The translations under genes and the position numbers were made by a program. The notes below the pieces were generated by a model, which did not search any database, was not told the DNA's origin, and worked only from the letters and a program-made list of their open reading frames with translations. From Apoderus coryli (Eukaryota; Arthropoda; Insecta; Coleoptera; Attelabidae): a stretch of 64,000 nt of DNA. Shown here in pieces: positions 1 through 64,000 of this stretch (the first letter of the stretch is position 1; the number at the start of each line of letters is the position of its first letter). The stretch covers positions 34,611,715 through 34,675,714 of the forward strand of contig OU452200.1 in the NCBI GenBank assembly GCA_911728435.2, written 5' to 3'.

Positions 1-485
1 ATCAAACACCAACATACACTCACTTCACTTGACTTCCTCACCTTACCTAAAACACCAAATGTGTAGCTTTGGCTGAAACCTTACTATTATATACAACTAT
101 CTTCACATTTACCACTCGACATCTTGTCTTTCTGATTTGTCATCCACACTACAACACAGTAGTTAGATATTACCTAAAATAAAAATTTCTCCAAAAATGA
201 AAATTAAATGGAAAGAAAAAGAAATGAAATGTATTTCGAATAACATTGTTCAACATTATGTAATCATTTAAGTCAAGTCAGTTCATAAAATTTAATCTTT
301 AATGTAAACACTTTTCCACAAAATGGTGAGATTCCAACAAATACTATATATTACATCACATCCTAATTAAGCTATTATTTTACAGATATTGTATAGACGT
401 TTTAATCCTGTAACTCTTTAATTTCTATATTAAGGCCATATGAAGTATAATTCCTACATGTAACGACATTGTACAAGGTTTCTTA
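1..485. other. AT-rich sequence, no gene seen
   Basis: No ORF, repeat or terminal motif recognised. The stretch leads into the hammerhead-like motif at 486. Confidence 0.5.
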
Positions 486-524
486 GCCACTGATGATGGA
501 CATATAGTCCGAAACATGTCTGGC
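486..524 (+). ncRNA. Hammerhead ribozyme-like motif, copy 1
   Basis: Seen: GCCA (486-489) and TGGC (521-524) can pair as stem I. CTGATGA follows at 490-496, then one extra T, stem II GGAC/GTCC closed by a 5-nt loop, GAA at 511-513, a 2-bp stem III (AC/GT) capped by AT, and C at the cleavage position (GTC). This order matches a type I hammerhead with a minimal stem III, the form known from Penelope-like elements and retrozymes. The extra T between the core and stem II departs from the consensus. Downstream, TTTTTGTGGAG at about 558 is shared with the other copies. Self-cleavage is inferred, not shown. Confidence 0.7.
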
Positions 525-688
525 AACCTACACGAATTGTAACGTGTGTATAAAGATCTTTTTGTGGAGTAGACGCAGTTTTATTCAACATTTATATTAT
601 TAGTTGCCTCAATGAAATTTTCATTAATACTATTAGTACTATTACTAGTACTTGCTATTGCAGATGATATATTAGACGAATTGTTAGT

Positions 689-1594
689 TTAATTATTTAG
701 GGAATTATCCACATACTCTTTAGCTACGGCTGATGACTGCCATGCACCGTGTCTTTTCAAATCTAATAAGTCACCACCCGCGTCAATAAGAATAGTCGCG
801 GACGAGCGTCGAAAACAGTGTCCTGTATAAGTCGCTGCTTCTGGTAGTCCCAGATATATGACTGTTTGTTTTGGAATCTTTCCTAACTTGCCAACAGACT
901 GTTTGGTACATTTTTCGTTTATATAGTTTTTTGAAAAATGGTAAATTTGGAGCTGTATTTACTGCAGAGCGAAAGTTTATATATTTTTTTACCTTGGGGT
1001 AAAAATATTCTGATACCACAAAAGAACGTTGCCGTTTAGTTTTTGAATCGGGAATATTAATAATTAGATTATTTCCTGTGTCTTGAATATCTGACGGTTT
1101 TATATTACGCAACTCTTGTTTCCTGCATGCACCGCTTATACCAATTATAAGAGCAACCTAAAAGACGATTTGAAATAAATTTACACATCTAACATTATAT
1201 TGAGCCCAATATATTACCTTCATAAACAAATATTTATCATCTGGTGCGATTTCTAGAAAATCGTTTATATTTTTGCTTGTCAAAATCTTCAGGAGAGCTT
1301 GTAATTTGGAGTATTTTGCAATATCGACATTGTGATTTATATTAATTGTGGCCTTTAACATTGAGTAAAATGACCAAAGTGAGGAAGGCTTCATCGTTTT
1401 TGATAGTTCTTGGAAATATGCCATCATTACATTCTCGGAAAATGATTTAACGTCGTTTTTTAATCTCCATTTCATGAATCTTTGGTAAGTAAATTTGTAT
1501 CGATATTCAGATTTTGCCGGTAACAAGTTGTTTTTAGCAACTTCTGCAATTTCGCTAATGGAGTCAAATTTTCTATTTCACTGTCACTCGACAT
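689..1594 (-). pseudogene. Crypton-type tyrosine recombinase, copy 1 (frameshifted)
   Basis: Tyrosine recombinases cut and rejoin DNA through a 3'-phosphotyrosine; Crypton elements use one to move. Translated from 1594 leftward, the protein begins MSSDSEIENL, shifts frame by one, and continues through a core-binding domain (SSLWSFYSMLKATI). A likely intron follows (donor AAG|GTAATA, acceptor TTTTAG|GTTGC, about 75 nt near 1155-1230). The catalytic domain has arginine in GISGACRKQEL, HxxR as GHCFRRSSATIL, the HGAW motif, and the tyrosine in EYVDNS. The HxxR half lies in another frame than the arginine half, so the gene is broken. It matches the copies at 8005 and 15502 in order and motif. Family assignment is confident; mobility is unlikely. 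Confidence 0.8.
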
Positions 1595-1752
1595 TTTTTA
1601 TGTAATCAAACTAATTTCACTTTATAATATTACACTCACATACAAATTTGATTTAAGATTATGTCAGTTTTTGAATAAGTTTGTTTGTATTGACCGTTGC
1701 TAAGCGGTTGCTAGGAAAACTGTACGATTTTTTACCGTACGTAATAGGAATC

Positions 1753-2758
1753 TAAAGCGGCAGTTTCACGTAGCAGTCAATTGGCATAGCAGCGACTGTT
1801 AGGTAGGCGTGGTTATACTGCTAACTGTGAATCATACGATTGCGACCGCAGCTGAGTGTTGTGCCAGCTACTGCGATAACTAGAAATTTTTCTACTTTTT
1901 GTATCGCAGTCGCATACTCAACAAAAACAACATGGCGAAAAACATCAAACGCATTGCGTTTTCAGATAAACCGATTTTTACACTTATTGAATTGTATGAA
2001 GAAAATGAATGTTTATGCAACATTAAGTCATTGGATTATAAAAATAATAAAAAAATAAAAGCTGCACTGTTCAAAATTGCCAAAAATATGGGTTTACGTG
2101 AAGACCTAGTAAAAAAAACGGGTAAAATTTTGAAAATCCGCATTTACTACCATTTATTTAGTTAATAACTCCGTTAATAAATTATTTTCGAGGTTGAAAC
2201 GTGAATTATCTCACAACGCCGAAGATCTTTATTTTTAAATACTTTATTACATTACTAAATTAAAAATTACAATTGTAAGTTTTAAGAAATCCATGTTTTA
2301 CATTCAAATGCTTCTTACTGACTGCTACTTCTAAATGAAAAATGGTCTTAAGCAAAGTAATGATAAATAACTACTTAAACAATTTGCATTATCTTATGCA
2401 AGGTAAACAATATTTATAATATACATTTCATATGAAGACTTATTATATAATTCGTGGCCTATTTAATAATGCCAGTTTTACCCAGTACTTTTTTTTGCTA
2501 TAGGTTCTTTTTCGTTTTGAGACACATACATACGTGTGAGTTGTGTTTTGAGACTAGCCTTTTCTTCAATAACAAATAAAGTATTGCACAACCAACCAGT
2601 GTTTTTTTATTTCGCGCCATTTTAAAGAAATCTATTTATCAAATAGATGTTTATCTTGTCAAACAGGACGTCGCAGTAAATCATATCGCAGTTGCTTATT
2701 CCCCACTACAAAATTGAATCGCTGTAGCAGTCAACTGCTATGTGAAACTGCCGCTTTA
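1753..2758. mobile_element. PIF/Harbinger-like element with MADF ORF
   Basis: A 17-bp TIR, identical at the two ends (TAAAGCGGCAGTTTCAC at 1753-1769 and its reverse complement at 2742-2758), bounds 1,006 bp. Subterminal GCAGT/GCGAT motifs recur inside both ends. It encodes a MADF-like protein, the DNA-binding accessory type carried by PIF/Harbinger elements, but no DDE transposase is present, so it is probably an internally deleted derivative. TAA and TTA flank the two ends, compatible with but not proving a TWA target site. Confidence 0.65.
1932..2165 (+). CDS. MADF-like (Myb/SANT-like) domain protein
   Basis: 77 codons from an ATG in the context AACATGG. Almost the whole product is one MADF-like domain: FTLIELYEENECLCNIKSLD, then YKNNKKIKAALFKIAKNMGL, then a lysine-rich segment. 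The order fits the family pattern LI-x-L-Y, a central W or C position, D-Y-K-N, and A-x-x-x-I-A. MADF domains bind DNA; in PIF/Harbinger elements such a protein pairs with the transposase. The ORF ends soon after the domain, so the C-terminal half of a typical partner protein is missing or spliced elsewhere. It sits alone inside the 1753-2758 element. Domain call is good; function is inferred from the family. Confidence 0.65.
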   Translation: MAKNIKRIAFSDKPIFTLIELYEENECLCNIKSLDYKNNKKIKAALFKIAKNMGLREDLVKKTGKILKIRIYYHLFS

Positions 2759-3597
2759 CATTGATCGGAGACGGTGTGTTTTTAAGTATTTACAGTAGTG
2801 GTCGTAGGTAAAATACATTAAAAAACTTTTCATTTTCGATATTTTGTTCCTGCCCAAATTCAACACGATTTAAAATCAATATTGAAAAGTTCTTGATGCA
2901 GTGCACTGTGTTCGGTATCTTTCGTTAAACTGCCTTAACAGTCTCTCGAAGATCGCTTTTTTGGGATGATTTTGCGCCGGGAACCTTTGAGCGTAAACTT
3001 GCGAGGCCAGTAAAGCGTTTTTGGACCATTCTCCCAGAATAAAAATCATGTCTATACTTTCTCCTTTGTAATAGGTTTGCGTTTTTGATTAATTTAATTA
3101 AATCAAATGTCACAGATACAAAACTGTTTTGTGAAAAATTCCCAACTCTTAGGTAAGAGTTTTCAACAGACTATTTGACAGTAAATATCAAATTAAAAAA
3201 ATGTATTCTGTCTTCTCAAATTCTCATGGCTGACTTGACAAATATAAGTTTGAAAATTCTTCCTATTAATACCAATCTGTGTGCCTCTTCCATGCAAAAT
3301 TAAAGATATACATATCTATAGGAAAACTTTACTTTAACTTTAATTTTTGCATCAACAAATACAGGGTGATCTACATGAAACTAAGATATTCAATTAAAAA
3401 TTAGCCTGATATTATGAATATGTGCATTTCCCACGAAAACGTCAAGAGTTATCGATAGGAAAGTGTTATAATATTTGACAGATAATTACTTTGTGCATCT
3501 AATTTACCGGGTGTTCCATTTGAAATAAACAAGTTATTTAGAATTAAATTTTACATTCATATAACTTATATTACTGGAGAACAACACAAAGTTTAAA
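2759..3597. other. No gene; scattered element-end motifs
   Basis: Only isolated terminus-like strings are visible, ACAGGGTGATC near 3362 and CCGGGTGTTCC near 3509, typical of Tc1/mariner-type ends but without mates. The 62-codon minus-strand ORF at 2925-3113 matches nothing I recognise. Confidence 0.4.
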
Positions 3598-4076
3598 TTT
3601 ACAAAACATAGACGTCTACTCCACAAAATGTTTTATTTTGATGTTCGCTTAGTCAGGTTTTTATAAATTTATAAAAACATGACACACTCTACACCGAATT
3701 TGATTGAAATCAGAACTACATAAATATATTTTCAAAGATCTTTAATAGAAATGATTTACAAGAAAAAACATTTACATTAAATCTTTCACTATGAAATTTA
3801 CTGTTTGCAATTGGTGTAATTAATTTTTAAGTTTTTAAGTTTTCTAAATTTAAAAAATTTTATCATTTGACCTCAATTATTTTTTATACTACTGAATAGT
3901 TTTCACAAAATGTATTCATGTTTCGAAAATCTATGTATACGGCTTAGACACTAGGTAAGATTTTTGTAAAAGCTTATTAATGCCACTGATGATGGAACAG
4001 TGAGTTCCGAAACATGTTTGGCTAAGCGAACATCAATATAAAAAATTTTGTGGAGCAGACGTCTTTGTTTTGTAAA
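3598..4076. repeat. Inverted pair of hammerhead-family tails
   Basis: The left arm (3598-3655) is the reverse complement of 4022-4076: both carry the GACGTCT..CTCCACAAAA tail and GATGTTCGCTTAG. The right arm includes the hammerhead motif at 3982-4022; the left arm has lost it (AGTCAGGTTTTT replaces it). The layout is the same outward-facing arrangement seen at 5512-6690 and 35400-35870. Confidence 0.6.
3982..4022 (+). ncRNA. Hammerhead ribozyme-like motif, copy 2
   Basis: Stem I is GCCA (3982-3985) with TGGC (4019-4022). CTGATGA is at 3986-3992, followed by the extra T and stem II GGAAC/GTTCC with a 5-nt loop. GAA at 4009-4011 and a 2-bp stem III (AC AT GT) follow, and the cleavage position is T. 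Compared with copy 1, stem II has changed on both sides, which keeps the pairing. Confidence 0.65.
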
Positions 4077-5511
4077 TGCATCCCGCTCCTCGTCGTAATG
4101 GATTATTTCAGAAGATACAAAGTTTAAATTTTAAGGAAAAGATTTTCTAGACGCATTTCATATGGTATTATGTATGTGGTGGGACGTGTTTATAGTTATG
4201 CGGATTGATATCGCGACTGGTGGACAACAATGAACAAGAAAGATTAAGATTTTTGTTATGATTAGCACGAAATGAAATCGTCCTTATCTGCCTCTCCCAT
4301 GCGTCAATTTAAATGACGCTCTGTTAATTTAGCCGAAGTCCTCTGTTTAGGTAAATACAGTAATTTTGCCCAAAATGCTACCGAATATCTCTGCTTTAAA
4401 TAAAATTTAAATCAAATCTACGCGATATTAAATTTCACAGCATTTAGAGCCTTGAATTAAAATTGAAGGCACCGGAAATAAGGGCCTAGTTCATTATTCA
4501 AAATATTATATCAATAATTCTATAGGTAGTTGATAAATTGAAATAATGTAATTTCTATTTCAAAATTTGACTAAAATTCATTTGTTTCTTTTATGTAGAC
4601 TCTAATTTTGAGTTACAAAGAAAATAAAAATATTCAATGTTTTAAAAGTTCCTTGCTTAGAATAATTACCTGAGATTTTACTTTGTTTTTAATTTTTCAA
4701 CTCTTGGCTGGGGCTTATTTTGTTGTTGTTTGTGTCATTGTAAATTTTAAATGTTATACAATTCGTTTCTATCTGCCTGTTTATTGTGTAAGTTGTTTTA
4801 CTTTAAGTTTAGTATTATAACCTAAAGAAGGCAACCGAAACGTTGTTTTAATAAAAAAAATGGTTATTGACAATATATATCATGTAGTTATGTAATCCAT
4901 GTTTTGTTTGTGAGCCCCATCCCAAGAGTTTAAAGCGAAATTCGAAGAAATAAGGCTCAAGAAAAAAAATATTTGTATTTCATATCTTTAAATAAGATGT
5001 AGTCAGCTGTTAAATGTAAACTACCCCTACTGTTTTATCCACGAATTTGAATCACCAGTATTAAATAAGAACTTTGCAAATCTAGAACAGTAATAGAAAC
5101 AAAGAAATGTTGATAGATTTTAGTCATAAAGTTTGTTGTTCAAACACGACTTTACAAAACTCCGTACGCCAAATATTTTTGGACAACATAAAACTTTTTA
5201 TCTGCAAAATATTTTATTAGTACATTTTTGTGAAGCTGTATAGCGGTAAACCACTTTAGAACTTTTTATATTATTGTATGTACCTATACTGACTATTTCA
5301 GTTAGTACAAGTAGGTTAATGTTTCAAAATAAAGAAAATTTTAATCTATTTCCGGATTAGTTTTAGGAAACTGATTTTCCTGAACGCTTTGTTTGCAAAC
5401 CTATATCTTAAATTTTATAGGTAAGTGTTTTAGTTATACGGGGTGGCTAACCCAAATATTTCACGCAGGTTTATAACATTTACAAATAATTATAAATTAA
5501 TTAATTTGAAA
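4077..5511. other. No gene; one degenerate hammerhead-like string
   Basis: CTAAAGAAGGCAACCGAAAC at 4822-4841 resembles a decayed CTGATGA-stem-GAAAC unit (GG/CC stem) and is followed by an A-run. No other feature recognised. Confidence 0.35.
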
Positions 5512-5597
5512 AAATAGTCCATTCTTAAGTGGAGTTGCAATTTTAGTGTTTAAACGAAAGTCGAATCTCCACAAAATAAATTTAATAGAAACTATCG

Positions 5598-5640
5598 GCC
5601 ATACATGTTTCGGGACTAGAGCAGTCCCATCATCAGTGGC
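5598..5640 (-). ncRNA. Hammerhead ribozyme-like motif, copy 3
   Basis: Read on the minus strand: GCCA, CTGATGA, extra T, stem II GGGACT/AGTCCC, GAA, AC-AT-GT, A at the cleavage position, TGGC. All core bases and both stems I and II are intact. Confidence 0.7.
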
Positions 5641-6606
5641 ATGTCAACAATCGTACAAACACAACTATTTGTTTGTTTTGTTAAAGCCGGAATGGCAAGA
5701 ACGTCATCGACAAACGTAATAAAACGTTTTTTTGTTGGTATGAATATGAGTTGTGTTATAGGTGATAGTCTCCAGGCTCCAATTTACAATATGCTCTTAA
5801 AATTACAGACAAGTAAAGCTTTAGTAATAATTAACCAATCCAGCAATTTTCATATTGATAAATCCAACTAAGTCACGAAGGAGTATGATTAGTTCACTGT
5901 ATTATAAAAGGAACGGTGTAAGATTTTTCAATTATATTAATAGATGTGTGAAGTTAGGTTATCTTCGAGGCTCACAAATTTTTACTAATAATACGTGTTC
6001 AAATCCCAAGTCAACTACATACATACTGTTCCTTTTAGTAAAAATTTGTGAGCCTCGAAGATAATCTAACTTCAAACATCTATTAATATAATTGAAAAAT
6101 CTTACACCGTTCCTTTTATAATAGAGTGAACTAATCATACTCCTTAGTGACTTAGTTGGATTTATCAATATGAAAATTGCTCTAATTTTAAGAGCATATT
6201 GTAAATTGGAGCCTGGAGACTATCACCTATAAGATAACTCATATTCATACCAACAAAAAAAAAAAATATTACGTTTGTCGATGACGTTCTTGCAATTCTG
6301 GCTTTAACATGTCGATGACGTTCTTGCAATTCTGGCTTTAACAAAACAAACAAATAGTTAAATAGTCTTAAACTTTATTAGAAAACAAGAAAAATATGAT
6401 ATACAAAAAGAAAATTAGACCAAAATATGTAATTGTGATTTTAATTAAATTTTAATAATTCAAATATTTTTCCATAAAATGGTAAGATAAACGATAATTG
6501 CACATATTGATGAACGAACTAAGAATGAGGTGTGTTTTCTAGACTTCAATAGAAATTTAATGGAATATTGTATATCTTAGCGTTGTGTTTGTACGATTGT
6601 TGACAT

Positions 6607-6649
6607 GCCACTGATGATGGGACTGGTCTAGTCCCGAAACATGTATGGC
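6607..6649 (+). ncRNA. Hammerhead ribozyme-like motif, copy 4
   Basis: Mirror partner of copy 3: GCCA at 6607-6610, CTGATGA at 6611-6617, extra T, stem II GGGACT/AGTCCC with loop GGTCT, GAA at 6636-6638, ACATGT, A, and TGGC at 6646-6649. It differs from copy 3 only in the loop. Confidence 0.7.
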
Positions 6650-6839
6650 CAATAGTTTCTATTAAATTTGTTTTGTGGAGATTCGACTTTCATTTAAACA
6701 CTAAAATAAATGAATTAATTAGCTGTTGAACGCCACTTGGTTTATTAATTTCGGAGTAGCAGTTCTCGTGAAATTAAATTTTGAAAGTGAAGTTAGATTA
6801 AGAATGTGAGAAAACGATGAAGAATGGTTTTCGGTGCAA

Positions 6840-7305
6840 AAGCCACAGATTCTCATTCGCATTCAACGATGCCTTAGAAGAATTCTTGGGATTAAATGGC
6901 AGGACCACGAACAAACATCAACGTTCTAGAGGAAGCTGAATCAACTAGCTGCAATGGACTGGCCACGTAATCCGCATGCCAACGGAACACCTTCTAAAAA
7001 AAATCCTTTATTCAAAGCTTAAGGTCGGCTCACGAAATCAGGGAGGGTAGCAAAAGAGGTACAAGGATGTTCTTAAGACCAACAAGAAGAAGTGTCGCTT
7101 AGATGTGAAGAACAACTGGGAACAGATCGCGAACGACAGACTGAATGGAGGCGTACCATTTACGAGGGTCATCAAGTTTTTGAAGAGCAGCGTCGACGAC
7201 ATGAGTATGCGAAGAGACAGCATCGATGGGACAGCACGTAAATGGTGGTGATTCAGAGCTGTGGACTTAGTATCGGTCTATTTAGACAACTTAGGATTCA
7301 CAACA
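6840..7305 (+). pseudogene. Non-LTR retrotransposon ORF2 C-terminal fragment
   Basis: Translated with small frameshifts this reads RCLRRILGIKWQDH, then LQWTGHVIRMP, QKRYKDVLKTN, WEQIANDR, and CGLSIGLFRQLRIHNR. This is the usual C-terminal tail of a LINE family common in invertebrates, ending in a zinc-finger-like C..C..SRIGL..H..H segment. Only the tail survives; the reverse transcriptase is absent, as expected for 5' truncation. A second copy of the same tail lies at 34371-34660. The first cysteine of the finger is not recognisable here. Confidence 0.7.
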
Positions 7306-8004
7306 GAAATCCCTGAGTTGGAGTAATTCATACTCGTTAGCGAGTGAATGCTGATGATGATGAACACCGGGCTGGAGATGCTGGAGCCAGTATGACCATC
7401 TATGTTGAAGCGCCAAGGTGGGTGAAAGAGGAAGTCGGTTGCAGGAGGATATTTATATAAGAAAAATAAATTTTCAAGGATGCTGACAGATGTACCTTCT
7501 GATATAGCCTTTCCTTACGTGTAAAGTGTAAACTCAATGCATCATGAATAGTTTTTCAGTCGTTTCAACAATCAGATTATCCAGGACAACGAAATTATTT
7601 GATATTCTTTTTTAAATTCATTGATTTTGTTGTAGTATACACCACAAAAATGGGTGAAATGTTTTTGGTTGGATAGCCTTTATCAACATATTCTATCAAC
7701 AGATCTTTTTAAGTTTAAGATATGTTCGCATTTCTGGATCATTCGAATTTTTATTTGTATGGTGTTAAAATTGAGACCACAAAGACTTTTTCGCTTCTTC
7801 ACTTTCTCTACTTAGATTAAAAAAGTAGGTATTACGCAAAAATATTTTTTTTCAGCAACCGTCCGGGATATACCCACTTCCCGGACGCTTTTTCTTTGAG
7901 AAAGTAGCATTTTCCAGCCTAGTCTGGGAAGTACGTACTTCTCGGACTAGGACGGGAAGAGTCACGTCGTTGTTGTCGTTGTAAATATGAAAATCTTGGT
8001 AGGC
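7306..8004. other. No gene; imperfect hairpin near 7857-7970
   Basis: CCGTCCGGGATATACCCACTTCCC near 7860 recurs in altered inverted form near 7920-7965. No coding feature recognised. Confidence 0.4.
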
Positions 8005-8350
8005 ATGGTTTTGATAAATGCAGTTGATCATTACGATAGCAACGAAATAACGGCATATGAAATTAGTTGTCAAAAGCAGCTGCTGCTACAGCACAATTAT
8101 CGCCTGAAAAATAAGAATCCAGGTACGAAAACGTTTATGATTTGTTCATGAAATGGATGGATATGAAGCAATGCAAAACTATTACAGAGGATGTAATTTT
8201 GGCTCATTTGGCGCAAAAATCCTCTACTCTGTGGAGCATGTACTCTATGTTGTTGAAACGTACCATTTTAGTGAAGAAAAATATAAACATAGCCACTTTC
8301 CCAAAGGTTATCGCATTTCTTAAAAAGAAGAAGAAGAAATTGAATCCCTT
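8005..8350 (+). pseudogene. Crypton-type tyrosine recombinase, copy 2 (N-terminal fragment)
   Basis: The reading begins MVLINAVDHYDSNEITAYEI, shifts frame near 8075, then gives QLSPEK-stop-ESRYENVYDLFMKW and SSTLWSMYSMLLKRTILV, ending NIATFPKVIAFLKK. This is the core-binding domain of the same family as copies 1 and 3; the SSxLWSxxSML motif is in all three. An (AAG)n run at about 8325 cuts it off, and the catalytic domain with R, HxxR and Y is absent. One stop, one frameshift and the truncation make it dead. The second half (8142-8405) is an uninterrupted ORF but is not a gene on its own. Confidence 0.7.
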
Positions 8351-8405
8351 CAATATTAGCAATTGCTCGAATTTTAATATAAATATTAACATAAATAAGA
8401 ATTAA

Positions 8406-8738
8406 AATGTTGCTGCTAATATGTAGTATTTTCTGTTCTGTTCTGTTAAATTCCAATAAGAATTAAAATGTAAGTATAATAAAGAAATGTGTCGTCTCAT
8501 TGATTTATTATTCTACACGGTTGCCGAAAAAATATTGTACGCAACACGCCCGAAAATAGTTTTTTTGGACTCACAGCCTTCCAGGACTCGCCTACGGTTC
8601 GTTCTAGAATTTTGTCTATTCGTCCAAAAAAACCTATTTTCCGGACTTGCTACGTATATTACTATTATGACCAAAGCAAACAACAACGTCACCTCCACAA
8701 CACGTTTCTCTATTATTTAAGCCTCAAAAGCTATAATA
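8406..8738. other. No gene; hairpin near 8550-8640
   Basis: AAATAGTTTTTTTGGAC near 8555 has an inverted mate GTCCAAAAAAACCTATTT near 8620. Probably a small foldback element; otherwise nothing seen. Confidence 0.4.
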
Positions 8739-9630
8739 CCGGGTGTCCCACCGGGAAGGGATTCGATCGATTATGGAGAAACTACACTGTGGAACAATCT
8801 GAAAATCTGGTGTAGTACTTAGGTCGATGGGGCCAATTCGGCTCAAATGTTTTCATGAATCTAGCACTTCCGGTTATACCGAAAAATGGGTGTCAATTTC
8901 CTTATTTCAAATACGACCCTATATAAATTATATATTTTTTGGATTGTCCTTGTAATTCTAAACATATTTAATGCATAATATGTTATACCTATCGCCAGCC
9001 GTTTTTCGAAATATTTGAAATTTATGTCAAAAATTACATTTTCAGCATAAAGAATAATAACAATTTTCTATTATATGGAAGCTTTAATAATTTAATTTGT
9101 TAGAATATCCTAGATCTCTACTTTAGGTGCCTAGGTATATTTTTGTAGTAAATTTTAATACAGGGTATTTGAAAAAAAGGGTAAAAGATCAAATTGAAAA
9201 AAGTGTCAAAATTCAAAATTTTTAAATGGCAACCCCTCATTTTATATATTTTTTTTTGCATCAAAATTAAGGGCAAGTTTATGAAAGGATGTCTATCCCA
9301 AAAACTGATAGTTTTCAAAATATTGGCAATTTTACATTTTTCTATTACAATAGTGATATTAATTTGAAATTTAATTGATTTTAGTTGGCCATGATGGCTT
9401 TAGATAGCAAATAAATATGACACTTGCCAAAAATAATCAAGAATTATATATAGGGTCGTATTTGAAATAAGAAAGTTGACACCCATTTCCGGTATAACCG
9501 GAAGTGCTAGATTCTTGAAAACATTTTAGCCGAATTGGTCACGTCGACCTTAGTACTACACCAGATTTTGAGTGTTCTATTGTGTAGTTTCTCCATAATC
9601 GATCGAATCCCTTCCCGGTGGGACACCCGG
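8739..9630. mobile_element. Non-autonomous element with ~190-bp TIRs
   Basis: The first ~200 bp (from CCGGGTGTCCCACCGG at 8739) return reverse-complemented in 9447-9630, ending CCGGTGGGACACCCGG. Matching inner landmarks include ATTCGATCGATTATGGAG and CTTCCGGTTATACCG on the two sides. The 892-bp element has no recognisable transposase, so it is a MITE-like derivative of unknown superfamily. Confidence 0.8.
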
Positions 9631-9984
9631 TGTAGTGTTTCTAAGGCAGCCACCTTCATTATCAGTCAAATACAACCATAAGCAGAAATTACGGACACGT
9701 TACTATTTTGTTGTTATAAAATGTGACGATTTTTCTCAAAATCTCATTTTTATACGCCGCGCCGGTGAATTTTAGAATAATTAATTTTTACATCTTGCCA
9801 CGGTTAGCATTAAACATTCTGGTCAAACCTGCCAAGAAAAATCTAGGGGAGGACAATAATGATTGGTGTTTGAATTTGAAAATAATCTTTTTGGCAAAAA
9901 AGCCAATATGTACTCTTTTGAGTTGCACACGGTATATTCGAATGATCCAGAAAACTAATTCCCAACAAACCCCATAAAAGCTCC

Positions 9985-10090
9985 CCAGTCCTGAATCATG
10001 ATGTGACAATTGTGGTAAACTCCGAGATCTTGATAGACCGCTACGTCTCGGCCGTTCATCGCTTGATACTTCCTCGTCTGTGGTTGCCAT
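9985..10090 (-). CDS. Candidate host first exon, Ser/Arg-rich N-terminus
   Basis: From ATG at 10090 (context AATAATGG) the minus strand reads MATTDEEVSSDERPRRSG, then LSRSRSLPQLSHHDSGLG. The composition is unlike the AT-driven spurious ORFs around it: acidic start, RS-type phospho-site cluster, balanced codons. The reading stays open to 9788, but the residues after about codon 38 become hydrophobic and AT-biased, as if running into an intron. No convincing GTRAGT donor was found. I do not recognise the protein. It could be a real 5' coding exon or chance. Confidence 0.35.
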
Positions 10091-10399
10091 TATTGTCACA
10101 CCACTTTGCTACAGTGTTGCTAGCTTTTCCTCTGTCGTGAAGCACCAAATTTTTACGTTGTTTGTTCAGAGTCATCGTTCACCACCATAGGTAATATCCA
10201 CTTGTCAGGATATGATTTATTTATATTTTTTTATGTATTAACGCACTTTTGTGTTTTTTTAAAGGATTAACTAGAATGTGAAACAAAATATGATTTTGAA
10301 ATTTTTATTAATTTTGTAATTATCACCGAATTACTTAACAATTTGTTACAAATATAAGTAGGTATAGTTTATTGTTATATTTAAAATCATACGAATGTA

Positions 10400-11763
10400 C
10401 AGGGTGAGCAAAACTCGATGTCCCAGCTCTGTTATGAAAAAATGAAAAACGATAGAAAAATTCGGAAAAGAGGTTCTTAAATAGGATTAAGTAAGCTCCA
10501 TTTTAACCAATATTTCATTTTGTTTCCAAGTTTGGAAACTGAAGTAAATGACGTCTCACCTTTTTTTCCAGAAACATACCTATATTTTTGCACAGTTCAA
10601 AAGAGCTAATTTTTCTAAACAACTTTTGTAAAGAAAAAATTGTGCTATCTTCATTCGTTAAAAAATTATAAGCCAATTTGCATAAAAAACTAATATGAAA
10701 AATTCGCAACCTTCATAACTTTTACATAAGTAGGCTTTGGAAACAAACTGCAATTAAATCTGTCAATACTAACTAATGGTTGACAAATAGGATTCGTCTG
10801 ACGTGTGATAACTTCTAATATAAGTCAAACATTTGATATTCAGACAAGAGAGAAGATACGTATTATACATCGGTTGTTAATAATAATTACTTATTAAACA
10901 CTACAAAAACAGATGATATTATTTAATAGTAACTATTATTACCACAGAATTAAACATAGTAATACTATAGGTTACTACTAATTAATTATAGGAAATCATT
11001 CAGTTGTAAACGCTTATCTAATCTCCTCTTTACTTCTCTTCCTGAGGCCTTACATACCATTTCTCTTGCATGCAGTTCTAATTTTTTCCTTTAAATGTTC
11101 TAAGTTATGTGTTAGCAATTCTTGCTTGGAGCGCCGCCCCCGTCATGCTGGAAAAACTTATTTGCTCGTAACTGCAATGGCACAATTTCGAGAAGCACAG
11201 AAAGTTGCTCTTGAAGAAATTGCAAATATTCTTCACTGCATAAAACACCTTCGTAAAAGTATGGAGCAATTAAATGCCCGTTAATAATACCACACCAAAG
11301 TTAATGCCAAAATGTCCTTCGTTTTCAATCGGATTGACAAATAACATGTCAACTTTTCCGTTATGCGTAAACATTTAACATAAAATGCACACATTAAATG
11401 ACGATAAAATTATTTGTCAACCATTAGTTTTATTATTGACAGATATAATTGCAGTTTGTTTCCAAAGCCTACTTATTGTTTAAAAGTTGTGAAAGTTGCG
11501 AATTTTTGATAATAGTTTTTCCTACAAATTTGCTTTTAATTTTTTAACGAATGAAGATAGCAAATTTTCTTCTTTACAAAAGTTGCTTAGCTCTTTTGAA
11601 CTATATAAAACTATAGGTATGTTTCTGGAAAAAAAAGTTGTTGAAGTCATTTTTTTAGTTAAAATGGAGCTTACTTAATCCCATTTAAGAATCTCTTTTC
11701 AGAATTTTTCTATCGTTTTTTATTTTCTCATAACAAAGCTGGGACATCGAGTTTTGCTCACCC
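10400..11763. mobile_element. Tc1/mariner-type element with ~350-bp TIRs
   Basis: CAGGGTGAGCAAAACTCGAT at 10400 and its reverse complement ending at 11763 start inverted arms of roughly 350 bp (about 10400-10770 and 11420-11763), including the shared CAATTTGCA/GCAAATTG and TTGACAAATA regions. The interior holds a minus-strand transposase remnant (11112-11298). Most of the transposase is gone, so it cannot move alone. The GTGAGCAAAACTCGATGTCCC terminus is distinct from the ends of the elements at 42559 and 53896. Confidence 0.75.
11112..11298 (-). pseudogene. Tc1/mariner-type transposase fragment
   Basis: The minus-strand frame reads GIINGHLIAPYFYEGVLCSE, then EYLQFLQEQLSVLLEIVPLQ and FFQHDGGGAP. 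This is the block around the second catalytic aspartate (FQHDGAPAH in relatives) preceded by the usual VWCGI..G.lIGPyFfeG region. A two-residue glycine insertion replaces the normal HDGAPAH, and the frame stops soon after. The third aspartate block (WPPRSPDL) is not found. It belongs to the 10400-11763 element. Confidence 0.7.
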
Positions 11764-12483
11764 AAAAAATTGTTTTGTCAGTGATACATGTTTACTTGTT
11801 ATAACGGATCACAAAATATCGAAACGACCAAGCACCTTTAGAAGAATCACTAAATTGAGCAATTCAGTGCAGATTGCAGATCGATTTCTTCGAAAATTGA
11901 CGTTTAAACACTTTCGGGGTAAAATAGTTTCACTTAAACAGTAGTTGCCTAAAATAGTCTTAAAATCGGAGAGATTGTTCGATAACACCCCCTATTAGAA
12001 ATATTATAAAATAGTGTGTATTTGCTAACTAAAAAGAAAACAATATTTGTCAATGAGAATAAATAAAATTTACATAAAATTGTAACTTCCGTGAATAAGA
12101 TTTAAGCAAATACAAAATTACAGTCCATCTTAGTTATTTTATTATCAACATCAAAAGTTATCATACTTCTGCTTCTGCAAACAGTATATTCGTATTTAAC
12201 TATTTCTCAAATATTTACCGTTGCAGATCAAGAGTAGTAAGTATCAGTTGATTTTATTGTAGAAGATATTTTGATTTTAGTTGTTAGAATTCCAAATGTT
12301 TGTTTTTTTCGAGTTGTTTTACATAACGTAAAGAAGAAATATATTAATACAAAGTTGAGTTGAGAATTAGTGCTTACTAACTTCAGCATCCAAGTTTTAT
12401 TAAATGTAATTTAATGAATTTAAAACTATCGTTTTTAAAACTTTTATTCATTTGTAATAATTATTTTGGGTACGATCGAGTTC
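11764..12483. other. No gene seen
   Basis: AT-rich sequence without recognisable coding or repeat structure. Confidence 0.4.
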
Positions 12484-13250
12484 AGGGACAGTGGAATTTT
12501 CTGGTTTTATTTTTTATTAGAAAGACAGCATTTGAAATAGTACATTTAAAAAAAAATAGTTATTTATTATACAAGGGAAAAAACTTTTTTCCCGTGTATG
12601 ATACACTATTTTTTTCTGAGACGGGAAAAACTTCGATTTAATATTGAAAAAAGTCAAAAAATTATCCAAGTAAAATTTGAAGTTTTAAAAACCTTTCAGT
12701 AATCAAATATCTGTCAATTTCATTCTGTGATTTAATTTCAAAAAAATTGCGAACACTCCACCTGAGTCAGTAGAAGCAGCAAAAGTAGCGTCACAAATTA
12801 TTGCCAGTTTTGATATATAAAGAAAATGTAACTTTTGTATAATAAAATTTCCTAAACTTAAATATCTACCGTTACTTATGTGTGTGGAAAAAAAGGACTC
12901 ACTTTTTTCCCCGGGATAAAAAGTGACATTTTATTACCTGTCAAGAGAGTAAATATGTCAAACTTTTTTCCCGTCACAGAAAAAAAATCTTTTATGTGTT
13001 TTATTAAACATTGATGCTTTAATTTGGTAAATCAATGCCTTTATAAGATAAATTATTGTTAAGATATCATATTTTTATTCAATATTTATGGAAAAAGGGA
13101 CAAAATGACCGGGTTTGTAATAGTTCAATAGGGGCGATTTTTATGGGAGTTCTAGGCTTAAATTATGGTTTTACCGCAATTTGTTTTTGAATGTACTATT
13201 TCAAATGCTGTCTTTCCAATAAAAAACAACCAGGAGATTTCACTGTCCCT
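12484..13250. mobile_element. MITE-like element with ~60-bp TIRs
   Basis: AGGGACAGTGGAATTTTCTGG (12484 on) and its inverted mate ending CACTGTCCCT at 13250 share about 60 bp, including AAGACAGCATTTGAAATAGTAC. The interior has several ACTTTTTTCCC blocks in both orientations but no coding sequence. Length 767 bp. Confidence 0.75.
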
Positions 13251-15501
13251 AAAGTCTACCGTAGTCATTATTTGCTTCTTGGGTGCTATTGACCTTTAAA
13301 TACATGTGAATTTTGACCGGGTTTATATGTAAGTAAAATCCGAGGTTCATTACTAATTGTAGATTTGGAATTGGGATGAATTACTTTAGACATATTTTAT
13401 AAACGTTTTGAATTTTCTCATATTAAGCAATACGCATTTTTATGCGATATTTTACACGTTTTCTTAGCTGTAATTTTCGTATTATTATAAAATACTAAAA
13501 AAACGTCATTTTAACGTTTTCATTGTCGCGTCTAAAAATTATGCGCTTCTAATGAACATTTTCTAACGTTATTTTAGCTATAAATATCGGTTTATTATAA
13601 ATTACATAAAGACGGTTTTATAAACGTTTTTAATTTTGACATTGTTTGACACGCGTTTAAAAAACACCTAAAACAAACGTTTTTATGTTATGGTTTATTT
13701 ATAATACATATATGTACAAACTTAAACATAATAAATGCACGTAGTTGTATTTAAATAAGAAAAACACGTGTCTATAACGTTTAAACTGAACGTTGTAAAA
13801 TTAGCCTTAAAATATACCATCAATTTTCTAACGTAAGACCAATTATCAACGACTGACACGTTGAATCAACGTTTACTTTACGTATATGTGTTTAGTGGGT
13901 TCATAAGTAATCACAAAAACATAATTTTGTTTTTATGATAATGAAATATAAATTGCTCTTAAAATTTGAATTATCGACATATAAAAATGTTTCAAAGTTT
14001 GCAAAGTACCTTACCCTATAGTAAGCATTTACAATAAGCAAATCCGAGGATCAGTCATAAGTTTTCTCAAAAAAATCAAGAGATAAAAATCATATTCTGA
14101 AGTCAAATCGGATTTCATCGTTACAAATACTTACGTACATAACCCTGCAAAACCAAATGAAAATAGCAGTTTTCTTAGGGTTTTAATTCATTAAAATATT
14201 TCCAGAAAGCCAATGACCGTCAACTTAATATAGAGGAAAAACAAAAGATTTAAAAAGTCACCAACACGGATTCGAACGTCCACTCTTCTCGTCTTTATTT
14301 ATACATATTTCCAAAAAGAAAAATGTGGATGAATAAATACAGGCGCTAATGTCTATTTATAAATAAATTATTATGTTCGTAAAATGACTATTATAACAAA
14401 ACTTTAATGAGTTTATTTTCAATGATCCGCAACTAAGTTCTTTAAAGCTATTCACATTGACGCCCAATTGCATTTTATTACCTTCTAACATGTAATGAAA
14501 TAGACCATTACACTCATATTTTAGCGGCAAACCAAATTTAATTAACAACATTTTTGCATGAACATTATTTTCTACTGGTTTATATCATTCTGTATTCTGT
14601 ACATTAATTTCTGAATTAACGGGGCCAAGTCTTGTTATAACGTCAGCGATGCATTTGGCTTAATGTCGAAAAAAACGCAAGCGTTGATACTGTTCAGGCG
14701 TTAATGAAAATCGAGATTTATTACAAATTAAAGTGTAGAAAAATGAATGTAAACCTGTAATCATTATAACCTCGCAGAATAAATCTGCATAAAATTATTC
14801 AAAATATATTTTATATGTAGCTAGGTATGTAAAAACGTAAAAAACCACCGACAATGTAGAACTAATTTATGAGTATTTTAATAATTGCTTTTTGCATTTG
14901 CATCTGGGCTAAATAATTTGTTACAGCAGTAAATTATATTTTTTTGTATATAAATATTTTTGAAGTAGTTTCGTGTTTACTTCAAATAATAATAATAAAT
15001 CGTCTTTATTTAAACACAAATAACATAATCAGACGAGCCTGAGGCTATTCTTACTTAACCTGATAAAAAATATGTTATCTAAATATCATTAAGATATTAC
15101 AAATCCAAAAATAAAACCAAAAAACACTTCCGGACGCATCTCTCATAACAACTAAAAGCTTCAAAGCTTGGAGACCCTTGTTCTACAGGATGTAAGTTGT
15201 TTGTTATATTAGCAAAAAAAGTAATTAAAAGCATTAAAAATTTCTTTTTCTGCCGACACTATGAGAAAATTGAATTTTACTGCTTCCATAGGGACGAGAA
15301 AGTATGCATTTCTAAGGCTAGCGCTACAAAACACTTAAAAATGGTAGACAAGAAAATTATTTTTAACTATTTGTAATAGATGGCGGCACAATAATAAAAG
15401 CTATTAACAATGATGACATACCAATGTGACAGTGGTTGTCAAAAATCGAGCGCGTTGTAAAATATTCAATTTGAATTTGATTCATCATTTATATAATAAT
15501 C
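13251..15501. other. No gene; AACGTTT-rich tract
   Basis: Between about 13400 and 13890 the strings ACGTTTT, AACGTT and ACGTTTA recur many times. A tRNA-type B-box-like string (GTTCGAATCC, minus strand) lies at about 14264-14273, perhaps the trace of a SINE. The rest shows nothing. Confidence 0.4.
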
Positions 15502-16563
15502 ATGGAATATCTGATTGATCATAGTGACGAGGAAATTGTGTATTGTACCCCGCCTGAAATTCACGAGAAAGCTAAAGAAGTTTCGATGAATTTGCTGCCG
15601 GAAAAATCAAGAACCAAATATGAACTTCAGTATAAACTGTTTATGGATTGGTGTAGTGTTAAAAACGTTAAAAAGTATAGTGAAAGCGTGATTTTGACGT
15701 ATTTATCGGATCTTTCACAAAAATACCAATCTTCAGTACTGTGGTCAATTAATTCCATGTTAAAATCTACGCTATTAGTTAAAAATAACGTAAAGATTAG
15801 AAATTTCACATAAGTGACTGCCTTTTTAAAGAAGAAATCTGCTAAAAAGTCAAAAATTTTCGACCAACGGTATATTGAAAAATTCTTTGAAACTGCTCCA
15901 GATGAAATACATTTAATGACAAAGGGAAGCAATCATATAATGAATCAAAAACTATAATTTTACTCTTTAAAAATATAATTTTAAGTAGTGTTGATTGTAG
16001 GAGTGGCCGGTGCTTGTAGAAGTATTGAACTCACAAATATGATAATAGATCATGCGGTTAATAAAGACGATATCTTAATAATTCACCTTTCAGACACAAA
16101 AACTCTTAAGCGGCGAACTGTATGCAACACGGAACAAAAAGAAAATACTACTGACGTATCAATATGCAAAAAGTATTTTAGTCTACGTCCCAAAAATATG
16201 AATTCTCGACGATTATTTGTGAAATACAGTGCTGGAAAATGTTCAGCCCAAAATGTAGGACATCATACAATTGGTTCAATTCCTTCTAAGATAGCGTTTT
16301 ATTTAAACCTATCAAATTTCAAAGAATATACTGGCCATGCGTTAAGAAAGACATCTGCCACACTTCTTGCCGATTCAGGAGCTGATATATTGTCACTGAA
16401 AAGGCACGGTGCATGGAAATCAGCTACCGTAGCAGAAGGCTACGTGGAAGACTCAATAAATAACAAAATTAGAGTAGCTAAAAAAATGTTGGTTTGCAAT
16501 CATCGACCTACATCAAAAACACCCTCGAACTACGTTTGCCTGCTTCGACCACAATATAGCTAG
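15502..16563 (+). pseudogene. Crypton-type tyrosine recombinase, copy 3 (best preserved)
   Basis: From ATG at 15502 one frame covers the gene. The N-terminal region is MEYLIDHSDEEIVYCTPPEI, then the core-binding domain with LLPEKSRTKYELQYKLFMDW and SSVLWSINSMLKSTL. After one stop (15811) it continues VTAFLKKKSAKKSK..FETAPDEIHLMTK. A probable intron follows: AAG|GGAAGC looks like a mutated donor, and an acceptor lies near 15985. The catalytic domain then has R in GVAGACRSIEL, HxxR in GHALRKTSATLLADSG, HGAW, and the nucleophile Y in EGYVEDS. Defects are one stop and the weak donor. About 330 residues fits this insect family. All recognisable catalytic residues are intact. Codons 163 onward (15988-16563) form an open 192-codon block. 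Confidence 0.85.
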
Positions 16564-17074
16564 CATTTATTAAAAGTACATGATGAACCGGAAACAAGTA
16601 CTGAAGCTGACATCATGAAAATCTCAGTATAATTACTGACGGTTTATCAGCTGTAGTAAAATTCATTATCAGATTTAACAAGTAATATTACAGAGCGGCT
16701 ACAACTGTCTAATTTATCTAAACAGGGAATCACTTTTACTAATTGTACAATTCAAAGTCCCCTTTTTAACATAAATATAACAAACAATACAGATTAAGTT
16801 TGTTTAATTAGTTATAGTTCATATAGTTAATAATAATACTCAGGCTGTCTTTGAATTGTGAGGTTTTTTTCTTGTGAAGTTTGTTAAATCATTAGTAACA
16901 TTACAAGAAAGGGGTTTGCTAATTGTTCTGTTATCGTTATCTAGTACTGAGTTCTTTTTTGTTTGAAATTTGTAATTTCTATTAATTATTAGAGTTTTGT
17001 ATTGTTTTATGTATATATGTTATATTGCTCTGTAAAGGGATTATTCTTTGGGCAATAAATTCTATAATTTAAAG
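16564..17074. other. No gene; likely 3' region of Crypton copy 3
   Basis: Beyond the stop at 16561 the text keeps some coding look (asparagine-rich, similar to the tail of copy 1) and then becomes plain AT-rich sequence. No terminal repeats were found, as is usual for Cryptons. Confidence 0.4.
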
Positions 17075-17219
17075 AAGTAGTCCATCTTTAAGTGGAGTGC
17101 GATATTCGATATGGGGAAATAAAAGTCAATCTCCGCAAAATAAGTTTAATAAATCCCTCTAAGGGTCTTCATTCGTCACCATAAATGTTTCGAGGCACCC
17201 GGCCTCAATATCAGTGGTG
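17075..17219 (-). mobile_element. Hammerhead-family tail with conserved 3' end
   Basis: On the minus strand a degenerate hammerhead-like motif (17177-17219) is followed by TTTTGCGGAGATTGACTTTT and ends in CACTTAAAGATGGACTACTT at 17075. Stem I is CACCA/TGGTG (5 bp, different from the GCCA/TGGC of other copies), and stem II is GAGGC/GCCTC. The core is damaged: CTGATAT instead of CTGATGA, and ACATTT instead of ACATGT. This tail defines the family's 3' terminus. Confidence 0.6.
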
Positions 17220-17424
17220 GGTTTATCGAAAAGCTAGTTGGTCAATTGGACATACACGAGAAAAAAAAACACAACGTCTGAAAGCAAGACACGCCAATGC
17301 ATTACTCGATATTATAAGATACTACACCATACTGAACTCACCATTTCATAAAAATTATGTAAACACCAAAAACAAAACTAAGTCATATTTGATACAATTG
17401 ATGCGGAAAATTGATACTACTTAA

Positions 17425-17689
17425 AAATCAATTCACACTAGCGACATCTAGCTCCCAGACTTACATATTTATGATCTTACAAAACAGCCACCTGTATACC
17501 TTATTATTCTTATTTAGTACGTTTAATGTTTTTTTTTGTATTAACTACAATTGTACGGTGCCGGCAGAAAAATAATGTGTAAACCATGGCGGTAAAGTGA
17601 TTTTTTCAGGCTTCAAGAAGTGTCCGCGTACTTTTTTTTTCAGCCTGAAAAAATGACACTTTACCGCCTAGGAATACAATAGTATATTG
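17425..17689. repeat. Hairpin near 17591-17670
   Basis: GCGGTAAAGTG..TTTTTTCAGGCT and AGCCTGAAAAAATG..CACTTTACCGCC form about 25-bp inverted arms separated by about 30 bp. No gene in this stretch. Confidence 0.6.
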
Positions 17690-18283
17690 TGCAACGAACA
17701 TGAAATGACATATATTTCCTACGAGTATGATCGTTTGCAGCATGAGCCGCAGGCGAGTGCTGCAAATCATACGAGTAGGAAATGGTCATTTCATGTGAGT
17801 TTCACACTATACTTTTTCTACGACTGATTTAATACTTTTGAATAAATTTAACATAATTTTTAGGCAAATATTTGTTTTTCGAAACTTACCCTTGTTAGCA
17901 TATAAGCCTAAATACGATAAATTAGAAGTATTAAATTGATTAGGTGGTGTTAAACTATATTCACTATCACTGTTTATGTGTTTTGAAATTAGCGAAATAC
18001 TTAATTATAATTATTATTAATTATAAATACCAAAACTCAATTTGGTGTTTGTATTTTCGGCGTTGCTATGGTGATTTTTCATGCCCGCCGCTACTTTTGT
18101 CATTACAATTGATTACACAATGAAATTTTATCCGTGCGTAATAATATTTCCCCCTAGTTGCCTAGCAACTAGTGGGAAAGATTATTACGCACGGATATAT
18201 GATAAACAGCATTACAATGTACTACATTGTCAAATCATGATTGAACATATAATAAAGGCATTTAAAGACAGTCGTAGAAAAAG
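17690..18283 (+). mobile_element. Composite palindromic MITE, copy 1
   Basis: The first part (about 17698-17803) is a palindrome: CATGAAATGAC..TTTCCTACGAGTATGAT returns as ATCATACGAGTAGGAAATGGTCATTTCATG around a TTTGCAGCATGAGCCGCAGG-type core. The second part (17811-18283) has ends CTTTTTCTACGACTG/CAGTCGTAGAAAAAG and a central hairpin, ATCCGTGCGTAATAAT..TAGTTGCCTAGCAACTA..ATTATTACGCACGGAT. Both parts occur together in the inverted copy at 24420-24870, so they are one element. The 98-codon ORF at 18081 is read-through of the hairpin, not a gene. Confidence 0.8.
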
Positions 18284-20031
18284 ACAATTGGATTTATCAT
18301 TTTTTCTATTCAGACATTCTAATTACGCTGTAGTTAGCGTTAACTCAAAGTTCCTCTTTTACAGAAATTATACGTAACTCTACATGTTATTTAAGCGACA
18401 CACCCTTAATACAAAAACCGCTGGGTTTTTAATTATTAATATTCATGTCCATATCACTGTAGGGAATCTATATTTCATTAAAGGAAGATTGCAATCTATA
18501 GGTATGCTTGTTTTTTATCCGTTCAAAATTAAAATAACATGAACCGGTTGTAATATCGCAAAACGGTTCTGAATAATCATAGTAATCAAAGGAGCCTTCA
18601 TAATAAATTTTAATTTGAATTGATAACTATTGTAAATGACAATATAGAAAGTTTTCATTGTCAGCGGGTGGAATGATTTATTATTAATAGCATTACAATA
18701 TTGTGATCGATGGTAAGATCTATGTTTGCATATGTGGGAGACTGATGATGATATCATCGATTTTAATCGCTTTTATTTTGGTTTAACTAAAACCAATATC
18801 CAACTGAAATATTATTGTAAGTTTATTATATGACTTTATCAGTCTGTTGTTCGTTATTCAATGTTTTATTAAAATTTATTGTATGTATGTACATTTGTGT
18901 GTATGTATTGAAACGTAACGCAGGGAATTTATTTGCGGGTAAGGTGCTGTTTCGTCAATTTTAACTTTGACGACAATCAATTCAATAATTTTATTATCAC
19001 TTTTAAACATGACGTGACACTGTCTTCCAACTTCCGACAATAATTGACAAGCAAGTAAAAACTAAGAAAACTTAAATAATCAACAATTTTTTATTTATGG
19101 CCTATTCACTCGTAAATATCTTTAGGTTAATTTTATAACATAAAGAAGAATCTTAAGGAGATTCCAAAAATCTACTAATAAACAGGGACGTTTATCTACT
19201 ACACGATCGACCCTGAATACTTTTCTGTTACGCTAAAAAACGAGCCAAAGTAATATGTGCGAACGTTATTATACTAGAGAATAATTTTCGATATTTAAAT
19301 CTTTTGATCCAATAACTTAGAAATCACTCGTTTTTTGTGTGTTTGTCACAGCTACTTACTTGAAAAATGTTTATTTGTCTGCAAAATAGCTAACAATTTG
19401 AAATTATGATTGATTGTTATTGACAAATAAGTAGTAGTCGACCGCTTTTATCATTTTAGTTTTGTTAAATAAAATGCATTTCCAATTGAAATAAACATGA
19501 AAGGGAAACAGCAGCATTGAGATAAAGGAAACTTGTATCCAGAGAAAATCAATGCTTGGATCAAAAGTAAAATTACTATAATATGTAAGCTTTGGCGAAT
19601 ATACATTTATAATAAATAGTAGTAGTTTTTGTGTGAAACTAACTCGGTTTTGACATAATCTTTAGTGATAATAACAAAATAGGTACTTTACTTACACTAC
19701 TTTAAATAAGTGTTGAATTTGTTCAACGTATTGAGAATAAAACGTCGTATGTTTAATTGCAATTAAAATGATATTAAAAAGCAATTCATTTTACCCTACA
19801 ACTGCTTACTGCTCACCCAGGTCTCTGCAGTAATAAAATGTCCCCAAAACTACCACTACCACCACCGAAATTGACGATTTAAACTTGCTGTATACTCGTA
19901 TATACGGCTTTTCCAGAATGTAGACATCCTTAACTTATAATATTCAAATTTTCTCATATTATAGGAAAACCGAAAAGAAAATTTTGTAATCTTCGGTAAT
20001 ATCCACGTAAGCGCGGCCATACAAAATATTT
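18284..20031. other. No gene seen
   Basis: AT-rich sequence. ACTGATGATGATATCATCGAT at 18740-18760 looks superficially hammerhead-like but lacks GAAAC. Nothing else recognised. Confidence 0.4.
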
Positions 20032-20475
20032 TTTTTAGGATTCTACACTTTTTTGTAGAATTTTGTAAAAAAACTCGGAATTTTCTACTATTCTGATTTT
20101 TTTTACAGAATTTTGTAAAAATCTCGAAATTTTTTTATCATTCTGACTTTTTTTCAGAATTCTGTAAAAAATTTGGAATTTTCTATCATTCTTACTTTTT
20201 TTTGCCAAATTCTGTAAAAAAACACGAAATTTTTTATGGTTCTGACTATTTTTGCAGCATTGTGTAAAAAAACTCGGAATTTTCTATTTTTCTGATTTTT
20301 TTACAGGATTCTGTAAAAAAGCTCGGAATTTATTATCATTCTGACTTTTTTTGCAGAATTCTGTAAAAAAACTCGGCATTTTTTACCATTCTGACTTTTT
20401 CGCAGGATTCTGTAAAAAAACTTGGAATTCGTTATCATTCTGACTTTTTTTGCAGAATTCTGTAAAAAAACTGGA
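20032..20475. repeat. Minisatellite, ~50-bp unit, about 8.5 copies
   Basis: The unit reads GAATTCTGTAAAAAAACTCGG then AATTTTCTATCATTCTGACTTTTTTTGCA with variants. GAAT/GGAT anchors fall at 20058, 20108, 20157, 20207, 20257, 20306, 20356, 20405 and 20455, a period of 49-50 bp. Confidence 0.9.
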
Positions 20476-21332
20476 AACATGGCACCGGCTTTTTCGTCAT
20501 GGCAATGTGACCTGTCGCTGGACGCAAATATTAATTAATAGCTTATAAATAAACTGACAACTGTCAAACTGTTTACCAAAAATAGTGCATCATTTTCCAA
20601 GCCAACCTTTGATTTTTGACATTACACCCCACGTTTGTTGTGAGGTTCAGCGATATGCAAGTATGGAGATTTTATTTGTTTTGTTGAAAACTTAGCAAGA
20701 TAGGACAACACTCAAGAAACAAAATTGTCTTTTTGGTTGCTTAATCTAATAAAAAAACAGTGTCATACATTTTTTTTTTGCCAAAAATATTCGTTCTTGA
20801 TAAATTTTATGAAGATAGGACTGAATGAGCATTATAACACTACAAATAAGTCTCCCAAGCTACAATAAAATGGATTAAGAATAATTAAGATGTTGTTGTC
20901 TTTGTTGTCTTTCATCTCTCGTGCTAGTATAAGCCCTTTGTAAATGTTGGAAATTTGGGTCACACTGCCTGCCGATCACCACTGATGGGTTGTGGATCAA
21001 CGAAACGGCCCATCTGGTGAATGCATGATTGTGGGAACCAAATTTTCAACATAACTAAAAGCCTCCCGCCAGGGAATTCGGGCGCATCTAGTGTTGGCAA
21101 TAGCATATGATGGAGTTGTTGCTTCTCGTCCGGCCATCGTTTGTGAACTGTGTTTCACCGGGCATATTGCCTGCTATTGCCTCCTCACACTAGATGTCGC
21201 CAAAAACATCATGTTGTCTTTAAAACTATTTTTTTGTAAGTTTAATATCCTGTATCTTGAGAATGCAGCATTTGCGGACCCATGTTTATATGAACTTTTT
21301 GACTTAGAATCACTTAAAAAATATTTAATGTA
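20476..21332. other. No gene; degenerate hammerhead-like motif at 20977-21019
   Basis: CACCA (20977) and TGGTG (21015-21019) pair as in the 17177 copy. CTGATGG replaces CTGATGA, stem II is GTTG/CAAC, and GAAAC is present, but the stem III region is altered. The rest of the stretch shows nothing recognisable. Confidence 0.4.
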
Positions 21333-21435
21333 CAAGGTGGACCAAATTGGACACTTTTAAATGGGAACACCCCTTATTTTATAAGATATCAAAAGGTGAC
21401 CTCCGTTTGCCATGCTTCAATTTTATTAGTATTTC

Positions 21436-21556
21436 ATTGGCGCAAACCGCGTTTTGATATATTTTCTAGTTTAGACGCTAGAGGGCGTTTTTCAAATTTC
21501 GGCAGTTCTTTTAGCGCCTAAACTAAAAAAGATATCAAAACGCGGTTTGCGCCAAT
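21436..21556. repeat. Small palindromic insertion
   Basis: ATTGGCGCAAACCGCGTTTT at 21436 and its reverse complement ending at 21556 form arms of about 45 bp that also share the TAGTTTAG/CTAAACTA region, around a short loop. It sits inside the pogo-like element and is either a nested MITE or part of its own structure. Confidence 0.75.
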
Positions 21557-21934
21557 CAGATAGAGGAACTTATCTGAATATGGGCCAGACACTTAATAGT
21601 TCAGGCTCAGAAACTCAACTGCAAGAACCAAGATCTCACTTGATCATTACTCCTGTTCGTTCAGAACCTAGACAAAACTGTCCAAAGGACCCCAACCAGG
21701 TTGTTCAAAAGACCTCGATCCCCAACCAGGTTGTTCAAAAGACCTAGATAGAAGCGTTGTTACTCCATTTGATATTTCACCTATATACCACTGGTTAGAA
21801 AGCTAGTGAGTTCAAGTCTCAGGTAATATCATAATCTCATTATAAAGCGGACCTCGAAATATCGATCGAAAAATTAAGCCAGAAGAAAACGGGAAAGGAG
21901 AAAAGGAGGCTAATTCCAGAAGAATCGAGTGCAG

Positions 21935-22222
21935 TGAGAAAAAGGCCAAAAAACAAGTAGAGTCAAACACAAAGAATCAAGTTCAGAAGAAGATGAAGAA
22001 CAAGAATTTGCGCCGGCAGACGATGACCTTGACATGGACTAAATTCGACAATTCGCCCCTGAAAACAATGACTCAATGTGCATATTTTGTGAGTAACGCT
22101 TTTCTCAAGACATTGCCGGAGAACTCTGGGTTCAGTGTATTATGTGTCTTTTATGGGCACATGAAGAGTGCTCCGGAGCCGAGAAGGATGCCTACGTGTG
22201 CGATTTTTGTAATTAGCTTTTA
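21935..22222 (+). pseudogene. pogo-like transposase C-terminal PHD-like zinc tail
   Basis: The frame reads KHKESSSEEDEEQEFAPADD, DLDMD and a stop, then PENNDSMCIFCE, a second stop, RFSQDIAGELWVQCIMCLLW, AHEECSGAEKDAYVCDFCN and the final stop. The C-x2-C...W-x-Q-C-x2-C..W-x-H..C...C-x2-C spacing matches the PHD-like tail found on some insect pogo/Tigger-type transposases. Two in-frame stops show decay. The longer open frame at 21993-22223 is a different frame and not the real product. The position at the right end of the element agrees with a C-terminus. Confidence 0.7.
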
Positions 22223-22509
22223 ACAGCTTTTTGTTTATTGTATTTCTCTTTGCTTAAAGGATTTTTTTCTATTTTGTGGAGTTTTTATTTATTTGTCACT
22301 TAAAATTAAAGCTCTTTGTAACATTTTTGTGAGAGGCTCATAGATTATAAGTTTTTGAGAAAAAATAATGTTATAGTTTCATTACCAGGTCTTTTCTACA
22401 CACGTTAACATTTTTATGAAAGAAAAATTCCAAAAGAGAGGGCCCATACTTTTTTATATCTCTTAAAATAAGCGTTCCCATTTAAAATTGTCCAATTTCG
22501 CCCACCCTG

Positions 22510-23350
22510 TAATACTTAATTAAAACCTTGTACCACTTAATGTAGCACGCCAGGGTAAGTGGAAATATCTGTTAAATGTCACAACCTTCAATTTAGTGTT
22601 ACCACCGACCTACAGTAAAGGTATGAGGAAATCGTTTACTTTTTCAATTTTCCGTCGAGCATTTAAAACATAATATCTGTAAAAACGCAGATATTTTTAA
22701 AATTTTATTTTATAATATTTCGCCAGACTTGCATACCTTAGTAAAATAAAAGTTTATGATGCAAAAGATACCTACGTGTTCAGTATTATGTTCCCAAAAT
22801 GTTGTCCAAAATATTTACCATAATTGTTACATATTTAAATTTTATGACGCTGCACGATATTATGCTTGTATCCGCAACTGGTTTTTATTTCATGTAATAT
22901 TGTTCTAATTTACATGTAAATGGTCAGGCAGAGCGAGCATTATTTGACTGAAAAATTGAATTCATGAACATAATAAGTAGCCTACAGTTAAATGATACAT
23001 AAAAAATGGAGAAATTTTTAAATATACTTCATGCATGAGCCACAGGGAATAATGTGCAAAAGATTTAACGTTAAAGTATTATTAACATAACATTAATTTA
23101 CTAAATATAAGATAATTTAGTAGGTTTGTCATGTCAATTATTAATGTATTCAGATTTGAAAAGTGGTTCGTCACCTGCGGCTTGGAAAATTAACGGTTTT
23201 TTACACTACATCATTTCATCGCATCTGGTAGGTACACACTAAAAACTGAAGATATTTTTTATTTCATTTTTTATGTTTTTTATCGTATTCACTATAAAAA
23301 AACACCAGAAATTTATTATTAATGGAATAAAACTCCGTCACATCCCCCAA
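22510..23350. other. No gene seen
   Basis: AT-rich, no repeat or coding feature recognised. Confidence 0.4.
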
Positions 23351-23556
23351 ATTGTTTAATTAAAATTATAGACATATTTCGACCTTAGCTAAGGTCATCA
23401 CCAATTTTAAATAATGTTCATAATTTTGTTGTGTGTTCCTTTCCACTAAGTTATACTGATGATGACCTTAGCTAAGGTCGAAACATGTCTATAATTTTAA
23501 TTAAACAATTTGGTGTATTCCAAGAAATTGGTCATCCACAGAGAGATGGACTACTT
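23351..23556. repeat. Inverted hammerhead pair with conserved 3' end
   Basis: 23351-23400 and 23461-23511 are near-perfect inverted arms that include AATTGTTTAATTAAAATTAT. Each arm carries a hammerhead-like motif: the right one (23449-23496) is intact, and the left one (23365-23408, minus) has GTGATGA and GAAATATG. The right tail ends GAGATGGACTACTT at 23556, the same 3' end as at 17075 (minus). Confidence 0.7.
23449..23496 (+). ncRNA. Hammerhead ribozyme-like motif, copy 5
   Basis: Stem I is AGTTATA (23449-23455) with TATAATT (23490-23496), seven pairs including one G-T, a completely different sequence from the other copies. CTGATGA is at 23456-23462, then the extra T, an eight-base palindrome GACCTTAG/CTAAGGTC as stem II, GAA at 23480-23482, AC-AT-GT as stem III, and C at the cleavage position. 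Core and all stems are intact. Stem I has changed on both strands, which supports a structured RNA. Confidence 0.75.
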
Positions 23557-23735
23557 CATCAAACTTATTATTAATGTTTATCAACGTTGACCAGAAATTG
23601 CAGGACCGGTGTATCACTATTGAAGTGTCCAAATCGTTTTGGACTTTTGAAAATCTATAGGGAAAAAATTCACATTAAAGGAAAATGCTCGTCACTGGTT
23701 ATTTAAAATTTACGCATCAGTGACAAGCCAAGAAC

Positions 23736-25101
23736 CAGTGGCGGCTGGTTGGGGTAGGCAAGGTAGGCACCGCCTACCTTTAAAACTTCGCCTTAAATTA
23801 AATACACAATTTATTATTATTGACTCCATAATTTAACAAAAAATAATATTGATTCTTATATTAATTTCATTTTCTACCTTAAACCTTTAAAACATCCCCT
23901 TTAAATCAATAATTATCTGTAGGTATAATATAACTACCGCAAAATAGGCTTACCGCTGGTGCTATAACCCACTACCGAGACTGCGCATTTTTACAGGCAA
24001 CTGTTATGGTCGCCTACACCGTATACTCGTATACACTGTATACACATATACCTATGTACATATCAAAAGTTTTGCGCCACCGGTCACCGGGTAATAGTAT
24101 GTACTACCAAATACGGCCTAAAGTACATGTATTTTGCTCAAAATTGTTGTACTTTTTCTTGAATATATTTAAATAAATATACAGAAAAAACTGGTGGTGA
24201 TTGAGAACTTTTATATAATACCTATTGAAATAATATGTGTTATATTGCGTAGGAACGTGTTTACGTTGAGCTAAGGCACCTACTCCGGCCGCCTTCTATC
24301 TATTGTAGATAGGTAGGCATACTATTTGCACGAATTGTACGTTAGGTATTTTTGTTTACTGTTTTTTACGTTACGTTTAAACTATTTGTTCGTTTGTTGT
24401 TTAAATACTAGTGCCACTGATTAAAAAGTGTTGCTAGGCAACTAGTGGGAAATATTATTACGCACGGATAAAATTTCCTGGTAATGACAAAAGTAGCGAC
24501 GGGCATGAAAAATCACCATAGCAACGCCGAAAATACAAACACCAAATTTCCAGTTTTGGTATTTATAATTGATAATAATTATTATTAAGTATTTCGCTAA
24601 TTTCAAAACACATAAACAGTGATAGTGAATATAGTTTAACACCACCTAGTCAATTTAATACTTCTAATTTATCGTATTTAGGCTTATACGGTAACAGGGG
24701 TAAGTTTCAAAAAACAAATATTTTCCTAAAAATTATGTTAAATTTATTCAAAAGAATTAAAACAGTCGTAGAAAAAGTATAGTGTGAAACTCACATGAAA
24801 TGACCATTTCCTACTCGTATGATTTGCAGCACTCGCCTGCGGCTCATGCTGCAAACGATCATACTCGCATTTTATTTGTATTTGATTATGGTGCATAATT
24901 TTTAAAAATAAAAAAAAAATAAGATTTACCTTACGAAACCCGTATTTTAACGTGTTCTTTTTTACCTTTATAATTTTCTACTTTTCATTTAAGGCGCTTG
25001 ACCTGGACAATTTAAAAAAAATTTCGACTGCGCCGCCTTTTTCTTCACATCCATTTTTTAGTTAGTGCCTACCTAATAAAATTACCTACGAGCCGCCACT
25101 G
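23736..25101. mobile_element. Non-autonomous hAT-like element
   Basis: Ends CAGTGGCGGCTGG (23736) and AGCCGCCACTG (to 25101) are inverted. The flanking eight bases, CCAAGAAC and CCAAGGCC, match at six positions, consistent with an aged hAT 8-bp target duplication. No transposase is visible. The composite palindromic MITE (24420-24870) is inserted inside. Ends resemble those of the elements at 50675 and 59666. Confidence 0.75.
24420..24870 (-). mobile_element. Composite palindromic MITE, copy 2
   Basis: Reverse-complement match to about 17720-18180: TTGCTAGGCAACTAGTGGG, TATTATTACGCACGGATAAA, CAACGCCGAAAATACAAAC, CAGTCGTAGAAAAAG and the TTTGCAGCACTCGCCTGC core in the same order. One end beyond the central hairpin is missing. 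It is nested in the hAT-like element and so is younger than it, or was carried by it. Confidence 0.8.
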
Positions 25102-26229
25102 CCAAGGCCAAGTAAATATGGCAACGTTCAGAACCAGTCGATATGTGTATGTTTCACAGATCTTGTGGTATGTTTGCATTATTACATTGTCACACGCGGT
25201 CTAATTAAATCAGTGCTTGTTGAGCTTAATTAAAACAGTGTTTTATAAAACGAGTAGGTAGTGATAAGTATGTATAAATATATCGTCTAAATTTTGTGTA
25301 ACTTACAAAACCGAATAAAATGTTAGTTAATAAAATAACGTAACTTGTTTGGACCCTTTTTTTTTTTAATGGTCCGTTCGACACAAGTAGTCCCTGCGTC
25401 GTCCCATAGTTTCCGATTATCATATTGTTCTGTAATCAGGGACCTCGGGATTTTAGTAGACAATAATTTTAAATTTCAATTTTAAGAAACCACCCAGAGT
25501 GCATTAAAATTTTGGGTTTTATTTTTAGGTCTCCTAATAAGTTTACCTGCCTTTGAACCCTTTATAACTCTTTCGATAGATCTAAGCTTGAATAGGCGTA
25601 TATAACTTGGTCACCGACATACAATGTTTGTACTCGTATTAATAAAATTCAACGTGTTCAACGAATTTTTTTTTAAATATTTTGCTTTCAAGATTGATGG
25701 CCAATTTCCGCCGCGTGGTTTCGACCACGACTTGCTGTGGATCGATTTGGCTTGTGGTCACTTTTGAAGCGTCGAATTTTTGCTTCGCAAACGTTTTTGT
25801 TTCAGCTAATTGATAGCAATCTCGATTTATTACAGAAAATAAATTTTCAAGTTCCGAGCTTTTACTCCAGAGATCCCAAACTCATTAAGGTTCCACAGTT
25901 TCGGACTAATTACTAGTCGAGAGCACCTATATTATTGTGAAGGCTAGCTAGTTTAAGCAGGGTTTATCGCGGCACCTGCAGGCTAATGATTCATTGTGAA
26001 TTTGAGCTGTCACATGAAATTATGAGTTCAAAACATGGAACCGGAATTTGTATGAATTGGGTTTGTGTGTGTTCTAATTATCTTTTATTATTATTTGGTT
26101 GTTATTAATTAAGTAAATAGAATTATTTTTGCATTGTTTTGTCTTGTTGGGTTCTGCCAAAGTGTATTTATTTATTTCTTTATTTAATTTTTAATATAGT
26201 CGGATCTACTGATTTAATTCGTAATTCAA
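25102..26229. other. No gene; dispersed repeat at 25250-25360
   Basis: GATAAGTATGTATAAATATA..GTGTAACTTACAAAACCG..AAAATGTTAGTTAATAAAAT recurs at about 33160-33240 and 33325-33405. Otherwise nothing recognised. Confidence 0.45.
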
Positions 26230-27059
26230 TGGATATAAAATCATTAACTACTGGGGCCGATAAGATTAATTAGAGATGGCCGTTTTATGTCTTCCGCACA
26301 TTCTACCCTACATAACAAATATAATAAATTCTTGCATTTTAGAAGGCCAGTTTCCAGATGAATGGAAGGTTTCCAAGATAATTCCTTTCCGCAAGACAAG
26401 TACAATAGCTTCTATAAATGATCTTAGACCGATTAGTGTCCTTCCAGTACTTTCAAAGGTTTTAGAAAAAATGTGCGACGGACCAAGGCAAGAGCACGGT
26501 GCTTGTTCTGTTGGATTATTCTAAGGCATATGAGACGCTTCTATCCGTTTTGAAATTTGTTGGGTTTTCTAAACAGTCAATCAGATTCTTTCAGGGCTAT
26601 TTGCAAAACAGGTTTCAATTTGTTCAAACAAGCAATGGGGAATCTTCAAAGGAAAGACTGACGTGTGGAGTTCCACAAGGCTCAATACTTTCACCTTTAT
26701 TGTTTAACATTTACACATGCTACATAGGGTCAAGTGTTTCGCACAAATTGAGGGGGGCTATGTGGCTGAGAATGCAGGATCGACGAAAGCTACATTTGCT
26801 AGTTTTGTTTCATAATATAATAAATAACCATCGTCCTCCATACCTCTCTAATAAAATTAAATATAGGACTGATGTTCATACGTTGAACTTACGTTTTCGC
26901 GGACTTATTTCGCCCGTGTCTCACAAAAATTCATTATTCAAGAGATCATTTACTTATCAAATTTATATGCTATACAATAACATACCAGAGGACTTCAAAA
27001 AGTTAGGGGTTACGGCTTTTAAGTTTAAATACAGGAATCGACTTTTGGATTTCAAATAG
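26230..27059 (+). pseudogene. Jockey/CR1-like reverse transcriptase, internally deleted
   Basis: Reads ILPYITNIINSCILEGQFPD, EWKVSKIIPF, then LRPISVLPVLSKVLEKM, the fingers region of a LINE reverse transcriptase. A deletion and frame change join this to STVLVLLDYSKAYET (motif A) and CGVPQGSILSPLLFNIYT (motif B). A second deletion removes the YADD active-site block, and the C-terminal segment follows (LFHNIINNHRPPYLSNKI, LFKRSFTYQIYMLYNNIP). The two open segments are 26276-26524 and 26499-27059. Without motif C it is inactive. An ATTATT-rich tail follows near 27318. Confidence 0.8.
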
Positions 27060-27257
27060 ATTTTTTGTTTAATTTTTCTTTTCAGATTTTTTGTGGAAAG
27101 TAGTAAACTTTGATTGTAGTAAAAGGCATGACTAAGGAGTGCAGTTATTGGCCGGACGTATTAGAAATTTGGTTCTAAAGTTATGAATTTTGGGGTTGAA
27201 CTTAGAACTTTTTTTAATTGTTTTCAACTCCATTTTGCATATCAATTCATTATTATG

Positions 27258-27620
27258 TTATGTATTTATGATATTCTGACTTAATCTGTACGTTGTTATG
27301 ATTTGAATGCAAATAAATGTATTATTATTATTATAATATGGGATCCTTGGGACTTTGTATAAGTAACACCAACTCTCCAAATAAGTCAAGCTGTATTGAA
27401 TTATGGTGCAATCATGTGCGGAACTCACGACCGTGTAGATGTTCAGATCATGAGCATAGCTCAGTCTATAATAATTCAAGGCACGCAGCATGTCACTGAT
27501 GAACACTATAAAAAGCAGCGGCCCAAGGTTGTAGTCCTGTGCAACGCCAGAAGTTAGCGTAGGTATACTCGAGACTTCAAGCCCACATAAATATGAGAGG
27601 AATTGAGATCGGTTAAACAA
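27258..27620 (-). pseudogene. LINE reverse transcriptase fragment
   Basis: The minus frame contains LTSGVAQDYNLGPLLFIVFI then SDMLRALNYYRLSYAHDLNI, equivalent to SGVPQGSNLGPLLF (motif B) and YADDLKIY (motif C). The first catalytic aspartate of YADD is histidine here, and PQGS is changed to AQDY, so it is dead. It ends in an (AAT)n-like stretch shared with the opposite-strand LINE to its left. No 5' or 3' parts remain. Confidence 0.75.
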
Positions 27621-27789
27621 ATAGGTAGTTATTAGCTCTCCATATCATATAATATGTAATATATGTATATATGGAGACTATTAGTTTCATGAAAAAATTT
27701 TTTTTATAATTTCACCGGAAATACTTGTTTTTGGTCATTTTATACATAAATAAGTAGTTTTAAAAAAATGTCTGTCTGTCTGTCTGTAT
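27621..27789. other. TCTG microsatellite leader to tandem array
   Basis: A short (TGTC)n run at 27768-27787 precedes the tandem array. No gene. Confidence 0.4.
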
Positions 27790-29265
27790 CCACGAAAACG
27801 CAGAAACCGCTTAACAGATTTTAACCAAATTTGGTACAAAAATACTATTGGACATGGCAAGGAGCTGATTAGATTTTGGGAAACATTGAGCGTAGGCAAA
27901 GGGTTTAAAAGAGGGTTCAAAAATTAAAAAAATTCATAGTTCTTAAACTTATCCGAAATACTGCATAATTTTTTACGCATTTAATTGAATATAACCTAAA
28001 ATATTGAACAAAAAATATTAGACCACATTGGCGTTCGAAAATAGTGTAAAATGGGGTAAAAAAGATTAAAAAAAAAACGTATTTCTTAAAAATAGCAGAA
28101 ATATTAACTAGTTATTTATAGTTTTGATAGAATATAACCTATAAAATGTGTCATGAATAACTTACTTTCATAGGCGTTCGTAAATAGTGGAAAAGGGGTC
28201 AAAACATAAAAAATATATATTTCCTAAACTTATTCGAAATATGGAATAATTTTTCATAGTTGTGATAGAATATAACCTAAAAAATGTTACATAAAAGAAT
28301 TGGTTCACACAGGCGTTCGAAAATAGTCTAAAAAAAGGGTCAAAAACGAAAAAAAAAACGTTTCTCAAATATACTAGAAAAATTGGCTAATTATATATAG
28401 CTTTGATATAAGATAACCTAAAAAATGCACAATAAAATTTTTATTTACATAGGCGTTCGTAAATAGTAGAAAAAAGGCTAAAATAAAAAAAATTAAATTG
28501 TAAAAATTTTTATATTTAACTAGATGAATTCGTGTTCAAAATACACGACAAAAATTAATGTACCATAGGTGTCCGTGAAAATTCTATAAAAGGGTCAGAA
28601 AAAATTTATATCCGTGATAACTCAAAAACCACTTAACGGATTTTAACCACATTTGGTACGAAAATACTACAGGATATTTATAGGTGGTGATTAACATTGA
28701 GCGTAGGCAAGGGGTTTAAAAGAGGGTTCAAAAATTTTAAAAATCATAGTTCTTAAACTTATCCGAAATATTGAATAATTTTTTATAGTTGTGATAGAAT
28801 ATAACCTAAAAAATGTTACATAAAAGAATTAGTTCACACAGGCGTTCGAAAATAGTCTTAAAAAAGGGCCAAAAACGAAAAAAAAAAATGTTTCCCAAAT
28901 ATACCAGAAAAATTGGCTAATTATATATAGCTTTGATAGAAGATTACCTAAAAAATGCAGCATAAAATTTTTAGTTACATAGACGTTCGTAAATAGTAAA
29001 AAAAAGGGGTAAAATAAAAAAAAAATAAAATGTAAAAAATTTTATATTTAACTAGTTGAATTGGTGTTAAAAATACACGACAAAAATTAATGTTCCATAG
29101 GCGTCCGAGAAAATTTTATAAAAGGGTCAGAAAAAATTTGTATCCGTGATAACTCAACCACTTAACGGATAACCTACAACATGCAGCATAACAATTTTGT
29201 TTACATAGGCGTTCGTAAATAGTAGAAAAGGGGGCAAAATAAATTTTATAATAAAACTAAAAAAA
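27790..29265. repeat. Complex tandem array, ~140-bp monomers
   Basis: The landmark GGCGTTCGTAAATAGT (variants GGCGTTCGAAAATAGT, GGTGTCCGTGAAAA) recurs near 28029, 28173, 28313, 28451, 28567, 28840, 28979, 29099 and 29205, mostly about 140 bp apart. A higher-order repeat is visible: 28290-28610 matches 28822-29150 closely, about 527 bp apart. Also GAGCGTAGGCAAAGGG with its following text at 27887 recurs at 28699. Single monomers are dispersed at about 30724 and 45050. Confidence 0.85.
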
Positions 29266-30252
29266 AATCAATTATTTTGCGTACAAGAACTTGGCCTAGA
29301 TCTCAAATATAAGATATCTGCGTATAAATAGTGCCTCCAAAGAGAAGAAAAAGGCACAAAACCAGATACTTAAAAAAAAATAGCTGATGTCTAAAACAAA
29401 ACAAAAATTTATTAAATTTAGATAAATGACAAAAAGGTCATAAAATTATTACTTTTACACTTAAATATGGGGAGCTATTCGTGCCTCGAGGGCAACAGTT
29501 TATTATTTTTTGCTTTTGGTTTATCCGGGAGTAACAGTTTCTTAAGAAATCTTGACGGCATTTGCGTTGAACTAACTTGAAATATTTCGCGAGACCAAAT
29601 TTGATAAGGGTTGATATGAAACTGCACCAAAACAAGTCGCATAGAGTCATTATTTTGCCACTATATTGTTTTAGTGAGGTTGATAACCCTTGTATCCAAA
29701 AAATATCTTAAATAACAGAATGAGATAGGGAAAAGTATAAGTTATTTATTTTGACTATGATGAAAATGTTTTACAATAAATTTTCCAAACTTAACTGAAT
29801 GAAATATTATTATACAAATAACCTATTTAGCATATACGAGAGAAAATTTATTTATTACATTATGTTATACATTCAAATTCCCTGCCTGTTGCTTCATAAT
29901 GTCTATAATTTTATAATACAGATTAATTTTAACATGTTGACATCAAATCCATATTTATTTATAAAACAGGATAAAATTAGTTAATATATATGTGTTTACA
30001 AATTTTATGACATGTTAATGAGATTTGGAATATATTGTGGCATTTGTTGGTAAGAAGCAGATCCAAGAATTCAGGATTAAAAAGATTTAAACTGTTTTTC
30101 ATGAAAAAAAGTTTGTTATATAACTAACCGTTATTCAAGTTACAGAAGTGAAAATATTTAAACAGCGATTCCAAACCAATAAACATACTTTGCCTTGTTT
30201 ACTTTCCCGACCTATAGGGAATTGCATTGAAAAAATTAAGATAAACACGGAT
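29266..30252. other. No gene seen
   Basis: AT-rich; the short ORFs at 29438-29650 and 29799-29984 look like chance. Confidence 0.4.
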
Positions 30253-30600
30253 TTAACCATTGTGAAGTCCTTTGAGACGATTAAGACCATTTCCAGATGG
30301 AAGTCTATCTATCTGTGTGTTTGTATGTAATTTTCCATGGTAACGTCTAAACTGTTCAACCAATTGAGACAAATTTTGGTATATTAGTTTGGGGGAGTCC
30401 ACGGATGAACCCATTAGTTTTTGGTTGAAATCGCTGTAGCCCTGTGATAGAGGTGGACACAACCGCCAAATTTTCAAATAGCAGTACGGATACAACATAT
30501 TAAAGCATTTTTTATCTGCTTTACAGCGATAGGTTATTTTTGATATTTTCCCCCATGTATCTCGAGAAAATTGCCCCTAAAATTTCACCAGTTAGGTAGC
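30253..30600 (+). repeat. Microsatellite-associated dispersed repeat, copy 1
   Basis: Order of landmarks: CCATTTCCAGATGGAAGTCT, a TCTATCTGTGTG tract, CAACCAATTGAG, TTTTGGTATATTAG, TTTGGGGGAGTCC, GGTTGAAATCGCTG, GTGGACACAACC, CTTTACAGCGATAGG. The same order is found at 44590-44890 (plus), 43617-43925 (minus) and, partly, 36245-36310 (minus). No coding capacity. Confidence 0.8.
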
Positions 30601-31109
30601 TGGGACTCTTATTTAGAATATGATAAAGTAATTTGAATTCTTAAACATACCAGAAATATCGACTAGTAATAAGCTGTATTAGAATATAACCTATGAAATG
30701 TATCATAGAAAACTTGCTTACATAGGCGTTCGTAAATAGTGGAAAAGAGGTTCAAGAGTCAAGCTACATTTTCAAAAAATCAACCCAATATGTTAAATAA
30801 ATAAAAAATAAATGCTTTATTAACAGATAAACCCCCCTTTAAAGGACAATTACATTACATTACATTGAAATTACATCACAAATATGTATACTCGTATACA
30901 ACACAAAAAAAAAGAGGAAACTATAGACCAAATTAAATTCTACTATTCTGTTAAATAATAAGAAAACAATATACGAAGACAACTGTTATTGTTCAACAAA
31001 TTCACCAAAAACTAATTTTATTCTAAAAAAATTATCAAAAAATATATCGCAACAGTGACATATCTTATTAAAGTTACTGGTCATTAGATAAATAGGTGAT
31101 CTTAAGAGA
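30601..31109. other. No gene; one tandem-array monomer near 30724
   Basis: Contains a single GGCGTTCGTAAATAGTGG monomer like those of the 27.8-29.3 kb array. Nothing else recognised. Confidence 0.4.
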
Positions 31110-31960
31110 GTGATGGTCCTAGCACGCGTAGATTTAAATTTAATTTCGAAATTAAAATGGACTAAGTATCTATATTGCCATGAAGAAAGTTACATAAGAA
31201 AGGCAGGGACGACACATGACGACAGTGTTCCACACTCTGCATCGAAAAACGTGACAAAAGCAGACTCTGATCATATCCCCGAACGGGGTAAATACCATCC
31301 TGCCTCCAAACCAGATACTTTCTTAGGAATTTCCTTTGGACCCCTTCCACTGCCTGCTTATGAACCGACTAAAATTGACTCCAAATTATGGACCCATACT
31401 CCATAGTAAGTGTATTTATGTCCGTGAATCCCTTACCGTTCCGAACCAAAAATCCGTACATGCGACTGGCCTCCTCAACTTTACCACGAATGTGATTAAC
31501 AAACGTAAGCTGTGAATCGAACACAACACCAAGGTCTCCAACGAAGATAGCGGAACACCTTTGATCTAATAAGAAAACCCAGTATTGTCCCTTTTTCTCG
31601 AATATGAATATGAATTTGGTATGTCCAATGCAAGATTATTCCTCCTCACACCAGTAACTCAACTTGGCAATATCACTTTGCAATGCATAACAATCTGCTA
31701 AATAATTTATTAAGTGAAAAATGTTAAAGTCGTCAGCAAATAAAAAACAGCTTGTCCCAACGCAACGGCGGAAATTAGAGCCCTGCGGAACCCCGGAAAG
31801 AGGTATTAGATTTATGTCCATTAAAATATACAAATTAACACCTGTCCAATAGGATAAAATAAGTAAAATTAGATCTTTTGAAAACACAGACTGGTTTAAC
31901 TTTTGAATCAACACACCATGATCGATTCTGTCGAACGCCTTTAAGAATCTGTGTATATAA
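31110..31960 (-). pseudogene. Jockey-like LINE reverse transcriptase fragment
   Basis: Read on the minus strand with frameshifts: KAFDRIDHGVLIQKL (motif A region), SGVPQGSN (motif B), LFADDFNIFHLINYL (motif C, ADD intact), LSYWCEEE, then a segment like VFDSQLTFVNHI and VQRKFLRKYLVWRQDGIYPV with LLLSRFSMQSVEHCRHVSS. The last block aligns with VQRRFAKFLWFRSNGVYPV in the LINE at 61.2 kb, so the two are related. Several frameshifts and a damaged stretch after PQGS make it inactive. Confidence 0.75.
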
Positions 31961-32262
31961 CATCAATATGACCACAAAGTCGATTAATTATTAACCCAAT
32001 ACTTTTTCCAGTCACTGTAGTTATTTTTATTACTGTCGGTATCCTTTGGCAGGCATGATTTATTATACGTCTTATATACGAGGGAGAAATTTACCAAAAA
32101 ACGCTGCATTCGATGCCCTTTTATAATGTAAAGAGGCATGGGAACGGATAGCCCCGGTAGAATCGTGAAATTTATATATTTGAAATTAACTTTGGATAAA
32201 CTATACAACTTTTGCTTGTTTCCAAAACACAGGGTATATTTGCGAACTTAAAATTAAATTAA
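31961..32262. other. No gene seen
   Basis: Nothing recognised beyond spurious short ORFs. Confidence 0.35.
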
Positions 32263-32307
32263 GATTGTATTGGTGCCTGTACGGAGCGTACAGGCACCAA
32301 TACAATC
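32263..32307. repeat. Perfect 21-bp hairpin with 3-nt loop
   Basis: GATTGTATTGGTGCCTGTACG (32263-32283), loop GAG, then the exact reverse complement (32287-32307). The arm is more GC-rich than its surroundings. It is followed by an ATGATGATCATGATG tract. It could be a recent foldback insertion or a structured RNA stem. Confidence 0.9.
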
Positions 32308-34370
32308 CTGAACGATGATGATCATGATGATGGTACTAAGTCTGGTCCAGCTGTTAGCCCATCATTAACCTTCCCGTTACTGTTACAGGATCCAAGAAGG
32401 GATATGTTACAGGGTTCAAGAGAACATGGATGTTATACTTAGAGTAAATTTTGACCGTGTGTGTAAAGCAACAGCCATAAAGCAAATGCGGCCAAAATGT
32501 ATGTATTTATTTACGTCTACTTACTAACAAAATCGAAAATCCTATTTTTCTCACGACGATGTAGTCAGAAAGTTTCATGTAACTGCATGCATTTCCAATG
32601 TCCATTCATTTCAATTACATTGAAAAGATAGAACGTTATCCCAATTGCCTTCAATATCCGAATTTTATTGTCTTTAATTTAAACAATACGACAAAAAACA
32701 AATAAAATCCTTAAGCGAAAAATACAATTTGCCCCGATTTTTCCATTTGTAATATACCTACAACTGCTACGACCATGCTTAGAACTGAAAACGGAAAATT
32801 TATCGGTCATCTTCATGGGTTTGTTTTCAAGTAGAAAATGTATATTGTAGGTTAGATGAGCCATGAAATTAATATTAAAATTTTCCACTTAGTTGGCGAT
32901 TTAACTAGAGGCATGTTTCAAATTTATATTGATGTGGGGTACGATAAAGATTTTTTTTTATATAATGTCATGATTTGTTTAGGCAATTTAGAATCTGATA
33001 TTCCGAGAAAATAAGAATGTAACTTTTTCGTGTATACAGGATTTTAAGTCGAAACTGCCTTATACATTTTGGCCAAAGTAGATAGTTAGGGGCAATATTA
33101 AATTTAACAGTAAATATATCTGGTAACATAAAAATCATGTTGGATACAGTAATGTGATGTTGTAATTCTGTGTAAGTTACAATACCGATTAAAATGTTAG
33201 CTAATAAAATAAAGTAATTTGTTTGGACTCTTTGGCGGTGGTAAGAATGGCGGGATTCCTATAGGGATAGTAACTGGTTCTATTTTTGGGTAGTGAGCAG
33301 CCTCCTTTTTATGAAACTAGTACTGATAAGTATGCACAATTGTATAGTCGAAATTTTTTGAAAGTTACAACACCGGATAAACTGTTTGTTAACAAAAATA
33401 AAGTGGTATAAGCTGCGGCATAGTGTTTGTCGTATACCTAACTCAGCGGTGGAAGTTTCTTTTGTACGAGAGTTTGTATATAAATTGAAGAATTATTATT
33501 ATTAACAGGTTGACTGCCACGAAAATATTTTAAAGACTGTGTTTTTTTTTTAATTTTGCGTATTTTTTTTGGCAAATGACTTGTATTTAATAAGAGTTTT
33601 CGCTTTTATTTAATAATAATGAATAGTTTTTTAGGCAAAGTCTGATATTTTAAAAGAAGAACCATGATCTGTTCAATAGTTTTTCTTAGATTAATAAATT
33701 GAAGGAAGATCTATCAAATTACATAATAATTTTTAATAAAACCTCAAGTGGATGAAACTTTTTGCAGTGACTGTATCAGACGATCAGAATATACGACACG
33801 AGCGGAACACGTTGGGTGTTTAAGCTCAAGATTTACATGTGCAAAGCCATCGTCTTCTTTTAAATATTTATCATCAGTTAAGGTCTGAAAATAATGAAGT
33901 GACGAATACACATATTATAAAATTTCCACGTTCTATAGAAAATGTCACTGACGAAGTGAGTAAAATTTGTTGTTAGTTTATAATATCAGAAGCATATTAT
34001 TATAAATGTATCTACTTATATGCATAACAAGTATTAACAATAGTATTAATTATAATAAAGGTATGTTCCTTGCTGTTCGAACACGGACTAGGTCTAAACT
34101 TCTAAAAACAAAAACAGTCTTTTTCAGTGTAGGTTTATATGTTGCCGTGTTGGAGCGGCAAGGAAAAATACAGTATACTTTTATACAAATGAACATACAA
34201 TTGTTAATACATAAAGGATTTTTAAAACATCGTAGGGCATGTATTGTTATGAAAAGTTAAAAAGGTGCGCCTATGGACGGCTGCGGTCGGTCTTGACATC
34301 ACAAAGAGATATCGTGTTGTGGTTTTTTATATCATTTTAAACTAACTTTAGAAACACTATACAAGACTGT
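32308..34370. other. No gene; two copies of a dispersed repeat
   Basis: 33160-33240 and 33325-33405 are diverged copies of the 25250 repeat (GTAAGTTACAATACCG..AAAATGTTAGCTAATAAAAT; AAGTTACAACACCGG..). No coding feature recognised. Confidence 0.4.
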
Positions 34371-34660
34371 TCTTAAGACCAACATGAATAAGTGTGGCTT
34401 AGATGCGGACTAACTAGAAGCGAGTGACCGACCAAGATAGAGGTGTGCCCTTTACGACGGTCATCAAGTTTTTGAAGAGCAGCGTCGACGACATGACGAT
34501 GCAAAGAGACAGCATCGAAAGAAGATAGAGCGCATCGATGGGGCAGCGCACCTACAACAGCCGGTAAATCGTGGTGATTGGGTGTGTCAATTTTGTGACA
34601 AGGTTTGCGGCTCGAGAATCGGTCTGTTTAGCGAGATCAACACATGCGTTATCGATGCGA
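34371..34660 (+). pseudogene. LINE C-terminal tail with zinc finger, second copy
   Basis: Matches 7055-7300 closely (ACTGTTCTTAAGACCAACATG; TCATCAAGTTTTTGAAGAGC; AGCGTCGACGACATGA). Its end reads GDWVCQFCDKVCGSRIGLFS then EINTC, a clearer version of the C-x2-C..SRIGLxSHxxxH finger typical of the end of this LINE's ORF2. Only the tail is present, with frameshifts. The 121-codon ORF at 34571-34936 is in another frame. Confidence 0.7.
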
Positions 34661-35399
34661 ATAAAAACGCACGTACGTAGTATATCGATGGGTATTTTGT
34701 ATTGGTCGCAAATACTACCGCTGATGTTACAAAAAAAGAAAAATGGAGAAATTCCGAAGAGCAACATTTGTAGAATGACCGCACTTATTGCAATGACTGT
34801 GTGGGAGAGAGTCCGATTGTTTAAATTGTTTTTATACTTGCAATTATACGAAAAAATTTTCTTAGCAAAAATTTTTGTCGGAACTTTTTTTATATTCCTG
34901 GCTACCAGGGTATTTCCAAAAATATACTCATCGTAATCTTAATTTATATAATGTATATTCCTCTCTCCCAACGCCGGCCGCGTTCCATAAATAATCAAAG
35001 TAATCTCTTGGTTTTTCCTAGCTTTTTCGAGGGTGACATCCACTTCACTGATCCTTTCCGACAATATTTTGGCCCACTTTTCAGTCCTTTATGTATTTAG
35101 CCGTATCTGATGCTTAACTTTGTGATTACATTAATGATTTTTGTTGTGCGGCATCAATAAATTTATACAGGATGTTTCTTAATCTGTGAAACCCGCCTTT
35201 CAGAAGGTGATAAGACTTTAAACATTTTATAGGGTGATGAAAATATCATAAAAATTAAATTTTTTAATATTTGAAGATGATGTAGTCATACGAAATTTTA
35301 AAACTTAATATTTCCTTACTAGTTGTGATATTTAATAAAAATAAGTAGCACAGATAATGGGGCACACTATCATTTTTTAGATAAAAGTTCATTAATAAT
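34661..35399. other. No gene seen
   Basis: One isolated end-like motif, TACAGGATGTTTCTTAATCTG near 35166, resembles a Tc1-type terminus without a mate. Confidence 0.35.
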
Positions 35400-35426
35400 A
35401 GAACAATCGGCTAATGAAATTTCTCA

Positions 35427-35469
35427 GCCATACATGTTTCGGAACTAGACCAGTCCCTTCATCAGTGGC
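35427..35469 (-). ncRNA. Hammerhead ribozyme-like motif, copy 6
   Basis: Minus strand: GCCA, CTGATGA, extra A (T in other copies), stem II GGGACT/AGTTCC (one G-T pair), GAA, ACATGT, A, TGGC. Core intact. Confidence 0.65.
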
Positions 35470-35796
35470 AAAAACTTATTTGAGATAACAAATAATACAT
35501 GTTTTTAGTTATATTAAATTGGAAATCATATTATCATTCTGAATTTTAATAATTTTGTTAAAAAATAGTAACGTTTTTTCACCAAATCAGTCATCGTGCT
35601 ACAATGTACACAGTTAAAATGATAGTCTAATTATTAAATTTCAGATATATGTATAGGTAAAAAGAAAAATACACTTTTCTAATATGATTTCTAATTTAAA
35701 ATAACTAAAAACATGTTCTTCCATAAGATGACTTCGGAGGAATTTTCAACCGATGTATTAGTTATCTCAAGTAAGTTTTTCTGATTGTTGATTTTT

Positions 35797-35843
35797 GCCA
35801 CTGATGATGGGACTGGTCTAGTTGCGAAACATGTAGGTTTGGC
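35797..35843 (+). ncRNA. Hammerhead ribozyme-like motif, copy 7 (degenerate)
   Basis: GCCA, CTGATGA, extra T, then stem II GGGACT against AGTTGC with one mismatch, GAA, ACATGT, A. Four extra bases precede TGGC, so stem I needs a bulge. Probably inactive. Confidence 0.5.
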
Positions 35844-35870
35844 AGGGAAATTTCATTAGACGATGGTTTT

Positions 35871-37259
35871 ATTAAACTTATTTTGTGGAGGTTTGACAAC
35901 TTGTTGTTGGTAACATATTTTAGACAGGGAATACAAAAAAGTTGTACACCAACCAACCACCAAATATGGATAATCTCTCAGATTCAGCTAGAATACCAAA
36001 AAAAAAATATTCGAACAAGTTCGTATAACATTTTTGTTTACGGTCCCCTTCCTAGACGGCATAAAAAGGACTCCGGAAATAACTTTAATCTTTTAAGTAT
36101 TTTGTCTAATTTAATAATATTTAAAATAAAAGTCCTTAATTGAAATGAACCATTTGTGTAGTTTGCAAGCAATGAACAAGGTTTAGTACAATATTCTCAA
36201 ACTAAGGAAAACCGTTTCCATAACTTAAGTGCTTGAACTGGGTAACGAAACAGATTCTGGAAATGGTCTTAGATATCTCAAGGGACTTCAAAATGGATAT
36301 TTCCCCTGATTTTTTTTTATAGCGTTTAATATAGAGTACCTCCGTCGAGAAAGTAAAACGGTGCCATTTTAGAGAACAAACCATTTTCATTCCATGCGAT
36401 GTAGCTCTAAGGATTCAATCTCTATTCTCCAGAATGCTTCAACATTGGTCTCTATTTCAAAACAATTAATATTAATCCTCTCTTAGATAATTTCTAGTGT
36501 CAACTGGATCGGCACAAACCGAAGATTTTTAATATCCCCACAAAAATCTAATTACCGAGGAAGCCAAGCCACTGTCTCCTCGTCCTATTCAACAATTCTC
36601 CTAGTTCTTCTTTAGCTGTTCTCGAACTACGAGACTAATATGAGGTGGTATCTCATCATATCACGTCTTATGTCCAAAGCTAAAGTTCTTTTTTAAAATA
36701 TAAACTCATCTTATCAGACATTTTCAGACAACTTAATATGATTTTAATACAATGCCCCTTGACCTCTCTTATGAAAACTCCTAGCGGCGACCATGGAAAT
36801 TGCCCACATCAGGGACACCCTGTATTTTTTTTATCGAATAAACATATTGAAACGTTTCTTGCGTCTTGGGCTTTAGTAATTCGTAAAAATCCATTTAATT
36901 CAATTATATGTTTGTTTTTTATTTCGTCTAAATTCGTCATATCTGAATATACCATCGCAACCAAAACTAAAAGAAAAAAAAACGAACTGTAAAGACTCCT
37001 TCTGACAAGTGATTGATGAGCCTTTATTCACTGTGTATCTGTGTGAAGGTGGAGGATGGTAGCAGTGTAAATGAAAAGATTTATTATAATGCATTAGAAG
37101 ATGGTGATGCGCGGTCTAATGGTATCTAATTTATTATTAAATACTTTATGGTGTCTATCATGTCTTTATACTTAAGTAGCTCTTTTAGGTGCATAGGCGT
37201 ACACAAAGAATAAAGAAAATTATAAAAGAAACTTGCGTACGTAAATTAAATAAAGTAAA
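35871..37259. other. No gene; partial repeats
   Basis: 36245-36310 (minus) is a piece of the 30253 dispersed repeat (GGAAATGGTCTTAGATATCTC). CAGGGACACCCTGTATTTTT near 36808 resembles a transposon end. Other ORFs look spurious. Confidence 0.4.
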
Positions 37260-37400
37260 AATACAATGTTTGGATACCACCGTGCGAAGCGTTGCTGTTA
37301 CCAAAATATGGATATGCTAGCAGAAGGATAAAATGGCCTCTCTGTCTGGTAGTCCTATGAATCTTAGTTAAAATCATTTTCAAACCCGAAAAAACTATAG
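37260..37400 (+). repeat. Dispersed repeat shared with 41.67-41.75 kb
   Basis: CACCGTGCGAAGCGTTGCTG, CAAAATATGGATATGCTAG and AGAAGGATAAAATGG match CACCGTTCCAAGCGTTGCTG and the following text at 41671-41750 in the same orientation. Confidence 0.6.
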
Positions 37401-37539
37401 TCTGAAGCTGTTTTCGACAGTGTTTGATAACAGTACCTATATACCTAGGTAGTAAGGTTCAAAATCAGTGGGACTGCAGCACGAGGGTCTATTGTGACTC
37501 ATACCTATGCATATCCAGATTGCAAATTTTTCTAGAAGT

Positions 37540-38030
37540 CAAACTACTCTGAAAATGATTCCGGGATGGTGTCAGCGGGAGCAAAAGTCTGTAAATACTA
37601 GCAAAGCTATAATTGTTTCTTTCATTCAAACTAGGGCTTCATCTCACTTTCCGTCGAGAAAAAGAATGTACCATATGAGACAGAGGTCTAGGGGTAATAC
37701 TAGACATAACACTTAACTGGAATGCTCATATTGAAAGGTCTCTACAAAAAGGAAGACTGTCATTATGGGCATGTCGACGAATGTATGGTAAGTCCTGGGA
37801 AATGAAACCCAAACATATTTACTGGATGTACGTTATGGTCATAAGACCAATAAACATGTATGGAGCTGTTGCTTGGTGGACGACAGCGAACAACCCAAGC
37901 AAAATTATCTGCTTTGCACTTGGCTATGACTGGGGCATTATCCACCACACCATCAGCAGTTATGCAAGTACTCCTGGATTTAACTCCTCTTCATATAGGG
38001 AAGAAGAATATGGAGAAGAACAGACTACTT
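37540..38030 (+). pseudogene. R1/I-like LINE ORF2 fragment (post-RT region)
   Basis: Frame one gives WCQREQKSVNTSKAIIVSF. After a frameshift, VILDITLNWNAHIERSLQKG, SLWACRRMYGKSWEMKPK, YWMYVMVIRPINMYGAVAWW follow, and after another shift LAMTGALSTTPSAVMQVLL and DLTPLHIG. This is the segment between the reverse transcriptase palm and the RNase H domain in I/R1/Jockey-type elements (LGVILDxxLxWxxHI, YGAxxWW, LxxTGAxxTTPxxALxVLLxxxPL). It joins directly onto the pogo-like transposase at about 38034. Frameshifts show it is dead. Confidence 0.75.
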
Positions 38031-38033
38031 GCC

Positions 38034-38865
38034 GACATTATGATGACGAAGCTGACCTGACAGATGACAGATGACCCCGGGAGACAGAAGACCATAGTGT
38101 GGCGAGGCTGTACACGCTCTGAAAGAGTAGTAGACTCTAGTAAAAGTAGCACATCTGTAATGTTTGCTTGTCGGTACCAGGAAAGCTCTTGACAGGTTAT
38201 ATTCTTTATACCATATGACCATTTGTACGACACTTAAGAGGAACCAGATACAACAGACCGAAGAGGGGTTCGTTTGACGCGGTGATTTTCGAGGACTGGT
38301 TCAACAACATTGCTTTAAAATATTTTCAAAAATATGATATGGATGTCCCAAAATTATGGAGGAGTATGGAGAAAACCTAACTTCTCATTTATCTATAAAT
38401 GTGATAAACCTCTGCATTCGTTTAATATTGCTCCCACCAAACAGTACCCATATTTGTCAACCTCTAGAAGTGGCGGTGTTTCGCCCATTGAAAATTTATT
38501 GGAGGCAAGTTATAAATGTCTCGTATTCCGAAGGATACGTTTCCCAGCGTATTAGAACAGACACTGGAGAAGCTCAATACGAATATCGAGGAACATTAAA
38601 TCAGAGATTTAGGGCAACAGGAATTTTTCTTCTTGAAGAGAAGCATGTATTGAAACGCATCCCTCGAAAAGATCTAAATTCTGAAGCTAGTACAAGCATC
38701 TTATGATCAGAAACTTTTACTGAAATTCTTTCCCAGGATAAACCAAAACCCAGTAAAGAAAAAAAAATACAAATTCAACCAGGAACAAGTGTGGCTGGGC
38801 CTAGCCATAGCAGTACCAGCGAAGATAATCACGAAAATAATGACCAGTTTTCAGGAATAACCTGA
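38034..38865 (+). pseudogene. pogo-like DDE_1 transposase, C-terminal part
   Basis: Starts with YDDEADLTDD (first-aspartate region), then SERVVDSSKSSTSVMFAC, FDAVIFEDWFNNIALKYFQK, YGENLTSHLSINVINLC, LLPPNSTHICQPLEVAVFRP, LKIYWRQV, FRATGIF and a serine-rich tail ending DQFSGIT. This is the order in pogo/Tigger-type transposases, where GDN and QPLD carry the second and third catalytic aspartates. Both are glutamate in this copy. There is one stop at 38703-38705 and several frameshifts. The N-terminal DNA-binding half is absent, cut at the junction with the upstream LINE fragment. Confidence 0.8.
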
Positions 38866-39242
38866 TCTAACAGACTGATATCCATATATCTAGCAGCTGT
38901 AAGACTTCCCAGTATCACTACAAGATCGGTTTTTGCGTCCAAACTTATTCCACCTCAGAGCGTTATCGGACCATCTCCAAATCTGGATACTTCTTGTAGA
39001 GCAGCAGTGGATTATCGTTCATTCGGACGTCTATACACACGCAATCGGTCATCACAACGAGTGAGATGAAATCTTGATGCGTCTGTAAAAAGTACTGGCC
39101 GCCATTGTCGAAGTTGCCATCCCAAATGTTCACGAGCAAAGTTTAATCACATAGTTTTATGATGTCGAGTTAAAACAGGTTTTCATACCGGCCTTCTTGG
39201 TTTTAAATCTTCTTCCCGTAACCTGTTTCTAACAGTCTGGTT

Positions 39243-40037
39243 TTTTTTGTTTTTTTTTTGAAAGGGTCCGTACGACTTAAGTCCCCGGTTTCACTGCAGC
39301 CTCATGGGCTTATTGTGAAAAATCCCCGTATATTATGCCACCCAATCCAGCAGCCCTGTACCCTCCACTAACTTGTGGAGTTCAGTTATGTGTTGGGTGT
39401 CAATATCTGCTGGCGCAATCAGCGAATGCCCAAAAATAGCGTGTCGTCTTCGTTGTAGAACTACACACTCACATATTACATGGTAAGCTGTTTCAACTGC
39501 CCCATTACACAATCTGCATTGGAGGTCCCCATTGTACAGCCCCATCTTATTTAGGTGGTCTCTCAGAGCGCAATGCCCAGTAAGGAGTCCCATAGTTATT
39601 CGTATCTGACTCCTGCTTAATGATAGCAGTTTTTCAGTGCGTTTTGTTGCGGCACCAGGTATAAACCTCTTCCCATGCTCCTGCTTGGGAATATGTTCCC
39701 AATATCTCTGGTGCTCGCTTTTGGCCCAGCACTTGAGGAGTTCCCTCACCGTTCTTTTAGACAAGCTCAGCGCAGGTTCCCTGCCAGTATATGTGGTTTC
39801 AGAGGCTTGTCTAGCCAGGCAATCCGCTCTCTCGTTGCCTTCTCTTTCCTAGTGCCCCGGGACCCACACTCGATTAACCCTGTTGTGGTCCGCCAAGGCC
39901 CTAAGTTCTGTTTGGCATTCCCATACCAGTTTGGTTGTAATCTTGGGGCTTCTCAGAGCCCTTAAGGCCGCCTGGCTATCTGAACGTATATTGATTCGCT
40001 TGTTTGTATAAGCCCTCAATCTATTTAGTTTTAAAAC
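39243..40037 (-). mobile_element. 5'-truncated LINE with poly(A) and 11-bp target duplication
   Basis: ACAGTCTGGTT occurs at 39232-39242 and again at 40038-40048. Between them lies a minus-strand LINE 3' part ending in a T-run on the plus strand (39243-39259). Target duplication, poly(A) and 5' truncation are hallmarks of target-primed reverse transcription. The insertion site is inside the Tc1 transposase reading frame. Confidence 0.9.
39333..40036 (-). pseudogene. RNase H domain and C-terminus of I/R1-like LINE ORF2
   Basis: The minus frame reads INIRSDSQAALRALRSPK (RNase H aspartate), TELRALADHNRVNRVWVPGH, a TAG stop at 39849-39851, then EREGNERADCLARQAS (a further catalytic aspartate), SKRTVRELLKCW, LSRSQIRITMGLLTGHCALR, and CRLCNGAVETAYHVICEC. 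Such RNase H plus cysteine-rich C-termini are typical of the I, R1, LOA and Jockey-group LINEs. Apart from the single stop the frame is continuous, so this is among the youngest pieces in the window. The open part after the stop is 39333-39764. Confidence 0.85.
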
Positions 40038-40327
40038 ACAGTCTGGTTAGAAATGGTTAACTGATGAGCCATCCTAAGTGTACTTTGAAGGTCTTTTGCT
40101 GTCGCTATTCGTTGTCACAAAGAAGAAACTACTAAATATCGGTCCTGAATTTGTGTAGTTTTGCGATTCCGACCTTATCCGGTTTGGTTTTTATATCCTG
40201 CAGTCTCTCTATAGCGTTGGATAACCGACATACTGGGACTAAAATTTGTACCTACTTATCGATTTTGTACACCAATTTCAACTAAAAGTATAGCACGAGT
40301 GACTTCTATCTCGCTAAGATCTCTCAT

Positions 40328-41489
40328 TCTGACAGATAATGAATTCAACAACTACAAACTGTCATGCCGTTGCCCGATGACGCTCTCTAAGGCTGCCGCG
40401 ACATAAAACCTAAATGTGAATATTTTCATAATCACTTTATTTTTTGTACTTGCTGTGGAATATGAAACTTATCTCGAATAAATGAGCATAATCACGTTTA
40501 TTTTTTAACAAATCACAAAAATAAAATGTAAATCCATTATGAAAATATAATTTTCATTTGTTAATAACAGCAAGCCAAAAAATTACAGGGTTATCCAAAA
40601 GTGTTCCTTTAATGTTTTTGAGCAATATACTATCGACATTAATATTATCTACTTGTAATAGCCGATTCAAATATTCGAGTAATAGATACGCAATTAACCA
40701 ATTATATTAATTAATGAAATGCCAATGCATCAAATATTTCTGGTACATTGTCAATCTGGGGTATACATACATAATAATAATACATCAATCTGTTATAAAA
40801 TAAACCAGTTATATCTATAACTAAGAGTTAATTAATTAGTGCATACCACTATTTCTCTTGATTAAAACGTATACGTCAGTCACTTAACAGTATACATGTT
40901 TATTTTATTTTAGGAAAGAGTGAACACTGTTCTAAAATATTTCAGCAAGTATGACGAAATATCGGAGGAAACCCTTAGTTTCGATTTCATTTAACTTTTT
41001 CAAAAACTCATTAATTATGCACACCCTTTTTTAGGAGTAACATCATCGCTGTTGAAAAGATTTTTGTTTATGCTTCAGATAGCGTGCATCATCTGGTATT
41101 TTTAGGGCTTCTCACCTTAAAAAGAACCCACGATTTGAATGTGTTCTGTGAAAGTATCCGCAGTTTTGTGTGTCGCAGGGAAATTGATAACGGCAGTAGT
41201 GAGATAAAAATAAAAGAAGTACCTATAAGGAATTCCATTACGAGAATATCACTTTGGTTAGAACCTATTATTGGATTCAACAGCGTGGTAATTAATTAAA
41301 ATCTTTACGAAAATCGATCAAATCCATCACTTCTCTTGGTCCTAGCTCCGCATATTCTTCACACTATACCGGATCAGTGGCGTGTGTTATTTGGTTAAGT
41401 AAAATTTTAACGTGTTTATGGTTGTAAAGGACCAGTAACCTTTTCCATTAGACAAATGAATCTACGAACCAGCATTCGCGAATTTGTTT
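40328..41489. other. No gene seen
   Basis: AT-rich stretch; ORFs at 41084-41299 on both strands look like chance. Confidence 0.4.
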
Positions 41490-42095
41490 CTGTCGACCCA
41501 TGCCTCGGTCTGGTTCTACTGAATTAGACTGAGGCCCAGCTAAATTGTGTAGGTAAAACCAGTCATTTTGTTCGCTATGCTGCGATATTTTTTATTTCCT
41601 TTATATTAACGGACACAAATTCATTTTATAATTTTGCATGATTTGGCATCGACGACCGAACGCTTGCATCCACCGTTCCAAGCGTTGCTGATACAAAAAT
41701 ATTTTGGCTGATGCTAGGAGAAGGATAAATGGTCTCCTACTAGCGGTTTGTGTTTACACCATTTTCATTTCGTTTCTCTTTTTACGGTTGGTGTTACCTA
41801 TACATTGGATTTGATCGGCCTCTTGATAGTGGGATATGCAATACTATGTGTATGTAGATCGTACTAGTTTACATATATCTACTGTTGTATATCTCATTGC
41901 GATTAAATGTAGGCCGATATTGTAGATGGGCAGGGACTATGGTACTCTGACGAGCTCATAATATGAGCGAAACGAATTCGTCAGTATCTGTTGACCCATG
42001 CCTTGGTCTGTTTCTACTGAATTAGTCTGAGGCCCTGCTAAATTAAACAAAATCCCTTGTGTAGGTAAAACTAGTCCTTTTGTCCGCTATGCCAC
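41490..42095 (+). repeat. ~100-bp direct duplication ~500 bp apart
   Basis: GTCGACCCATGCCTCGGTCTG..TACTGAATTAGACTGAGGCCC..GTGTAGGTAAAACCAGTC at 41490-41590 returns as GTTGACCCATGCCTTGGTCTG.. at 41985-42095. The region between contains the piece shared with 37260. Probably two copies of a dispersed repeat. Confidence 0.65.
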
Positions 42096-42461
42096 GATAT
42101 TATTTTTCATAAATAATAATATTCTGAAGTAAAAATAATAATAATATTATGTCTGGCCTATACGACGATCTTGTAGAAATATATGGAAGCGGCGCAACTG
42201 CATTTGACCGAAATTTCCTTTGAAATGACCCTATAAACTTACAAATGCAAACACATTTTTTGAAAGCTAAATTGCTTCGTTTACTGACCATAAAATAAAA
42301 AAAAAACGGCTGTGTCGGCTCAAAACTTCCCTGACAAGACATAATATAATCAAAAATATATGACCTGTGTAACGAAACAGAACTTTAATAATTATTATTA
42401 TTATAATTGTATTATTTTCATTAACAAACTGACTACTTTATTCAAAAATTAGAAAAAAAAA
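42096..42461. other. No gene seen
   Basis: AT-rich sequence with short TAA/AAT runs; the 80-codon minus ORF is unrecognised. Confidence 0.35.
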
Positions 42462-42534
42462 GCTAAGACTCGAACCCGTAACCTTCCGCATGCGAAGCGA
42501 ACGTCCTACCAATGACCTAACATAGACCTGGTAA
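42462..42534 (-). pseudogene. tRNA-like sequence (Ala-CGC-like) or SINE head
   Basis: Minus strand: an A-box-like TAGGTCATTGGTAGGAC, an anticodon arm TTCGC-TTCGCAT-GCGGA (five pairs, anticodon CGC) and a B box GGGTTCGAGTC. The T stem is mispaired and no acceptor stem can be formed, so it is a tRNA pseudogene or the head of a tRNA-derived SINE. It shares GCGGAAGGT and the A-box pattern with 44950-45020. Confidence 0.5.
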
Positions 42535-42682
42535 TGAATATTGTATTTTTGTTATATACAGGGTGAGTTAATACTGCGTCGAAGTTCGATATTACCTCAA
42601 AGACCAAAAATTTCACGCAAAACTAAGCAGCTAGTGTGTAGCCAGTCATAAAGTACGTATTTTAAATTTATTGTTATATGTA

Positions 42683-43011
42683 CAGGGTGGCTCATCTCAT
42701 CAGAGCGAACCAAACTTACGTTTTAGACATGGAAAGCCCTATTTATTATTCCACAGTTTCATTGGTTTAGACTTGACATTAATCATACTAAAATTTTAGA
42801 AAAAGTTACCACTAGTATTATATGCAAAACATGGCGAATTCCAAGGCTTCTGTACTGGAACTGAAATAATTTAAACTCTGCTTCTTACGGGCATAGCTTT
42901 TTGATAGTTATCAACTTTTAGACAACGATAATTGTTAGTATATAGTGCAAAACGGGGTGAGTGCAAACTCAAATTTGCGATTTACTCGAATTTTCCAAAT
43001 GCGACACCCTG
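42683..43011. mobile_element. Possible nested MITE
   Basis: CAGGGTGGCTCATC at 42683 and GCGACACCCTG at 43011 have the look of Tc1-type ends next to TA, but the inverted similarity stops after about 8 bp. No coding sequence between. Confidence 0.35.
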
Positions 43012-43181
43012 CATATAATATCAAAAACTGAAAGGAAAATTGATAAGCTTTTATTCTTATATAGCCTTTCTTATACCTAAAGCTTTAGTTTAGTTTTTAA
43101 GATATTTTCTTTTAAACAAAAAAATATTAGAAAATTTAGGTATACTTTTAACAAAGACAAAAATGGAAAAAATCTAATCTA

Positions 43182-43562
43182 TCACAATAAATGCTCAGAG
43201 TGTCCCCCGAAAACATCAGTACAGCACTGAATTCGATTTTCAAACGACCTGCTTACATTCCTCAGCATGTCGACGTTAACACTACAAAATGCTTCTCTTA
43301 TTCTGGTTTTCATATCGTCCTGCGTAGTCGGTGGTGTTTTATAAACGTAATCTTTAACATATCGCCACAAAAAATAATCTATCTTATTTAGTTCCGGAGA
43401 TCGAGGTGTCCATGTAATTTGTCTTCCCCGCCCTATCCACCTGCCAGGAAAATGGATATTAAGGTGTATATTTCTAGGGTGATGTACTAGAGGTCCATCG
43501 TGTAAGAACTTACTTCTGCGTGAAATGTTTGGTCTTTGAGGTAATATCGAACTTCTACGCAA
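43182..43562 (-). pseudogene. Mariner-type transposase C-terminal half
   Basis: 127 codons, open. It includes SKFLHDG (second aspartate), FPGRWIGRGRQITWTPRSPE then LNKIDYFLW (third aspartate block), YKTPPTTQDDMKTRIREAF, and GGHSEHLL at the end. I count 39 residues between the two aspartates; relatives in this window have 41. HDGPLVHHPRN replaces the usual HDGAPAHxxR, so catalysis is doubtful. The first ~20 residues come from the TIR itself: the deletion fused the terminus to the reading frame. Not a full gene; the first-aspartate region and HTH domains are missing. Confidence 0.75.
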
Positions 43563-43616
43563 TAACTCACCTTGTATATACGTTCCAACTAAATCACTGG
43601 TGACATTTTAAACGCT

Positions 43617-43925
43617 ATTTTCTCGAGAATTATGAAGCCAAATATCAAAAGTGGCCTATCGCTGTAAAGCCGATAAAAATTGCTTTAAAATGATGTATCG
43701 CTCGACCCCTACTGATATAGGAAAATTTAGTGGTTGTGTCCACTTCTATCACAAAGCTTAAGCGAATTCAACCAAAATGGATTTATCTTAGGACTGCCCC
43801 AAACTCATATACCAAAATTTAGCTCAAGTGGTCAAAGCGTTTAGGCGCTATCGTGGAGGAATACATACACACACATGCACACAGACAGACAGACTTCTAT
43901 CTGGAAATGGTATTTCACAGTTTCT
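43617..43925 (-). repeat. Microsatellite-associated dispersed repeat, copy 2
   Basis: Reverse-orientation copy of the 30253 repeat: GGCCTATCGCTGTAAAG, GTTGTGTCCACTTCTATCAC, GGACTGCCCCAAACTCATAT, ACCAAAATTTAGCTCAAGTGG, then an ACACACATGCACACAGACAG tract. Confidence 0.8.
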
Positions 43926-44589
43926 TGTGTATTTTGCTGCTATTTGAAAAATCGAAAAAAAGAAGTAGGTAAAAGTAGCTGCTAAAGCTAGTATAACATA
44001 AACGAAATAGTAGATAGGTACGTTGGTATTTTGTAGAAACTAAACCCTGTAGATACAACAGGCATGATATATTTATCAAACATCTTTAAAAAGTCGTAGG
44101 TAGGTAGCTTTGTTTCAATTTTACATACATAATTAATGATATGTTACAAAATGTAATACATATATATCATCGATAGCTGATCTCGTTAATATTATTCAAA
44201 TAATATTCAGTTTACTACATATTGAAATTACTTATATTAAATTCTGGTCCATATAATTATTAAAATGTTTCTTCGAGAGCTTTCTACTTTACCTGTAGAG
44301 TAATGATATGCACTTTAGATTTATTGCAGCTATAGCTGTATTATTAAAATTTGAATTAATAAATTATACCTATATACATATTAATAAGAAAATAAAACAG
44401 TGGTTATTCAGGCGTGCTTGCTTAAATTATTATTTGCTGAAAGTAGTTAGACAACCCGCACGTTTATTGACTAACAACATAATATACGACGTCGGCCCAT
44501 AAATATCGGACCGCTCTGGTACTTGACTTTTATTTTACTTTACCTACCCGAAAGTATTGTGAATGCGCTCAAAAATTTTTTCACCATTT
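43926..44589. other. No gene seen
   Basis: AT-rich sequence with no recognised feature. Confidence 0.4.
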
Positions 44590-44890
44590 TGAAGTACCCT
44601 GTGACGATTGAGACCCGTTCTAGATGGAGTTTCGTCTCTCTCTGTGTGTGTATGTATGTTTCAATGATTGCGCCTAAAAGCTTCAACCAATTGAGCTAAA
44701 TTTTGGTATATGAGTTTGGGGGAGTCCTAGGGATGAATTCGTCTTTGGTTGAAATCGCTTTACCCCTGTGATAGGGTGGACACAACCCCCAAATTTTCAA
44801 ATATAGCAGTAGGGGTCGGGTCAATTTTTAACTGCTTTACAGCTATAGGTCTCTTTTGATATTTGCCTCCATAGATCTTGAGAGAATTGT
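44590..44890 (+). repeat. Microsatellite-associated dispersed repeat, copy 3
   Basis: Same landmark order as 30253: GACCCGTTCTAGATGGAG, TCTCTGTGTGTGTATG, CAACCAATTGAGC, TTTGGGGGAGTCC, GGTTGAAATCGCTT, GGTGGACACAACC, GCTTTACAGCTATAGG. Confidence 0.8.
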
Positions 44891-44949
44891 TTAAAAGTTG
44901 CAAATATATAGTACGGCGGCCGGAGCCTTTAACGCAATTTGGTTTCAGT

Positions 44950-45020
44950 TCTTCGTAGTTCAGTGGTAATCGGCGTGGCTTTGTCTGCGGAAGGTCCTCA
45001 GTTCGATCCGTGCTCTTGCA
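44950..45020 (+). pseudogene. tRNA-like SINE head
   Basis: CGTAGTTCAGTGGTAATCGG (A box) and CAGTTCGATCCG (B box) are spaced as in a tRNA. The anticodon arm does not fold into a clean 5-bp stem. A T-run and a tandem-array monomer (GGCGTTCGTAAATAGTGG, about 45050) follow. Most likely a tRNA-derived SINE remnant. Confidence 0.5.
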
Positions 45021-45918
45021 TTTTTTTTATTTCTAATTTGCTTACAAAGGCGTTCGTAAATAGTGGAAAAGGGGTGAAAATAATTCGGAATATGGAATAA
45101 CTTAAATAAAAAATAGCTCATGTTTACAATAAAAAAAAAAATAAATAAATAAAATTAAAAGTTGAGTAATTTTGAGTTTTGTGAAAAGTTGTTAAATAAT
45201 GTCCGATGTAGAAGCCAATCGCATATCCAAAAATTCTCACAATCTTGATTCTAATTTATTTATTGATCGTTTGATCTCTTGGTGTACAATACCTTCATAA
45301 TTGAGGAACGTAATTTTTCCGACATAGCTTTCATATAAAGTTCCGATTTGTGTTTTTTTTTCATTACTAACAACTATTTCCACGTTGTCTTTTTTTAGCG
45401 AAGCTCATCCACAAGCAATTTTGGAATAAACTTTGCACACTCGATTCACATCCAAATTCTCGCATACAGAATTCTCGAAACACAAGGTTTTCAGCATTCT
45501 AAAATCACTTTCTGACCCACGCTAAATCAAACCATGGCTCTCTTCAATTGTTGCTCAATGTTTAGCTGTGTTATTGTCCTCGATATAGTCGAGGTGCAGC
45601 CATTTTTGAATCTCTTCTATCACTGTTTTGTTTGTGTCTGGTCCATATACTCGACCCCAAAGGCCTTCTATATCATTCGGTAGTACCTACTTCATAGCTC
45701 AATTTTGCTGTAGCGGTTCGGGATAGATAAGCTGGAGCGTTATATTGATGATTTTTTACTAAATATAGTAAGCAATCAAATTACTTAATTTTAAGTCATG
45801 TATCAAATTTCATCAAATCACCTCTGGATTACAGCGATAATACCCTACATGTGGTGTTTTTTTATTAAAAATTAATTAAACGTCAAACTGACAATTGGTT
45901 TAAAAATGTCGCGAAGAT
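45021..45918. other. No confident gene; weak mariner-like trace
   Basis: A short minus-strand frame near 45400-45450 reads CAKFIPKLLVDELR, resembling a mariner N-terminal motif, but the flanking frames do not support it. Otherwise nothing. Confidence 0.3.
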
Positions 45919-46860
45919 TTGGTATATGATATTATATCTGATAATATACCAAAAAATACAATCAAATCAAAAAAATATGTATGGAAAATATTTCTCGAGT
46001 TTTGTGCGACCAGAGAATACGAACTGAATGCTGAAACGAGTTTGCATAATTTGGCTAATATATTGAAAGATTATGCGGTAAATATGAGAAAAGCTGACGG
46101 AACTGAATATAAAGAAGCAACTGTAAAAACAATTTGGAATACTACGAGTAGGCTACTCCAGGAAAAATACTTCAATGACTTCAAAATTGTATTCGACCCG
46201 TTTACCAGTGTGATATTCAAAAATGCGGGAAATCCAAGAAATGCAAAACGTAAAAGATTACAGCAGGATCCAAACAAACGAAAATGCAGTTAATCAAATT
46301 TGAGGTCAAGTGATTTGGCTAGAATCATTGGATATGGGATGAATGTACACCAGAAGGTTTACAAAAATTTTTTTTACCATATTGTAGCTGTTGAGTTAGC
46401 TTGGCGAGGTGGTGAACCAGCTGATTGCCTTATAGATTATTTCACGATTGAGAAAAATAACGATGGAACGCCAACAAACAGTATTGAATACAATCCAATA
46501 TTCAGTAAAACATGCCAAGGAGGATCGAAAAGTTGAACAAATAGTAAGTGGCTTGTTCCAAATATTGCAAACGAAAGTGCATGCCCTGTTCGGTTATTCC
46601 ATAAATTATTGTCCAAAAGGGGGAAAAATATTACTTCCAGTCGCCTATTCTTGAGACCAAATCGTTTATGGAAATCCGAAAGTGACACATGGTTTGACAA
46701 TATACCGGTAGGCAAGAACACAATTAATATGTGGTCCAAATCATCCGCCCAAGCTATTGGTTTGGACACTAAGTGTAAAAAGATATCCACTCATTCGAAC
46801 AGATCCACTGCAGTTAGCCATTTGGCGAATAAAGGAATTCCTGAACTACTCGGGCCTTGA
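45919..46860 (+). pseudogene. DUF3504/Crypton-like recombinase remnant (second lineage)
   Basis: The first frame (45919-46293) reads IPKNTIKSKKYVWKIFLEFC, LANILKDYAVNMRKADGTEY, KEATVKTIWNTTSRLLQEKY, a core-binding domain like those of ZMYM/QRICH1/KIAA1958-type DUF3504 proteins. After stops and frame changes come VAVELAWRGGEPADC (catalytic arginine position) and, at 46609-46860, RLFLRPNRLWKSESDTWFDN, IPVGKNTINMWSKSSAQAI, THSNRSTAVSHLANKGIPEL. HSNR is the HxxR motif. The final H/W and tyrosine block is lost at the SINE insertion (46871). Clearly a different lineage from the copies at 689, 8005 and 15502. Confidence 0.7.
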
Positions 46861-46870
46861 TAAATACTCT

Positions 46871-47145
46871 CTCTATATTATTGGCCTCTACAACTAGGTA
46901 ATTTAGCTATTTCTTTAGTTATATATATTTGTGAGAATTCTTGGACCTACAGTTTAGTGTGGAATCCGAACCACGGTCATCGACTGCCAGATGCCAGCAC
47001 CTACGACTATGTAGTCCATAAGTACATGACATTGGCAAGTCTACCGACTCGACCGGGAGCGCCGTCCACCCATCCAACCACCATCCGACCAGATACTGCG
47101 GTATCATAATCACGTCGATGCGCGCTTGCACATGTGGGCATCTCC
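46871..47145 (-). mobile_element. SINE-like insertion with ~18-bp target duplication
   Basis: GGGCCTTGATAAATACTC (46853-46870) recurs as CGGCCCTGATAAATACTC (47146-47163), one base different in the shared part. The 275 bp between are unusually GC-rich in the right half. On the minus strand this half has GTTGGATGGGTGGACGGCG, reminiscent of the 5S rRNA box C region, and later GTGGTTCGGATTCCAC, which looks like a tRNA T arm (B box). The low-complexity AT end lies at the 46871 side, as expected for a SINE tail on the minus strand. The family is not known to me. The 70-codon ORF here is spurious. Confidence 0.6.
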
Positions 47146-47152
47146 CGGCCCT

Positions 47153-47270
47153 GATAAATACTCAAAATTTTGTCATAGAGAATCCTTCAAGCGAGTTGCT
47201 AAAGGATAATATTATCAAGCAGCACGCTTTCGGCATTCTCTATGACAAAATTATCTCGGTATTATCAAGA
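47153..47270. repeat. Short MITE/hairpin
   Basis: ATTTTGTCATAGAGAAT (about 47167-47183) and ATTCTCTATGACAAAAT (about 47235-47251) are exact inverted copies, with ATAATATTATC near the centre. Confidence 0.65.
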
Positions 47271-48340
47271 CCCTAGGGGTATTACTACTGATAAGCCCTT
47301 TTTTACCGGCACAAACGGGGCCGGTTGTTCTTCAATTCTTCATTGAATCGGGTCCTTCGTTCTTCGATACACCAAATAGTAAATGTGGATAAGACTTCGA
47401 GAATACCAAAAAACGGTCGCAATCTCCATATAGTTTTGTCAAAATTTGACAAACAGAAAATTAGAAAATATTTTTTGAGACCGAGAGTCTCGGTTTTGGT
47501 CTCGATAGGTAAGTCTCGGTCTAGATTCACGGGACAAGACCGCAGGGTCTCGCGAACTAACCCCTATACCATCCTTTAGAAATCAATGCTCCGAAAGAAT
47601 TGCCCAATTTATAAAAACAACCTGTCGACATGCAGCATAATATAGTAAAAATTTAACAAATGTATTACAAAAATTACAATATATTTCGCAAACTATACCA
47701 CTTCCAGTGATCGACAACTTGGTTACTTTTAAGAATTGCAGAACAGCTGATCAACCATATAGAGACGCAAATAAAATATTCTATGAATCAGTTTCCAGAA
47801 TTGTTTTTCTATACAGGCAAAAGCTAGTTCCAGGATTATCATATTTAAATTTACATTTTCCGCCTCTGGAAACTAGAGTAGTAACAGCACTTCAGAAACA
47901 AAAACGCCACTATATACCAACACTACTACTACTTGGCATTATCACAAGAAGACTTTCTGATGATATTTATGATTTTGTTTACAATGTTTTGTACATGCAT
48001 TGCGGTGGCAATTTTAAAATCCTTGATAATCCAGAATTATTACATCGCTAATCTCTATTTACTACTGTGTTGTACTAACAGAGTTGTCATACATATATAC
48101 ATGTCTTATGTGTAAGATATGAAATAAAACGGAATATACGGGATTAATATCTCCGTTTAAATTGGGTCCAAGTCATATGAGTTTGCATAGTGTGAATGTT
48201 ATTAGAAATCTGGACTAACTGCATGAGTTTAAGTCGTTTTTTATTTATATTTAGCTTAGAATTCTATTATGATTGTAATTAACTTAATGTAGGTAGCTAT
48301 TTTAGTTTGTAGAACAAGTTATGAATATTAAAATGTCAAC
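47271..48340. other. No recognised gene; ORF 47707-48051 unidentified
   Basis: A 115-codon plus-strand ORF (47707-48051) contains YLNLHFPPLETRVVTALQKQ and RLSDDIYDFVYNVLYMHCGG. The composition is protein-like rather than AT-random, but I do not recognise it, and it has no promoter or partner exon that I can identify. Around 47490-47560 short GTCTCGGTCT strings repeat. Confidence 0.35.
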
Positions 48341-48500
48341 TATATACAAGGTATTTCAAAAAGCTGCGGCAATACTTAAGGGGGTGATTTCTCAGATCAT
48401 TTTATGAAAAAAAGTTCCCATAAACATTCATTCCTCAAAGCATTGCTTCCAAGATACAAGGTATAAAATTTAAACTATAAATTTAAGGTATTCTTAATTT
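48341..48500. other. DNA-transposon end fragment
   Basis: ACAAGGTATTTCAAAAAGCTGCGG, GGGGGTGATTTCTCAGATCA and ATACAAGGTATAAAATTTAAA follow the common pattern of a Tc1-type terminus with a repeated inner end. No mate seen. Confidence 0.4.
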
Positions 48501-48708
48501 ACAACCTGCTTTACCATAAAACTGTAATATTGAATTTCGTCTTCATCTGAAGCAGGCTTTATCCTATACACCTATTTAACATACTTAACTCACATACCTA
48601 TAGGTAATTCCCTCTTTTTTTATTCGTGTAATAATAGTAAAACATTATTTATTTTGGTCTCTCAATTTCCTGTATGCGGCAGTTGACATCCTTGCCAGTG
48701 CTTCTAAC

Positions 48709-49916
48709 AGGTGATTCAATGAAACGGTACGATTTCAAATAAACAAAAAAAACTGAAATAATATCTTTTTATTAGGTTTGATAAGAAAACCGTGTACTAC
48801 ATAGATGGAAATTAATCTTTAAGTGAAGAAATATTCAGTTTTTGAAGATGATATTGGAAAGGTGGCCTCCATTGTGTCGGACACATTCTTGCAGCCGTAG
48901 TACAAAGCTGTTTAAGACATTGAGTAACATTTCTTGAGGTATTGCTTCCACTTCCTCGCGTATCCGTTCTTTCAAAGCCTCGATAGTTCTTGGGGGGTTA
49001 CTTTGAAACACTTTCGACTTAAGATACCCCCAAAGAAAGTAGTCGCATAGGGAGAGGTCCGGACTACGAGGTGGCCAGGGAATATCGCCGTTTTTACTCA
49101 TAAGACGACCGGGGAACGATCTTCTTAGTAAATCCATTGACACTCGTGATGTGTGGCATGTTGCACCATCCTGTTGAAAGGTCGTGTTTTGATTTCTGTA
49201 ATTCTCGATTGCCGGAAGAGAAAAATTATTTAACATCCGTCCGTAGCGATCAGAGTTTACTGTTACTGCGTGCCCATCCTCGTCCTCAAAAAAATAAGGT
49301 CCGATGATGCCTAACGAAGAAATTCCACACCACACGGTTACCTTTTCTGAATATAAGGGTCTTTCGTGTAATTGCCGCGGTTTATTGTCGGACCAATGGC
49401 GGAAATTGTGTTTGCTGACATACCCACTAAGATGAAAGTGAGATTCATCACTCATCCAAAGATTATGCAGCAAGTTGTCGTTTTCATTAATACGCTCCAA
49501 CATTTGTTCACAAAACCCTAGTCGGGTGGGATAATCTCGAACGTTAAGGGCTTGCACAATCTGGATTTTGTATGGATGGTAATGGAGTTCTTTATGCAAA
49601 ATTCTGCTCGTAGTGGTATAGCTTATTCCCAGGTTTAAGCTCTGGTGTGCGAGCACTTTTAACACTGCCACCTCTTTTCTGTGATGTTGAACCACAAATG
49701 GTAGTGTAAACGAAACGCTCATTGTACAGCCACAAAACTTTCACCATTTTTGTAATAAGCTTTCACAGCAAATGCGCGTTGTTCACCCGACCACTTCTCC
49801 ATGATAACTAAACTTCCCACTCTCTAGATTCCCAACGTTTACGTCGCAAGACCGCGGTTCCTCTATTGTTCCGCCCGCAGCGTTGCCAAATCGTGCCGTT
49901 TCACTGAATCACCCGT
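48709..49916 (-). mobile_element. Complete mariner-size DD41D element
   Basis: ACAGGTGATTCAATGAAACGG (48709 on) and its mate CCGTTTCACTGAATCACCCGT (to 49916) are inverted ends of about 28 bp. Both are flanked by TA (48707-48708 and 49917-49918), the Tc1/mariner target duplication. Length 1,208 bp with a single transposase gene on the minus strand. Confidence 0.9.
48835..49830 (-). pseudogene. DD41D Tc1/mariner-superfamily transposase
   Basis: The catalytic part is one open frame of 295 codons (48835-49722). D1 is in LWMSDESHFHLSG, D2 in TTFQQDGATCHTSR and D3 in PWPPRSPDLSLCDYFLWGYL. I count 41 residues between D2 and D3. The protein ends in NGGHLSNIIFKN. The true N-terminus lies further upstream at about 49801: MEKWSGEQRAFAVKAYYKNG then ESFVAVQ, a TGA stop, and FRLH. 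So the first helix-turn-helix is interrupted by a stop and frame change, and about 60 residues of the DNA-binding region appear deleted. The enzyme core looks intact. Transposition competence is unlikely without the N-terminus. Confidence 0.85.
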
Positions 49917-50675
49917 TATGTATTTATCATACACGTTCTTATGCAGATGAAGCGTGCCTCAAAGCATTTTCATCTATTATTCAGCAACAATGGGCAACAC
50001 TGCCATCTGGCATATACCCACTATACAACCACCTATCTCTCTTCGTATAAACATAGTTGCCAGCGTTTAATTGTACTAAGCATAGCATACGAATCTTGCC
50101 ATTAAAAACACTATAAGAAGCACGTTTCATATAGATGCAGCAGAGATTTAATGTAAAATAAGGTTATATGACAACGCTTGGTGAGTGTTTTGTACCGATA
50201 TGTCGATTATTATTTTGATTATATCTATCTCTATCACACAGTCGCAAATTTCTAGTGCTATGCTAATATTATTTTTATTTACTTTTCGGGAAGCTTAAAG
50301 TTTTGATGTTTTGAATACATATTAGTCTTTCTATTTAGTTACCTACATATTTAATTGAAGTTTGAAAATCTAAAAAAGTAGTGAACAAATTAAAAAAATA
50401 TATATACCTACGGTTATTAATTAGTAGGTACCTACCTATTTTTATCAAAAATAAATGGGTAGGTACCGTAAAATATTGTTTTTTTAATAATATAATATAT
50501 TATAATATCTCATACCTTAATATGGAAGAAGCAAGTGGAAGTTGTAGTACACATCAGCAGCGTAAATTATATTAACGCTGATATCAGGTAAGCACAGTTA
50601 TTATGAAAAATGATAAGTATATGACTTTATTTTATGTTATGCTTCACCACATTAAACTGCCACAAGCCGCCACTG

Positions 50676-51479
50676 TTTACGATATAAAAATTTAACACCT
50701 TGTAGCTTGGATACAATGCATTTCCTTACGTATGTTTATGAGAACTTTATTAGGTAGTGCAGAGTTTTTGGAACTGGACAGTGCAAATAGCAAACAGTAG
50801 TGTGATTTTGACAAATAATCTCATGTAAAGTATCAATTTGATTTACATAAGTACCTACTGTTTTTTTTTCAGGTATTTAAATACCTACCAAGTAATTATT
50901 TTATTTTCGCATTAGTACCAAGTTATCATGTTACCTAGTAAATGACCTCTAAAATTAGAAAAACGAAAAATACCTAGTTCTCAAAATTAGTACAAAGATT
51001 ATCTTTTAGTAATATTTTTAATCAATGGAAAAATTCCCAATTAAAAACATTAAGTAATTAAAGTATTTAAAAGTATGAAGAAATTTTTTAAAAATCCAAA
51101 ACTGTTACGCCATTGGACGAATTGCAAATTTAGCGTGGTTTTTTACTATGCCGAACTTTCTAAATCAGAAAGGTATCTTGCTGAAATTTACAACATCCCA
51201 GATGTCACCAAAGACGCTCATTGCGAAACAGAATACTAAAAAGCTATAGTTTTCTACTTCTTTTTGTAAATTAGTATATGTTTATTCTGTATCTGTTGTC
51301 AAAAATTCATATACACAACAAATTTTTGCTGTTAGGCAGGGGGAGCGCCGTACATGAACGCCATTAAGTAAAGTGATATTACGTAAGCCCTAAAACGGAA
51401 AGCAACCACTAACAAAGAAAAAGTCGCAAGAAAAGTAAATTCCAGATGATGCTAATAAATAAAACAGGAGTTGCGAGTA
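50676..51479. other. No gene seen
   Basis: AT-rich, nothing recognised. Confidence 0.4.
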
Positions 51480-51828
51480 CTAAACTCACTTAAATGTCGG
51501 CAGCAGAATCTGCCAATAATTCCCAACAAATTAAAAAGGTCATAAACAAAATGCATGTTACATAGCGCTATTGCAACTTCCTATATGTCCCGATAATCAG
51601 ACAACTATTAAAAGCCCTGAAGTCATACACCTTCACGACAAAGGTAACATGTGGATGCAAACAAACCCTAAATCAACTGACCGCTCAATAATTACTCTTA
51701 CTTGGATGTCAGAACACGAAGGCACAGAGGCAAACGAAACGCCTGACCAACTTGCTAAAAAAACAACGCTGCAAATTGCAGGGAACCCATCTTCAGCATT
51801 GCAAAAGGCCATACAGAGCTATCAGTAG
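51480..51828 (+). pseudogene. LINE RNase H fragment
   Basis: The open frame 51571-51828 contains SIITLTWMSEHEGTEANETP then DQLAKKTTLQIAG. This aligns with the W-x-PGHxGxxGNExAD-x-LAK motif of RNase H in Jockey/R1/I LINEs: G replaced by E, and the catalytic D of AD kept as PD. Only this end of the domain is convincing. The region upstream (51480 on) shows no clear RNase H start. Confidence 0.6.
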
Positions 51829-51837
51829 GTACTTGAA

Positions 51838-52735
51838 AAAGTACTTAAATTAGTTTCAGTACTTGAAATACTTCTATTTATTATTATTTATCGTATTTAC
51901 AAGAAACGCAATATCCTTCACGCATGGCGTAACAAGCATAAACAAGTGGGGGTGGGAGCCACACCTTTGACAAAATCGCTGAAATTCCCGACGAAAATCA
52001 TTCGAAATTAGATTTAGAGCCCGAAAAACTAGTGGCTACCATATTAGATAATGGGTCAAATTTTGTCAAGGCTTTAAAGGAATTCGGCTTGGAATGGAGC
52101 CTAACTAAAGAAAATGAAGAGGTCGAATTTGAGAATTTTACAGATACATTATAGAATCAATAGAATCTATCAAACTATCGTTACCTAAACTCTTGCGACG
52201 TGAATCCTAAAACCTCTGGCTAACTCGATTGATATCTTGCGAAACAAACACTTTTTTCGGGCTGCTTACTTTGGGATCACTTTTTAAGAAATTTCATCGA
52301 TTCATCAAATCCTGTATTTAATATTCTTAAAGCGTAGCAAGAAGGATTGCTTAAGCGATTTGACAATTTTTTTGATTTTTCTAAAAAAGAGGCGAAAGAA
52401 GCAATTGCGGCATGCTTACCAAAATATAAATTGCATTGGATAAGAAATGTTGGATGATTTTACAGAGACACTTACACACAAACTTACTTCTCAGTACCGG
52501 ATCTCGATTATAGAATTAAATCCGCAACAGATGTAATATTAGATGAATTTTTCGAAGTCGACGGGTTCCAAGTACTGTATAAGTACTTAAAGTTTTATAT
52601 AAGTACTTCAAGATCTGTATAAGTACTTCAAATACTCCCAGCGGAAAAAAGTACTAAATTAAATTACATTTAATGATACTTGGTACTTGTACTTCTGGCT
52701 CATTATAGCGGTAATTCTGACTTGATACTTAAGTA
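51838..52735 (+). mobile_element. hAT element remnant with AAGTACTT repeats
   Basis: Clusters of AAGTACTT-type repeats lie at 51828-51880 and 52565-52735, on both sides of a hAT transposase remnant, as subterminal repeats would. Exact ends were not found. Confidence 0.6.
51959..52570 (+). pseudogene. hAT transposase fragment
   Basis: The first frame reads HTFDKIAEIPDENHSKLDLE then KLVATILDNGSNFVKALKEF; LDNGSNFVKA is the hAT (T)DNGSN-VKA motif with its catalytic aspartate. After a stop at 52153 and frame changes, ILKA-stop-QEGLLKRFDNFF, DFSKKEAKEAIAACLPKYKL and HWI follow, the middle part of many insect hAT transposases. The N-terminal BED finger and C-terminal dimerisation domain are absent. 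Dead copy. Confidence 0.7.
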
Positions 52736-53895
52736 CTTTTTATGAGTAGCTACTTGTGACAGCTCTGGGGTCATACGATGGAAATAAATAGAGTGCCAAA
52801 ACAAAATGGACGCAATAGAAAAGGCTACAAAGAATCAGAAAAAAAAATGAAAGGAAAATAAATGCATGAAACAAAGAAAGCCAAACAGAAATAAAACATG
52901 AAGGCGACGATAAAAGTATCAATAAAAAAAATGCGGAAACAATTATAAAAATCATAAAAAGTGACTCCTATTTTATACGAGTGAGTAAGAGTCTAATAGA
53001 TTTGATAATAACTCATATGTTTATTTATTTCATCCTATAACTTGACCATTTTTTATTTTAAGTACGCTTTCGAGATGCCATAAATCATTTTTATCATTGC
53101 TTTATCGTAGTGCTTAATCTACAATGCTGAGGCCAATATGGACTGACATTTTTCAAATCTGGTTTATGGAATATCATATTTTTACAAGCGCATTGTTCAG
53201 GACATATACCTACTTCACTCCTATTGCGATTTCATAATAAACCTCACAACTTTATGTGCTCACTTTCTGTTATTGGCACGTTCAACAAATTTAGGATCAT
53301 CTTTTGCAGTCAATTGAAAATGTGAATCTATGTGGCGGTTGCTCGAATATAAAACAGCGCAATTGTATTTTAAACAAATTTAAATATGTCGATTTATATT
53401 ATGGTTTGTAACGTACAGGTTGATTTATTATAAACGGGAAATCTCTCTAACCTTTTTGTATATAGGTAACGTTAAAAAAACTGTTTGAATGAATTATTAT
53501 TTATCGCAAGATCATCAGTTAAGTATTAAATTTATGGTCTAAATTGAACAGCACATTCTATCACAGTTTGAGGTTTTGGATAGGTTGAGATTCAGAGTGT
53601 TTGGTCCTCATGAGCTTCAGCAATAGCACTTGAGGTTCTTCAACTTCTTAGGCATCCTAGAATTTGCTTGTCGAACTAGCAGGCAAGGAATAACGGCTAT
53701 AGGGGCAGAAAACTGAAATTGCTAAATCATTTCATTAACTATCAAATGCTAATTAAAAGTCAACAAGGAATAACTTTGAGACTGATAAAGTTAGGTCAAC
53801 AAATAGAGCGGGAAGTAACCGTAAAGATAATACTATAAGTTTTAGCTTCTGTCCTAACCCCATTCGAAAATTTTTTGCTAAAAACTTTGACTATA
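52736..53895. other. No gene seen
   Basis: AT-rich sequence. The 71-codon minus ORF at 52740 is low-complexity hydrophobic and probably spurious. Confidence 0.4.
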
Positions 53896-54371
53896 CAGGG
53901 TGATTCATTATGGTTGCAACAAACGAAAACTGGAGATTGCTGAAAGTGATTTAAGCATTTTTTGCCATTGAACCCATGTCCGCAAATGCTTCGTTATCGA
54001 GATACAGGGTGTCCAAATTTGGTAGTCAAATTAACTTTCTTGTTCATTTCTCAAAAACTAGCTAACCTAAAATAATCTGCATTATTTTGGCTTTCATTAA
54101 CTGTTCATTGGCGTAGATATAGGGGGCATTTGGGTAAATTTTACACATAAATTAATTAAAGACAGCTTTGACAAGCTTCATTATTTTAAATGATTACTTT
54201 TTTAAAAAGAGCAACTTATAAGCTACAAAAAAGTTAATTACGTGGATGTTGTGAAATTGCAAGTTAATGGTAGATTTAAATCAAAATAACGTTTACTAGA
54301 AAACCAAAGGAAAATTCAAGTTGCCATTCGTAGTTGATTTTAATATTGCGAATGTTTTTTTCTAAATTAAA

Positions 54372-55286
54372 ATGAGTTTTTCAATTGAAGAATATGTTTG
54401 TGTAATGCAAATGCAAGAGCAGCGGCCAGAGAATACCAAATTAGTTATCCTAATAGACGTCAACCATATCACAAAACATGGACGGCTACATTTCACAGGC
54501 TTAGAACGATAGACGATCCGAAAATAAGCACTAGAAGAATACCAACTCAATTGGCAGTACCTCGAACAACTGTTTGGAGACTATTAAATCCAGAAATGCT
54601 CTATCTCTATCATCATCAAGATGTCCAGGCCCTACATCCTGGAGACCGTGAAAGGCGCCTACTATTTTGTAATTGGGTTCTTGGTAAGCATCAAAAAGAT
54701 GAAAGATTTTTAGGGAAATTACTCAAACCAAAATGAACATGTATAGTCTTTAAATAACCCTCGTGCTACTAGGCCGCGAAATTTTCAAGAACGTTTTAGT
54801 ATCAATGTTTGGGGTGGCATGTTTAACCATAAATTATTGCCCTTGTTCGTAATTAATGGGCATTTAAACTCAAATCAATACATTCTTTTCCTACACAAGC
54901 GCCTGCCCGAATTTATTGAGGATGTACCTCTGGATATTGTTCAAAACATGTGGTATCCACATGACGGAGCTCCTGCGCACCGTGGTAGACAAGTAACTAA
55001 AGTCTTAAATCAACTGTTTGGAAACAATTTGATTGGTTTGGGAGGTTCCATTGAGTGGCCTCCAAGATCACCGGATCTGAATCCGCTCGACTTCTTTTTA
55101 TGGGGGTACATGAAACAATTGGTTTACAGTGTACCAATTATAAATGAAAACCAACTACTGGAGATAGTTCATGAAGCTGCTAGGAAAATAAGAAACAATC
55201 ATAATATCCTTATTAGAGCTACAAATTCATTAGTTGAAAGATGTAAAATGTGCATAACTGTCCTAGCTCTAATAAGGATATTATAA
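54372..55286 (+). pseudogene. DD41D Tc1/mariner-type transposase (first Asp lost)
   Basis: Begins MSFSIEEYVCVM at 54372, shifts frame, then ARAAAREYQISYPNRRQPYH (HTH), TRRIPTQLAVPRTTVWRLLN (second HTH) and RRLLFCNWVLGKH. The block with the first catalytic aspartate (FTDExxF) is deleted near 54715-54765. The frame resumes as NFQERFSINVWGG and runs 54819-55286: LPEFIEDVPLDIVQNMWYPH, DGAPAHRGRQV (D2), WPPRSPDLNPLDFFLWGYM (D3, 41 residues after D2). The C-terminus is cut by an inverted duplication of its own coding sequence. Open segments: 54398-54736 and 54819-55286. Confidence 0.85.
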
Positions 55287-55375
55287 TTGTTTCCTATTTT
55301 CCTAGCAGCTTCTTGAACTATCTCCAGTAGTTGGTTGTCATTTATAATTGGTACACTGTAAAGAAGTCGAGAGGA
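55085..55375. repeat. Inverted duplication of transposase coding DNA
   Basis: Sequence 55085-55220 (CTCGACTTC, TACAGTGTACCAATTATAAA, CAACTACTGGAGATAGTTCA) returns reverse-complemented at 55262-55375. The centre, near 55240, spans only about 40 bp. Confidence 0.85.
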
Positions 55376-55945
55376 TTGAAGATTTGTTATTAATTTTCTG
55401 ATTTTAATATCGAGTTTAGTTTTATTATTGTTAAATTTTTAATTGTACTGATAGGCCTTAAAATTTGTTGTTAAGTAATTTGTTATTATTAAATAGTTTT
55501 CCACGGCAACTTTAATTTTTCATTTTGGTTTCTGGTAAACGTTATTTAACTTGCAATTTATCGGTTTCCATAAAAATGGTAGAAACCACAACATCGACGT
55601 AATTAACTTTTGTGTAGCTTATAAGTTGCTCTTTTTAAAAAAGTAATAATTTAAAATAATGAAGCTTGTCAAAGCTGTGTTTAACTAATTTATGTGTAAA
55701 ATTTATCCAAATGCCCCCTATATCTACTACTCAAATGCATGTAAAATTTTGTCAAAATCGGTTAGCCAGTTTTTGAGAAATGAACAAAAAAGTTAATTTG
55801 GCCACTAAATTTGGACACCCTGTATCTCGATAACGAAGCATTTGCGGACATGGGTTCAATGGCAAAAATTGCTTGAATTGTTTTCAGGAATCTCCAGTTT
55901 TCGTTTGTTGCAACCATAATGAATCACCCTGTATACTCATTATTT

Positions 55946-56086
55946 GAGCCTTCTTGTACCTTTTCTTTTTGAAAATCATTAAGAAAATAGAAAAACTTCT
56001 TGAGATTGTAAAGGGTTGGATTATCTTTCAGCAATATGTTTTCTTAATGATTTTTAAAAATAAAAGGTACAAGAAGGCTCAAATAA
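55946..56086. repeat. Hairpin, ~48-bp arms
   Basis: ATTATTTGAGCCTTCTTGTA.. at 55940-55990 and TACAAGAAGGCTCAAATAAT ending at 56086 are inverted copies that also share CATTAAGAAAA. It directly abuts the right end of the DD41D element. TATAGTCAAAG..AAAAAATTTT at 56090-56112 mirrors 53865-53893 on the element's other side. Confidence 0.75.
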
Positions 56087-56198
56087 TTCGTATAGTCAAA
56101 GTTTCTGACAAAAAATTTTAATGTAGTAACAAATTTTAACGAAAGTTTTTAAGGATATTTATATTTTTATTTTTCTTGAACTTCAAAAACATAAACTA

Positions 56199-56992
56199 AC
56201 TTTAGCCATTTTCGAGAATTTTTGAAAAAAACAATTTTTTGCGATTTTAGTTTTTATTTATATCTGACATTATTTTGACAGATATAAAAAAATTAAAAGC
56301 TGTTTCTCTATGTTACTTTTTCAGGAGAATAAGATAGAGTTTACAAATTTTCACTACGACGTTTCGTTTTTGAAAAACAATTATCAACTTGGTTTTTTTC
56401 AATACGGCTCTGGATTTTTATTGTTAAATTGAAAGCCATTTTCAATTAAAAAATAGATGGTATATCGCTCGTAATAGTTTAAACAAGTTTTCAGTGTTTT
56501 TAGCTTTTATTGAAAATTATTCAAGAAAAATCCCCATAGTTTGGCACTTATTTTGCGTAAAATATTCATCCGAGAAAGGCGTTTTTTGTAATAACTTCAA
56601 AAAGCACAAAAATTTCAACTAAGTAATAAAAAACCGCGTACAGAATAAAATATTGTACTGAAACAGAAATAAATTATCAAATTATAATAAATAATTGTGA
56701 GTAACGACGAAAAAATGTTTTTGCAAAACCTACTACTCTGCAACAATAAAAAATCCAGGGCCGTATTGAAAATAAAAACAAGTTGAAGATGATGGTTTTT
56801 CAAAAAACGAAACGTCTTAGTGAAAATTTGTAAACGCTATCTTATTGTCCTCAAAAAGTAACAATGAGAAAGTGCTTTTTATTTTTTATATCTGTAAAAA
56901 TAATGTCAGAAATAAATAAAAACTAAAATGGCAAAAAATCGTTTTTTCAAGAATTCTCGAAGACGGTTAAAGTTAGTTAGCTTAACACCAAG
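56199..56992. repeat. Foldback element, ~240-bp arms
   Basis: 56199-56435 (AACTAACTTTAGCC, ATTTATATCTGACATTATTTT, ATTTTCACTACGACGTTTCG) is mirrored in about 56750-56992. The arms are roughly 85 percent alike by eye, with about 310 bp between. No coding sequence and no obvious target duplication. Confidence 0.75.
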
Positions 56993-59665
56993 GGTCTTAA
57001 GAGAAAGGTAAATGTCAAAAAGTTCACAGAAATATTACTTTTACTGGTATTTTTGGGGCTGAATATTGGATAAAACATATTTAACAAAACGCATCAGATG
57101 TTGCTCCAGTAAATCTTAAATCGAAAGATGTGGGACAGAAATTAATAAAGTACGACTGTGCTACGTTTTGTATATTTTGGGCATATTGTGGAGTTTCAAA
57201 AATATTTCTAAAATAAATCCAACCCCGAATTAACAGTCAACCGTTTAACTACAATATTCTGTGAATAAAAATGAATAACTCTGTAGCATTTGAAATGTTT
57301 GCATTTAACTTTAAAGCGTTTGAAAAATATGATTTATTTAACAGTAGCTATTTTTCAGATTATATTTTTATTACTTGAAATACCTCTTTAAATACATTAA
57401 TGTCTGCAAAATAAATATCTGGTCAATCATATGCCAGAAATAATATTTGGATATGCAAAATTAACTCTCCAGATGTTTGTTTATTATGTACAGGGTACCT
57501 GTTCGTTATTACATATCACGTATATTGTATGTACAGAGAGGATCAAAAGTCACATAAAAATTTAAAAAAATCAAAGTCATTTTAGAATAATAACTTTAAT
57601 GCAATTTGGTTTGGAGTGACATAACCGATTTTTTTGATTTGTTGTATCTGATAAGGTGGTAGGTAATAACAAATCCGAAACATTTTATTTCAGATTTTGT
57701 CAATTTTGACCACCAACGACTAATGTTACGGCAAAAGTCGTTATATATGATTATGAAGATAACAAAATATACAAACAAATAACATTAATCTGGTCTATGT
57801 AGGTGAAATACAGTAATTCAAAGTTTTGCAAAAGATAAATTTACAGTTTTTTCACTGTTTGTCAATATTGACTACTAAGGACGTATTAAATGGCAAAAGT
57901 TGTCATATAGAATATTAAGAAGGACTAAATTTGCAACAAAAGGACACTAATTTGGTTTATTTAGACCTAATAGCGATAGAATTGTTCAAAGTTGTTGCAG
58001 AAGTATACCTACTGTATGAAAATTTACAACTTATCCAAAATAATTAAATTCATTATATGATTTGTATTTATATAATCGATTTCAAACATATTTGACGACA
58101 TTGACTAATCACTCATCGATGATCCACCATCAGATGACGATTTCGACCTGCCTGATCCGATCGATAAAGAAATGTTAACGAAGCAAACTCCCCAAAAAGT
58201 TGTGCTGTGGATTTAGAGGACCATCCTGGTCCATCAAAGATGTACAAGAGTTACAACCTATACAATACATAAGTAAGTACAATAGTACACCCAGCAATAA
58301 TACGATTCCTTAGGTCCTCCACAGTTTCCACAGAAGAAGCGTAAACTATAAACTCTCAGTGTTTGTGCAGCGTAAGCTCCAGAAATTTTTTAAAACACTT
58401 GCGACAGCCACTAACGGAACAAAAAAAAAGCACAAGGTTCATACTCAAAAATTATTGAAATATTCTCTAACTTTCTAGAGAATATGATCGCAAAATAAAT
58501 TAAACACCAATAATATCTCAGACTTGTTTAATTTTCTCGTGAAAAATTTCTAGAAAAATACGTTTCAAGACTTATCCGATGATAGACTTGTTCTCCAATC
58601 AATCCGAATGTTAGTGCAACCAAGTAGCATTTAAGCTAAACTGAGTTGGACCCAACAACAGAGTTTGCAAGACCTCTTCCGCAAATTCTAGATCTAAAAC
58701 TCTAATTATTTTGGATTTTATTTATTTAGAGACTTATATCATCCTGTATGCTCTGTTGGATGTTAATGAACTGCTTTTTAATTCATAAAAACAACAACAA
58801 AATATGTACCATAGATATACTGGATATATTAATATTTTTCTACGCGCAACTAATAAATTCCGTTAAAGTAAACAAAGCAAGGAAAAGGTATGACGTCTGA
58901 TCATCGAGATTTTTTGTGTACTTTATTAAGTCTGTGGTTTCTGTTAGAGCTCATATTGCCAAAAACGAAAATAAAGAATATCAGCAACCGTTCAAATTTC
59001 ATTGCAAAAATAACAAAGCAGAGATGAAAATAGGAGTACACATTTTCTATATTATTATTGTTAACAAGCAAGTCAATTTTGCTTATTTTAAGATATTGTA
59101 CCAAAAAGAAAATTCTGCAAATAGTGGCAAACATTTGATTAATTGCTTCGATATATTTTTTATGGGTGCGTCTTGTGGCATTCAACCGTGAGTATCTCGA
59201 TAACCGTTGAGTGAATTTTATAACATATCAATATTCTTAGCTCCTTATGGTGAATCAAAAAAATTAATATTAAACAGTGGCTTCCATATGAAAAACATAT
59301 GCAACTATTACAAGATCGACCCTGTAAATTTTTGGGTTACGTCATAAAACAGTCAACTTAAAACCAAAAGCATCATAAGCGAACGTTTCTTCCTACAAAT
59401 TTTCCTTAAAATTTTATTGAATATATGCGTGACTTTTAGTCGTCACTGTATATCAAAATAAGACATAATTTAAATTGGCAATGAGGAGGCTTCTGACTTT
59501 TTCAAAAAAGCAATTTTCAATGTATATAGGTAAAGGAAGCTGTAAATATATTTTTGGAGTGGTGTAGGTAGTTTAAATATTACATCATGTACTCCAAAAT
59601 GATCAAATATTTGAACCCTGTCGTCCAGACACAAAACCCACTGCCATTCTTGTAACTATACCCAC
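56993..59665. other. No recognised gene
   Basis: Mostly AT-rich. Around 58090-58210 a plus-strand stretch reads DDPPSDDDFDLPDPIDKEML, an acidic segment that could be a decayed transposase N-terminus but is too short to assign. ORFs at 58901-59191 on both strands are overlapping and unassigned. Confidence 0.35.
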
Positions 59666-59934
59666 CAGTGGCGGCTTGTAGTAGTGCTGTGCTGCATCTA
59701 TATGAAGCGTGCTTCTTAAGTTGTTTTTTTAAATGGCAAGATTTACAAATTTTGCCATTTAATTGTTATTCTTAGTGCAATTAAACTGTGGCAACTATGT
59801 TTATACGAAAGGCGATAGCCGGCCGTCAGGTGGTTGTATCTCGTTATATATGGGACATATGCCGGAGTGGCAGCGTTGCCCATTGTCTCTGAATTACGAA
59901 TCAAAACGCTTTGAAGCACACTTCATCTGCATAA

Positions 59935-61773
59935 CAGAGTTTACTTGGGTGATGCTGAGCGTAGACTTAATGGTGACCCTAAGACTTTCTGGTCATATAT
60001 AAATTCTCGTAAAAGTTTTGGACCTTTACCTAGAGATATGTATTATAATGGCGATAATATTAAAGATCAGCAAGAACTTGTGGATAAATGTGCTCAATAT
60101 TTCAGTGAATCCTATGTCAATTCCCAAATTTTTGACATTGAAAATGTGAGTGAGGCTCTGAATGTGTCCTATTTGTTTGATTGTGGAGTTACTGAATCTG
60201 AAGTTTACGGAGCTCTGAGAAAGCTCAAATGTAAACCAACAGCAGGTCCGAATGGTATACCATCATTTTTGGCTCGTGATTGTGCTGCGGTATTGGCTGG
60301 GCCATTGTGTACAATATTCAATCTTGCCGTACGATCAACTAATTTTCCTGCGTTTTGGAAGTTTTCGAGGGTGACGCCGGTTTTTAAAAAGGGAGATAAG
60401 CATGATGTAGGAAATTATCGTCCTCATTCAATCATGTTTTGCGAAGGTGGTTTTCTACCACATGATATTATAATGTGTCATGTTAGACGACAACTGTGCA
60501 GCATGGTTTCTTCCCGGGTCGTTCTACATCTGCCAATTTATTGGTTTTAACACAATTTCTGAGTGAACAATTTGATAATGGAGGTCAGGTAGATGTTATC
60601 TATACTGACTTTTCCAAGGCCTTTGACAGACTTGATCATGGTGTCTTGATGGCTAAATTGTGTGGTTTTGGTCTATCCAATGGCTTGCTCCTTCTCTTGG
60701 ATTCATATTTAAATGGTCGTTATCAATATGTTGAGTATAGAGGGTTCAGGTCTGTCAATTTTTTAGTGACCTCAGGAGTCCCCCAAGGTTCGGCCATTGT
60801 TGTTTTTGTGCTTTATTGATGATATTTCCAGTGGCTTGACTAGTAGTTCATTGATAGTGCGCTTGATTGCTCTGTTATTCAGGAAGACCTTAACAAGATT
60901 TATGAGTGGTGTGTCCGCAACAATCTTTATTTGAATATTGAAAAATGTTTTTCAGTTTCTTATACAAACAGATTAAAACCTATAACTTATTTGTATTTCA
61001 TTTACGATCATGGAGTGGTTCCATTGGTTGTTTGTGATTGTATTAAGGATTTGGGGATTTTCTTTGATAGTAAACTAAACTTTATTGAACGTTATAATTA
61101 TATGATTTCAGCTTCGTACTCGTATCAGTCTCTGGGTTTTGTCATGCGTAACGCGAGGGATCTTAGGTCACCTCAAACACTTATTGCGTTCTTCAATGCA
61201 TTTGTTAGGGCTAGGTTGGAGTATGCCTTAGTTGTGTGGAGTCCTACATATGAATTTCATTCGGCGAGTATGGAACGTGTTCAACGTCGTTTCGCTAAGT
61301 TTCTGTGGTTTCGTAGCAATGGAGTTTATCCAGTCATTGGATTTCCACATGATACGCTCCTAAATCGTTTTAATTTGACATATTTAAGTACGCGTAGGGA
61401 ATGTTCTGCTATTATCTTACTGTACAAAATTATTAATGAAGATATTGATTGTCCAGAGCTATTAGAATTGCTTCCATTTTATGTCCCTACTTTGCGTACA
61501 CGCAATAATAATACTGTTTTTTTACTTGTCAAGAGCGCGCACTAATTTGTTGTTGCATTCTCCTTTGTTCATAATGTGTAATATTTGTAACCGTATGTCT
61601 AATGTTTTGGATATATTTGAATCAAATTTGTCATGTATAAAACGTTTATTTTTTAAGTAATTAGTTTAAGTTATTATTGTTATTTTGATGTTATTGTATT
61701 ATTTGTAATTTTTACCTGCCCTTTAATTGGATATTTATCTGTCTGGGCAGTTGCATCTTAAATAAATAAATAA
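59935..61773 (+). mobile_element. 5'-truncated Jockey-like LINE
   Basis: The coding part (59945-61545) is followed by about 230 bp of 3' sequence and an (AAAT)n tail (61759-61773). Its 5' end lies within ORF2, and hAT-element sequence borders both sides. The target duplication is short or eroded (ATAA is possible). Confidence 0.75.
59945..61545 (+). pseudogene. Jockey-like reverse transcriptase
   Basis: The first frame (59945-60550) has GDAERRLNGDPKTFWSYINS, LRKLKCKPTAGPNGIPSFLA, FWKFSRVTPVFKKGDKHDVG then NYRPHSI. Next (60496-60819) come HGFFPGRSTSANLLVLTQFL, VDVIYTDFSKAFDRLDHGVL (motif A) and VTSGVPQGSA (motif B). The YADD motif C is deleted near 60860: FIDDISSGLTSSS is joined to IDSALDCSVIQEDL by frameshift. 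The last frame (60931-61545) holds CIKDLGIFFDSKLNF, LEYALVVWSPTYEFHS and VQRRFAKFLWFRSNGVYPV. The endonuclease is missing. Related to 31110-31960 (minus). Dead because motif C is gone. Confidence 0.85.
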
Positions 61774-62101
61774 GGACATGTATGATATTAGACGTTATTG
61801 GTGTGACAGAGGACACAAGCACTGGCAAGGGTGCCAAATACCGTGCACAGCGAAGAGAGAGACCAAAATAAATAATGTATTACAAGAATATAAAAGAGGG
61901 AAATATATTATGTAAATCATGGATTATAGTTAAATATATATACCATAAAGCCGGGATCAGACACGTTGAAAATTGGTTAAATTAATGTATGGTTTAAATT
62001 TTATATAGAGAAATATAATTAATTACACAATAAAATAAAATCAAATACTTAAATATCATTCAATTTACTGATTATTTAAATGATGCGCCACTGATACACA
62101 C

Positions 62102-62905
62102 TCCGTTTTGCTCAGAAGCAATTTCACATGGACAAAATATGAGAAACAAAAATTATGTGACAACAAAAAAAAACGAATCTGGTTTGCGCGAATTACTCTG
62201 CATATTTAGGTACTAAATTATTTCGAATATCAACGTAATAACTCTGAAACAGCCTCGTAGATTCTCCAATTGTTTAGAAATACACCACTAACAATTTGTA
62301 TCAGTCACATTTAAATATTTCACAAAGTTGATATGGCAGACGGACCAAGAAAGTTTCCATTTCCAATAATCGTATATATTGAGTTTTCTGTTTATTGGAG
62401 ACAAAACTAGAAACAAGCGGAAGCCCTGGTCGTAACATCAAATGCGAAAGCGATCCCTAATAGATTAAGATCGATAAAAAAAAGTTCAAGAAAAAACTGT
62501 TAACTTATTGCTTAAAGTTTTTTTTTTCACTATTTCAGAAAGCAACAACTTTTGAAACAAACAAATAGTAAGAATATACGTTACGAGTGTGCTGCATTAA
62601 GTGAGTCAATAAATTCCTTTATTATTTTAAATGCTGTGCCGTTAGTAGAAAAATTAAGTTCAAACAAAATTAACTAATAAAGTTTTCGCAAAATGTTTGG
62701 TAAAAGACAACTTAGGTGGTCAGGCGATTATTTGAATCTTGAAAAATTCCTGATTTTATGCTTATGTAAACAATTTCGTCTCTGTTTAAATTAGGGACGT
62801 GTTTCATCATCAGACAAACTAAATCACAAACGTGCAAAATAATACACAATAATATCAGTCTCACCTAATTACATATTTATTATATTAAGAAATTCACTCA
62901 AAATA
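62102..62905. other. No gene seen
   Basis: AT-rich, no recognised feature. Confidence 0.4.
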
Positions 62906-63095
62906 TTTTTTCTACGACTGTGTAAATGCCTTTGTTATATGTTCAATCATAATTTGAAAATGTAGTAGGACATTGAAATGCTGTTTTTCATTGCAGGGCA
63001 ACTAGTGGGAAAATGCACGGGTAAATTTCCTGGTAATGACAAAAGTAGTATCGGTTATGAACAATCACCATAACAACGCCGAGAATACAATCAAA
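62906..63095 (-). mobile_element. Composite palindromic MITE, copy 3 (partial)
   Basis: TTTTTCTACGACTGTGTAAATGCC matches the inverted right end of copy 1 (18250-18283). GGGCAACTAGTGGGAAAATG, TTTCCTGGTAATGACAAAAG and CAACGCCGAGAATACAA match copy 2 at 24434-24540. Internal deletions shorten it. Confidence 0.7.
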
Positions 63096-63509
63096 AAGAT
63101 TTAGTATAGAAAGGCATTGTACTATTCGATCACCTGCAACTGTTTATTTTAACACACTTCCTATAATAGTTAATGTGTTATTAGTTATATTTCAATCGTT
63201 ATATCTTATGATACAAGATACCTACTGCACTTTTTTTAGTTGTTTATGTTAACCCTCTCTAAACATGTTTCAAGTTTCAATTTGGAAGCCAAAAGTAGAA
63301 GTGATCTTTTGGCTAGATGATTATGTTCTTAGAGAATAGTCGAATATAGAAAAAAGCTGTTGTACTGAACGGATTAAATTCAACTATTTGCATTATCGGG
63401 TTTTATTCGAATTTACTGTTATTATCCTTACAATAGCGTTTATAAAGAAAAGTATTAATATGGAAACGTAATTTGTGTTGCCTTATTTTTAAATACAGTG
63501 CTGCACATC
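63096..63509. other. No gene seen
   Basis: AT-rich sequence without recognised feature. Confidence 0.4.
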
Positions 63510-63707
63510 TCATTTTATATAAAAAGAAAAAAACTTTTCAGAAGCACCTAATAAAGCAGTCCAGCGCTTCTCTCGTCCTGTATACAAATTATCATACAAC
63601 AACGAATTTCTTCTCAATTCTCTCGAATTCAGATAACAAGAATGTATAGATAGAACGCACATAAAGACAAACAATGCGATTTTAAAGTCAAACATAACCA
63701 TTCCCAA
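63510..63707 (-). CDS. Candidate secreted prepropeptide first exon
   Basis: The minus-strand frame reads MVMFDFKIALFVFMCVLSIH, SCYLNSRELRRNSLLYDNLY, TGREKRWTALLGASE. The first ~20 residues are a plausible signal peptide (a hydrophobic IALFVFMCVL core, cleavage near HSC). A dibasic REKR site precedes a tryptophan, as in insect neuropeptide or prohormone precursors. The end (KFFSFYIK) looks like intron read-through; AG|GTGCTT near 63545 is a weak donor. I cannot name the gene. It may also be chance, since hydrophobic ORFs are common in AT-rich DNA. Confidence 0.3.
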   Translation of the reverse strand: MGMVMFDFKIALFVFMCVLSIHSCYLNSRELRRNSLLYDNLYTGREKRWTALLGASEKFFSFYIK

Positions 63708-64000
63708 ACGTAATATACGCTTCCGGTGGACGACTTTTGATATTGTCTAAAAACCAATCTATAAATTATGTGAATTGTTATTGTAACTTCACTTCATAGT
63801 GGTAGTATTGATATACTATTACGTACGAAAACGATGTATTTTCCTTAAGATGCAGAATCATTATTTTATAATCTGTCTCATGTTTATTATTTTTGATAAA
63901 TACACGGAAAAAAATCTCCACTTATTCCAAGTGTAGCTTAGTTTACCTATTCCTCAAGTAAAGTTATTTTTGTATAAATATATACTTGGTTTCAAAACAA
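63708..64000. other. No gene seen
   Basis: AT-rich; could be upstream region of the 63510-63707 ORF. No TATA or initiator assigned with confidence. Confidence 0.35.

What the first reader, a model, noticed from the sequence alone, without database searches (positions are those of the whole stretch)
486..35843. Family of hammerhead-like motifs with compensatory stem changes
At 486, 3982, 5598(-), 6607, 23449 and 35427(-) the same order is present: stem I, CTGATGA, one extra nucleotide, stem II, GAA, ACATGT, H, stem I partner. Stem II differs among copies (GGAC/GTCC, GGAAC/GTTCC, GGGACT/AGTCCC, GACCTTAG/CTAAGGTC), yet both sides change together. Stem I is GCCA/TGGC or AGTTATA/TATAATT. The minimal stem III is the palindrome ACATGT, so two molecules could share a 6-bp stem III, as proposed for Penelope and newt-type hammerheads. 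The extra base (usually T) before stem II is unlike the textbook core and constant across the family.
Basis: partly seen in the sequence, partly recalled or inferred. Interest (0 to 1): 0.9.

Follow-up and report, generated by a model that had tools for sequence, protein, structure and literature searches.

The report
Hammerhead ribozymes in Penelope-like retroelement repeats
The repeated motifs are small hammerhead-type (self-cleaving) RNA motifs carried in the terminal repeats of a Penelope-like retrotransposon family, a known kind of association, and they carry one extra core base that is usual for such elements in this genome.

Summary
Stems I and II change together: 8 of 9 pairs have two-sided changes and 98% of cells pair, against 16-43% for slid partners. 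They are minimal type I hammerheads of a Penelope-like element (PLE): window 3-592 is 92% identical to the terminal repeat of a full-length element in the same genome, whose two repeats flank a 901-aa RT/GIY-YIG-like ORF and hold the same 30-nt core as copy 490. One spacing of the motif occurs 1073 times in 428 Mb, its reversed control 0 times. The extra base is not special to this family: 13 of 13 hammerheads found beside GIY-YIG genes have one. Copies form outward-facing inverted pairs with target-site duplications, a layout already published for PLEs. A search for insertions beginning at the ribozyme cut site was negative, and my idea that the extra base marks a short stem III met a counterexample family. 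Cleavage was not tested. A good confirmation of a known kind, with modest novelty.

The parts
3..592 (+). Copy of a PLE terminal repeat (pLTR) containing ribozyme copy 490
   Evidence: 92.3% identity over 598 columns to L046 46-632 and again to 3625-4211
486..524 (+). Hammerhead copy 490: stem I GCCA/TGGC, extra T, stem II GGAC/GTCC; 30-nt core identical to that of full-length element L046
3586..4131 (.). Inverted pair (element 3601-4116) between 15-bp target-site duplications at 3586-3600 and 4117-4131; left arm 3597-3655 begins at the predicted cut site, right arm carries ribozyme and tail
3982..4022 (+). Hammerhead copy 3986: stem I GCCA/TGGC, extra T, stem II GGAAC/GTTCC
5540..6707 (.). 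Inverted pair holding copies 5636- and 6611+, facing outward; only a 9-bp direct repeat at the ends (not above chance)
5598..5640 (-). Hammerhead copy 5636-: stem I GCCA/TGGC, extra T, stem II GGGACTG/TAGTCCC
6607..6649 (+). Hammerhead copy 6611: stem I GCCA/TGGC, extra T, stem II GGGACTG/TAGTCCC
17172..17220 (-). Damaged copy 17214-: CTGATAT in place of CTGATGA, stems CACCA/TGGTG and GAGGC/GCCTC kept
   Evidence: E 2.3e-12; this copy is in the model
23313..23576 (.). Small inverted pair (element 23325-23564) between 12-bp target-site duplications at 23313-23324 and 23565-23576
23361..23410 (-). Damaged copy 23405- in the left arm
   Evidence: E 6.3e-5; not in the model
23449..23496 (+).
35427..35469 (-). 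Hammerhead copy 35465-: stem I GCCA/TGGC, extra A, stem II GGGACTG/TAGTTCC
35797..35843 (+). Damaged copy 35801+, inverted partner of 35465-, both stems broken
   Evidence: E 3.6e-9; not in the model

Best explanation
The motifs are minimal type I hammerhead ribozymes in the terminal repeats of a Penelope-like retroelement family. In a full-length element of this genome the ribozyme lies upstream of the single RT/GIY-YIG-like ORF and again downstream in the second repeat. Stem III (ACATGT) is one pair with a CAUG loop on its own, or a 6-bp duplex when two ribozymes pair, so the active form is most likely a dimer, between two RNAs or between the two repeats of one RNA; the cut would fall after H17, before the 3' strand of stem I. 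The window copies are truncated insertions, several of them arms of head-to-head inverted dimers. Shown here: motif, covariation, linkage to a full-length element, copy number, inverted pairing, target-site duplications. Inferred: catalysis, dimerisation and the role in the life cycle.
For: Core and stems at seven window sites and none in 200 shuffles; covariation, 8 of 9 pairs with two-sided changes, and 85% against 64% pairing in 35 distinct genomic sequences; 1073 genomic matches at one spacing and 0 for the reversed pattern; window 3-592 is 92% identical to the repeat of L046, which has the same 30-nt ribozyme core at 530 and 4109 around a 901-aa ORF with RVT_1 that aligns with ORFs found by GIY-YIG; its 13 database relatives carry PF26215, 12 of 13 RVT_1 and 1 GIY-YIG; 13 hammerheads in 12 of 30 GIY-YIG loci; an outside relative in a contig of a bacterial MAG, with different but paired stems.
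Against: No cleavage data. Pfam did not report GIY-YIG in the L046 ORF or its last 131 residues; that domain rests on alignment to other ORFs. Rfam hammerhead models do not recognise these copies above threshold. The predicted lowest-energy fold of single copies is a longer hairpin in which AUG of the core pairs with CAU of ACATGT, not the hammerhead. Truncations do not mark the cut site. Only copy 490 aligns over its length with L046; 3986 matches it over 59 nt and the others not at E 1e-3, so they are related families.
Confidence: 0.93

Rival explanations
1. The hammerhead-shaped RNA belongs to PLEs but is kept mainly as a structured signal, for example for protein binding or for placing the start of reverse transcription, and self-cleavage is weak or dispensable.
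For: In the anole PLE, ribozyme mutants did not affect insertion in vitro, cleavage needed the protein, and no reads began or ended at the cut site (PMC11167929, section read). Truncations here do not pile up at the cut site. A single copy is predicted to prefer a different hairpin.
Against: Most core positions needed for catalysis (CUGANGA, GAA, A-U, H17) are kept, with H17 never G in 59 motifs with both stems, although those motifs were chosen partly by the core; the anole ribozyme does cut in the presence of protein.
Confidence: 0.3
2. The motif is a plain long hairpin, or a DNA-level signal, and its likeness to a hammerhead is superficial.
For: The minimum-energy fold of each tested window copy pairs AUG with CAU and joins stems I and II in one hairpin.
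Against: In the ACGT-type relatives beside GIY-YIG genes (CTGAGGA or CTGAAGA with ACGT) that AUG/CAU pairing cannot form, while the hammerhead core and stems remain (by inspection).
Confidence: 0.04
3. The copies are animal retrozymes or satellite repeats with type I hammerheads.
For: Retrozymes are the other animal home of type I hammerheads (PMC7229834, passages).
Against: Copies are dispersed inverted pairs with target-site duplications, not short tandem repeats, and copy 490 lies in a PLE repeat.
Confidence: 0.03

Closest known systems
Minimal type I hammerheads of Penelope-like retroelements (Cervera and De la Pena 2014; Lunse, Weinberg and Breaker 2017; only titles seen, and reviews of them, passages)
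   Same: Minimal stem III, location in pLTRs, thousands of dispersed copies, proposed dimer action
   Different: Whether their consensus contains the extra base could not be checked: neither paper is held
Anole Poseidon element PAc (PMC11167929; main text section read)
   Same: Ribozyme next to the ORF start, pLTRs, tail between two RT start sites
   Different: In PAc the ORF starts at stem II; here the L046 ORF starts 92 nt after the 30-nt core
Bdelloid rotifer Penelope elements (PMC3846280, passages)
   Same: Head-to-head inverted pLTRs, optional tail on one of them, short target-site duplications, palindromes at the junction
   Different: Duplications there are 8-10 bp; 12 bp or more in 6 of 9 dimers here. 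The passages do not mention hammerheads (0 occurrences)
Newt and axolotl type I hammerheads (PMC7229834, passages)
   Same: Stem III of one pair capped by a palindromic tetraloop, active mainly as dimers
   Different: Those lie in 330-350 bp tandem repeats and keep loop 1-loop 2 contacts

Membership tests
Type I hammerhead ribozyme | Core CUGANGA ... GAA ... A-U, H17 | tested here: met
   Six intact copies
Type I hammerhead ribozyme | Stems I and II supported by covariation | tested here: met
Type I hammerhead ribozyme | No base between A9 and stem II (textbook core) | tested here: not met
   One extra base in six of six intact copies; insertions of one or two nucleotides there are described as known (PMC10085705, passage), so this is a variant, not an exclusion
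Type I hammerhead ribozyme | Self-cleavage after H17 | not testable with these tools
   Needs RNA
PLE-associated minimal hammerhead | Diminished, palindromic stem III | tested here: met
   ACATGT in six of six intact copies
PLE-associated minimal hammerhead | Location in the pLTR of an element with RT and GIY-YIG ORF | tested here: met
   Copy 490 and L046; for the other window copies only by shared layout and tail
PLE-associated minimal hammerhead | GIY-YIG domain by family model in the linked ORF | tested here: inconclusive
   Not reported by Pfam in L046; aligned at 30-31% to ORFs found by that model
PLE-associated minimal hammerhead | Cleavage as a dimer | not testable with these tools
   Needs RNA
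Animal retrozyme | Short tandem repeats with a type I hammerhead | tested here: not met
   No tandem array at these copies; inverted pairs instead

The most novel reading that the evidence does not exclude
The head-to-head inverted dimers that carry two outward-facing ribozymes are the footprint of two-ended target priming: the element's protein cuts both strands and each DNA end primes reverse transcription on its own RNA, one from each of the two start sites that define the tail, after which the two cDNAs are joined. This would explain why the ribozymes always face outward, why one arm has the tail and the other not, and the single target-site duplication around the pair. The published alternative is self-priming on an antisense template (PMC3846280). 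Against: five of nine dimers read are palindromic through the centre, which independent truncation does not predict.
Probability: 0.3. Interest if true: 0.5.

Novelty: new member of a known kind. Interest (0 to 1): 0.35.

Why it matters
It ties a ribozyme family that Rfam models miss to a retroelement with at least a thousand motif copies in one genome, with natural stem variants for testing how minimal hammerheads act. Reviews call the role of these ribozymes in PLEs unknown (PMC7761336, passage); the genome offers two tests. One, done here on a sample, says that insertions do not usually start at the cut site. The other, the layout of inverted dimers, bears on how PLEs insert.

Tried and rejected
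Rfam: nothing at gathering score; at E up to 10 no hammerhead match to these copies in the whole window, none for copy 6611 alone, 11.1 bits for copy 23456 alone.

Link of copy 490 to the tyrosine-recombinase-like ORFs at 783-1577 (minus): dropped, because the copy lies in a PLE repeat.

Scans of viral contigs with five patterns gave 0, 1, 3, 0 and 1 loci (L002-L006); L006 lies in phage-like ORFs and the others look like coding DNA by eye, so I treat all five as chance. The scan of prokaryote genomes gave one locus, L001, taken as a eukaryotic piece in a bacterial MAG; that it is termite DNA is my guess from the record title.

Footprint of cleavage: if cut RNA were a common template, insertions should begin at the cut site. 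Of 87 distinct tail copies read from the 100 listed places (975 in the genome), 58 keep the ribozyme by a loose test. Of the other 29, by eye, 11 hold a diverged or other-family ribozyme, 2 an internal deletion, 4 are one tandem array, and 12 are truncated at scattered points, the nearest 8-15 nt before the cut; none exactly at it. One window arm (3597-3655) does begin there. Result: negative, on a small sample.

Extra base as a mark of a short stem III: in 59 unique motifs with both stems, 57 have one extra base (54 with stem III of at most 6 nt, 3 with 8 nt) and 2 have none (8 and 10 nt) (one search gave 55 and 2 of 57 before four more loci). L036 and L099 (ACGCGCAT, ACGCGCGT with an extra T) are a counterexample family, so I do not claim the correlation. 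The pool is enriched for ACATGT by my own patterns.

41947 as a retrozyme: suggested by a 498-nt direct repeat, then doubted because its 8 close genomic pairs all face outward.

Full report
Check of the observation. The six sites were read directly and scanned by script. A strict description (CTGANGA, 0-2 extra bases, stem II of at least 4 bp, GAA, A...T, H, stem I of at least 3 bp) gives seven sites in 64 kb and none in 200 dinucleotide shuffles. A covariance model built from six window copies and one outside relative finds nine copies in the window at E 6.3e-5 or lower, the next match being at 0.58; three of the nine were not in the model.

Covariation. On ten rows 93% of cells pair (19-46% when partners are slid) and 8 of 9 pairs show changes on both sides. 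On seven less redundant rows 98% pair, against 16-43% when slid. Related rows inflate such counts; the independent lineages are about six, the outside one included. A test not chosen for stems: of the 1073 genomic matches to CTGATGA-N14-GAAACATGT, 100 are listed, with 35 distinct middles; with one extra base 85% of stem II cells pair, with none 49%, with two 40%; shuffled 3' halves average 64%, maximum 76% in 2000 shuffles. The extra base there is T in 98, A in 1 and G in 1 of 100.

What it belongs to. The motif at that one spacing occurs 517 + 556 times in the 428-Mb assembly and the reversed pattern 0 times. Four listed places near C1:22.6 Mb (two minus, two plus, about 3.58 kb apart within each strand) outline two elements head to head. 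The right one (L046) has a ribozyme at 530, an open frame of 901 aa at 652-3357 starting MDYFRKF, and a ribozyme at 4109; the left one (L045) has a 921-aa frame on the minus strand. The L046 ORF has an RVT_1 match (E 5.4e-8). Pfam did not report GIY-YIG in it, but it aligns at 31% over 450 aa and 30% over 231 aa with ORFs found by GIY-YIG. Its 13 database relatives all carry PF26215, 12 RVT_1 and one GIY-YIG. No solved structure matched. Window 3-592 is 92% identical to its repeat, and copy 490 has the same 30-nt core. The other window copies are related families: of them only 3986 matches L046, over 59 nt. They share the layout, six of nine TTTTGTGGA boxes of the window lie beside ribozyme copies or their inverted arms (by eye), and four (3986+, 5636-, 17214-, 23456+) run into ATGGAYTAYTT-like tails that resemble the ORF start of L046 (by eye).

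Arrangement. Close neighbours mostly face outward: 11 of 11 ribozyme pairs under 2 kb and 12 of 14 under 5 kb among 100 listed places; 19 of 19 GIY-YIG pairs under 10 kb among 150 listed matches; 17 of 20 tail-box pairs under 2.5 kb, the other three being one tandem array, and 19 of 30 under 5 kb, where 3.6-kb tandem units enter. The lists are the first or best places, not random samples. Of nine dimers cut out, six have direct repeats of 12 bp or more near the ends, two 10 bp and one 8 bp, and in seven of nine, by eye, one arm carries the tail and the other not. In the window the dimers at 23325-23564 and 3601-4116 lie between 12-bp and 15-bp duplications; 12 or more shared letters occur in 6 of 1985 random pairs of stretches; the other two window dimers show 9 bp and none. 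Head-to-head pLTRs with an optional tail are already described in rotifer PLEs, with self-priming on an antisense template as the explanation (PMC3846280, passages). The anole protein cuts and extends both strands and starts reverse transcription at two internal sites that bound the tail (PMC11167929, section read), which suggests two-ended priming instead. In five of nine dimers one inverted alignment spans both arms through the centre, in four it does not, so the data do not decide. My literature searches for this reading listed no paper that states it in title or abstract; few of the papers were opened.

The extra base. Thirty loci were chosen by GIY-YIG alone. Twelve of the 30 hold 13 hammerheads within about 1.5 kb, nine on the strand of the endonuclease match and four on the other, and all 13 have one extra base, 10 A and 3 T. 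So the extra base is common in PLE hammerheads here. Over all loci and the window, 57 of 59 unique motifs with both stems have one. Exceptions are the window's 41947 and a family with ACGGCCGT (L056, L142-L145), which is the family that Rfam's type I model finds in this genome (4 matches; 73 of 52198 candidates scored). [quoted passage not shown]

How it most likely works. Transcripts of the element would fold at the repeat into a weak hammerhead whose stem III is only ACAUGU, so that two ribozymes pair there and each cuts after H17; in tandem copies (four tail boxes 3.57-3.60 kb apart near C1:18.97 Mb) this would release unit-length RNA. A single copy is predicted to prefer a hairpin that hides the core, in line with the need for a partner or, as in the anole element, for protein. 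Insertion does not seem to use cut RNA often. Cutting, dimerisation and the role in the life cycle are inferred.

Known or new. The kind is known: PLEs with minimal hammerheads, dimer action, inverted pLTRs (reviews and papers above; the two founding papers were not available). New here are the particular family, its numbers, the duplications around the inverted pairs, and the negative footprint test.

Noticed in passing
window 41938-41990 (+): A hammerhead with a canonical core and no extra base (GGTACT/AGTATC, CTGACGA, GCTCAT/ATGAGC, stem III ACGAATTCGT). Rfam HH9 gives 20.2 bits, below its threshold. The surrounding 181 bp has 48 listed genomic matches, 40 of them near full length at 93-100% identity; its 8 close pairs all face outward.
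   Followed up: partly
window 4824-4850 (+): CTAAAGA-A-GG..CC-GAA-ACGT: by eye a decayed hammerhead of the ACGT type seen beside GIY-YIG genes.
   Followed up: no
L056:954-997 (-) and 1268-1311 (+); L142-L145: A second hammerhead family without extra base (stem III ACGGCCGT), just below or above Rfam's type I threshold, in L056 and L142 within inverted repeats.
   Followed up: partly
L125:251-1177 (G000:C1:28931677-28932603): Four tail boxes spaced 303 bp with no ribozyme upstream: a small tandem array that contains a PLE-like tail box.
   Followed up: no
G000:C1:18966175-18976953 and C1:26403086-26418612: Tail boxes about 3.6 kb apart, four minus in the first and three minus then two plus in the second: apparent tandem arrays of long PLE copies, the second head to head.
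   Followed up: no
window 660-1577 (-) and 15481-16563 (+): Two tyrosine-recombinase-like ORF pairs with weak Phage_integrase matches, Crypton-like by recall.
   Followed up: no
window 27882-30766 and 45034-45080: Array of repeats of about 141 bp containing GGCGTTCGTAAATAGT.
   Followed up: no
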